Source: Cyrtodaria siliqua
Lineage: Eukaryota; Mollusca; Bivalvia; Adapedonta; Hiatellidae
DNA: 64,000 nt
Direction: 5' to 3'
Assembly: GCA_037043455.1 (NCBI GenBank)
Contig: JAWPHD010001819.1
Location: 1-64,000, forward strand
This document shows, one piece after another, positions 1 through 64,000 of this stretch. The translations under genes and the position numbers were made by a program. The notes beneath the pieces were generated by a model. The model saw only the letters and a list, made by a program, of their open reading frames with translations. It was not told the origin of the DNA and ran no database searches. Numbering within the stretch: the first letter of the stretch is position 1; each line of letters opens with the position of its first letter.

Positions 1-81
1 TTATGAAAAACCATTCGAACAACGGGTGGTCAAACATATAATAAAGATACAAACGAAAAACAAATTGAAAATAGTGGAATG

Positions 82-500
82 TTTTATAATTTAAATTACC
101 CTTGGTTCTCAACAAACCTGGTGGAATCAGGTACATTTCGAACGTATAATGATGAATTTGGAGGTCTGGAATACCTCGACATTTTTATGTTTCACGATAA
201 TTTCACAATGGCTGCGACGCATGCGCAAATACCACGAGATTACTATAAAACCCGGACACTTTTCCGGCTGAATGCTAAGATAAACTTTATTTTTATAATT
301 TAAATTACCCTTGGTTCTCTACAAACCTGGAGGAATCAGGCACATTTCGAACGTATAATGATGAATTTGGAGGTCTGGAATACCTCGACATTTTTTTGTT
401 TCACGATAATTTCAAAATGGCTGCGACGCATGCGCAAATGCCACGAGGTTACTGTAAAACCCGGTCACTTTTCCGGGATCTTGGCGGCTTAATGCTTTAT
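82..500. repeat. Two-copy tandem repeat of about 209 bp
   Basis: The block starting TTTTATAATTTAAATTACCC at 82 recurs at 291 and stays alignable through 'ACACTTTTCCGG' and 'GGCTTAATGC'. The second copy differs by scattered substitutions and a short insertion near 475. The open frame at 79-303 spans copy one and is not supported as a gene. No known element was recognised. Confidence 0.75.
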
Positions 501-746
501 AGTCGGCAAGACATGCAACAATACAACATAAGCTCTTAGCGAGCTTTTAAACCGACTATATATAACATGAAATATATTTATAACAGCAGTAAATAAAGTT
601 GTCTACGGAGAAATCAATTTGCTTTGTAATGACAGCATTTCCAATTAAGAGTATATATCATAGTTTATATAGTAATACATAATACATATTAAACTTAAAA
701 TAATATTAAATGATAAATTGAAAAAACAATTCTTTATTTTGTAGGG

Positions 747-988
747 TCGATATACATTAATGTATATCGATCTTGTTTAAAATAAGAAGCATACAGTCAG
801 TGTCAATCCTACAAAGAGCAGCCTTGAACAATCTTGCACTTGCCACATGCTGCAATCTGTTAAGAGCTTAATTATTTATTAAAAAAAAACAATTTATTAA
901 AAAAACAAGATTTACTATAAGGAGCAAAAGCTGTTAGGTTAAAACATATCAGATATGAAGAGAACTGATTGACACTGGCTGTATGCAG
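747..988. repeat. Perfect 24-bp palindrome and nearby inverted-repeat unit
   Basis: A perfect palindrome centred on ATTAAT lies at 747-770. At 788-808 AGCATACAGTCAGTGTCAAT is mirrored near 967-987 (ATTGACACTGGCTGTATGC), enclosing about 160 bp with poly-A and poly-T rich arms. It looks like a small foldback element of unknown family. Confidence 0.6.
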
Positions 989-1054
989 GACAATACAAAC
1001 AATTAATTATCAATAAAATAGCTAAAAGAATACACTCTAATATAAGGAAAGTCT

Positions 1055-1135
1055 ATATGGATACATGACATGCACGGCTACATGACAGGCACGGCTACAT
1101 GACAGGCACGGATACATGACAGACATGCAACTACT
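1055..1135. repeat. Short tandem repeat, unit near 16 bp
   Basis: 'GGATACATGACATGCACGGC' recurs about four times with small changes (TACATGACAGGCACGG). The flanks 1135-1525 are AT-rich and show nothing else. Confidence 0.7.
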
Positions 1136-1525
1136 ATTATACAGCAGCAAAAGTACTAAATGATTACGCAAGCAGATGACTTAAAGGCAAATTAGCACAT
1201 CTTGCCTAAGAACAAAAAGAACATCTAAGACATATAACAATCAGATTTATTTAAATAGAGCAAGACACAGCAACCAAAGCAATAATAACAAGATGAATAT
1301 AGAAAGCACACATGAAGCAAGCACATGCAAATATAAATAAAACAGCTCAGCAAAGAGTCTAACAAGCTTTTTTCTAAATGTGCTTTTAGATGTGCCGCTC
1401 AAGCCGCATTGTTTATCAAATTATTGTTAAAATTGGGTGCAAGCTGCACACTGGCAATCTTTACCATACCACGAGGACATTAACATTTTGAATTGATTGA
1501 AATTTATACATTTTCTGAATTTAAC

Positions 1526-1960
1526 ATTAAAGGGGTTGATGCACTATTTCCAAACACAGTTTATTTTAAAGGGCTCTGAAAAACTTGAAAAAAGCTGAAA
1601 GAATTATCAAAATGCCATGAAAAATAAAGGAGATATGACCTATTGAAAATTTGCAAAGAACATAAATGGAGGCGGCCATCTTTGAACGATGACGTCATCG
1701 CGCCGTTTTACCGTATATGGCATATTGACAAAATGTATTTTAAAGCATGAAAATCACTGCAAATTGATTAAAAATAAATATAAAGATGCAAAATGTATAC
1801 ATTTTAGTATTATTTTTCATTAGCAGTGATGTTCTTTGCTTTAAAATACATTTTATCAATATTTTTCATGGCATTTTGATAATTCTTTCAGCTTTTTTCA
1901 AGTTTTTCAGAGCCCTTTTAGATAAACTGTGTTTGAAAATAGTGCATCAACCCCTTTAAT
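1526..1960. mobile_element. Long-TIR MITE with AAAGGGGTTGATGCAC ends (copy 1)
   Basis: The ends ATTAAAGGGGTTGATGCAC and GTGCATCAACCCCTTTAAT are inverted, and the inverted similarity runs over 100 bp inward through AATTATCAAAATGCCATG. TTAA is present at both ends. No coding capacity is seen. A second copy lies at 62151-62626. Such long-arm elements are mobilised in trans. Confidence 0.85.
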
Positions 1961-2059
1961 ACCTGATATTTCTGCATAGAATTTTAAAACAATTAGGGCA
2001 TATTTAAGTGATTTTTCAGTGCCATGTAACATCGGCATATTGAGGAATTACATATTCAG

Positions 2060-3260
2060 TGTCCCCTACATTGACTCCTGTGATGTCTTTATTTGTCCTT
2101 GTAATTTGGTGAGTTAAAAGATAAAGTATTGTAATCGGCATAGTTGTATAACGTGCCCTTTTGTATGAAATAAAAAATATCATTAATAAATACATTAAAA
2201 AGAAGAGGGCCCAGTATCAAGCCTTGGGGGACACCTTTTTGTATACTGGCCAAAGTACTAACAGTATTGCCAATCTTAATCTGCTGTTTGCCCCCAGATA
2301 AATAACAAGATAGCAGTCTGATCGAGTTCTCAGACAATCCGTATTCAGATAATTTACAGAGTAGAATATTGTGTGGTAGGCAGTCAAAAGCCTTGGAGAG
2401 ATCCATTAAAATAGCAGCTAAGAATTCATTATTTTCTAATAGCTTTTTCCAGTCTTCAATAAGTATCAAAAGAGTAGTTTGGCACCCATGGCCTTTTCTA
2501 AATGCACATAGGAACTTATCAAAACTATTTTCAAAAAACTATGCCAATTGTTCACCAAGAACTTTTTCAATTTTTTAGATGGAACTGGTAATATGCTAAC
2601 CGGTCTGTATACTTTGATTACACATAGGGTCAGTTTTTTAAATAAGGGACTGACTTGTGCTTCTTTCAGACGATCTGGAAAATACCTGATGAAATGGATA
2701 GATTTTTATGTTTGTAATGGGTGCAACTAAATCTGGTTTGCCACGTTTCATCAATTTAACAGAGATCTTGTCTTCACCAGCGGCCTTTTTAACATTAAAA
2801 GTATATATCTATAATTTTAGGGACTTTCAGTTGATCAGTTGCCAGTTGGTTTGAGCTAGCAGTGACGTTTTTTTGTCTTATTTATTTAAGCTCGGATGGT
2901 CTTCAGGGTTAAAAATATAGTCTTTACCAATATCATCTGCCACTTTTATACAAAAAAAGGTTGTTAAAAACCTCTGAAACCTCTGTATTGTCAGTAATTG
3001 TTTTATCGTTTTCTATTAAAACTATTTTTGGTTGAGAATTGCTTGTTTTTCTTTAGACATGTACGGTTTAATGGTAGATAAAAAATCAGTGGATTTACAT
3101 CCGCCTAACATCTATCATTGAAGTAGTTATTGAGGGATTTCTTTTTTATTTATTGACCACGTTCCTGCGTTCCTATATTCATCCCAAGATTTTGAACTCT
3201 TTTAGTATAATTTTTTTTTGTTATAAATAGCTTTCCTTAGTTCCTTATTCCTGTTGGACA
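2060..3260 (-). pseudogene. Degraded non-LTR retrotransposon reverse transcriptase
   Basis: Read on the minus strand, the best block (2089-2469) shows ILMDLSKAFDCLPHNILLCK, then GVPQGLILGPLLFNVFIND and a decayed YADY in place of YADD. These are RT motifs of Jockey/CR1-type elements. Upstream on the same strand, in shifted frames, remnants such as AGEDKISVKLMKRG, YRPVSILP and ITDNTEVSEVFNNLF continue to about 3060, and SKEKQAILNQK lies beyond. Frameshifts and the mutated catalytic box show it is dead. Confidence 0.85.
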
Positions 3261-3703
3261 TACAACATGAAAAACATGATTTTTTTTTTATATCATTATC
3301 CTTTATTTAATCATATATCAAACGAAATTAGTTTCTACCCTATACATATAATGTTTCGATTGAAAAAATAATTTTACATTTAACACCTCCTACCCGAGAC
3401 CGAAATGAACGTTCTTTTCGCGAAAAGAACAGAAATATCCGAAAAGACAGTATCAAATCTTTATTATTGATCTAAATTGTTTGTTTTTTTAAAAATCATT
3501 CTTTACATTCAAGTAAAAGAATAGTAATAATAAAAAAAATATAAGTTAAACATTTTTTTTTTAAGAAAGCTATACTCCATTTTAGTATATTTTGGTTTTC
3601 TAGTCTCCGAAAAGACATTGAAATGTTGCGAAAAGACACAATAATATCTTTATTATTGATTTAAGTCTCTTTTTGTTTTCCCCCATTATTCTTTACATTT
3701 AAA

Positions 3704-4203
3704 GGGACACTGTCCGTATTGAGCATAACCAAATAACTGGCTGACTTTTATTCAGTGAAATGTATATATGAAAACATGAGGATAGACCCTAAGAAGTATG
3801 TAGGAATACATTCGTGAGTTTGAAAAAAAAAAGTTTTAATTATTATATGTAAATAAAGTGGGACCCACAATATTTACCTTTTCTGCGATCACGTGACTTC
3901 CATTAGCGCATTACGTTTTCACCACAGCATGTATTGCGAAATATGTATAGCCCGCATAGCTCAGACGGGAGCGTGCACGGTCGACCACTTTATGCTCACG
4001 CACACCATATTACGGCGAGTGTAATTTTAGTTTGGGCTGCGAGTTCAAACGCACAAAGCGGATTTACTTTTTTTTGTACCGCGATTGAATTCCGTTAAAC
4101 AATCTTGCTTTTAATTAGTAAATATTCAATAATGTTTAGTGTGTAGTGTTTGCAAACATAATTATTGTGTGTTTTATAAGCTAAACGTTACGGACAGTGT
4201 CCC
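3704..4203 (+). mobile_element. TIR element carrying a tRNA-like internal region (copy 1)
   Basis: A perfect 15-bp TIR, GGGACACTGTCCGTA and TACGGACAGTGTCCC, bounds 500 bp. Near 3951-4062 a tRNA-like A box (ATAGCTCAGACGGGAGCG) and B box (GCTGCGAGTTCAAACGC) are about 75 bp apart, much wider than in a tRNA. It is nested in the 3396-6017 element. An inverted relative sits at 38148-38628. Confidence 0.8.
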
Positions 4204-4613
4204 TGTAAAAGAACATTTATAATACAAACATTTTTTTTATTTTTTTTTTAAGAAAGTTATACTCCATTTTAGTATATTTTGGATTTCTCGTCTCCGAAAA
4301 GACATTCAAATCACAGCACGTGTCATTATAATGCCGTATGTATTAAATCATGTCAGTTATTGATTTTTTAAATGCAGATACGTTGATGTTAAATGTATTT
4401 AGATAATATGTAATATTACCGTAATAAATACTTTTCTATAAATATTTTACAATATACCCTTACTGTAACATACCAAAATATAAGTCGGGGAAAATCTTCC
4501 GATTTGAGAACCTGCGTATTACATTACTCGCGTTTAGCACGTTGACATCACAGCACGTGTCATAATAATGTCGTATATGTATTTGCTTTGTATTTTACAT
4601 ATTGCTTATCTAA

Positions 4614-4877
4614 ATGATCTATTTATTTAAGAATTTATTTAAGAAAATTAAAATTATAATGTTATTCGAAAACATGAATTATTACAATAATAAATACTTA
4701 TCTACATATATGTTCAGGTATGTTTTTCAAGACTTGGAACATTCTGGTGTTGAGAGGGTGTTTGTGGCCAGTATTATCGAAAGAGGTTCGTTTCGAAAAT
4801 GGACTGGGATGAATCAAAAGACATTCAACAAAATAAGAAGATCGGTGAATGAAAAACTCCGCAAACATTTCAATTAG
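4614..4877 (+). CDS. Hypothetical 87-residue ORF inside the 3396-6017 element
   Basis: The ATG at 4614 opens 87 codons ending at 4877. The first 35 residues are Lys/Asn/Tyr-rich and may be non-coding drift. The rest (FQDLEHSGVERVFVASIIER, GSFRKWTGMNQKTFNKIRRS, VNEKLRKHF) has a protein-like composition with basic and aromatic residues. It could be the end of a transposase or another element protein; I do not recognise the family. No partner exon was found. Confidence 0.35.
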   Translation: MIYLFKNLFKKIKIIMLFENMNYYNNKYLSTYMFRYVFQDLEHSGVERVFVASIIERGSFRKWTGMNQKTFNKIRRSVNEKLRKHFN

Positions 4878-5269
4878 AAATGGGGTTTGCTAAAAAAAGT
4901 ATAACACTTATCTCAATTAAGAGTTCATTAAAGCTTCCGAAAGTTTTAAATGATAAAAAAATAGTGTAATCTAATTACATAAAGGCATCTAAATCCAGGT
5001 GTTCCAATTATACGGGTCGCATTAGTTATATACCAGTTTGAAAAGGTGTCACATACATAGTTATAATTGAAAACACACTTACACCTCCATTGTTATTGAA
5101 CTAGATCAATTGATTTTCATATGTTCTGTCCTTCTTATGTACTGTTTAATAAAAAAGAACTTGATTTTAATCTATAATAACAATTTTGTTGTAATATGTA
5201 CCAAATAAAATAAAAAATATTTAATTTTAATCAATAATAAAGAATGAACCATAATAAATATTATGTATT

Positions 5270-6000
5270 TATGGGACATTTGGTTGTCTTTTCGGACAAC
5301 TCGAGGTCAGATTTATACTAAATTAAAATTTAAACAATCATTTTATTTATTTATTGTTGTTCTTTAATAACTATTCATTTGAAATCTAACTAATGATGTA
5401 AACAAATAGTGGTTTAAATCAATATTGACGATTTAATAGTGTCTTTTCGGAACATTGAAATTTCTTTTCGCTAATGCAGAATCCACTAAAATATATTAAC
5501 ATGGAGTATAACGTTCATATTAAAAAACAATCCAATTTTTTTTATTCTTATTAATATTCTTTTACTTCAGTTTAACTAAATGTATAAGCAATATTTGATT
5601 TAAATAAGTAATAAGATTTTATAGTGTCTTTTCGGAACATTGAAAATTCTTTTCGCTAATGCAGAATCCACAAACTATGAAGTATAACTTTTTAAAAAAC
5701 AACAATTATCCAGTTTTTTTATTTTTATTACTATTCTTTTAATTGAATTTAAGAAATGATATAAAAACCATTTGATTTAAATCAATAAAAATGATTTTGC
5801 ACTGTCTTTTCGGAACATTGAAAGTGCAGAATCCACTACATTTTAACATGGAGTATAACTTTAAAAAAAAAAAATCCAGTTTTTTTATTCTTATTGCTAT
5901 TCTACTTAAATTTAACCAATGATATTAAAAACATTTGATTTAAATCAATAATAATGATTTTGCACTGTCTTTTCGGACATTTCTTTTCTGTTCGCGAAAA
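5270..6000. repeat. Subterminal repeats of about 164-184 bp
   Basis: Units begin with 'GTCTTTTCGGAACATTGAAA' at 5441, 5625 and 5803, with shorter versions at 5285 and 5967. Each is followed by GCAGAATCCAC and an ATGGAGTATAAC block. They are inverted relative to similar blocks at 3440-3620 and 4260-4300 at the left end of the same element. Confidence 0.75.
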
Positions 6001-6335
6001 GAACGTTCGCTTCGGTATCTAGTCATACCGACCGTAAAGTACCGGCAAATCGACCGTCTTTTACCGGTCGCAAACGTCCTAATAGTTTTTCGTCATGATC
6101 AACCAGACGCCTTTATAAATAGCATGTTCATACACAAAAAGGTTTATTGAATAATTTATGCCTTCCTTTCGTTTATTAAAAATATCTAAGTTGATCACTC
6201 TCGCGAGAAGTTTTATTCCAACCAATAAACCAAAGATACACGTTAGGTAATATGAATTATCACCTTATTTTATGTTTATAAAGCGCAATCTGTGAACCAA
6301 TATATTTCTCAAATGTCACTGTCAACAGGATAAAG

Positions 6336-6453
6336 AACGTTTCGTACCCTGGGACGTTTCGTACCCTACAGTTGGACGTTTCGTACCTTGGCCTTTGGAC
6401 ATTTCATACCCTGCCGTTTGACGTTTCGTACCCTGCCGTTGGACAGTAAAAAT
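6336..6453. repeat. Left array of GGACGTTTCGTACC motif
   Basis: Five or six copies of a roughly 21-bp motif (GGACGTTTCGTACCCTGCCG) run in one direction. The reverse complement array is at 8617-8725. Just inside each, inverted blocks also match (GACACAACCATAT near 6546; ATATGGTTGTGTC near 8526). These arrays mark the ends of a roughly 2.4-kb composite. Confidence 0.75.
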
Positions 6454-6609
6454 CACTGGGCTGCCCTGTTTCAGATAGGAAGTGACTGTCTAATAATATG
6501 AGGTTCTGTACAATACGGTGATATATTTGGACTCCAACCCAGCTGACACAACCATATCGCACTAGCGGATCCAGGGGGGTGGCGCACCCGGCCTAAAAAT
6601 TCCGGATCA

Positions 6610-8420
6610 TACATGTATGTCCATGTTACTGTAGATAAAATATCAAACAATTTCGATGCACGCCCTCAGTATAAAAAAAATTCTCGCTCGATTCGCTCGC
6701 TCGACGCATAATGACTAATGAGTGGTTTAATTAACACATTCTCAAATCCTTTTATTTGAAAATGGACTGTTTTTTATTCATACATGCATGTCCATGTTAC
6801 GGTAGATAAAATACCAAACAATTTCGATGCACGCCCTAAGTATAATTATTTTTTAGACGCATAATGGCTAATGAGTGGTAATTCATAACTTTCACATCTG
6901 GTCAACTTCCGGTAAGTTGAGATATTCAGTAGGTGAAAATAAAGGGGTTTACTCGGACTTTATCCTCAAACTCTATATGAAAAGTGAAAACATTAGACCA
7001 CGATTTAAATTAAATGTATCCATATTGGTGTTTTAAAATCAGACAACACCAAAAGAAGATACATAGATGTACACAACAAATAAAGCTTTTAATATAATTA
7101 TCACTATAAACTAATTTTATAAAGGGCTAAAGTCAGTTGAGCACCAACGATAAACACCGAGTTTACCCCCTACCAGAATGTGGAGGTGTTTTATTTTATT
7201 GATCACTGATTGGTCAATTTATTTTGATGATGTCATGTAAAAGTTATGAATTAGATAAAATATCAAACAATTTCGATGCACGCCCTCAGTATATTTTTTT
7301 TTTCACTCGCTTCGCTCGCTCGCGCATAATGACTAATGAGTGGTTTCATTAACACATTGTTAAATCCTTTTATTTGAAAACGGACTTTTTTTATTCATAC
7401 ATGTGTGTCCATGTTACTGTAGATAAAATAGCAAACAATTTCGATGCACGCCCTCAGTATAATTTTTTTTTCGCTCGCTTCGCTCGCTCGCCGCATAATG
7501 ACTAATGAGTGGTTTCATTAACACATTGTTAAATCCTTTTATTTGAAAACGGACTTTTTTTATTCATACATGTGTGTCCATGTTACTGTAGATAAAATAA
7601 CAAACAATTTCGATGCACGCCCTCAGTATAATTTTTTTTTCGCACTCTTCGCTCGCTCGCCGCATAATGACTAATGAGTGGTTTCATTAACACATTGTTA
7701 AATCCTTTTATTTGAAAACGGACTTTTTTTATTCATACATGTGTGTCCATGTTACTGTAGATAAAATAGCAAACAATTTCGATGCACGCCCTCAGTATAA
7801 TTTTTTTTCCCCTCGCTTCGCTCGCTCGCCGCATAATGACTAATGAGTGGTTTCATTAACACATTGTTAAATCCTTTTATTTGAAAACGGACTTTTTTTA
7901 TTCATACATGTGTGTCCATGTTACTGTAGATAAAATAGCAAACAATTTCGATGCACGCCCTCAGTATAATTTTTTTTTCGCACGCTTCGCTCGCTCGCCG
8001 CATAATAACTAATGAGCGGTTTAATTAACACATTTTTACTTCCTTTTATTTGAAAACGGACCTTTTTTATTCATACATGTATGACCATGTTAATGTAGAT
8101 AAAATATCAAACAATTTCGATGCACACCCTCAGTATAAACAATTTTTTCGCTCACTCGATGCATAATGGCTAATTAATGAGTGGTTTAATTAACACATTC
8201 AAATTGTTAAATCCTTTTATTTGAAAACTTACTTTTGTATTCATACATGTATTTCCATGTTACTATAGATAAAATATCAAACAATTTCGATGCATGCCCT
8301 CAGTATAAAACAATGTTCTCGAACGCTTCGCTCGCTCGACGGATAATGGCTAAGGAGTGGTTTAATTAACACATTGTTAAATCCTGTTATTTGAAAACGG
8401 ACTTTTTTACCCTATCAATG
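6610..8420. repeat. Satellite-like tandem array, unit about 169 bp, about nine copies
   Basis: A unit containing GATAAAATAGCAAACAATTT, CGATGCACGCCCTCAGTATA, a poly-T run and CGCTTCGCTCGCTCG recurs at 7422, 7591, 7760 and 7929 with a 169-bp period. More diverged copies lie at about 6635, 6805, 7256, 8098 and 8268. Central copies are nearly identical while edge copies are older. No ORF is supported. Confidence 0.85.
6879..7253. mobile_element. TA-flanked MITE inside the satellite (copy 1)
   Basis: The ends TAATTCATAAC and GTTATGAATTA form an 11-bp inverted repeat including a TA on each side, consistent with Tc1/mariner-type TA target duplication. The same 370-bp sequence recurs at 63410-63788. 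It interrupts the 169-bp array between its second and third copies. Confidence 0.8.
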
Positions 8421-8616
8421 CACTACCGCAACCGTTTTATGAGGATAGAAACGGACCCGAAAATTGACCAAAATCTTACGCCCCCCCTAAGCTGAAATCC
8501 TGGATCAGCCCCTGTATCGAGTCCAATATGGTTGTGTCAGGTGGGTACGAGTCCAAATATATGTTGTATCGAGTCCAATATAGTTGTGTCAGCTGTGTAC
8601 GAGTCCAAATAAAGGC

Positions 8617-8725
8617 AAGGTATGAAACGTCCAAGGTACGAAACGTCCAACGCATTGGACGTTTTGTTCCCAAAAATGAGTACGAAACATCCAGGGTACG
8701 AAACGTCCAAGATACGAAACATCCA
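8617..8725. repeat. Right, inverted array of the GGACGTTTCGTACC motif
   Basis: Six reversed units (GGTACGAAACGTCCAA and variants) mirror the array at 6336-6453. Overlapping open frames on both strands here (8476-8819) arise from this repeat and are not genes. Confidence 0.75.
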
Positions 8726-8819
8726 TATAGACCTACATACACCGGATTCGAAACAAGTCTTAAATCCTATTTACCTGCCGAAAATTAATTTACCCATGAA
8801 AACTTGCTCGTACATGTAA

Positions 8820-9849
8820 GGTTTTTGCGCGCATGCTCGTTGCGCTAAGTTAAGCACGTCTTACTAATTGATCAAATTAATGTAAGAAAATGTAATATAC
8901 ATATCGTTGTTAATATATTTGTTTTGAGAATAGTACATAAGTTAGATGGATCATTTAAAGATGATATGAGAGATAATTCTTTGTTCTTTATTGCAATATC
9001 TGTTTAACTTTAATAGTTACAAACTTAATAACTGCAACAGTGATGTGAATGTTCTAAAAACAAATTAGTCAGTTAGTTATTGTACCATAACTCTAATGGT
9101 TTTCCTTTGTTCTTGCTTATGATATAATTTCATAAACCTGAAGGTCTGAACCTAAACCGAGCTATAAATGCCGGTACATTTCAGCCGTGCTATAAATGAC
9201 ACATTCGGCAGATATACCATGGCCTACTCCATTTTACACGCGCGTAGTTGTAATGTACACAACCTGTCAATCAAAATGTCAATTACCGGCAATGGCTAAG
9301 GTACATAACATTTATAGCATACTTTTCTTGTATGCGATTTATACTGCACTCTCGGGCCTGCAGTATATATCGCATATACTCGAAAAATTATGCTATAAAT
9401 ATTACTTATAATGTACATTATCCCTTTGTTTATTTTATGTAAGACTAGCATATATTTGCAAGTCATCTACTTACATATCGACAGTCTAGAATTATAAGGT
9501 CGTAAGTGTTAAAAATACAGAGTACAAGATTGTGCAACTTTCAGTTTGGTACCCGTCCTCATATCAGTTGGCTTTTGCAGGGATTTATGCATCTTTTTTT
9601 TTTATCATAAGTGAAAGCAGATGTGCTATATTTTGCAAAAAAGTTGTAACTTACTACAAGGCTATAACCGTACAAGGTTGTAAGTGGTAGATACGACCTT
9701 AAATAATATTTATAAAAAGTTAGGTTTTAACTGGTAGATAAGACCTTATTATTCTTAAGCATGCATATAAAAGTTGAACTGCTACGGGTTTATATATCAC
9801 TTTAATACAACCTTCTTTTTCACTTCTATCGAATGAAATAAAATAATAA
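8820..9849. other. AT-rich stretch with no supported gene
   Basis: No exon, known repeat family or coding-like frame was found. Short inverted pairs occur, for example TATGCGATTTATACTGCA near 9332 against TGCAGTATATATCGCATA near 9358, which suggests a small foldback fragment. Confidence 0.5.
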
Positions 9850-10380
9850 TTATGTATGTATATGAGGGTATGTGGACATCAGGACATAGTATGTATGTAA
9901 AGATGGTACGGGGGCATAATATGTAGAGATATAGAAGGTACGGGGACATATAAATGGTACAGGGGAATAGTGTGTATTAAAAGATATATAGAGTATGTAG
10001 ATATAATATGTAATATATAGAGGGTACGGTGACATAATATGAAGGATATAGAGAGTACGTAGGCATATTATGAAAGCATTTAGAGAGTACGGTGACATAT
10101 TATGTAAGGATGTAAAGGGTATCATGGGGTTACACTATATAAGTATATATAGAGTATGGGACATTATTTATGTAAGGATGTAATGGGTATCATGGGGTTA
10201 TACTATATAAGTATATATAGAGTATGGGACATTATTTATGTGCGGATATAGAGGGTACCATGGGGTTATACTATATAAGTATATATAGAGTATGGGACAT
10301 TATTTATGAAGGGATATAGAGGTGTGTATATAATGTGCAAGTAAATTGAGGGTATGCATAATATGTAAGGATACTATTAT
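9850..10380. repeat. Degenerate minisatellite with GTACGGGGACATA-type units
   Basis: Units of about 40-45 bp containing GGTACGGGGACATAATATGT run from 9866. Three longer units of about 65 bp (CATGGGGTTATACTATATAA, GTATATATAGAGTATGGGAC) occupy 10120-10320. Reverse-strand open frames here are repeat artefacts. Confidence 0.75.
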
Positions 10381-10722
10381 CAGGGCTAGAAATTAACATT
10401 TTTAGTTTACTAGTTGGGTAAAATCACTAGACCTGCTCAAATTTTACTAGCCCAATATAATATTCAACAGGAAATACTATTTTAATTCAATTTTCGGTTT
10501 CTTTATATATGCATTTATTGAAACTTTTGAAATATCAGATTTTTAAAAAACCTGTTAGGTTAGACATTGCTCTCACTACACAATCTATCGATTTATAATT
10601 TATTTCTTATTTGAACATTTTTTTGTTACTAGCCCTTCGGACTACCCAGACACAACATTTGCTAGCCAGGCAGCATTTTTGCTAGCCTCGGGCTACAGGA
10701 CTAGTGCTAATTCCGAGCCCTG
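10381..10722. mobile_element. hAT-like MITE with CAGGGCT...AGCCCTG ends
   Basis: CAGGGCTAGAAATTAACA at the left is imperfectly inverted at the right (TGCTAATTCCGAGCCCTG). CAGGG-type ends are usual in hAT elements. A TATTAT lies on both sides and could be the remains of an 8-bp target duplication. There is no coding content. Confidence 0.65.
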
Positions 10723-11381
10723 TATTATGCCTCCATCTTGTGAGGGATTTCCTGATAATAGAATTCAGCATTTAAAGACACTATCCTGCCAAAACAGGCA
10801 CAATTTACAAAAGATGTACACTGTTACCAAGCCTACTTACAATTAGGTATATAATGTAACTTACATACGGTATGTTATGAATCCGAACTCAATAACTACA
10901 TAATAAACACTTTAACCGGCCAGGCAAAATTGTTATCATTGCCTAGGTGGCGAATTATGAGTTACCAACTCTTAATTAATTTTTACACCTTTTAAATTAC
11001 GGGTATTTTAAGTACCCATGAATAAATCAAGACTTTTAATAAAACATACAGATTATATGGCAAGAGTTGGAAAAAATGGTTTTGTAGTGAAACTTGGCGA
11101 GTAACTTGCAGGCTGATCAGAGTTTACAATGTCTGGCTGGTGATCATTCCCCAAAACACCCCTCTGTCACATAAATGGAATGGTCCATTATATATATATG
11201 TATAGTGGGTTAAGGGTTGAATATTTCTGTATAAATTAACATTCCAACCAGTCTCCGTCCGATTCATATCTCCAAAGCAGGGGTTTGAAGACAAGTAATG
11301 AAAGATAGTGAAATCAAGTACAGAACATTTCAGCTGTGATTGTTTGTTAACATTTGTAAACATTTTAGGAAATTGTCTGTC
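10723..11381. other. Region upstream of the first recognised IDE exon
   Basis: The stretch 10905-11060 resembles blocks at 15600-15730 and 47720-47830 (TTTAACCGGCCAGGC, GAGTTACCAACTC, ACGGGTATTTTAAG). The stretch 11095-11225 matches the right half of the element at 58490-59007 (GTTTACAATGTC, CCCCAAAACACC). No promoter, TATA box or 5' exon could be assigned. Confidence 0.45.
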
Positions 11382-11547
11382 ATGACTGGTTGCCACATCC
11401 GACAGACCATAGACGATGGCGACATTATCAAGTCTGCGGGCGACGATCGTCACTACAGGGCACTGGAACTTACCAACGGGATGAAGGTACTGCTAGTCAG
11501 TGACAAGCAGACGGACAAGTCTTCTGCTGCAATGGACGTCTATATTG
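11382..11547 (+). CDS. IDE: IDE exon 1 (first recognised coding exon), residues 1-55
   Basis: The exon encodes the N-terminal strand region, with [19 protein letters not shown] and [12 protein letters not shown] matching the start of the mature M16 fold. The ATG at 11382 corresponds to the second, cytosolic start of human IDE (Met42). The reading frame is open back to a TGA at 11337-11339 with no upstream ATG, and an AG at 11367-11368 follows a pyrimidine-poor stretch. A spliced 5' exon carrying a mitochondrial presequence could therefore join at 11369. The donor is gtatgt at 11548, phase 1. Confidence 0.9.
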
Positions 11548-14500
11548 GTATGTTGTAGTGTTGTTCCGATTAATCGATCAGTTAAGCCTTTAGTTTGATT
11601 AAGCGATTACAGTTTTTCATGATCGACTTTATTCGGTTGTTGAAAAATGTTGGCTTGAATTATTTCATTCTCTTTTACTGAAATGTGATCTCTAGGGGTT
11701 ATCACAACTTATACTTCAAATAAATCTGCAGCAACTCTGCAGTTCAGGGTGAGAAGGTTCTAGGCTGTTCTCCATATTTTATCTCGATGTACATGGAGGA
11801 TGAGCCTGGCATGTTCATTCCTGTTAGGCGCCATATAACATTGCATGTGTTGGTGCGCCTTAAAACCCCAATTCAATCAATCAATCAATCAAATAAATGC
11901 TGGTCAGTTTCATTCAGCTGCTTTATTACCAGACCATGCTTGAAATGTGTTTCTTTTATTTATTATAGTCTGAAAAAGGATTACACTTGTCATATTTAGC
12001 AGCCATGTTTAATCGATTAATGATCGATCATCGGTCGGTTAAATATTCTGATGATCGATCATGGATTTTCAGCCAATTTCCAACACTAGGATGTTGTTCT
12101 CAAGAAAAGGGGTACCATAGTCTAATGTTTTGGAACTGACCTCACAACGGAATGGCTTTTGGGTTTGAGTGGAAGCTAGATAACTGACCTGTCTGATTCA
12201 GAATATAATTATATTCTATAAAGTCGAAAGCCCAGAATTAGATAATTCCAGCCATCAAAATTAAGTTAAATTTATTTGAACAGTTTTAAATTTTGTTTGT
12301 TAAAGGGATATACAGCAATCTTTACTTGTGTAAACCTTGTGGCTTCCCGTTAGTTTTTCCACATAAAACAGTCTATTAAATCATTTTAGAATTATTTTAT
12401 TATTAGAGAATTTTGTGTTCCTGGGTTTTAAAGAACCTCATTACTCAATGTCCAGTGAAACCTCAGTGTGTTCTGAGAATGTAATGAGCTTTAAATTAAC
12501 TGGTTTGAATTCATTGGTCCAATTTTTATCACTGAACCAATCAGAATGCTTCATTCATATTTTCATTTGGTTGTTTCTATCGTTATTATGACATGATCAT
12601 ACCCTGGTATTATGACATCACATCATGCTATTATGACATCACGTCATGCTATGATGCAACTCCGTGTGTTTTCAGAACTGAATGAGCCTTTTAATTGCTG
12701 TGAGAAACAGATTAAGACTGTTTGTATTGATCACTCATTGAGTAATGAGTTTCTTGAAACCAAGAATCACAAAATTCTAAAAATAAAATAATTCTGAAAT
12801 GATTTAATAGACTGTTATAGCTTACATTTGAGCAACTATTAATATTAATTATTAGAGTAGTTCAAAACAAATTGTTTTTGTATAGTACTTAATGTTGATT
12901 ATATTTCACCAATAATATAGTTAGACCTATGGTAGGATAACAAAAAAAAAACACACACAAAAAACCCCACTAATTATATGCAAGCAGGTTTAAAGTCAAA
13001 ATAATGCTGGCTGAATAAATCGAGATGCTAATTTTAATGTTAAATAAAAACTTTAAGATTGTCGTATGTCCCTTTAATTTGCTTCAGTTGAAGCATTATT
13101 ATAAATATAATATCTAGTTAATATATGAGATCTATTTTAGGTCACATGAAGGATCCCAAGGACATCCCTGGTCTTGCACATTTCTGTGAACACATGCTGT
13201 TCCTGGGAACAAAGAAGGTAATTTCTTTCAGCTGTCTAGATTAAATGGATGCTTTCTTCATATTTCTCATCGGTATGACGTTTACCATTAACCCGCTAAG
13301 CACGACTATAATAGTCTTTGCGTCCATTGTAAACCCAGGTGAGCCTGCGAGTAACGTAACTCGCAGGCTATTTTGAGCACCCACAAATGTGTCACATTTT
13401 GCTGTCAGTGTCGTCTAGGCTGATGTATGGCTGCAGATCAGTCATTTTGCAGTGATTGCATTCATTATGACCGATGATTGATCGTATGTTTTACCAGATT
13501 TCCCACCACCAGATGGCGCTAACAGGATCCTTCAATAAAGGGTCCTGAAGCTTGTTCTCTTATCGCTATAATTCTCAAATATGCTGTCATGGCTAATACC
13601 CCGCCATTTACAATTTACCTGTTTTCACTTTATCGGAGTTTATCGAGAGGTCTTATCAGTTGGGTACGTTTAGAAGCAAAAACACGCACGTTCTGTCAAA
13701 ATGAATCATGTAGCCTGTTATTAATTACGGTCCGACGGTGTTTGTGATTTTAATTATGCGTCCATCAATATTAATTATTCGTGTTTTAACACCCTTGTTC
13801 TTTTTATCGATAAAACAAACGTATACGATTATCGGCACTAAATATTCATTATCGGCATTTGAACTCATATACGCGTGTTTGTTTCGCTAAATATATAATT
13901 ACTTAACTGCGTCGGAAGATCCTTTCATGTTAAACTTTTGAAGTGATCTTACATAGTTTACAGCAATTAATTACTTCATAACAAATATGTGTTGTTTTTA
14001 ACACCAACAATTATGGTAGATGAGTGGTCGGCATTTAACAGCATTTAACGTAATCATTGTCATACTTTTATTCGGCTTACATTGGTTGTTATCGAAATTT
14101 TATGTATACAAAAAAATACTCACTTTAATTTTAAAATTACCCATTATGGCACTTGGTTAATCAACACAAAATTATACACAGTGCACAAGTCAAAACTTTG
14201 TCGATACCCAAACTCGAAGTTCTTTATGCATACGCTCACATATTTCCATGGTTAGACAGAAGGAAATGCATACCAGTGCTCCAAGAATAGGATAGCCCGA
14301 CAGTTCCTGGAATCCTACTTTTAAATGAATTCTACTCTAGTCTCCTAATTCTTAAACTTGGAGAAAGTGGTGACAAAATGAAAAATATAGCCAGAGGAGG
14401 CCCTGATAATCTAATAAAACCTGATTAAAAATTTGGCTCCAAGTTCGGCTCCAGATTCACCAAGTCGGCTCTGATTATTTTCGTTAGGCAAAAGTGCTAG

Positions 14501-17500
14501 TACTCTCCTTTGCATAGGTTGTAAATTTCAATGTAATATTCTATTCTAACGAAGTGATAAAAAAGTCTGCTGACTAAGGAGCATAAAGTGGTAACAAAAA
14601 GAAAAATATAGTCAGGGGAGGTTGAGTTTGAGTAATATATACATAACAAAAATGTGTGCTATAAAAGCGAATAAAGACACATTTCCACTAAGAATAAAAT
14701 ATTGAACCTTTCCATTTTAAATCAGGCCTGCCCATTTTAAATCAGGGCCTGTCCATTTTCAGAAGCAACAAGCCCTGGGCCTGTCCTTTAAACTAATTTT
14801 CTGTGAGCACTGCATACCTACATTTTAACCCTCTGATGCAAAAATGGTTGTCCTCCGTGGAACAAGTGGAACTTCCATAAAAAGAAATGCTAGAACGGAC
14901 ACATTTTCCACGTTAAAAGTATGCTAGTTGTAAACTGCATCCATATTTGTAGTTGTTCGTCATTAATTTTTTACTTTTTAACATCGTATGAAGTCGGTTA
15001 GTGAGATTGAAGTTAGTCACTGTACAAATCTATTGCCATTTTTCATGCGAGTGCAGGTTTCAGAACAGAAACAATCGCGGAATCATCGTGACTTTGTTCC
15101 TTCGATTTTTGGTATCTTACTGCACTATATTAAAAATCAAAATAAAGAATAATACTTTATTTTGTCAAATTCACATATTCACTAATAATTACACTTGTTA
15201 ATTTATCTGATCTTGGTTGATTTTTACATAGTCCTTTGTAAGATCACTTTTTTAATGGCAGACAAAATTGTATTCTCGCGAACTCTCGCAGGTGCGTGGA
15301 ACGACAGCATACTTGAGTTATCGCTGGAGTGTTAAGACCCTTTATTGAAAGATCCTGGCGTTAAGAATATATATATATAATCTGTATTAAAGCATTAGTA
15401 GAAGCCATTATAGCCAATGACTCTTTATCTTCAGAAAATGGCACTTTGTTGAACTGTTTTTATTCGATTTTAATTTTTAAAGAAACTAAAATTCCAAAAA
15501 AAACTGCAAAATTTCACTTCAAAACCGTTTATTAAAACTCTAGCCAGGTGTTCAGGCCATACAATAATGAAAAGTATAGATGTAATAAGGGTTCTTAAAA
15601 TACCCACGATTGAATGTGCGTAAAAGGAATTATGAGTTGGTAACTCTTTAATTCGACGCTCCAGTTTTGGGGTTTGAAATGACTGGTTACAGCTGTTTAT
15701 ATTGTGTCTGTAGGGTTTGGATTCTCAAAATAGGTAAATTTTATATACACCTCGTCGTCAACAGGTTAAGAAATGTTGTACATATGTTGTAAAATTTGGC
15801 TGTTGTTGACTATAGCTACTCTAAATATATATTATTTCCACAATTTTGGACATTTTTGCTGCTACATGTACTTTCCAAACCTTAGCATAAGCCTGGATAA
15901 TGAATGTGAGAATTCAGGGCTTTTTTCAATAAAAATGGGAAAGGGCTAGGCCTGCTGATTTTGGGGAAAAAGAAGCGCGAGATTGTCGGAATTGGGGGAA
16001 AAATAGCGTCATTTTCACTGTTTAGGGAAATGTTTTTTTAAGGGGAAAATTTCATTAACATGCATGTATTATGTATAATATCAGTATCAGTCAAGTTTCA
16101 GAATTTATTTATTTTAACATACAAACTATGTCTGTCACTTTTTTTAAAGATTGGATTTTTTTTACCCCAGATTTTTTTGCAGTTGGTAAGAGGCCGAATT
16201 TTGGCCCCATTTAAATAGGTTAATAAAGCCCTGGAGATAGGTGTGATAACTCATCTATTTATAACGCTAATGAGTTTATGGGCCTATTTCATTGTCAGGA
16301 TGTCTGATTTACACTTGCAAAGATGTAATCCTGGAGCTGACTTCTACTAATATCAAACATTCTGTCATTTCAGTATCCTGAGGAGAACGAGTACACAAAG
16401 GTAATTCTTTATCAGTGATTAATTTACCTTTGAGAGCTTATGGGATGGCGAGTTGTCCGACGTCCGTCGTCCGTCCGTCGTTAATTTTTGCCTTGTTAGA
16501 GCAATAGGGACTTCATTATTAATCAAATCTTTATGAAACTTTGCCAGTTCATTTATCAATGAAAGCTTGGACAAGTTCAAAACCAGCCGGATCGAAGTAG
16601 TAACCCCGGAGTTATGGCCCTTCTGTTTCTAGAAAACGCCATTTTCTGCCTTGTGAACACTCCAGCACCTTCATTTATTATTTGATCTTTACCAAACTTA
16701 CACAGATTGTTAATATCAATAAAAACACGGACAAGTTCAAAAACCAGCCAAATCGGATCAGTAACACCGGAGTTATGGTCCTTGTTTTTTTCTGGAAAAT
16801 GCCATTTTCTGCCTGGTGAACACTCTAGCACCTTCATTTATTATTTGACATTTACCAAACTTGCACAGATTGTTAATATCAATGAAAGCTCGCACAAGTT
16901 TGAAAACCAGCTAAATTGGATCAGTAACACCGGAATTATGGCCCTTGTTTTTTCTGAAAAATGCTGTTTTCTGCCTTGTGAACACTCTAGCACCTTCATT
17001 TATTATTTGATCTTTACCAAGCTTACGCGGATTGTTAATAGCAATGAAACTTGGACGAGTTCGAAAAACAGCAAGATCGAACCATTTATGCCAGAGTTAT
17101 GGCCCTTGTTTTTGCTAAAATATACAATTTTCTGCCTTTTGAACACGCTAGCACCTTCATTTATTGTTTGATCTTTACCAAACTTGCACAGATTGTTAAT
17201 ATCAATAAAAGCTTGGATGATTTCGAAAACCAGCCAAATGAGATTAGTAACAGCAGAGTTATGGCCCTTGTTTTCCTGAAAAAAGCTATATTCTGCCTTG
17301 TGAACACTCTAGCACCTTCATTTATTGTCTTGCCCATGATAGTGGGTAGCGAGACATAGCAGTCACTTTTCCGGCGGGCACATTTTGCGATATTTTCCAA
17401 AAACTTAACCTTGGTTAGGTAACTTAACCTCAGTTAACTGTATGTTATAGTCTCATTTTCTTTGTTTGATACTTGGTCATATGTATTGTTGGCATTGGTG

Positions 17501-20500
17501 GACATCGCTGAACGACAAAAAATATCAAGGTCAAGTTTTGCGTTATTTACCCTAAACATCAGTTTGGTTAGGTAAGTTCACCTCAGTTAACTTTTTCTGA
17601 TAACTTTAATTTCTTTGTTTGATACTTGGTCATATGTATTGTTGGCATTGGTTAACATCACTGAATGACAAAAATTACCAAGGTCAAGGACATAGTTTGC
17701 ATTTTCCCCCCAAAACTTAACCTTGGTTAGGTAACTTAACATCAGTTAAATTTATGTGATTGTCTCACTTTATGTCTTTGATACTTGGTCATATGTATTG
17801 TTTGCATTGGTGGACATTGCTGGACGACAAAAATACCAAGGACAAGGTCATACTTTGTGTTGTTTTCCCCGAACTTAACCTTAGTTAGGTAACTTAACCT
17901 TGGTTAGGTAACTTAACCTCAGTTAACCTTATGTGATTGCCTCACTTTATGTCTTTGATACTTGGTCATATGTATTGTTGGCATTGGTGGACATTGCTTA
18001 ACAACAAAAAATACCAAGGTCAGGGTCATATTTTCCCAAAACTACACCCTGGTTAAACCACGTAAACGCAGTAACTTAACTTCTTATGATTACCTCGCTT
18101 TTATTTGTTTGATGCTTGGTCATATGAAGTGTTGTCTTTGGTGGACATCATTAAATTTATACACAAATTTAATAAAATATTTCATTTGCAGCGGTGGGCG
18201 AGACACCCTCAGACTAAGGTCTTGTTATTTGATCTTTACCAAACTTAAACAGATTGTTAATATCAATTTAAGCTCAGACAAGTTTGAAAACCAGCCATAT
18301 CTTATTAGTAACACCGGAGTTACGGCCCTTGATTTAGTTAAAAATGCTGTATTTTGCCTCAGTAAGACGATAGGGCTTTCATTTCGCCAGATTTTAATGA
18401 AACTCTGCAGGGATGATCAGTTCCAAATCTAGTCATGTATTCGTCACCGTGTTCCAGTTGAATGATTTTTGGCGGAGTTATCGCCCTTAGGTTTTAATAC
18501 ACGGATTTTAGCGAAACTTTGCAAGGATGATCAGTACCAGGCTTAGTGGTGCATATATTCACTATGTTCCGCTTGATTGATTTTGGGCTGAGTTATGGCC
18601 CTTTAAAGGTTTTACCACACAAACTTTATCTGGACTATTTCTCGAGAACCCTTGGCTGGATTTCAACGAAACTTTGCAGGGATGATCAGTACCAGGCCTA
18701 GTTGTGCATGTCATCGCCTTGTTCCGGTTGAGTAATTTTTAAAGGTTTTGATACACAAACTTTATCCACACTAGTCTCTTCTGAACTCCAGGACGAATTT
18801 CAACGAATTTTGGCAGGGATGATGAGTACCAAGCCTAGTTGCACCTATCATCGCCGTGTTCTAGTTGAATGAGTTATGGCCTAATATACACAAACTTTAT
18901 CCAGACAATTTTCCTGAACCCCTGGCTGGATTGGCAGGAATGATCAGTACCAAGCCTAGTTGCGCATGTTGTTGTCATGTTCCCCATAGACTCCATATAG
19001 CAAGTAAGGCGATACAGGCCCTCTTGGTCCTCTTGTTTCTGTCAAATATTCATTTTTTTCTAAAATTACTGGTTAGAATTAAAAAAATTCTTGATAATTT
19101 CCATAGTCTGATTCATTGATTTTATCAATATGATAGAAATTGACTCACAGGAAAAAATGTAGATAAAACACTGCTTTATTGTAGGGTCTGTAACTTTAAA
19201 CTTGACATTTCTGTTATTCCTGCGTAGTGTCTTGAGAAGGTTGATGGTAATATTTAAGATAAAACACTAAATTTTGTTCTCTTGCACAATATAAAACTCC
19301 ATGCATGTTATTTTTCAGTTCCTAAATGAACATGGTGGAGGGTCCAATGCATTCACATCTAACGAGCATACCAATTTCTACTTCGACATCACCCCTGAAA
19401 ATCTGGGTGGTGCCTTAGAAAGGTGAGACAATTTGTATGTAAATTACAGCTTTTATGTTTATATCACTAATCTGGGTACAGCCTTAAAAAGGTGAGACAA
19501 TTTGTGTGTAGATTACAGCTTTTATGCTTACATCACTAATCAGTTACACATCTGGGTGGAGCCTTAGAAAGGTGAGACAATTTGTATGTAAATTACAGCT
19601 TTTATGTTTATATCACTAATCAGTTACACATCTTGGTGGGGCAAGGGAGAAAATTTATAAGTTTTATATAGATCAGCGCCCCGTTTTATTAAACATCTTA
19701 CGATAAGTCTCACATTTTCAAAATCGTTCACTTTTTTCACCTAAGCATTCAATGTAGACAATTATGTATGCACGTAGTGCAGAAATATCACATGTATAAG
19801 AAAATGAAATGAAATCAATGGTCGTAAATTGTTTCATAAAACGGGGCCCAGGACTTGAATTTAGCTCTCGCAAACACGCAAATTGCGAATTGTTTTAAGA
19901 AAATGCAAGTTGAAATGTTCAGCACTTGCAAAAACTGTGAGTAAATCTTTCCTGTACAAGTTTAGCAGATTGATAGATTACTCAAATAATGAAAGGAGTT
20001 AGTTGTTATCTTTTACAACACATTCTAATGTAGTCAGTGTATGCGTAGAAATGTCCTTGACCGAGAGAAGAAGGAAAAATGCCGATAAGAATGGACTTTT
20101 GCAAGTTGAAAATATTTGCACTCACAAAGAAAACAAGTGGGTAAAAAAGTTAAAGACTACCTTTGATAGATGACCAAATCATTGTTTATACATATTGTTG
20201 TTTATACATATCGTTGTTTATACATATTGTTTGGGTCTTTTATATATTTACATGTAGATTACAGTTTTTATGTTTATTCCTGTAAACCTGTACACATCTT
20301 GTACATAAGGGAGAAGATTTATATACTCGGTAAAAAAAGTTTTGGACCAGGGTATATAAAGTCATATAAAAATAAAACTAGTGGACAAAATTTAAGTATC
20401 TTTTTTTTAGTAACGAAGGTCTACCCTACCCGGTTAGTTTGGTACCAGAAACATTAAATTCCAAACAAGATTTGATTTTAAAAAAATATCGCGAACACAC

Positions 20501-23500
20501 AAAGGGTCTGTAAAAGATGTTGCAAAGTCCATACAAAGTAACAGTTACGGACACATTCAAGTAACCAATAAAAAGGTTATTATTTATTCGCAAACTTTCA
20601 TTGTAAATGATAATTATTGTTGATTGTTGATCTATTGTGAATTATCAACTGAGATAATAAGGGTTATGATCGAATGTCATGGTTCAGAGATCATTGTATG
20701 GGTTCGAACACTGCCATGGTCCAAAACTTCTTTTACAGAGTATATATACACTGCTCAACTTTTATAATCGGTCACTTTTCAAAGAATTAGATATTTTTTA
20801 ATAATTCATATTTTCTGCTCAATTTTTACAATCGGTCACTTTTCAAAGAATTAGATATTTTTTAATAATTCATATTTTCTGCTCAACTTTTATAATCGGT
20901 CACTTTTCAAAGAATTAGATATTTTTTAATAATTCATATTTTCATATAGGAAAATTCCAGCTTCTATGTTTATACTTGTATTCTATTTACACATCTTGTT
21001 GCAGATAGGTGAGAAGGTTATATATTCCATGTTCTGGATAGATTACACACGGAGCTTCTACATTTACATCCGTTTTCATACCTTTCGTGGGAATGATAGA
21101 GTAAAGATATGTCCTTAGTGCAACAATATCAACTCCGTTTATAGTTGTGGTATGTCCGGGTATAATTGTGATAACATTTCCACTGTAACTATAAGCCAAG
21201 TATTTTTAAAACCAAGAATTGATTATAAAATAGTGTCGGCCGTTCAATCCCTTATTTCTAAACAACTGTAAACACAATATATTTTATTCTTTTTCAGATT
21301 CGCACAGTTCTTCTTAGAGCCATTGTTCACGGCGACGGCGACAGAAAGGGAGATAAACGCCGTTAATTCTGAGAATGATAAGAACCTACAAAGCGATTCC
21401 TGGAGGGTGTACCAGCTGGAGAAATCGCTCGCGAACCCAGACCACGACTACAACAAGTTTGGGACAGGTGAAAAAATTTACCAATTAAAGGGACTAGAAG
21501 CAATCTGGAAAATTGATTGGTGTCAGAGCTGTAGATAGTTTTTGACTGCAATGAATATTTTAATACTCATCAGATTTAAAATGAATGAGTAACAAGGAAT
21601 ATGCTCAGAGTAAAACAAGTTTTTTTAAAAAATAGTTCATGCGTCCAAAATGGATGTGAATCGATTTAATACATTTAAAAAGAAACAACCATTCTGATTA
21701 AATTGATGTTAAGTAAAACAAAACACTGTATGGACTTTGTTTTTAATATAAGACAGATGCCAAGAACAATTTCCATCATGTATATATGGAATACACTGAT
21801 CTACAGGACAATACATACAAATATAATACTCATGATTTTTAAAAGTTTAGAGTTCTTGTAGTAAATTGATAAGTAAGGATACTCACAATTTTAAAAACAT
21901 GAAGGTTTTTGTGAAAAAGGTATGAGTAAAATACTCAAAAACTCAGCTTAAGCTGTGATTGGTGTTTGTATAATACATAGAGGATATTTGTTGTTTTGGA
22001 GTGAATAACAAATAAAAGTTTTCTCACTTTGAGATGAAATAAAATATGTTATTCACGACAAAACAACAAATTTTGTTTTTATTTTATGATTTTACAAACA
22101 TAATTTTAGGGAAACTATGGTAGAACAACAAAAGTAGTCCCGGCAGCTACTGTGAAATAAAACTCTATATCCACAGTGGAATAACACTTATATACAGTAT
22201 TTCACTGCATATCATAAAATAAAAATGAAGAATATCATAATGTGCTTCAGGTTTTGATATAAAATGTCCACATGCTTTAAATTGTTGAGAAAACAGTTAA
22301 AATTCCAGTTAATAGACCCGATGTTTTTAATAAGTATTGATTGATCTGGCCCAAATTGAATTTGAACAGGCACTTGAGTTTCTAGGGGTGTCCGGGGAGT
22401 ATGCCCACCATGAAAATCGTGAAATCCTGAATTTCTGAATGCACAGTTCTGGATTTTTAGGGGTTAATGTCCTGATACTCCCGTTTGTTTTATTGATATC
22501 ATCTGTAGTGTAAAAAAAGTTGTTGTTTTTTTGCACGCAATATTTGAATCAGTTGATAATAGCAGAGACTGAGTGCTAATTAGCAGAGTGCATATTTAAA
22601 ACAAAGGCCAGTGGCTGGGTCCTAATGAAAACCCTGATAGACCAAACGATTGCTGTGTTTCCTTATAAAACATTAGGGCTCTCAATATCGGTGACTGTTA
22701 AAACAGGTTTAAAGTTGGGTTTGGAGATGTTTTAGTATCTAAGTGATTTAATATTCTTGCACAGGCAATAAGTTCACACTGGAGACGCGGTCCAAGAAGC
22801 TGGGGTATGACGTTCGGGAAGAGCTGATCAAGTTCCACGACAGCAACTACTCGGCCAACCTCATGGGACTGACGGTTGTTGGTAAAGGTATGCACAGCCA
22901 TAATTACTTCACATTTATGTAGTAATAGAGTATTGAGCATGTTAAAGATAACCTTCCTCGTAAGGTCGCTGTGGCTTAGTGATAAATTCGTGATCCTAGG
23001 TTTGGGTCCATCATTACTGTGTTACCTCTGAGTGTTATTAGCCTTGTCTATCCTCTGAACCATTTAATATAAGAATCTTTCATGGTTATCAGGTAAATAT
23101 TGGAAATTCCAATGAGGCTCTGCCGAGGTTCCGATTAAAACAATTATACCGAGGGTTGGAATATCCTATCTGAACTGGATACCCATGATCAATTCTTTTT
23201 CTTGAATATCATTGATGTTTTGTGCATCGACGTCGCCAATAACTAACGTTTTGCATGTTTTTTTACCCATTGACGTCTTGGAGCTGTTGATGTTATTGAC
23301 ATCATTGTTGATGCGCGTGACTTTTATCTTCTCCCATGTGTAAGTTCAGGCTTTCCACCACTCATGTTAAATGCGGATAACCTTATCTGGTATGCAAGAA
23401 ATAACCATACAGCACAGTTCTCTAAGGCAGCTCTAAATAATCTAAGATAAATGATAGATAGATGAGCTGTTAAATAATTAAATTCCTTCCTTTATAGACA

Positions 23501-26500
23501 GATTGAGGCCGTCTACTATATACCAAACTGGTGCCCAAAAGCATCTTAATTTTTTTTAACCTGCCTATAGGAAGATGAAAATCTTGCCTTTCGTGGTTTG
23601 TGCTTGTCTAAATTGCAGAAATTAATCATTATCCAAAACTTATTGATGGATACTACTCCATCATTAGATTGGTGACCTTTCTGTACTACAACCTCCAAGA
23701 TGTTTCGTAAAAGTCTTTTCCAGTTTGTTTGCTATGAACATTTCACATACATTCTGTACATTAGGGACAGCCTGTTTTATGAAATAACTCTGCATGCGTT
23801 AGTCAATGACTAAGTACATGATTGCAATATCTCAGAATCGCTGGATGAGCTGACAGACATGGTGTTGCCGTTGTTTGCTGGCGTTGAAGACAATAAACTG
23901 GAGTTCCCGGAGTGGAAAGAGCATCCATTTGGTCCGGAGCAGCTGCAGACCATGTGTTACGTGAACCCCGTGAAGGACATCAGAAACATGTCTGTCACAT
24001 GGCCCATACCTGACCTACACAACTACTACAAAACGAATGTGAGCATTTGCCATTTTGATTTTTATTTCAATTTCCTTATACTTTTTTTATCGTAAAGAAA
24101 TTTCACTACTTCGTTTCTAACTGTTTTAGGGCATGGATAAAAACCAGTAAAGTTTCCTGCATAACACTAATTTCATGCTGTTTAACTGTCAAGAACAGAG
24201 GCGTACATGTTCCAAATAGAAGAAAAATATATGTACAGAATGAAATCAGTTTTTGTTAGAACGTATACAATAACTTCATGTATTATTAAATTCTCATAAC
24301 AACAATGTTTATATGTTTGTATGTAAATGCAAGTTTCGGATGTCAAATACCATAATTTATTTCTTTAAATTGTTCACCGAGTCGTATACCAATTTACATC
24401 ATAAAACATATTGTTGGGCCTCATCCTTTTCCCAACATTTTTAGAGTCTCTGACTTGAAATCACTTGCCCCTCACCGCTGTGGGTTCGATCCCTCATGGG
24501 CTTAGGAATGAACCTTTATGTGAGGAAGCTATCCAGTTGGCTTGTGGAACGTAGGTGGTTTTACCCAGGTGCCCGCCCGTGCACGAAAATTGCTCGGAGA
24601 GGCTCCTGGGGTCTTCCTCCACCAAAAGAAGCTGGAAAAGTCGCTGTTCGTGCAACTATAAAATCCAATTCAGTTTTCCAAAAATTATTGTAATTGACTG
24701 TTTTTTCTCATACAAATCAAGCTGCTGTGTTTGTGTAACTGATTATAATTAGGTATGGGGTGTTTTAAAAGGTTTGGTGGAATGTCTTTAATAATGGAAC
24801 AATAACTACTGTTTATTGAAATCTTAAAAATTATTTCCCCCCGCTTTCACAAAGTGAAGTGGGGCTTTATAGGAATCACGCTGTCCATAACGGCCCGTCC
24901 CGTCCCATAACACATTTTTGTCCCGTCGCTTCTCGTAACATATCCTTATTACTTGGCACTCCTCCAACAGTTTTGAATGAGTTGTTCCCAAACTTCATAT
25001 ATCCCTCTGTTGATTGCCTGATTTATTAAAGAATTATGGCACTTTGTTTGACTAAGAATTTAAGTGGGGGTATTCATCACCTTCAGTGATAGTTCTAGTT
25101 CCAACTGTAGCCGTCTGCCAAGACCAACACTCACAGTAGAATTTATATTTTATATCAGCTATTGGTACCTTAAAATACATTTATACTTGTACTGTTGATA
25201 TTTCCATGACATACATGTGTTTTGTTTTCAGCCAGGGCACTATCTGGGACATGTGATTGGCCACGAAGGGAAAGGGAGTCTGCTGTCGGAACTCAAGAGT
25301 AGAGGTGAGAGTGACTTCCCTTGCAAAATATCTTATTTTAAACACAACGAGGTCTAAAATGTCGAAGTTGCAGACAGTGTTTTGTAAATAACTGTTCAAA
25401 AGTGATTAAGGCAAGAACATAATTAAACATAGGTATCCGTTTAGATTGAGAAATTGAAACTCTCTTTAAACCTTTATTGCTATGATTTCGTGGAAGGGTG
25501 AGGGCTTTTTTTCCTTCCGAAACAGGGGCTGAAATTCGGCTACTTCACAATTCAAAATTGGTCATTTGTGGCCAGTTTTTTTCACAAGTCCGCATCTAAC
25601 TTTCTCAGTATTGTTTTATTTTGGATACATTTACATTAGAAAGTTTATCTAAAATGTAACAGATTATGCTGAATAATTGTACATTTGTTTTATAGTGTCC
25701 TCCTCCCACAAAAACAATGTATGCATGTATTGAGTAATATTGCTTCCAACAATTAGTCTTTTAATACTTTTTTCACAAATCAGACAGTTACCACGCTTTT
25801 TTTCTTCACAGAATGACCAGGCTAGGGAGTCTTCACAATTCTTAAACCTACACTTTCACACCCATGAGATTATGTGTCGCCGTTGTTCTTTTTCTTGTAT
25901 ATATCTGTGTGCTGTAAGTTTTGTGTCCGCCCTATAACTGCTTTGTCTATCATTGGATTCCAATAATATTATACATAATATTTACTACCTTGAAATGATG
26001 TGTCACCACCAACCTTCAAGGTCAAGGTCACACTAAGGGAAGCAAGTTTGATAAAAACAGGGTACCTTTACAAAACAACAAATATAACAGAGCATGTTTA
26101 GATTTCTGACAATTGAAAGGAGTCTAAAATATTGAATTATTAAATTGAACTTGACAGCATTTAAGTTTATGACTAAAATTGCAAGTTGTAATAACAAATA
26201 TTTTCTCATATTTCAGGTTGGGTGAACACTCTAGTTGGGGGCCAGCAGCAGGGAGCTAGAGGGTTCATGTTCTTTATTACAAACGTCGACCTCACTGAAG
26301 AGGGGCTAGGTAAGGGGTTTCTTGTAAAGTCAACTTTAGGCTGTCCGTTTAAATATAAAAAGATGGAATTTAGTAGCAGGTTGCACAAATAACAGACTCA
26401 TCTATGAGAATTAACAGAAATGTTTAAAAAGATTATTCTTTTTTTCTTTCCAGAAATCTAATCATTTGAAAAGGCGTCATCAAATTAAATCTTACTCTCG

Positions 26501-29500
26501 CTTTTCACAGATATTGCAATGTGTGAATTGTAAATATCTATTGTTGTGTATTGATTTCGATTTGAATAAACATAAACATGTTCATGAAGCAAAACATGGC
26601 CGGAGAACTTTAACCAATCTAGTAGCACATTTTTTAATGACAATCAACAAGTGCGTTAGACATGTTGTTTATATTATTCTAGAATATGTGGATGACATTC
26701 TTACCCTGATCTATCAGTACATACATATGCTGCAGAAAGAAGGCCCAAAGGAGTGGATATTCAACGAATGCAGGGTATGGGCTTCAACTCATTCACCCCT
26801 GTAAACTGCATTGGTATGGCCCAACTAAAAAGGGGGTAAAGTCCATTATGGAAATGTAGGATGAAAGGGTTAATATTCTGAGATGTGACCAGTGGAAATT
26901 AATTTTTAAAATAAATTGGTATAAGGTAAATAGAGCTTATGCTGCGGTTGATTGTGCATCCAAATGTCTCTCTGTCTGTCGGTTGGAAGTTTTAAGGGAG
27001 CATATATAATTACCTCTTTGTCCGTCTGTTTGTCCGCACCTACAAACGGGGGTTTACGTGGTTAGGGTCTAGGGTAAGGATTATATTTGTCTTTCAGTGA
27101 AATTATTTGTTTAAAGACACAAAATAAAGTTTTATGTGGCTAAAAAATGCTTGGCATTAACCACACAAATATACATTTGTTAGAATGTCCATCTGTCTGT
27201 CTGTCTGTCTGTCTGTACTGTTTTTCTTGTCCAAATCATAACTTGAAAACTACCTATGGGACTGGAATGTTACTCCACACAATGTTGGAGGACAATGAGC
27301 CAAAGTGCAGAACAGGAACCATAACTCCATCTTTATTAAAATAGGGTTATTACCCATAATGTTATAATTCTTGTCCGGTGCATAACTTTAAAGCTATTAA
27401 GGGGACAGGAATGAAACTTGACACATGTTAATGGGCATTGAGAGGAAGTGCAGACCGCAATAACAGTAACTCTGTATTTATTCATTTTAAGGTAACTGCC
27501 CTTTGTAATCTGGTTTAAAGTTCGGTTAAAATTTATTTTTCTTTATGCGCAGTTTTACACTGTTTTTAAATTCTTGTTTTTCAACAGGATTTAAGTAACA
27601 TGCAGTTCCGGTTCAAGGACAAGGAAAAGCCCCGCAGTTACACATCTGCCCTCTCCGGTATATTGCACGTAAGATAAAAAAATTATGTTTTATAGTCATA
27701 TACGCTTCATTCTCTGACAAGCCTAACAATCCCTATGGCTGCTATTGTTAAAAATAGACTGAAAGGAGAATATAAAAAAGCTGGTGTTCCTTTCTGTTTT
27801 GATCCAAAACAAATAGAGGCATTACTGCTGTTAATTTTGTATAAATCATTAATAGTAATTCATATATAATGCTTTTAGGCTCTAATAAATGCTTGTTTTG
27901 GGATTGAAGTACACTTATATGAAATAATATGTACAAATGACAGCAATATAAATAATGTGAATATATGAACACATATTCTAACACGACCTGCGCAGTCTTT
28001 CATATACACAAAGAAGAGAGGCAACTGTATGTTATTCTACGATAAAATACAGCTGTTCCATTAATTCCCCGCTTATATTTCATCCGCGATATAAACCCAT
28101 CATATGCATCAGTACACATAACATTAATAAGCAACTTGAACAAGCTAAGAACATTTGAAGTCATACAGCGCAAGCTATATGACGTAAGGAATGACTTAAT
28201 TGTTTGTCAAGTGACTATTAGTTTATTTAAACATATTGTACTGCGCAGAACTTTGCATACGGGGGCGCCCAATGGAACAGCCTGTAAAATTAGCAGCCTG
28301 ATTACCTTGACCTCCGAGATAATATATAGTGCCCCCACAATAGCGTAAACAATAAATATTGTTGGGTTAGAATCGAAATAATAAATACGTACTTGTATTT
28401 TATCGGTGAATAAAATAAAGTTAGTCGTTCGGATACGAGTAATTAAATGACTCGTGCTAACGCACACGTGATTTAATTACTACGCATCCGAACTCCTAAC
28501 TGTATTTTATTCACCGATAAAACACCGGTACGTATTTATTATTTCTTAATATTAATGACTTAACTATCAAAAAAATATTTTGGTAATATGTGGCTCATTT
28601 CTGTGCATTTGCTCATTTCATATGACTCTGAAGCACATTATCATGATGGTTGTCATCTGTATTTGTATTGGCACCAATCTCTCTCTAGTCCCATTAAGTG
28701 ATTATTGTATTATTGTTTGCAGGACTATCCTCTACCAGAAGTTTTGTGTGCACACTACATGCACACGGAGTACAAGCCCGAGTTGATCTCCATGGTTCTT
28801 GATAGACTGGTGCCAGAAAACATGAGGTAAATCATAGTTCTAGGTAGACTGGTGCCAGAAAACATGAGGTAAATCATGGTTCTAGATAGACTGGTGCCAC
28901 AAAACGAGGTAAATCATAGTTCTTGATAGGCTGGTGCCAGAAAACGAGGTAAATCCTAGTTCTAGATAGACTGGTGCCAGAAAACATGAGGTAAATCATA
29001 ATTCTAGATAGGCTGGTGCCAGAAAACATGAGGTAAGACTGGTGCCAGAAAACATGAGGTAAATCATAGTTCTAGATAGACTGGTGCCAGAAAATATGAG
29101 GTAAATCATAGTTCAAGATAGACTGGTGCCAGAAAACATGAGGTAAATCATAGTTCTAGATAGACTGGTGCCAGAAAATATGAGGTAAATCTTAGTCTTG
29201 ATCATCCAGACCTCTCGCGAGACTTCTCTCAAAGAAGTCCACACGATGGTCTGGAGTAAAGCTTCTTTAAGATTTTTGACATCAAAACGAGGCCTGTACA
29301 AAAGAAAATCACCGTCCGCTCATTGGTCAACTTCAGTTTGTTATGGGAATCTGTGGGAATCACCCCCTACGTCACGAAGGCGTCAGAAATTACGTGACGT
29401 TACGCGCAATGTTGTATAATAAAAGTGCACCAAACAAAGTCAGTGGATCACAATTAATACTAAAAAATAAATTTTATAAACATAATTTTGTAATATAGTT

Positions 29501-32500
29501 TATATTATGTTTTTAAAAATTACAAAAAACGAAGTTTTTTGTATATTGAATAAGTCTCATCCAAAGGACTGGTCAGGTGTCCATTGGAATTAATGTTGCG
29601 TGTAATACAACGTGCAACGTGATGTTGCGGTCAAAATGGCGTCACGTTGCAGTTGGTGCCGTCTATCGATCAAACATTTTAAAGAACCACGAGTCCAGAC
29701 GCTCGCTAGCGCTCGCAATCAGCTTGAGTGTGTCTGGATGATAGAGATTAGGTAAATCATAATTCTAGATAGACTGGTGCCAGAAAACATGAGGTTAATC
29801 ATAGTTCTACATAGACTGGTGCCAGAAATAGAGGTAAATCATAGTTCTAGATAGACTGGTGCCAGAAAATGAGGTAAATCATAGTTCTAGATAGACTGGT
29901 GCCAGAAAACGAGGTAAATCTTGACAATTTGTACACACAGAATCAACAGTAACTCCTGATCGAATATTTATAATGTTTTTCTTTAAAGCATTCAAAATGG
30001 CCACAGTTGTTTAAAAAAATGCAAGAAAGTAGGAATGGGAAGAATAAATTGAATGGGCCACTTAAAGGCAATCAAAAATGATGAATATCGTTAGATGAAT
30101 AATGCACTGAGGACTTTGTTCTTTTCATTATCATATAGAGAATATCATTTTGGTGCCTGATCACAGCCAGTTTATCAGGTGAGGCTGAGAAAAAAAAGAA
30201 GCCCAAGTCTGTGCCGAGGGCTTAATTTTTTTCTTGCCGAAACTGATAACCTGGATACGATCAGGCATTAACATGATATTCTATTTTAATATCATGTGTA
30301 TCGTTTAAAATCATTTAATTTACCTTTTCCCAATTTTTTTCCCGTTCAAAAACACCCAGACGTCTTCAAATATACCCTGACGTCATCAAAAGAGGTGCTG
30401 ACGTCATCAAAAAAGGTGCACCTGACGGGATAGGAAAGTAACTGCCAAGATAAGATTTTATCTCGGGCATCCTGTTTCTCGGCAGAATTATACATATCGA
30501 CATGATAAAATGCAATGAATGGATGGTTACAAATGAACTGGCTTCTGATGAAAACTGTTAAATTCAGCATAAAGGACTTGAGGCGATCCAGCCATTTTAT
30601 GTTTTGTGATTGAATTACACTTTATAATACTCCTGCTTAACTTCGTTTATGGGGTCTATACTGGTTTCACCTTGTCCGTCCGTCTCTGTCTGTAGACGCC
30701 ACCTTGTCCGCTCCATAACTCCTCTCCACCTAAAGCAAATGTCATGAAACTTCATGGATGAACTGCCTTTGGTGAGAGGATGACCCCTAGTGAATTTGAA
30801 GTCAGTAGGTCAAAGGTCAAGGTCGCCAGGACTGATAATGAAAAACCTTTTCAGCTCCATAACTCCTCTCCCTCTGAAGCAAATCTCATGAAACTTCATA
30901 GGTCAACTGCCTGTGGTGAGATGATGACTCCTAATGATTTGAGGTCAGTAGGTCAATGTCACCGGGACCTGATCATGAAAATCCTTGTCCCGCTCCATAC
31001 CTCCCCCCCCTTTCACCCCCCTCCCCCTGGAAGCAAATATTATGAAACTTACTGAGTGGACTGCCTGTGATGAAAAGATGGTCCCTATTGGTTTTGTGGT
31101 CAGTAGGTCAAAGGTCAAGGCCGCCATTACCTGATCATGAAAATCCTATTAAACTCAATCTTTACTCAAACGGTACGGTGGGGAATGGGGGGAGGGGGGA
31201 GGGGTGGGGGGAGGGTCGGGGGACTCTTTCTCTTGTATTTGTATTGGCACCAATTACTCTCCCAGATTATCTCCATTGTTATTTGAATAGTACTGTTGAT
31301 AGGTGACCAATGTTTTCATTATTTTTATTCTTCTGTCTAAATGTTAGAGTGTCGGTGGTAGCCAAGAAATATGAAGGCAAAACCAACACCAAGGAAGAAT
31401 GGTACGGCACAGAATATCTGATGGAGACCATACCAGCAGAAAAGCTCAAGGTAACTAGCAGGATAGAAGGTGCATTCTGTCGCCCGCTATTTCAAGCTAC
31501 TTCAGAGTTACCTCCCATATCGGGGGTGTATTATTTGGCCCGTAAGTTGACTGTTTAAGTTGAGAAAAGTACATGTGTGACTGCAAAATCTCAAAATCTG
31601 TAGGCGTGATTAGAACAAGTCTTTAATATGATAGCATGTCTAACCACTTGACCACCTTTGTTTGTGGTGTTTAGCTTTAATATATTTGTTGCTTTCCTAA
31701 GTTGTAAACGATTCTGTATTGCATGTAAATTAGACTAGTTACTCGTCGGATAATAATTAATAATAAATCGATAATCAATAAAAAAAATAATAAAAAAGAG
31801 TGGCCAGTCTGTTTTTGAGGATTCTGATCTACTATCTAGGCTATATTATTAAAGGTCGAAGCTAGAAAGTAGACTGGCCACAGAGCAGGATTTAATACAT
31901 AAATCCTTTAAAATGGGGTCATTCTTGATGTAAATATGTGGACACTAAGACTGTGTTGTGTTGTTTTCAGGCTTGGGGCTCCTGTTGCCTACATGAGAAC
32001 CTCACACTGCCAGATGTTAATGAGTTTATTCCAACAAACTTTGACCTTGTGAGCAGGGAACCGGAGGTAAACATTCCATTTTTTGGGTGCAAATGAACGA
32101 CTCAAATGTTAATCTTTGATCGATAAAACATCTGATTTGTACGGGTGTCGCCATGGTGTAATGGTTAGCCCTTTGGTCTAGTGAGTCAGGGATCGTGCAT
32201 TCTATCCCAGCCAGAAATACTTAAGAAATACATTAATTCCAGCGGGTTTATATTTTCCCAGATCAAAACCTGGTGGGCGGGACTTGAAGACCATCGATAT
32301 CGCGGTTTCGATGTGTTTCAAGTCCCAACCACCAAGTTTTGATCTCGCACAATATAAACCGCTGAAAAGATTTTTTTTTTTTTATCTGACATGCATTTTT
32401 ATTTATTTTATATGCATATTTTCGACAGATTGAACATAATACAAACACATTCTCACAACTTACATTGTACTTCCATCTCTTAGCAACAAACGAAGGACAT

Positions 32501-35500
32501 ATACAGCTGCATTGTGTTTCGAACAAGATCAATTTGTTGTTTGAACGTAACGTTGCCTTAAAATAACGTAATCGTTGTTTTGGATATTCCGACATTGAAA
32601 ATCGTTTAAAATGACGTTCTAACGGTTGAAGGACGTGACGTCAGAGGTTTATATTGCTTTTTTAAAAACTCCTCAATAGCCATTCAGCATTGAGTATTTT
32701 CATAAACCATGTTTATATAGATACAGAATTTCACACCTGACCAGTCCTTTGGATGAGACTTTAAACCGAGGTCTGCTCGATAAAAAGCTGATTGCAATCC
32801 AGCGAGCTAGGGTAAATAAACGCAACTCTGTTGCAGTTTGAACTCGTCTTTGCCAGATTATATGGAAATCAGTTTCATTTCATCCCTTTTGTTAATTCTT
32901 TCTTCTGGAAAGTGTTGTTATATTAGCTGAATTTTATCAACTACTTTTAATTTTTATTTTTCAGTCAAACAGTCCTCCAGTTGTCATAAAGGTATGTTTA
33001 TGTTTGTATTTGTTTGTTTCAAACCATGGAGATGATTGGAATGCATTTGGCACAATTATGTATCTCAACAAGACATCGGGTGTCTGGGTAGACAATGCAA
33101 CCCAAGGTTGAATTTCTTGTCGCGGCATTGTAAGTGAGAGGGTACGGCGATCGCCCGCTCGGATAATTGGGTTTTCTCCGGGTTCTCTGGTTTCCGTCCT
33201 AAGCAAGACCACGCTAATGCTGTCCTCTCCTGTCATCCGTGCCATCGAGACTGATTTGTATAAGCTGTGTAGCTTGTTTCGTAATCGGTGTAAAATAAAT
33301 AAAGTTTAAACTTTTGAACAATTCAGGGTGTCACATACTAAAATTAGATCTGTTGTCAAAGGTCAAAGTAATAATTTAGGAGAATCTGCCACTCTTCAGT
33401 TAGCATTTTTGATGGCAGTAATAACAGCATTCTTTGCATGATATACTTTGTTAATATAGAAAAACACAATACAAAGAGGGATCAGCTATTTAAACACTGT
33501 ATTAAAGGCAGAATATAATTAGTGAATTGAAACAGGTGACAAAGTATTCAGAAGCCTTATTTGTCCCATTTCTAGTCGTGTGAGATAGAGTTTTTCCCCA
33601 TGTGAGATAACTCTATCTTACATGACATGTGACTCTTACATGAAACGCCATGACGTCACCAAATCATGATGTCACTTTGGTGACGTCGCCTTATTCTAGC
33701 GTAAAATAAACTACAGTCAATGATGTATGCCTGTACTAAGCGCATAATGGGAGAAAAATAATCCATCATGAGTTTATCCATGTGAGATAGGGAAATCTCA
33801 CCCTCAGAATCAAAATTAAACCAGGAACTCGGCAGAGCCTCGTCCCTGGTTACAAGTCTGACCCTCAGGTGAGATTTTCCTATCGGCCGAGTTCCTGGTT
33901 TCAATTCTGATTCCGAGGGTGAGATTTCCCTATCTCCCATGGATACTCATGATGGATTCTTATAATCTCAGGGAATTATGCTATCGAATCAATAGAACAG
34001 AATTTAACTGTGCAAACAATGCCAAATAAATAGTGTCAGTACCTCAGATGTACTATTATGCTGTATCTTATGAATGCTACACTCAGCATAACATAGCCAA
34101 ATGGTTTATTAGGGTATGTAAACAAAGGCTAAAAATGTTGCGTAACTTTTTAACAAAGAGTTTGTTTCAAATTAATTCAGTTGATTCCTGGAGACATCGT
34201 GTGATTTAATATAAATTTAATAGTAATATTATACACTTCTAATCAACACAAAGTCTGTGTCATATCCGTTAAGGTCGGAAATAAACATTGAGGCTTTAAC
34301 CAGACTTGCAAATACCATGGATATATTTTATTTTAATCAAGGATTCTGGTATGACAAGGTTATGGTTCAAGCAAGATGAAAAATTCCTTCTACCAAAATC
34401 ATTTGCCAGCTTTGAATTGACGAGGTAAGTTTGACTATCAGCTCATTTGAATTATCAATTTCTTGGTATACCTCCGTCTCCAAAGGGAGATATAGTGAAA
34501 GTGCCCATACATGTTTAAATATGAAAACTTAATGCAAATTACTTGTATTGATGCATGTTAACCAACCATAAAATGTCCAAAAGAACAACATTTTATGAAA
34601 AAAATCGTTTTTTTATTTTCAAATTTCTTCATCAAACTTTGTAGATGTATAGTTATTGACACAAGTCAGCACATGTACCAAACCAATATCGAAAGGTCCG
34701 AGTCACAGCTTGGGTTCGGAGGTCAAATTTGAAAAACGATTGGGGATCTCATTGTCGTGACTGTTTCCGATTTATTCAAATATTGATTGTACACTGACGA
34801 GATATGAAAACGCAACAACGGGTTTGTAGGAGTATATTAGAGAAAATAATTACATAACACTCATAAATTAATCAGTGACTCTTCAACAATGCATGTGTAA
34901 AAACAAAATGATGATTCCACCAACCGATATTACGTAATCACTGTTTATTCCACATCAGTCAGTTTAAATGGTCAGTACCGGGTATGGCCCCCATTTCTCC
35001 TGATCACTTCCTGAAGCCGTGAACGCATTGAACGACAAAGATTCCTATAAACTCGACGTGGAATGCGTCCCCACTCATAAATCAGTGCATTCGTTAACTC
35101 CTGGACGTTTCTTGGAGGGTTAGGACGTTGACGCACCCGACGTCCTACCTCATCCCAGAGATGCTCTATAGGGTTACAGTCAGGTGATAAAGCCGGCCAC
35201 GGCAACACAGGAATGTTGTTATTGTTCAGTACGTTCATTGTCGCCTGGCTCGATGCGGTGGGGCGTTATCATGCATGGACGTAAATCCGTTACGTTGCTG
35301 GAATATCGGCAGGACCACGGGCGTGATAATCTGATTGATATAGCTTTGTGCATTCAAATTGCCATTGTAAATGACTAGCTGTGACTTAAAATCACTCTTG
35401 ATAGCGCCCCAGACCATAACGCTGCCGCCACCGTAACGTTCATGCTCCACAATACAATTATCTGCAAAACGTTCATTACGTCGACGGTACACGCGTACTC

Positions 35501-38500
35501 TGCCATCTGCATTGAATAAATTGAATCTAGATTCATCCGAAAACAAAACCATATTCCAGTTCACATTATTAATGTTTGCACGTGCCCATTGGTCGATGAT
35601 GTACGGTAAGTACGGGAACTTAAGCTGGCCGCCGGCACCTTAATCCGTAATCACGCAATCGTTTAGCCACTGTGTTTCGATTGATAGGGCGACCCCTTGT
35701 CCCAACGACTATATTCGCAGTTGATGTCGCCGTAAGTTTACGATTACGTAGATGACGTTGACGAATGTAAACGTCCTGACGTGGCGTCGTAACTGGCATC
35801 GCCCCAGGTCGAGGACGGTCCGACACGGTACCGGTAAGATTGTATCGCTGAAGCAACCGCGAAATTGTCGATCGGTTGACGTTAAAACGTCTAGCGACTT
35901 CCGTTTGCGTAATTCCAATTTCCAAAAGTCCCAAAATCCGATTTCGGTCTGCGTTATTTAACCGTGGCATCTCTCGAATTTAAAATTATCCAACAATTTA
36001 TTGAAATTATGATTTGTAGGTGTGTTACACATGTACTGAAATAAAATTTCAATTGATTTGACCACATGGTAAATGTGCACAGGACGCACGAGGAAAACGA
36101 AGCGGACCTAGCTATTGTGATTTTACAGTATAATGGGCTGATTAAATTCAGTCAAAATGGATCAAGTGTATCGAGCTATGTATGTGTTCAAAATGTTAAG
36201 GCTATGCCATTCTTAATGAAAAATATATTTAGACATTTGTTTGTTGCGTTTTCATATCTCGTCAGTGTATGTCAAAGTTTCAGTGTTATATCATTATGAT
36301 GTCAAATAGAAAGTTTGTTTTGTCTGTGCATAATTTTGACTATTTTAATACACCCATGTTTATGATACATGTTTATCCAGTGAAACTATATGCAACTACC
36401 ATTCATTGGACAGGAAATAAAGAAGAAATACTATGTTCTGATTACAATTTATAATCTTAAGAAAATATTTTAATTACTTTGGTATTTAGGGGGCTTGACA
36501 TGCAGTCCAACTTCCACTTAATGGCTGTTTATTTTTCTGAGCTGTCTTATTTCTTACTGATGCTTCCTTGCTTAAATGTAATAATGACAACTTCAACCTT
36601 TTCAATAACATCATCATCATCAAACTCATCATTTATACCATCGTCAACATCATGATGATGATGATGATCATCATCATCATCATCATCTGCATCATCATCT
36701 TATCATCATCATCTTCATCATCATCATTATTATCATATTTATTATCATCATTATCATCATCATCTCATCATCATCATCTCATTATCATCATAATTAAAAT
36801 AATCATCATCATCATTAAAATCATCATCAGTATCATCTTTGGCAGCATCATCATCGACATACCATTCAGCTTCACCACCAATTAGTGACTTATTAACCAA
36901 AATAAAACTAAATATCATCACACGGAACATTACAAAACTCATGATAATGATCACGATTGTCAATTTCAGTCCTCTGGTGTACATAGATCCGCTGAACGCC
37001 AATCTGGCGGTGCTGTTCGTTCACCTGTTTCGAGACTCGCTCAATGAGTACGCTTATTCAGCGGAAATAGCTGGCCTGGGATACAACCTCAGCAGTACAG
37101 CCTATGGAATCAGTGTAAGCTAACTGTCTATGGAATCAGTGTAAGCTAACTGTCTATGGAATCAGTGTAAGCTAAATGTCTATGGAATCAGTGTAAGCTA
37201 ACTGTCTATGGAATCAGTGTAAGCTGACTGTCTATGGAATCAGTGTAAGCTAACTGTCTATGGAATCAGTGTAAGCTAAATGTCTATGGAATCAGTGTAA
37301 GCTAACTGTCTATGGAATCAGTGTAAGCTAACTGTCTATGGAATCAGTGTAAGCTAAATGTCCTCCTGCTCTGTTTTCCTCATCACCAGCAGAAAAAGCC
37401 GGCCGCCAAATACACTTTTAAAAAAAATGCCTTGGTATACTATAGATTTTAGTCTTGTTTTAGATTTCCTAAAAGCAATCAGACTTTATAAATCATTATT
37501 ATGTGTTCTTGTATATATTTACTTGTTTATATACCCGTTGACGTGCATTTGTTGATTTACATAATATTATATAGTTTATATTACTACCATATCAACCCTT
37601 ATTTTTTAATAGTTTTATCTTTATATATTTACATTAATTTTTAATTACTACTTCATTTCTTCATCTTTCGTCGGTTTTTGCGCACAATATGACCTATTTA
37701 TGAGTCGATGTGCCATAAAACACCATTCATTCATTCATTCTATGCTAAAAAGTCAGACCAAACTTTTTTTTGGTAAACAATAATCCAAATACACAGCACA
37801 TGAGACCAAAATGAGTTCATACTTAGGCACCTTATATGTGAAATCAAAACCCATTATGATTGTTTATTAACATTTAGATAGACATCCACAATTCGTCCAG
37901 ATAATCACTGCCCCTTTAACCTGCATAGAGACTATTTGACAGTTTTCAAACTTTCATTATAGAAACACTTGATCTACCTATGCATCTTATCAGAGGTTGA
38001 TTAGATGCAGCAATGTTTGTGGGAACTTTGGCCTATGTCAGTCTAACTGTCCCACAAACATGGATTTTTCATATAGAACATATAGTAACTTTGCCTATTT
38101 ATAAGTTCAAAACTAGATGTGCAGTTTTGCTTTATTTTCTCATCAAAGGGACAATGTCCGTAACTTTTAGCGTATAAAACACAAAATAATTACGTTAACA
38201 AACAGAACACACCAACCATTATTGAATATTTACTAAATAAAACCAAGATTGACAGAATTCAATAGCGGTACAAAAAAAAAGAACCGCTTCGTGGGGTTGA
38301 ACTCGTTACCCACACTAAAATCACACTCGATGGTAATAATAATTTAACTTTGCAATACTATTAGTTGATCTCGCTCCCAACTGAGCTAAACAAGCCGGAC
38401 GTATTGCGCAAGACGTACTGTATAGAAAACCTGATGCGCTAATTAAATGGATGTCACGTGATCAGCACAAACTGTAAATATTGTGGGTCCCACTTAAATT

Positions 38501-41500
38501 TTTTATTTTCAAACTCACGAATGTATTACTGCTGACTTATCTGGGTCTATGCTCACGTTTTCATGCATACATTTCACTAAATAAAAATCCGTTATGCTTA
38601 AGATCTGCTTATTTATGGACAGTGTCCCTTCAAGTCTAGACAATATACATTCTGGCAGTTGTAGCTTTCAATCTATGCCGGTTACCTGTATGTGTTAACA
38701 TATTTAGCCCCGTGTGGTTCCCGGGGGCCCCCGTTTGGTCACGGGGCAAAGAATAGGGCCACTGCAGATCCCTTTGGAGGGGTAGGCAGAGGGGTAGAAT
38801 CCCTCCAAAATCATGTTCATTTTATCATTTTTTGTTCATGTTCATTAAAGGTCTTCATCATTATCCCTGCATTGTTTCAGGTGCTATCTCGCTCGCATCA
38901 AAAGAGCAGTGGCAGAAAAACAATAACATGGCTCCAGCGTAAATGGAGTTTCTACGATAGAATTTGCAGCAACTCTGCAGTTCAGGGTGAGAAGGTTCTA
39001 GGCCCATTTTCCATATTTTATCTCGATGTACATGGAAGATGAGCCTGGCATGTTCGTGCCTGTTAGGCGCCATATATCCTTTTCAGTTGTTGGTTCGCCT
39101 TAAAACCCAATTCAATTCAATTCAGTTAACATATGTAACATGCATACTGTTGTTTTCAGCTTGGTGTAAAGGGATACAATGAAAAGTTAGACGTGCTGCT
39201 GAAGAAGGTTGTGGATAAAATGGTGTCCTTCAAAATAGAGCCCAAAAGATTTGAAATTATCAAGGAATTGGTAAGCTTTTTGTTTCCGCTACATTTAAGG
39301 GTTCTGTCCGGTAAATAACCAGCAGGGCCCAGTTGTTCAAAGATCGATTAGCTTAATCCTTGATTAGTGTAAACTTTCAAAGTACATTTTCTCATACAAT
39401 TCTAAAAGTTTTCAATTTGCATTTCTTCTTAACATAATGCTTTTACATGCTCAATTTCTGGTAGAAATATTCATTTATCGGAAATTCAGAGATATTTGAA
39501 TTTTGACTTAACGCTCGATTAAGTTAACCGATCTTCGAACAACTGGATTATTGAGAGTTCCGAAAAATTTGAATAAAGGTGAAAGAATTAACAAAATTGG
39601 ATGATAAACAAAGAAGATATGATCATTGGAAATTTCTGTTGAAACAGGTATGGAAGCCAGTAGAGAAGCTTACTCCATCTGTATTTACATCGTTTCTATT
39701 CTCGGTAACAAGTGTCACATTACTGTTCCACATATAGACTGATTGGGTCCGTCTTTTTTTTGCTGAATTTAATAGTTATCGCCATCTTCAATTTAATATA
39801 AAATAACACGCTTTGAGATGATAAAACGTCCATTTAATATTGTTTTTCAGCTGTACCATCGGATGTAATTTGCTAGACTTTAACATTCTTAATTTAAGGG
39901 GAAATAACTTTCTGCAAATTTAAATTGAATAGTGTGTACTGGTTGTGTCCCTTTGCTAAGTTTTTTTAATACAAGCTATTTTATTTTTATTTTACCGTGT
40001 AACATATATTCAATGGTTTAAAAAAAAATCTTCCTGTGCATGGGTATAACAGTATTTATATAGGTAATCTGGTTGGTTAGAGAGTGTTTGTTAACATTTT
40101 AATGTTTTTTTCTCCCATCGTCTGATGATAGCGTCCAGTGGGTAAATGATGATATCTGGTACACAACTAGTATAGCTATTAGACTAGCATACTGGACCTT
40201 CACAAAATAACAGCATGTCATCTGAATGGTCCATAACTATCTTCTTTTCTCAGCACCTCCGTGGCCGAGGGCTTAATGACATTGTGTTGTAAACCCTCTT
40301 GCCTCCAAATGTGTTGAAAAATGACGTAAAACACCATACAAACAAACTCATCTTTTCTTTATAATAACTAGTGAGGTTAGCTAAGGCAGCAGCTCACCGA
40401 GCGGTTGAAGGTCTGTGGCACTCTTATCACCGAGTGCTTGAAGGTCTATGGCACGCTTTATCACCGAGCGCTTGAAGGTCTGTGGCACTCTTATCACCGA
40501 GCGCTTGAAGGTCTGTGGCACTTTTATCACCGAGCGCTTGAAGGTCTGTGGCACTCTTATCACCGAGCGCTTGAAGGTCTATGGCACTCTTATCACCGAG
40601 CGCTTGAAGGTCTATGGCACTCTTATCACCGAGCGCTTGAAGGTCTGTGGCACTCTTATCACCAAGCGCTTGAAGGTCTGTGGCACTCTTATCACCGAGC
40701 GCTTGAAGGTCTATGGCACTCTTATCACCGAGCGCTTGAAGGTCTATGGCACTCTTATCACCGAGCGCTTGAAGGTCTATGGCACTCTTATCACCGAGCG
40801 CTTGAAGGTCTATGGCACTCTTATCACCGAGCGCTTGAAGGTCTGTGGCACTCTTATCACCGAGTGCTTGAAGGTCTATGGCACTCTTTATCACCGAGCG
40901 CTTGAAGGTCTGTGGCACTCTTATCACCGAGCGCTTGAAGGTCTGTGGCACTCTTATCACCGAGCGCTTGAAGGTCTATGGCACTCTTATCACCGAGCGC
41001 TTGAAGGTCTATGGCACTCTTATCACCGAGCGCTTGAAGGTCTGTGGCACTCTTATCACCAAGCGCTTGAAGGTCTGTGGCACTCTTATCACCGAGCGCT
41101 TGAAGGTCTATGGCACTCTTATCACCGAGCGCTTGAAGGTCTATGGCACTCTTATCACCGAGCGCTTGAAGGTCTATGGCACTCTTATCACCGAGCGCTT
41201 GAAGGTCTATGGCACTCTTATCACCGAGCGCTTGAAGGTCTATGGCACTCTTTATCACCGAGCGCTTGAAGGTCTGTGGCACTCTTATCACCGAGCGCTT
41301 GAAGGTCTGTGGCACTCTTATCACCGAGCGCTTGAAGGTCTATGGCACTCTTATCACCGAGCGCTTGAAGGTCTATGGCACTCTTATCACCAAGCGCTTG
41401 AAGGTCTATGGTACTCTTATCACCGAGCGCTTGAAGGTCTTTGGCACTCTTATCACCGAGCGCTTGAAGGTTTATGGCACTCTTATCACCGAGCACTTGA

Positions 41501-44500
41501 AGGTCTATGGCACTCTTTATCACCGAGCGCTTGAAGGTCTATGGCACTCTTATCACCGAGCGCTTGAAGGTCTATGGCACTCTTATCACCGAGCGCTTGA
41601 AGGTCTATGGCACTCTTATCACCGAGTGCTTGAAGGTTTATGGCACTCTTATCACCGAGCACTTGAAGGTGTATGGCACTCTTTATCACCGAGCGCTTGA
41701 AGGTCTATGGCACTCTTATCACCGAGCGCTTGAAGGTCTATGGCACTCTTATCACCGAGCGCTTGAAGGTCTATGGCACTCTTATCACCGAGCGCTTGAA
41801 GGTCTGTGGCACTCTTATCACCGAGCGCTTGAAGGTCTGTGGCACTCTTATCACCAAGCGCTTGAAGGTCTATGGTACTCTTATCACCGAGCGCTTGAAG
41901 GTCTATGGCACGCTTTATCACCGAGCGCTTGAAGGTCTATGGCACTCTTATCACCAAGCGCTTGAAGGTCTTTGGCACTCTTTATCACCGAGCGCTTGAA
42001 GGTCTATGGCACTCTTATCACCGAGCGCTTGAAGGTCTATGGCACTCTTATCACCAAGCGCTTGAAGGTCTTTGGCACTCTTTATCACCAAGCGCTTGAA
42101 GGTCTATGGCACTCTTATCACCGAGCGCTTGAAGGTCTATGGCACTCTTATCACCGAGCGCTTGAAGGTTGTGGCACTCTTTATCACCGAGCGCTTGAAT
42201 GTCTGTGGCACTCTTTATCACCGAGCGCTTGAAGGTCTGTGGCACTCTTTATCACCGAGCGCTTCAAGGTCTATGGCACTCCTATCACCGAGCGCTTGAA
42301 GGTCTATGGCACTCCTATCACCGAGCGCTTGAAGGTCTATGGCACTCTTATCACCAAGCGCTTGAAGGTCTAGGGTACTTTTAATTTTATTATACCCCCG
42401 CTTTCACAAAGTCAAGTGGGGGCTATATAGGAATCGCATTGTCCGTCGCGTCTTGCCCCATCAAGGCATCTAACAGAATTTTGTCCCATCGTGTTTTGTC
42501 CCGTTTGTCGTGTCACGTAACACATTTTCATTACTTGCATTCCTCAAACAGTTTCGAATGGGTTGTTCCCAATCTTCATACATAACAACTGATGACCTTA
42601 TGTCTCTTTACATCACCCATTGTTGATTGCCTAATATTCATCACCTAATGTAACAAGATGGACCAAGTGGAGACAATTCACCAAGGGAGAATCAAGACTA
42701 AATAAATCAATTTATTTACAACAAGATGAATATATATACAATAGAATACAAATGACAAAGTAGAAATATCAGCGTTTTAAATCATGTTTTAAAATGAAGT
42801 TCATTACACGTTAGATGGAATCACTTTACTTCTAAGTAAACATTACTGTTTGGTTTTAATCAGACTGAATATCTGTATATGCTATATCACACACTATTTT
42901 ATATCTCAAGCTATATCTAGCTGAGTCCTTCCGGTACAGTTCCCGGCACTAATACTTCACTTCCGCGTTATATTGCAATCCCCTCATTAGCGGTTGCTTT
43001 TCGTCCCGGTACCACACATACTTCCGGTGACGTAATTCACATGCGACGCCCACTCGAACGATCCTTTCCGGCGATGGCCCAAGTCCCGGTATTACACATC
43101 CGGTGACGTTATCTGCGTAGCTATCTGCATAACCAGGCCCTCTTGCCTAGCGTCTCTGTGGCTACCGTCTGGTAGCTACCCACTCCCAAATAGTGAATGC
43201 TGTCGTTCCCGTGTCCTATGACCTGTTCCCAACCTATGAACCCGTAGACCACGCTCCCGACAATACGCTCTATCTACGCTCCTAGCGTATACAAAATATA
43301 TACCCAGTCTTACAATGTTATCACAACATGTATTTTATAATAGCACTAAGGTATCACCATACCTAATATCTGATTGCAAAGCAATCTTTATTCAGAATGA
43401 ATAAACCCAAATTCTAAACCTTCTTCGAATAGACATTATGCTAAACTTTAACAAAACGTGTAAAACAATTACAGATGTAATTTATCGACAATGAAATCTC
43501 ACGTTTCTAGATGTAACGCAAAACTTACAACATAATAATTCAACCATAGACTGAATGAATAATTGGTTTTACATCCCGTTAACACATTATAGGCTATAAT
43601 GGTACAGCGACCTCGGAGTGATTGAATACAATATGAAAACCAACCTCAGAGAGATTTATACTGCACAATAAACAATAACCGTTTATGCAACAACGTAATG
43701 ACAGTTAGAAACCTCCATAAAAAAAGTACATACAATCTGAATCGCGTATTCCATTTATTATCTACAGAACAACAGGCATTATCAATAATGTAAATATATG
43801 CCCCAATAATCTTATCAGACAAAAAATTGCTAAAATATTCTGACGTTTGAAAACGTACAAGAATTAAAGACAATATCCTGCTAACTACCTATGGCTTTTA
43901 CCGGCAGATATTTACTTCAGAACAACAATTTAAATATGACAATAATTTACAACAAATAAATAGATTTGACTTACTCCTTGCCGTTATGGTATTGGTCACT
44001 AACTACCCTGCATAATGGCTTGCGATCCTGTGACAAGTTCTTATGATTTCGACACCCATATATACAGTCTTTACACGGATACCTGGTGGAACACGCCATC
44101 CATGCAAATGTCATGTTATTCAGATTGCAGGACTGCACGTAGTGTCGTAATTTTGTTCTGTACATTTATTAGGCCCGCACTGGTAAATACTGGCAAATTT
44201 ACTCATAATACATAGCTTGTAAAATCATAACTTTCTTAATAGTTGATGGATTTTGATGAAATAAACGCCAAAATAACTTATTCTTTAACAGTAGAATGAA
44301 TCTAGTAAAAAGTCATTTATTAGATATAGGCATCGATTAAAAGTGATGCGCTTGGCAAAAATCTACCAAAATTCCTATGAAAAATCAGAGGAAATGAGGC
44401 TCCAACAAACACAGTTAAAAACTCTAAGTAAATATGCACTCATTTTGTTACACCTAATCAGTGATAGTTAAAATCCGTTCGTCAAGAAGAAGAATATCAA

Positions 44501-47500
44501 AATGATATTTTATTTTTTTTTACTTGTTTTCAAGTCAAATCAAAGGTTTTCCATTCTGCAATTTTTTTACAGAATTTTGGACCTTTATTTTACTTAGAAT
44601 TTATATTTTAAAAAAAGCGAGGGTATTCATCACCGTCAGTGATAGTTCTAGTTTATTTTCCCCAAACTTAACCTTGGTTAGGTAACTTAACCTCAGCTAA
44701 CTTGTCAGTGATTGCCTCACTTTATGTCTTTGATACTTGGTCATATGTATTGTTGGCATTTGTGGACATAGCTGAATGACAAAAAATACAAAAATATCAA
44801 GGTCAAGGTCATATTTGGCATTATTTCCCCCCAACTTAACCTTAGTTAGAGTTAACTTTATGTGATTGCCTCAATTTCTGTCTTTGATACTTGGTCATAT
44901 GTATTGTTGGCATTGGTGGACAGCGCTGAACCACAAAAAATACCCAAGATCTTATCATATTTTGCGTTATTTTCCCAAAACTACACCCTAGTTAAACCAC
45001 TTAACCTCAGTAACTTAACTTCTTATAATTACCGGTACCTCACTTTAATTTGTTTGATACTTGGTCATTTGAAGTGTTGTCTTTGGTGGACATCATTTAA
45101 GCATCATTTAAGCACAAATTTAGTAAATATTTCATATGCCGTTTGCCGCGGTGGGCGAGACACCCTCAGACCGAGGTTCTATTAAAGGGAGTTAATAAAT
45201 TATAGTATTAACAAATAAATAACACAAACAAATTTTCCCTGTGACTGATCTGGCTATCAAAAGTAAGTCATTTACTTGTCATATGAGTGCTTCAAGGTCA
45301 CTGAGGTATTGTTAGTGGAATGTTTCCTTACCTTTAGTGATAATTCTATTTTTTTTTATAGAGAATCTTTAAGAACCTTTAATGTTTTGTTTTTTTGTTT
45401 GTTTTTTAAGAAATTGACATACTGGTATTTGTTATGGAAAATATCAAATAATTATTTTTTCTCACAAATTGACGTTTTTCCTGAACTTGTTAATTTTTTT
45501 CCACAGATAATATTACTTGTTTATGTATACCGTAAAAGGTGTACAAACATACAAGTTTGTCAACAACTTACTGTGATAATGACGTTAGTGTGAGCGATAA
45601 TGATCGCAGTCTGTGTTTTACAGCGCTGACCGAGTTACTTGGGAATATATTTGTAATCGTAAATAAGTATAAAGGTTAACAGAGAATGTTTGTAAAAAAC
45701 AAGTAAACCTAGATGAAGTTGATGTTGCCATGACAAATACCGACTGTTGCCATGACAAATACCCACTGTTTGCCATGACAAATACCCACTGTTTGCCATG
45801 ACAAATACCCACTGTTTTCCCTCTCATGGTCCTAGGGGTAGTGGATGCATTGATAACCAACGTTTCTCAAAAACGTTTGATTTGATACTCATGATGATGT
45901 ACCATGTTTTGTCTCGACTTTGCGATCACATTGTCGTCGGGGTTTATGTGTGTCAGTTTGTTAGTCTGTGTGTCTGATTTTCATTTCTTAACATCTTCTT
46001 CGTTACTTGCAGGATTTTCACCAAACTCCACCAGAATGTTCATTATATCGATAGCATCATGTGACCTACTTTGAACAAAATATAGGTCACGTTCGGTCCG
46101 CTACGACGTGCATATCATTTTGAAACCTTTTAAAAAGTTTTGAAGGTACATGTATTCCCGAGATACATACAAGTGTAAAACTGTACAAAAAACATTGTTT
46201 CTTGCAGTACACACGGAGCCTGCGTAATTTCTACGCAGAACAGCCCCATCAACACGCCGTGTACTTCACATCAGTTGTCATGTCCGAGATGCTGTGGACA
46301 CAAGAAGAATTACTGGATAGTCTAGAAGGTATTTATATACGATGAAGATTAATATATAAAAGCCATTGGAGACGTCTGCTTGTATGACCTTGACTTACAT
46401 TTTTGTACTTAATCAGCAATAATCTTTTTTGCATTTGACTTATTTCATTAGTTTGTTTCTCATTCATTTAACTAGTGACTTGACAATCCGTCTGTTACAG
46501 ACATTTTGATATATTTAAATAGATGTTTAATCCGACTGTCAGAAATCTTGTTAATCTGTATAGGTAAAGCCTTTAATATCAAAATACCAATTAACAGTTG
46601 CAAATAAATTTATTGCAGAGGTTACTCTGGAGAAACTAACGTCATTCCTACCTCAGATGTTTGCCAGGATGTATATAGAAGGTCTGGTGTACGGCAACAT
46701 TACCAAGCAGGTGAGTTATTAACTAATGTCACTGCTACCACAAATGTTTGCCAGGATGTATATAGAAGGTCTGGTGTACGGCAACATTACGAAGCAGGTG
46801 AGTTATTAACTAATGTCACTACTACCACAAATGTTTGCCAGGATGTATATACAAGGTCTGGTGTACGGCAACATTACCAAACAGGTGAGTTATTAACTAA
46901 TGTCACTACTACCACAAATGTTTGCCAGGATGTATAAAGAAGGTCTGGTGTACGGCAACATTATCAAGCAGGTGAGTTATTAACTAATGTCACTACTACC
47001 ACAAATGTTTGCCAGGATGTATATAGAAGGTCTGGTGTACGGCAACATTACCAAGCAGGTGAGTATTAACTAATGTCACTACTACCACAAATGTTTGCCA
47101 GGATGTATATAGAAGGTCTGGTGTACGGCAACATTACCAAGCAGGTGAGTTATTAACTAATGTCACTCCTACCTCAAATGTTTGCCAGGATGTATAAAGA
47201 AGCTTATTAAACAGGAGAGTTATTAGCTAAATTCATTCCTGCTTCAAATGTTTGCCAAGATTTTAAACTACCGCATATGTTTGCCAAGATATATATAGGA
47301 AGTCTGGTAAATACTTCAATACTTATCTAAAAAAAAAAATCAAGGGATTGTAGGCATACAGCCAAACAGTCTTTGTTCTTGAGCTTTCTGAACAACTTGG
47401 AAATACGTTTAAATTAATAATTATCAGAATCAGATGATAAACAAGGACGATATGACCATTTCAAGGTTGTTCTTAAATGGATATGTTATCGTAGTGCTTA

Positions 47501-50500
47501 AAGTAGCAGCTCCAGTATCTAAATTAACACATGGCATATTGATAATTATTACACTTTAGTTTACTTGTTTTTGTCTTGCCTTTTCGAAGAAAAATAAGAG
47601 ACAGGTGTTGTTTATCCGGCGATGGCGTCAACCTTCGACTATTTCATTAGGTCACTTTCTCACAAACTGTATAACTTGCATATTTTGAGAATCCAAACTC
47701 TATAGACAGAATATAAATGGCTTTAACCGGCCAGGCCAAATCCCAAAACTGGAGCGTTGAATTAAGAGTTACCAACGTATTCAATCACGGGTATTTTAAG
47801 AACCTGTGAACAAACCTGAACTTTTAATTGGCAAATATACATTATTATATGACTTGAGGCAAGAAGTGTGAACACGCAAATTTCTTGCTCATACAGTTGC
47901 TGTGTTTTCCCCCCTATAAATCAGTAAATTTTCATATTTATAAATACTCCATATATGGTAATTTAGAACTTTGATGTCTCAAAATGGCAGCTTCCATATC
48001 CGTTTCAAAAGAACCTTCAGCCGATCATATCTTCTTTGTTAATCATCCGATTTTGATAATTCTTTCACCCTTTTCCAAGATTGTCCTAACTCTCAGTAGT
48101 AAAGATTGTTTGGCTGTATGCCTACATTCCCTTTAACATCTATATCAGCACAGACTTCTTACTACTAAGTTCAATAGAATACTTCAAGGGTATGTTTGAT
48201 TTGTTTACAGAAAGCTGTGGAGATGACGGAGATGATAGAAACAGTACTGAGAGAGAAGGTCTCAACAAAAGAATTGTTGCCTAGTCAGCGTCGAAAACTG
48301 AGAGAGATTCAACTCCCAGACGGTATGAATTTCAGTAATATGTATTCTCGCTTGTCAGAGTATCACGGTATACATTGTTAATAATCTCTAATAGTCTCCG
48401 GGAATGAGGCGGGAGTTAATTACGAGCCAATCTAATGCATCTGTTTCAAGCGAAATTAGAAGAAAAATAAATAGTTGGGCCTGAATAAAATACAACTTCC
48501 TGTGAAATGTAAGATGGCCGCCACAAGATGAAATCAACTTAGAATAAAAAGCTGCTGATCCATACATTTTTTTAAGCCATACAAAGAATTCATAGAGGAT
48601 ATTTATGAAGTTATCTGCATGACATATGCCTATAGTCATTCTTAAGTAATAGTTATGTTGATGATGCTTCCAATATGGCCATTGGTGGCCATTTTTGTGT
48701 TGCCTGCATAGCATGGCAGACACATAGGGATCCCTTTGTCCATCATCACTCTGTCCTTCATCGTCTTTCCGTCGTCTGTCACTTTTTAACCTTCAACCTA
48801 ACCTCAGCCATAACTTTTTAGACCTGTTTTCATGAAACTTCATACACATCTTCATCTTATCACAAGGAATGTTGTTACATATGTCCAGTAACTCTGGCTT
48901 TCTGTTCAGCAGAGTCATGCCCCTTTTCATAATCTTAAAGCTGCAGCCTAAACAAGCTCATAACTGGCCATAACTTAGAAAGTATTTGACATATGTTCAT
49001 GTAACTTCACACTATCCACCACTAGCTAAAATACGGTGACACAAGTGTTCTCATGGAACACCCTTCTTTACGGAACCAAACAGCTAATATACCAGTAGAC
49101 AATACCTTTAATAACCCAATAATAACAATCAATAAATCAAAACAAATTTCATTCTGAACGAGACAAATATCTTGTCAATACCGACTGTAAATTAAAAAAA
49201 ATCATTCAAATCACCAACGGTACCAGTCGGCATATAATAAGTTTATAAATTAAAGGTATTGTCTACTGGTGCGTTAGCTGCTTGGTTCAGTATAGTTGTT
49301 TACATAGACATTTATAGGAAATCTATATGGTAATGTTAATATGTTTCCCAGGTTGCTACTATGTGTACCAGCGTACCAACAGTGTGCACAAGAGTTCTAG
49401 CATAGAGATCTATTATCAGTGTGGACAGCAGACCACCAACACCAACATGTTACTGGAGCTGTTTGTACAAATCATCAGCGAGCCCTGCTTCAGTATTCTC
49501 AGGACCAAGGAACAGTTAGGTAAGCCTTCTTCAGTATTCTCAGGGCCAAGGAACAGTTGAGTAAGCCTGCTTCAGTATTCTCAGGGGCAAGGAACAGTTG
49601 GGTAAGCCTGCTTCAGTATTCTCAGGGCCAAGGAACAGTTGGGTAGGTATTTTTGAATGTTTGTTTGTTTGTTTAAATGGTGTTTACGTCATTTTTAGCT
49701 CTACTGGCCAACGGCCAGCAGAGCTTATGGGATGGCGAGTTGTCCGTAGTCCTTCCGTCGTCCGTCCGTCGTTAACTTTTATCTCAATAAGATGATACGG
49801 CCTTCAATTTTCTTCCGATCTTTACTAAACTTTAACAGGTTGTTAATAACAATGAAAGCTCGGACAAGTTCGAAAACCAGCCAGATCTGACCAGTAACAT
49901 CGGAGTTATGGCCCTTGATTTAGTTAAAAATGCTATATTTTGCCTCGTTAAGACGATAGGGGCTTTATTATTCATCCGATCTTTATCAAACTTTATCAGA
50001 TTGTTAATATCAATGAAAGCTCGGACAAGTTCGAAAACCAGCCATATCGGACTAGTAACAGCGGAGTTATGGCCCTTGATTTAGTTAAAAAGGCTATATT
50101 TTGCCTCGTTAAGACGATAGGGTCTTCATTTTTCATCCGATCTTTACCAAACTTTACCAGATTGTTAATATCAATGAAAGCTTGGACAAGTTCGAAAACC
50201 AGCCAGATCGGACCAGAACAGCGGAGTTATGGCCCTTGATTTAGGTGTAAATGCTATATTACGATAAGGCCTTCGTTTTTCGTCCGATCTTTACCAAACT
50301 TTACCAGATTGTTAATATAAATGAAAGCTCGGACAAGTTCGAAAACCAACCAGATCGGACCAGAACAGCGGAGTTATGGCCTTTGATTTAGTTAAATATG
50401 CTATATTTTGCCTCGTTAATAGGGCCTTCATTTTTTATTCGATCTTAACCAAACCTTACCAGATTGTTACTATCAATGAAAGCTCTGGCAATTTTCAATA

Positions 50501-53500
50501 CCAGCCAGATTGGACCATTTACACCGGAGTTATGGCCCTTGATTTTCTGAAATATGCTATATTTTGGCCTCATTAAGAAGAAAGGGCCTTCATTTGGCCA
50601 GATTTCAGTGAAACTTTTCAAAGATGATCAGTACCAAGCCTAGTTGTACATATCGTCACCATGTTCCGGTTGAATGATTTTGGTGGAGTTATGTCCCTTT
50701 AAAGTTTTTTGATACACACACATTTTCCGGGCTAGTTCTCCTGAACCCCTGACTGGATTTTGACAAGGATGATCAGTATCAAGCTTAGTTGTGCATATCG
50801 TCGCCATATTCGGGTTGAATGATTTTTGGCAGAGTTATGGCCCTTTAAAGGTTTTAATAGCCAAACATTGTCCAGATTAGTCTCTTCTGAACTCCTTGCT
50901 GCATTTCAACGAATCTTGATGGGGATGATCAGTACCAAGCCTAGTTGCACCTGTCATTGCCGTGTTTTGGTTGAATGAATTTTGGCAGAGTTATGACCCC
51001 TTAAAGGTTTTAATACACTAACTTTGTACAGACTAGTTTTCCTGAACCTCTGGCTGGATTTCAGTGAAATTTGTCAGGGACAATCAGTACCAAGCCTAGA
51101 TGCGTATATCTTCACCATGTTCTGGTTCAACTATATTTGAAAGAGTTATGGCCCCTTATACATAAACTTTATCTTGAGCCTGTAGAGCGTGTTGGCATAT
51201 GTTAGGCCATATATGACGACGGTCGATATTTTAGTAATAGAGGCAAACCACTCCATTTTTCCTGGTTAGAACCAGTACTGTATACCTTCCGCCATCCGTA
51301 AGAATTGTACTTTCTCACATGACAGGTCGAGGTCCCAGTTGGATTCGAACCCGCAGCAGTGAGAGGCGAGAAAGTATTTTGTAGTAAACCCCATTTGAAT
51401 GCACTCGGGACCAAGGTTTAGTTGTGCTGCAAACTTGTTTATCATGCATGAAATCTGTGTCACAGCAATCTACACTTATGTTCAGGTTGACAGATACAGG
51501 TGCTTTTGAAACACCCAACTGTCAGATGTTAATTCCTGTTAAAAGGTTTGTGCGGCTTGTCGCAAGTTGTAAATTTATATCACTGATGTTAATTCAATAA
51601 TGAATGAATATACATGTTTTCTAGTTCCTACTCCTATGTTTTCTAGTTTACACTCCTATGTTTTCTGGTTCCCACTCCTATGTTTTCAGTTCCCACACAC
51701 TAGTATAATCTGTCTGGTATTTATAACATCATCAGAATATTTCAGGGTTTATTTACAATTATGAAATATGAGAGCCTTTTATCATGTGATCTGTTTATGT
51801 TGCAGGTTATATTGTGTTTAGTGGTATACGCAGACAGAGCGGTGTACAAGGATTACGTGTGATAGTCCAGTCAGACCGCACACCGGAGTATGTGGAGGGT
51901 CGCATAGAAGCCTTCCTACACAGCATGGAGGTAAGGATTATAGTTACACAGTATGGAGGTAGGGATTATAGTTACACAGCATGGAGGTAGGAATTATAGT
52001 TACACAGCATAGAGGTAGGGATTATAGTTACACAGCATGGAAGTAGGAATTATAGTTACACAGCATGGAGGTAGGGATTATAGTTACACAGCATGGAGGT
52101 AGGGATTATAGTTACACAGCATAGAGGTAGGGATTATAGTTACACAGCATGGAGGTAGGGATTATAGTGACACAGCATGGAGGTAGGGATTATAGTTACA
52201 CAGCATAGAGGTAGGGATTATAGTTACACAGCATGGAGGTAGGGATTATAGTTACACAGCATGGAGGTAGGGATTATAGTTACACAGCATGGAGGTAGGG
52301 ATTATAGTTACACAGCATGGAGGTAGGGATTATAGTTACACAGCATGGAGGTAGGGGTTATAGTTACACAGCATGAAGGTAGGGATTATAGTTACACAGC
52401 ATAGAGGTAGGGATTATAGTTACACAGCATTGAGGTAGGGATTATAGTTGCACAGCATGGAGGTAGGAATTATAGTTACACAGCATGGAGGTAGGAATTA
52501 TAGTTACACAGCACAGAGGTAGGGATTATAGTTACACAGCATGGAGGTAGGGATTATAGTTACACAGCATGGAGGTAGGGATTATAGTTACACAGCATAG
52601 AGGTAGGGATTATAGTTACTCAGCATGGAGGTATGGATTATAGTTACACAGCATGGAGGTAGGGATTATAGTTACCGGTACACAGCATGGAGGTAGGGAT
52701 TATAGTGTTATTCAGTGCAGGTTTTTTAGACAAAGGCTGTTTTTTTACTTGCAAAGACAGTTTAAATGGAGTTTTTTTAGATGAATATTAATGTTATGTG
52801 GTAGAAAAAAGGAGCTCTCATTTTATAAACATATGAGGAATGAAAACACAATTTTAATACCATTTTTATTTTGCTTTTTAATTTTCCTTTGGCAGAAATT
52901 TAACAAATATTGATTAACCCAAGTTAAAAGCTTTACATCTTATGAAGACAACTTATCATGATCTCTTCTTTTCAAAACTTGATTGCTCTCTATATGTTGA
53001 CAACTTTGTTTTATGTTATCGTGCAAAAAACATGAACGCTATTGAGAGACAACTTCAACAATGTCTCAATAAACTTCAGTCCTGGTCTGATGAAAATGGT
53101 TTTAAATTTTCTAAATCTAAAACTAATTGTATCCACTTTTGTCAACTACGTAAACATCATAAAGACCCTCATCTAACACTTGATGGGTCACCAATGCCAG
53201 TAGTGGATGAGACAAAATTCCTTGGTCTTATTTTGGACCATGAATTAACGTTTATACCACACTTTAAATATTTGAAGGCCAAGTGCCTTAAAGCTCTTAA
53301 CTTAAAGTTGTTTCAAACACTAACTGGGGAGCGGATCGTAAAGTACTTTTACAACTTTATAGATCTCTTGTCAGATCAAAGCTGGACTATGACTCAATAG
53401 TATAGGGATCGACTCGCAAGTCATACTTGCAGATGCTCGATCCTATACATAATCAAGGATTATGACTCGCCTTAGGTGCCTTTCGTACATCACCAGCCGA

Positions 53501-56500
53501 TACTACAGTGTTAATACTAAGAAAGAGTTATTTGATACTATAGATTTTAGAGTTGTTTTGGATTTCCTGAAAGAAATCAGACTATATAAATCATTATAAT
53601 ATGTTCTTATATATATTTACTTATTTATATACCTGTTGACGGGCATTTGTTGATTTACATAATATTATATAGTTTATATTACTACCATATCATCCCTTAT
53701 TTGTAAAAGGTTTTATCTTTATATATTTATATTAATTTTTAATTACTACTTCATTTCTTCATCTTTCATCAGTTTTTGAACACAATGTGTCCACGTGCCA
53801 TAAAACACCATTCATTCATTTATTCTTTTCAAACGCTTAAAGGGACACATGACAATCTTGAAGTTTGTATTAAGCTTTAATATGGCATCTTGATTTATAA
53901 GTCTAGTATCAATTTGACTTTAAACCTGCTTGCATATAATTAAGTAAAACTTTTGAGTTTTCAGATTCTACCCACAGACATATTAATTTGTTTACCAAAT
54001 GTTTAAATATATGATTGGTGCAATATAATAGCAGTTAATAATATGGTAAAACAATTTGCTTTGAATTATTCTAATAAATAATAGTATATTATGTAGGACA
54101 ACTAATGGGATGGCGCTATTGTTTGGGGCGCTTGTTTCAGCCAAAGGTTTTTTGGACTTTTCAGGCAAAATTCATCTACTACCTAAATAAGTTGTATATC
54201 AGTGAAACAGACATTTTTAGTGGTAAATAAAAATATCTTACTTTTCAAAATCGGTTGAGAAATGATTTTTTTTTGTGCGAAATCTGTTTTTGACGGGTCA
54301 TTTTCAATGCAAAAATTAATTCTGCTGCATGAAAAATTTGAAAAACATTTTTTTTTTTAAATTTTATCCAAAAAATGGTTTTAAATTGTTGGATATTAGT
54401 AAATTAAATCACCCTAAAAGTTTTATAGCAAAATATGAAGGATTGCTGAAGTTATTTGAAATTTCTTAATTTTCTGCTGTCCCACCAACAAGGAATTTAC
54501 ATAGGAAAAGTCCCATCAAAAAATCATTTTGGCTGTAAAATATTTATTTCTAAACCGATTTTCAAAAGTAAAGTAGTTTTATTTACCACTGAAAATGTCA
54601 GTTCTAATGATATATAATTGATGTACGCATTATTTAAAGTGCTCAAGTTACTGCAGAAAAACCTTTGGCTGAAACAAGTGCCCCAAACAATAGTTTTAAA
54701 CATTGCCATGTGTCCCTTTAATGATCACATTTATAGGAAATTTCACATCGATCTTTCTTAGAATGCCTAGTTGTCACTTCTGTAATAACTAAGGTCTGCC
54801 AAACATCCAAGATGGCCTCCAGTGCTCAAAGTAGACTAAATCTAGAAATGTTTGTTAATTTTTTTGATTGAACTCAAGTCTTAGCAATATTGAACCTTTT
54901 TGAATGTGACCAGCATGTTAAGTTGGGACTTTAATACTAAATTGATTTTACTCGGTAACCCAGGCTGCCATCTTTGTTTTGTTGCAGTGTAATTTTGTTT
55001 GACACTTCTGTTAAGTAACTCAAGAAAGCTGTTTCTTGTGAACAAGATGTTCCCTGTGATGTGTGCCTCACCAAAAGTCTAGGTTCTCCCAATATATAAT
55101 ATGGTAGATTTTGTTGAAATATACAGGAAATAGTAACTTTTTTTATCATCTCTCCTCTGGAACCATAAGTCATGTCAGTATATTAATATTCTCTAAATTA
55201 TCGCCATGGCCTCTAGAGCTTCATGGCATGTTAATTTAATTTGGTCATATTTGTGTAACTGGGTAAAGCCTGTACAGGTAATGATTTATATAGATGTAAT
55301 TTGAAGTATATTTCAACTGTAAATGAAAAGATTTTTAAGAAGTATAGACTACAAGGAGCTATTTATAGACAGGTATAATGCATTTTGGTGATTTATGGGT
55401 GTTTTTAAGGGACAGGGCAGGGAGATCAAAGGATAGGGCGTTAATTAAGGAGTAGGGGAAAATTAGATTTTAGAATGAAGGGATAGGGTGAATGTGCTCT
55501 TAAATGGCCTGTGGAAGACCCTGACAGGTAAATGGTGAAAAGTGATTCCTAACCGTATGTCCTCGATAGCTCAGTGGTTAGAGCGCTGGTACGGTAAACC
55601 AGAGACCCTGGGGTCGAGTCCCGGTTGAGGAACGATTTTTCACCACCTGCTTGCACAACTTTGTTTCGACTGATTTGTTGTAATTTTGAAATATTTCTTT
55701 ATTCAGGACTGTATAGCCAACATGAGCGAGGAAGAGTTCCAAAAGCACATATCTGCTCTGTCAGCTAAACGTCTAGAGAAACCTAAAAAGATGTCTACAC
55801 AGTACTCGCAATACTGGTCTGAGATAGTCTCACAGCAGTATAACTTTGACAGAGGTAGGTCTCACAGAAGTAAAACTAAGTGTTTTGGATAGATATGTCA
55901 TGGCAGGAGAACTTTAACAAAGGTAGGTCTCACAGAAGAACTTTTACAGAACTAGGTCTCACAGGAGTATAACATTGACGGATGTATGGTATAAATGTAA
56001 AGATTAAGGTCTCATAGTGGTACACCTCCTGCAGAGGTAGGTCTCGCAGAAGTATAACGTTGTCATATGTATGGTAACTTAAAGATTAAGGTCTCACAGT
56101 GGTACACCTCCTGGAGAGGTCTCACAGAAATATAACATTGACAGATTTATGGTAACACAAAGATTAAGCTCTCACAGTGGTACACCTCTTGGAGAGGTAG
56201 GTCTCACAGAAGTATAACATTGACAGATGTATGGTAATGTAAAGATTAAGGTCTCACAGTGGTACACCTCCTGCAGAGGTAGGTCTCGCAGAAGTATGAC
56301 ATTGACAGATGTGGTAACTTAGATAAAGGCCTCACAGTGAGATGTATGGCTCACAGCAGAAAAAGAAGCATTGAACAGAACTATAACTGCCATATGTTGG
56401 TCTCGCTGCAGTAAAATCTTTTACAGATGTGTTATCTCAGAGCAGTGTTGTTGTCAGATGTGTGACTCTCAGCAGTTTACCATTGCACTGGAAGCTCAAC

Positions 56501-59500
56501 TTGTAAGCGGAAACATGGCTTCATCGTAAATGGAGTGTCTACAATAGAATTTGCAGCAACTCTGCAGTTCTGCAGGTTAGAAGGTTCTAAACCCATTCTC
56601 CGTATTTTATCTAGATGTAAATGGAGGATGAGCCTGACATGTTCATCCCTGTTTGGCGCCATAGAACCAATGATTCTTGTGATGGTGCGCCGTAAAACCC
56701 CAATTCAATTCAATTCAACTTGTAAGCGAGAAAGTGTTGATTGTTACGGATGGCGTGATGTATACAGTACTGGTTCTACCCAGGAAAAATGGGGTGGTCT
56801 GCCTCAACCACCAAAAAATGACCGTCAGATATGGCCTAACATGTGCTAAAAATATGCTAAAAATGACGTAAAACACCATTCAAACAAAATTGACCAAGGT
56901 ATGTCTCACAGAAGCTATATTGAATAGTGTCATAGCACAATAGGTCTCACTATAGTATAACATACTGATTCTGGTTTCCTTTGCATTTGTTTTTTGAAAT
57001 AGTCAAATGCCTTTGTTCCTAAGACACTGTCAGTACTAGAGTCTTCAAGACACTTTCAGTACTAGAGTCTTCACAAATAAATACATGCACACATGACCAC
57101 CACACATTGAAAGCAGTGAGTGCCTATTTAGTATTGAAATTATTAAACAAGTTAGATAAAATTATACAATGCGAGGCTGTGCTGAGCTTCATATCAGTTT
57201 TATCCGAGTTTAATATACGGTATTTAATATTAACTAAGCACGAATGTGAGATTCTATGGCATAGCAAATGTAGGGCACATACACCTGCTCTTAATGCTTC
57301 ACTGTCGAGAGGTTGGTTTTTGACTTTGGTTAACACTGTAAGCTGTCGAGCGATTGATTGATTGACTGAATTGGATTTTATAGTCGCACCGACAGCTAAG
57401 GTCATATGGCGACTTTCCAGCTTCCACTGGTGTAGGAAGACTCCAGGTGCCCCATCGGGCAATTTTCATGCACTGGCGGGCACCTGGGTAGAACCACCGA
57501 CGTTCCGCAAGCCAGCTGGATAGCTTCCTCCCATAAAGAGTCCTAGGCCCCTGAGGGATCGAACCTACAGTGGTGAGGGGCAAGTGATTTCAAGTCAGAG
57601 ACGTTAACTACTCGGAGCTGTCGAGAGAAAGAGCAAACAAGCATGCACAAAAATAGATGGCATATTCAGATCAAAACTTCTACTTGTAGTTTATGTATTT
57701 GACCTGTAGTTTTTGTATTTGACCTGTATTTATGTATTTGACCTGTATTTATGTATTTGACCTGTATTTAAATACATTGTGTTTCGATTTCAGACACTAT
57801 TGAAGTAGCGTTTCTTAGAACAGTAACCAAAGAAAACTTGAGCAATTTCTATAAGGTAAAAACTACTAGAATTGTCCTTGATGTCAGAAAAACTTTTTTC
57901 CTTTTCTCTTCTTTGAAGTGTTCCATGTCCCATTTAAGGATGGTAAAATACTTGAGTGAGCCCATCAAGTTAAATCTACAGTAAAGCAAGAAAGGTTGTG
58001 TTGACTCGTCAATATGTCTAAAAATTACCTATATCATACATTAAATTCAACTCGTAATATGTTTTCTTGCATACCGGATAAGGCTATCCACGTTTTACAT
58101 GGGGGATGGAAAGTATTATCTTTATGGGTAAAGACAAAAATCACGCGCATCAATAATGACGACAATAACGTGAACATATGTATGACGACATTGTGTGAAA
58201 AAACATGTAAAACGTTACTTATTGGCGAAGTCAATGCACAAAATTCAATGATATGCAAGAAAAAGAATCAGTCATGGGTATCCGGTTAAGATAGTGAATT
58301 CCAACCCTCGGTATAATTGTTTGAATTGGAACCTCGGCAGAGCCTCGGTTCCGATAAAAAAAAATTATACCTCGGGTTGGAATTCCCGATCTTTACCGGA
58401 TATCCATGAAATTTTCTTATAATCAATGATGTGATGGGATATTCATTATTGATGGTTATTAATTATGGGATGTGTATATTACTAAGTATTTAACCCGCTA
58501 AGCATGACTATAATAGCCTTTGATGGCTGGCATGGCGCAGTCGGTAGCGCGGCGGATTTGTAACCTGAAGCCCCGGGTTCAATCCTCCGTGATGCCACTG
58601 AGTTCCGTCGGTGTGTTCTTGGGCAAGACACTTTCCCTTAGCCTCGTCCGTCGGATGGGGACGTAAACCGGGCGGTCCCGTGTATCTGTCTATCCTCCGA
58701 GCACGTTAAAGAACCATAGGAATCTATTCGATAATAAGAGTAGTGCAGGTTCCCGGATTCCTATGTATCCTTCCCCTCTCTCTGGGGCGGCTCTAAATAA
58801 CCTATTCTGTGTTGATGAGCCATTAAACAACATTCAGTTCAATTCAATTGAGTCCATTGTAAACCCAGATCAGCCTGCGATCAGGGTTTACAATGTCCAG
58901 CTTCTGACCAGTCATTTTCCCCAAAACACCGCTTTCATATAAATGGAATGGTCTTAATTCAAAGAAAAAAACGTCCATTATATATATGTATCGAGTGAAG
59001 GGTTAATAATTCTTACTAGTGTTGTTCAGAGTTTGGATCCATCATCATTTTAAACAGTGTTACCGATCAGTTGTATTTGTTGTGTTTGTCAAATATCATC
59101 TCTCCTTAGGGTACAGAATTGCAGAAGTAGTTTGTCCTATACTTATAATACTAATGACAATTTATTGCTTACTGCAGGAAAACATTGCTCACAATGGTCC
59201 AAAGCGTCACAAACTGTCGGTGCATGTATTGTCGACAGTCCCGTCTGAGGCAGAGGAGACCGACGGTCAGGATGCATCTACGGACATCATCCCATGCCCC
59301 ATAGAACTTTCCCAGGTACTTGATAATAGAAAGTAGCCAGTAGCCTAGCTAGCTGGGCTGTACCAGATGCCAGCACACCATAAAAAACCCATCTTTTCAT
59401 ATATTTTCTAAGAAGAAATTCAGTTTTACATTAAGTTTTTATTGATAACATGGCTCTGATATTCCTTCCCTAATCATATTTACCATATTCGGGACAAGTT

Positions 59501-60490: not shown

Positions 60491-60611
60491 TGCTGACACA
60501 AAGATTAGATGAGAAATAACAAAAAAAACAAAAACATACGGGCTATTCCATTAAAAGGGATGTACCAGGGTCGGATGGCAAGACAAAAACATTCCATTGG
60601 TTGTTGTTTAT

Positions 60612-60918
60612 TATACCCTCGACTTCACGGGGTAGTGAAGTGGGGGCTATATAGGAATCAGGTTGTCCGTAATATCCCATTGCGACGCGTAACACATTTT
60701 TATGGCGTCCCGTCGCCTAACAACATTTTTATTACTTGCATTCCTCAAACAGTTTTGAATGGGTTGTTCCCAAACTTCATATACACATAACAACTGATGA
60801 CCTTATGTCCCTCTACATCACCCATCGTTGATTGCTAATTTATTACAGAATTATGGCCCTTTGTTTGACTTAGAATTTAAGCGGGGGTATTCATCACCTT
60901 CAGTGATAGTTCTAGTTT
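60612..60918 (+). mobile_element. Helitron-like repeat, copy 3
   Basis: TATACCCTCGACTTCACGGG GTAGTGAAGTGGGGGCTATA TAGG starts it and CATCACCTTCAGTGATAGTT CTAGTTT ends it. This is the best continuous copy, just downstream of the IDE stop codon. Confidence 0.65.
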
Positions 60919-61128
60919 TTAATAATTGATCCGTTTGACAGGGTCTTGTATGGTAAGGAAGAAAAGTCAGCATTCTTAGTTGATGGTATTTTTAATCAGT
61001 CTTTTTCTAGAATATTCCAAAATGTTAAAAATATTCCAAATCATGATAACAAATGTCATATCGACCATAATATGATGATGGTACCATTTTGTTCAGGCTA
61101 AAATTAGAAATCAGCATATGCCCGCATG

Positions 61129-61311
61129 GCTGCATCCTGAATGGAATGTCTACTAGGAATTTGCAGCAACTCTGCAGTTCTGCAGGTAAGAAGGCACTAG
61201 GCCCATTCTCCATATTTTATCTTGATGTAAATGGAGAATGAGCCTGGCATGTTCATTCGTGATAGGCTGCATATAACCTTTCATGTGTTGGTGCGCCTTA
61301 AAACTCAATTC
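61129..61311 (+). repeat. Retroposon 3' tail family, copy 4
   Basis: GGCTGCATCCTGAATGGAAT, TTTGCAGCAACTCTGCAGTT, GAGAATGAGCCTGGCATGTT and GGTGCGCCTTAAAACTCAAT are in family order. Confidence 0.72.
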
Positions 61312-61319
61312 ATTCATGA

Positions 61320-61560
61320 ATTCAGCGTAGATTTTGAAAAAAGTCAGGTGTATAATGCGTAAATTAACCCCGGTACGAACCTAGGATAGCACAAATCACT
61401 AAGCAGAATGAATTTCCTTGCCCGTAAGGTGTCAGTAAGCTCATTCATTGTGTGTTTGGCCCTATAACATAGAAAACATCATAATTTCAATTTAAGTCAA
61501 ACTCCTACACCACCATGAAAATGCTTTTAAAAAGAAAAAGTTGGATGAATTTTAAGATAT
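61320..61560 (+). repeat. Dispersed repeat, paired with 62750-62950
   Basis: ATAATGCGTAAATTAACCCC, CCTAGGATAGCACA, GAATTTCCTTGCCC and TTTAAGTCAAACTCCTACAC have diverged matches in the same order near 62776-62935. Confidence 0.6.
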
Positions 61561-61561
61561 A

Positions 61562-61650
61562 CCGTAGGCACATTAAATTAGGCGGACTACTTTTATGTAA
61601 ATCGGGTGGACTACTTTTATATGTAAGTAAGGTGGACTACTTTTCAAGGA
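61562..61650 (+). repeat. Short tandem repeat, GTGGACTACTTTT units
   Basis: AGGCGGACTACTTTTATGTA recurs three times at about 29-35 bp. Confidence 0.7.
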
Positions 61651-61789
61651 ACCAATCAGATTTCACATCATCAGACATACGCATTTAATGGCATTTCTAT
61701 GAGAAATGGTAACAGTATGGCTGACTGTAAAATTTTGAGGCAAATTGTTTGGTTTTATGAGTAAAACTGGCTGTGTAGGCTTTAACAGA

Positions 61790-61970
61790 TTAAAATTAAA
61801 TACCTAAAAACACTCATTGCACATGAACAGTTAAAACACAAATACCTGACAGCACTCATTGTACATGGACAGTCAAAACCCAAATACCTGGCAGCACTCA
61901 TTGCACATGAACAGTTAAAACCCAAATACCTGGCAGCACTCATTGCACATGAACAGTTAAAAACCAAAGG
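61790..61970 (+). repeat. Minisatellite, about 41-44 bp x 4
   Basis: AATACCTGGCAGCACTCATT GCACATGAACAGTTAAAACC C is repeated four times. A reverse frame of Cys/Ala-rich repeats arises from it. Confidence 0.88.
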
Positions 61971-62150
61971 TTTTAATTTGAGTGTACCTTACGACCCTTG
62001 TACATCCGTGACTGTTGCTTGTGGTGTGTATTGTTAACTTGCCTTCCTACTCTGGCACCTCCTTGTTAATGGAATAACCATAAGCTGTGTAGCGGGCTAC
62101 ATAATTGATGTGTAAGACATCAAGGATATACATACTGAGCATTGTTTACA

Positions 62151-62628
62151 GGGGTTGATGCACTATTTCAAACACGATTCATTTAAAAGGACTCTGAAAA
62201 ACTTGATAAAAGCTGAAATAATTATCAAAATGCCATGAAAAATAAAGGAGATATGACCTATTGAAAATTTGCAAAGAACATAAACTGAGGCAGCCATCTT
62301 GGAACGACGTCATCACGCATTTTTACCATATATAGCATTTTGACAAAATACATTATAAAGCATTGAAAATCACTTAAATTTACAGATGTAAAATGTATAA
62401 ATTGTGTGCTAATTTTTCATTTGCAGTGATTTTCTTTAAAAGACATTTCGTCAGGAAAGATGATGTCATCGTTCCAAGATGGCAGCCTCCATTTATGTTT
62501 CTTTGCAAATTTTCAACAGGTCTTTCTCCTTTATTTTTTATGACATTTTGATAATTCCTTATGCTATTTTCACAGTTTTCAGAGCACTTTAAAATAAACA
62601 TTGTTTGAAAATAGTGCATCAACCCCTT
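62151..62628. mobile_element. Long-TIR MITE (copy 2 of the 1526-1960 family)
   Basis: GGGGTTGATGCACTATTTCA AACAC and GTGCATCAACCCCTTTAA bound it, with the same internal TTATCAAAATGCCATGAAAA and GGAGATATGACCTATTG. The copy is less symmetrical than the first. The reverse frame at 62380-62622 is an artefact. Confidence 0.85.
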
Positions 62629-62749
62629 TAAGAGGGTACATCAGGCTCTTTCTGGAAGAATCTAAAATTTAAAAAAAAAGATCGAAATTTTGCTATCAAT
62701 CAAAATATGGTGTTAGCACTGTGTTGTTTAATTCTAAAGTTTGAATTTA

Positions 62750-63400
62750 CGATGGATTTAAATTGAGGCAGGCATAAAATGCTTAAATTGATCCAGGTGT
62801 GTTACCTAGGATAGCACATTTTTCTATTTAAAACGAATTTCCTTGTAAATACGGAGTCATTTTAGGCTCATTTAACATAGAAAGTATTATGATTTGTTAA
62901 ATTTAAGTCGGAACCCTAGACCCCTTTTGAAAAGCCTGATGTTCTATATTTACTGCAAATAGAATTGAATTTAAAATATGAATAAAATTATCGGGGAAAA
63001 AAATTGTCGAAAAAAACAAAAGGAAGAAAGGATTTTGTGCATTAACTACTCGTACTTTAATTGTAAAATGCTTGTGCAACTATTTAACCCTTAAACATAT
63101 CCTACAACATAAAGTAGCAATAACCTTTTTTTTTTTTCTTTTTTTTTTTGTTTATCATTAAGTTTCATGCATTGTCTTTGTAAATCACATTGAATTATAT
63201 AGGAAGTTTGCAAAGTTATAGAACTAACACATGTCTAAGTATTTTTACACAGAATGTGAAATGTAAAATCTTTACATACTAACCCAGGTAGAAGGAGCAA
63301 TAAATAGTAAAATAAATTTATATAAAGTTGATAAAATCACATTTGATCTTTCTCAATATTCCTTTGTTATAAACACAGAATTAGTATTCCAGTAAAGCAC
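62750..63400. other. Repeat remnant and AT-rich sequence
   Basis: 62776-62935 is the diverged partner of 61352-61540. The rest contains poly-T runs (63126-63151) and no feature. Confidence 0.5.
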
Positions 63401-63409
63401 ACACAAACC

Positions 63410-63788
63410 ATTTATAACTTTCACATCCTGTCATTAGTTTCAAATTACCGAGATGTTGAGATATTCAGTAGGTGAAAATAAAGGGTTTTACTCAGACTTT
63501 ATCCTCAATCTCTATATGGAAAATCAAAATATTAGACCATAATTTAAATTAAATGTATCCGTATTGGTGTTTTAAAATCAGGCAGCACCAACAGAAGATA
63601 CATTGATACAAAAAATAAAGCTTTTAATGTAATTATCGCTACAAATGAGTTTAATAAAGGGCTAAAGTCAGTTGAGCATCAAAGATAAACACCGAGTTTA
63701 CCCCCTACCAGAATGTGAAGGGTTTTTATTTTGTTGATCACTGATTGGACAGATTATTTTGATGATGTCATGTGAAAGTTATGAATTG
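63410..63788. mobile_element. TA-type MITE (copy 2 of 6879-7253)
   Basis: TTATAACTTTCACATC and GATGTCATGTGAAAGTTATG AATT are the ends. The body matches copy 1 closely (GATATTCAGTAGGTGAAAAT, CACCGAGTTTACCCCCTACC). The frame at 63759-63971 starts in its right end and is unsupported. Confidence 0.82.
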
Positions 63789-64000
63789 TTCAGTGAATGG
63801 TCAGTGAACATGTTGAAAAGGATGAGTGTGTTGACAACAAAGGATAAATGGACTGTGTATAATGGATGTAAACCTTTTTGTAGGAAAGCAATCTTGTGGA
63901 GAAATAAATATGCTTGTATAAACTTTGTATGGACTTATTTTACTATATATTGCTCCTTCTACACAGACTGATATTTTAGGAAGTGATATTTCTATGCTGA

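Follow-up and report, generated by a model that had tools for sequence, protein, structure and literature searches.

How is it that, in a single bivalve gene, the ends of seven exons and the 5' splice sites that follow them are repeated in tandem into the introns downstream? The gene lies in a 64,000-nucleotide window (the whole stretch of DNA that was analysed) from Cyrtodaria siliqua, and its model comprises 27 exons and 26 introns with consistent phases and one stop, which is terminal. Over its full length, the joined protein shows 76-78% identity with its five best matches (78% for Mercenaria mercenaria), those that carry a name being mostly insulin-degrading enzymes. The gene and its arrays, whose boundaries and units were taken from a tandem-repeat finder (TRF) except for the left edge at exon 24, which was set by eye, are as follows.

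11388..60490, + strand: gene for insulin-degrading enzyme; its 27 exons are bordered by AG and GT and keep phase throughout; ends at the stop in exon 27, start codon uncertain
19400..19639, + strand: exon 4 donor array (TRF, aligned copies); junction after 19422; 3 copies at intervals of 69 and 80 bp
28791..29196, + strand: exon 12 donor array (TRF); junction after 28826; 42-bp unit, about 10 copies
29750..29920, + strand: second block of the exon 12 array (TRF and sequence reading); 40-bp unit, 4.2 copies
37102..37362, + strand: exon 17 donor array (TRF, 10 copies aligned); junction after 37114; 26 bp x 10
46634..47202, + strand: exon 20 donor array (TRF, 6 copies aligned); junction after 46710; 87 bp x 6.6
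49484..49645, + strand: exon 22 donor array (TRF, 4 copies aligned); junction after 49519; 41 bp x 4
51917..52706, + strand: exon 23 donor array (TRF, 28 copies aligned); junction after 51930; 28 bp x 28
55828..56339, + strand: exon 24 donor array, diverged; junction after 55854; repeat period of about 82 bp, with the left edge set by eye

That these repeats form a real pattern was confirmed by a junction test, in which the 24-mer centred on each exon-intron border was sought within 2 kb while allowing up to 3, 4 or 5 mismatches. At all three limits, the donor 24-mers of exons 4, 12, 17, 20, 22, 23 and 24 recurred (7/26), precisely the exons named in an earlier note on this DNA, while none of the 26 acceptor 24-mers did so over the same range and limits (donors versus acceptors, Fisher P 0.0098). 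The arrays grow towards the intron, every copy of a junction 24-mer being downstream of its donor and none upstream (donors 1-25).

In the first copies, 23, 36, 13, 77, 36 and 14 bases are exonic for exons 4, 12, 17, 20, 22 and 23, respectively (TRF starts), and about 27, by eye, for exon 24. The earlier note had given an exonic part of 12-70 bp. The unit at exon 20 takes in most of the 92-nt exon. The two blocks at exon 12 are separated by about 0.55 kb of other sequence, and the exon 24 array appears as two TRF rows (55904-55964 and 55953-56339), its junction 24-mer being found again at +68 and +97. The unit sizes given in the earlier note are close to those measured (69/80, 42, 26, 87, 41, 28 and about 82 bp), and its count of six junctions in seven with AG before and GT after the border agrees with the exon model, the exception being exon 17, where AGT precedes GT. 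No pair of units shared 14 of 16 bases among the 45 pairs formed by ten of them (seven here and three from other genes), and the seven arrays thus look like separate events, as had been proposed.

Each array supplies candidate donors in number. The GT was unmutated in 50/50 of the non-first copies counted in this gene, a count that covers 6/13, 4/5 and 26/27 of the listed copies at exons 12, 20 and 23, all of those at exons 4, 17 and 22, and leaves out the diverged exon 24 array, in which the donor is lost in some listed copies. The description of the copies as ready decoy donors therefore holds for most of them. The donor compatible with the protein is the 5'-most copy in all seven arrays. 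Splicing at the second-copy donor would introduce an in-frame stop in six arrays and would shift the frame in the remaining one (28 nt), so that only the first copy preserves the protein and, judging from the reading frame, is probably the donor used. Its score equals or exceeds that of every listed copy in 5/7 arrays, the exceptions being a copy at exon 12 (11.0 versus 9.1) and one at exon 24 (9.42 versus 9.36). At exons 22 and 23 the first copy is unlike all other listed copies within the donor window, and at exon 17 it is identical to several others.

The reading that we favour, with a probability of roughly two in three, is that the seven arrays are splice-junction-spanning minisatellites ('mirages') that persist where splicing uses the copy on the exon side. 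Tandem arrays arise everywhere in this genome (about 21% of sampled bases), and a seed unit would by chance straddle an exon-intron border. Slippage or unequal exchange could then multiply it, with further copies surviving on the intron side only, because the exon-side copy is spliced and the remainder would be removed with the intron. Donor arrays would be more readily tolerated, since the correct copy is transcribed first, and acceptor arrays, in which the correct copy comes last, should be rarer, yet exist. The seven arrays would thus lengthen introns that already had acceptors of their own.

Whether chance placement alone would give seven such donors depends on the background chosen. Within the gene span, 28 arrays make up 18.7% of the sequence, and in a 250-kb sample taken elsewhere in the genome 130 arrays (0.52 per kb) make up 20.9%. 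Random repeat seeds are expected to span about 0.8 donors, and seven were attained in 0/20,000 simulations. If the background is the share of 6,493 intron points that first copies cover (2.9-3.6%), 7/26 has a P of 7e-6 to 2.6e-5, while against any-copy coverage (17-21%) it is not unusual (P 0.14-0.30). We think the former preferable because the seed unit must contain the junction, although the choice matters, and the P values for this gene are optimistic since it was chosen for its striking look. In a profile of repeat content around donors, 5-7 of 26 carry repeat at positions from -6 to +300, an approximately flat course that shows no peak besides the seven arrays. The excess in this gene is not fully explained, and may be an outlier that comes from scanning many windows.

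Other genes of the genome offer a small point of comparison. They were sampled with an exon finder trained on the exons of the insulin-degrading enzyme gene itself, which makes its accuracy on that gene optimistic (at a score of at least 20, 22 predictions, 21 exact and 0 on the reverse strand; at 18, 24 predictions, 22 exact and 2 on the reverse strand). It yielded 63 predictions in 28 loci (L008-L035), of which 27 were dropped as lying inside arrays or having a weak coding score; the 36 retained, plus one exon added by hand (L035), make 37. The sample leans towards arrays, since L033-L035 were chosen because L020 and L029 already had genes near arrays. Arrays span 1/37 donors (95% interval up to 14%) and 1/37 acceptors, which is about background (3.7% and 4.2% of 5,600 points for first and last copies, respectively), and the proposed excess of arrays at donors over acceptors is not seen in these genes. 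Spanned donors are more frequent in the insulin-degrading enzyme gene than among these exons (7/26 versus 1/37, Fisher P 0.0067; versus 2/37, P 0.026), and that gene dominates the pooled comparison (8/63 donors versus 1/63 acceptors, P 0.03).

The acceptor of a PARP exon is spanned by a 75-bp x35 array in which the exon that fits lies at the 3' end of the series of about 35 copies; together with the next two predicted exons, it matches the PARP domain (E 5.6e-19). The earlier statement that no acceptor mirrors the pattern is thus correct for this gene (0/26) and wrong for the genome, and a genome-wide donor-only rule is contradicted by the PARP array and finds no support in the exon sample. 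The contig of the PARP exon also holds, about 15 kb upstream in L035, a donor array (86 bp x at least 21) with the exon end first, its exon matching the Macro domain below Pfam's cut-off (E 0.0018). A donor array is also found at a PAN-like exon in L022 (PAN_1, E 0.00029, just under the cut-off), which the exon finder missed and which is therefore outside the 37-exon count, and another at an ABC-transporter-like exon in L020 (weak Pfam match below the cut-off, E 0.0053), where the repeat covers the last 6 nt of the exon but not the last 12. At a macro-domain exon in L029 the array starts at the donor by eye, yet the junction test was negative, and the exon was excluded from the count for that reason. 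In L011, whose gene we take to be PMPCB-like, an array lies about 110 nt past a donor without spanning it.

The alternative that survives best, improbable as we find it, is that a mutational process associated with 5' splice junctions, or with the passage of transcription through them, favours tandem duplication at donors; R-loops, or slippage at the step in composition between exon and intron, would be examples of such a process. It would account for seven spanned donors where 0.8 are expected, with no acceptor, and for intron-start arrays that extend into exon ends in the repeat profile, and a donor excess that held across genes would indicate a process of this kind. Outside the gene, however, donors are spanned no more often than acceptors. 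Among repeated words, the donor word AGGTAAG has 17,778 matches genome-wide versus 6,034-14,394 for five control words, but this is only 1.24-2.95 times the controls (rank 1 of 6). AGGTGAG and the acceptor word TTTACAG reach 1.41 and 1.64 times their reversals, with two null pairs at 0.90 and 1.47, and the excess of repeated donor words is thus at most modest. Array units themselves are suggestive: in a sample of 100 arrays with units of 15-120 bp, 11 have a donor-like score of at least 8 versus 4.4 expected, and 3 a score of at least 10 versus 0.8, while acceptor-like units are not enriched (2 at a score of at least 8 versus 4.9 expected). One of the top three donor-like units could be tied to an exon (L022) and one could not (L020:3372-4220), the third (a row in L029) looking by eye like a chance partial match. 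With spanned donors at 1/37 elsewhere and so limited an excess of donor words, the common junction-linked cause, which the earlier note had fairly presented as inference, is not supported for the genome as a whole, and the acceptor-spanning PARP array is at odds with it. The fuller scenario, in which 5' splice junctions are hot spots of tandem duplication, introns lengthen on the donor side as the border is copied, and selection on splicing order removes most acceptor cases, is if anything slightly less probable.

Selection for additional copies of the donor, which might serve as redundant 5' splice sites or as U1 landing pads that help to define the starts of long introns, appears quite unlikely. 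An unmutated GT in all 70 non-first copies counted (50 here and 20 in L035) has a chance of about 0.017 at the mean rate, the donor window differs at 1.6% of positions versus 2.8% in the rest of the unit (P 0.07), and AG is never mutated in the PARP acceptor-array copies counted (32 of the 34). However, the choice of copies relied on sequence similarity spanning the junction and is biased towards intact sites. At exons 22 and 23 the donor window is as variable as the remainder or more so (3/27 versus 2/96 and 7/234 versus 13/494, respectively) and inner-copy donors score below the first copy, while copies in the exon 24 array are partly degraded. An assembly artefact, in the arrays themselves or in their number of copies, is less probable still, because copies differ from one another by substitutions and small indels, the arrays are unlike each other in unit and divergence, and the piece of exon 21 that was tested matches the assembly once, no second haplotype having been found in this way for comparison of copy numbers. 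Least credible of all is the proposal that these introns were created by duplication of an AGGT-bearing exon segment (Rogers-type gain), which draws on AG and GT at six of seven junctions and on the suggestion that amphioxus mirages are a source of new introns (PMC3087553), but is ruled out for these seven since the next exon never resembles the array at its start (only 10-13 of 20 bases match, 7/7 cases), the units are part exon and part intron, and the introns continue past the arrays to unrelated acceptors; the absence of unit sequence at the start of the following exons points to intron expansion instead.

Junction-spanning minisatellites, our preferred reading, have precedents. In amphioxus, mirages have been described in Adh3, the globins BflGb6 and BflGb9, troponin C and PGBD5, with units of 10-160 bp at 5' or 3' boundaries, AG/GT splice signals in many copies, regular splicing undisturbed and copy number unstable between haplotypes or in the soma (PMC3087553), boundary copies escaping homogenisation (PMC3087553; PMC3902484). 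The bivalve arrays resemble them in spanning the exon-intron boundary, in unit size (26-87 bp), in the splice signals that the copies carry and in affecting both donors and acceptors, the acceptor case here being in another gene (PARP). They differ in being from a bivalve, in number and placement (seven in one gene, all at donors, with up to 28 copies) and in being known from DNA alone. A narrow search of open-licence literature found no mollusc case. De Grassi and Ciccarelli (2009) reported that in human segmental duplications internal tandem repeats, with a mean unit of 30 bp and about 4 copies, occur where exons meet introns, with 27 intron modifications in recent paralogs, for two thirds of which another transcript retains the repeat (PMC2812944); there too, minisatellite expansion at exon-intron borders alters introns. 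The Rogers model shares a tandem duplication that carries AGGT, but in it the acceptor of the new intron and the following exon derive from the second copy (PMC4974935), whereas acceptors and following exons here are not duplication-derived. In fission yeast, introns of SPOG_01682 and SOCG_00815 consist of 24-bp tandem repeats that bear splice signals, as do those discussed here, but exonic repeats became new introns there (PMC3629103), while the bivalve introns are independent of their repeats.

The bivalve arrays therefore belong to a known, little-studied kind first described in amphioxus, and prove neither the formation of new introns nor that one type of splice site alone is prone to such arrays. 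Their donor and acceptor forms, with up to 35 copies, suggest that this kind extends beyond a single lineage and appears where there are many minisatellites. Such arrays also allow one to study in a natural setting how the spliceosome selects one donor or acceptor among dozens that are nearly identical, and how introns are extended at their ends.

The window (C1819:1-64000) carries on its + strand the insulin-degrading enzyme (IDE) gene of Cyrtodaria siliqua, with 27 exons and a joined protein whose best named relatives are those of the heterodont bivalves Mercenaria mercenaria (78%), Mactra antiquata (75%) and Mya arenaria (74%). At the donors (5' splice sites) of exons 4, 12, 17, 20, 22, 23 and 24, a segment that runs from the final 13-77 bases of the exon across the junction to the start of the intron is repeated in tandem on the intron side, from 3 copies at exon 4 to 28 at exon 23 (the edge of the exon 24 array was set by eye). 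The tally of spanned junctions, 7/26 donors and 0/26 acceptors, is the same at three mismatch limits, which bears out the earlier note in its claim of tandem arrays at seven donors, and no exon-side copies were found among donors 1-25. That the units share no common sequence was likewise confirmed, since none of 45 pairs compared showed any resemblance. Copy divergence outside the donor window is 1.9-2.6% in the arrays of exons 17, 20, 22 and 23 and 4.2-6.6% in those of exons 4 and 12, and the exon 24 array is ~84% matched. With units so dissimilar and divergence so unequal, the seven arrays look like separate events, differing in age. Other features of the window are as follows.

16554-17326 (intron 3) and 49788-50595 (intron 22): two arrays of ~161-bp units, alike by eye and resembled by units in two other sampled loci (L017 and L029); they may belong to a dispersed repeat that is itself built of tandem units.
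29201-29742: 0.55 kb interrupting the exon 12 array, with ATCATCCAGAC at 29201 and the reverse complement of ATCATCCAGAC at its end (29732-29742), as though a small MITE-like element had entered an array that already existed.
40394-42383: a 33-bp unit repeated 60 times; as its length is a multiple of three, several reading frames stay open over long distances.
52918-53397: an open frame within intron 23, which may encode a piece of a reverse-transcriptase-type protein.
55560-55633: a tRNA-Thr-like sequence that precedes exon 24 within intron 23; it may be a genuine tRNA gene or the head of a SINE.

The earlier note had linked these arrays to the Rogers model of intron gain, in which both the following exon and the distal part of the intron stem from the second copy of a duplicated segment. 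For the seven introns this is contradicted: the first 20 bases of the next exons match the array regions at best over 10-13 bases (0/7 resemble them), and the introns run on to unrelated acceptors (3' splice sites). The arrays thus appear to extend introns that existed independently of them.

As regards chance, the gene was selected for its unusual look. When its 28 arrays are placed at random, their seeds (first units) span 0.79 donors on average, and seven spanned donors were reached in none of 20,000 trials (maximum 5). If coverage by any copy is taken as the null, 7/26 donors is unremarkable (P 0.14-0.30) and it is 0/26 acceptors that stands out (P 0.002-0.008). We prefer the seed null, and the outcome hinges on that choice. 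Elsewhere in the assembly, 36 exons predicted by an exon finder trained on the IDE gene itself, whose accuracy estimate is optimistic, were kept from 28 loci, and an exon of locus L035 was added. By a strict test, 1/37 donors and 1/37 acceptors are spanned, or 2/37 donors if an ABC-transporter-like exon, into which the repeat extends 6 but not 12 nt, is included; the background at 5,600 random points is 3.7% for first and 4.2% for last copies. Against these exons the IDE gene is an outlier (P 0.0067, or 0.026). A PAN-like exon outside this set of 37 also has a donor array.

Tandem arrays are very abundant across this genome (assembly of 2.88 Gb in 26,948 contigs), 130 of them making up 20.9% of bases in 250 kb outside the window gene, 50 kb of which adjoined the IDE gene or a different M16 gene. 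A pattern of three AGGTAAG words with spacers between them gave 17,778 matches genome-wide on both strands, and five control words of the same composition gave 6,034, 7,602, 8,863, 13,018 and 14,394. Since every copy counts as a match, long arrays contribute a large share of these totals. When the ~100 places among the AGGTAAG matches listed are grouped by eye, they form 5 arrays (contigs C2 to C8), and the matches listed for the control GAAGTAG form 15 (C1 to C94), of which 4 lie no further than C8; counted by arrays, AGGTAAG hardly leads. Single-copy counts in 216 kb are 17 for AGGTAAG, 20 for its reversal and 17, 43, 23 and 19 for the remaining controls. Genome-wide ratios of a word to its reversal are 1.41 for AGGTGAG, 1.64 for the acceptor word TTTACAG, and 0.90 and 1.47 for two null pairs. 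Any genome-wide excess of the repeated donor word is modest at most; by our own informal estimate, an IDE-like rate across all genes would yield far more.

The claim that acceptors show no mirror pattern stands within the IDE gene but not in the genome. In a gene on contig C5723 that we take to be PARP14-like, a 75-bp unit is repeated 35 times (L033:441-3069), the array ending inside an exon at 3026-3204. Each copy consists of a pyrimidine-rich stretch, AG and ~40 exon bases; the fitting PARP exon is the last copy and, once the two predicted exons that follow are joined to it, matches the PARP catalytic domain with E 5.6e-19. The unit adjoining this exon is in frame without a stop, and splicing one acceptor further upstream would lengthen the protein by 25 residues; the 800 codons that precede the exon contain 7 stops. 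About 15 kb upstream of this array, at least 21 copies of an 86-bp unit (L035:5540-7400, edges approximate) form an array that spans the donor, assumed to be the first copy, of a Macro-like exon (5468-5602), with CAG|GTGAGT identical in 21/21 copies listed. Donor- and acceptor-spanning arrays thus both arise in this genome, which rules out a donor-only rule, and in both cases the exon appears to sit at the array's exon-side edge.

Tandem duplication most likely creates arrays at whatever place, junctions included, and a junction-straddling array would be harmless only if splicing used the exon-side copy. Splice-site choice during transcription, as general splicing knowledge has it, should then aid the survival of donor arrays, since the correct copy would be transcribed first at donors and last at acceptors. 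Use of the second-copy donor is predicted to bring a stop codon inside the insert in 6/7 IDE arrays and a frameshift in the other, so that strong selective pressure to splice at the first copy is expected; in 5/7 arrays the first donor scores at least as high as every listed copy. The splice dinucleotides are intact in 70 donor copies counted (50 IDE, 20 L035) and in 32 at the acceptor array, which hints weakly at retention of the decoys, or may just reflect young copies picked for their similarity.

Human introns have reportedly been traced to tandem arrays (by Zhuo et al. in 2007), and no mollusc report of junction-spanning arrays was found in searches of open-licence papers. Amphioxus has the same structures, junction-spanning tandem repeats called mirages, in Adh3, troponin C, PGBD5 and the globins BflGb6 (acceptor side) and BflGb9 (donor side); two haplotypes carry unequal numbers of BflGb6 copies, and RT-PCR suggested undisturbed splicing (PMC3087553; PMC3902484). 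Tandem repeats at exon-intron boundaries also occur in human segmental duplications (PMC2812944). Given their likeness to mirages, the seven arrays of this bivalve gene, which are real, striking and worth recording, are a dense new instance of an already known type of structure.
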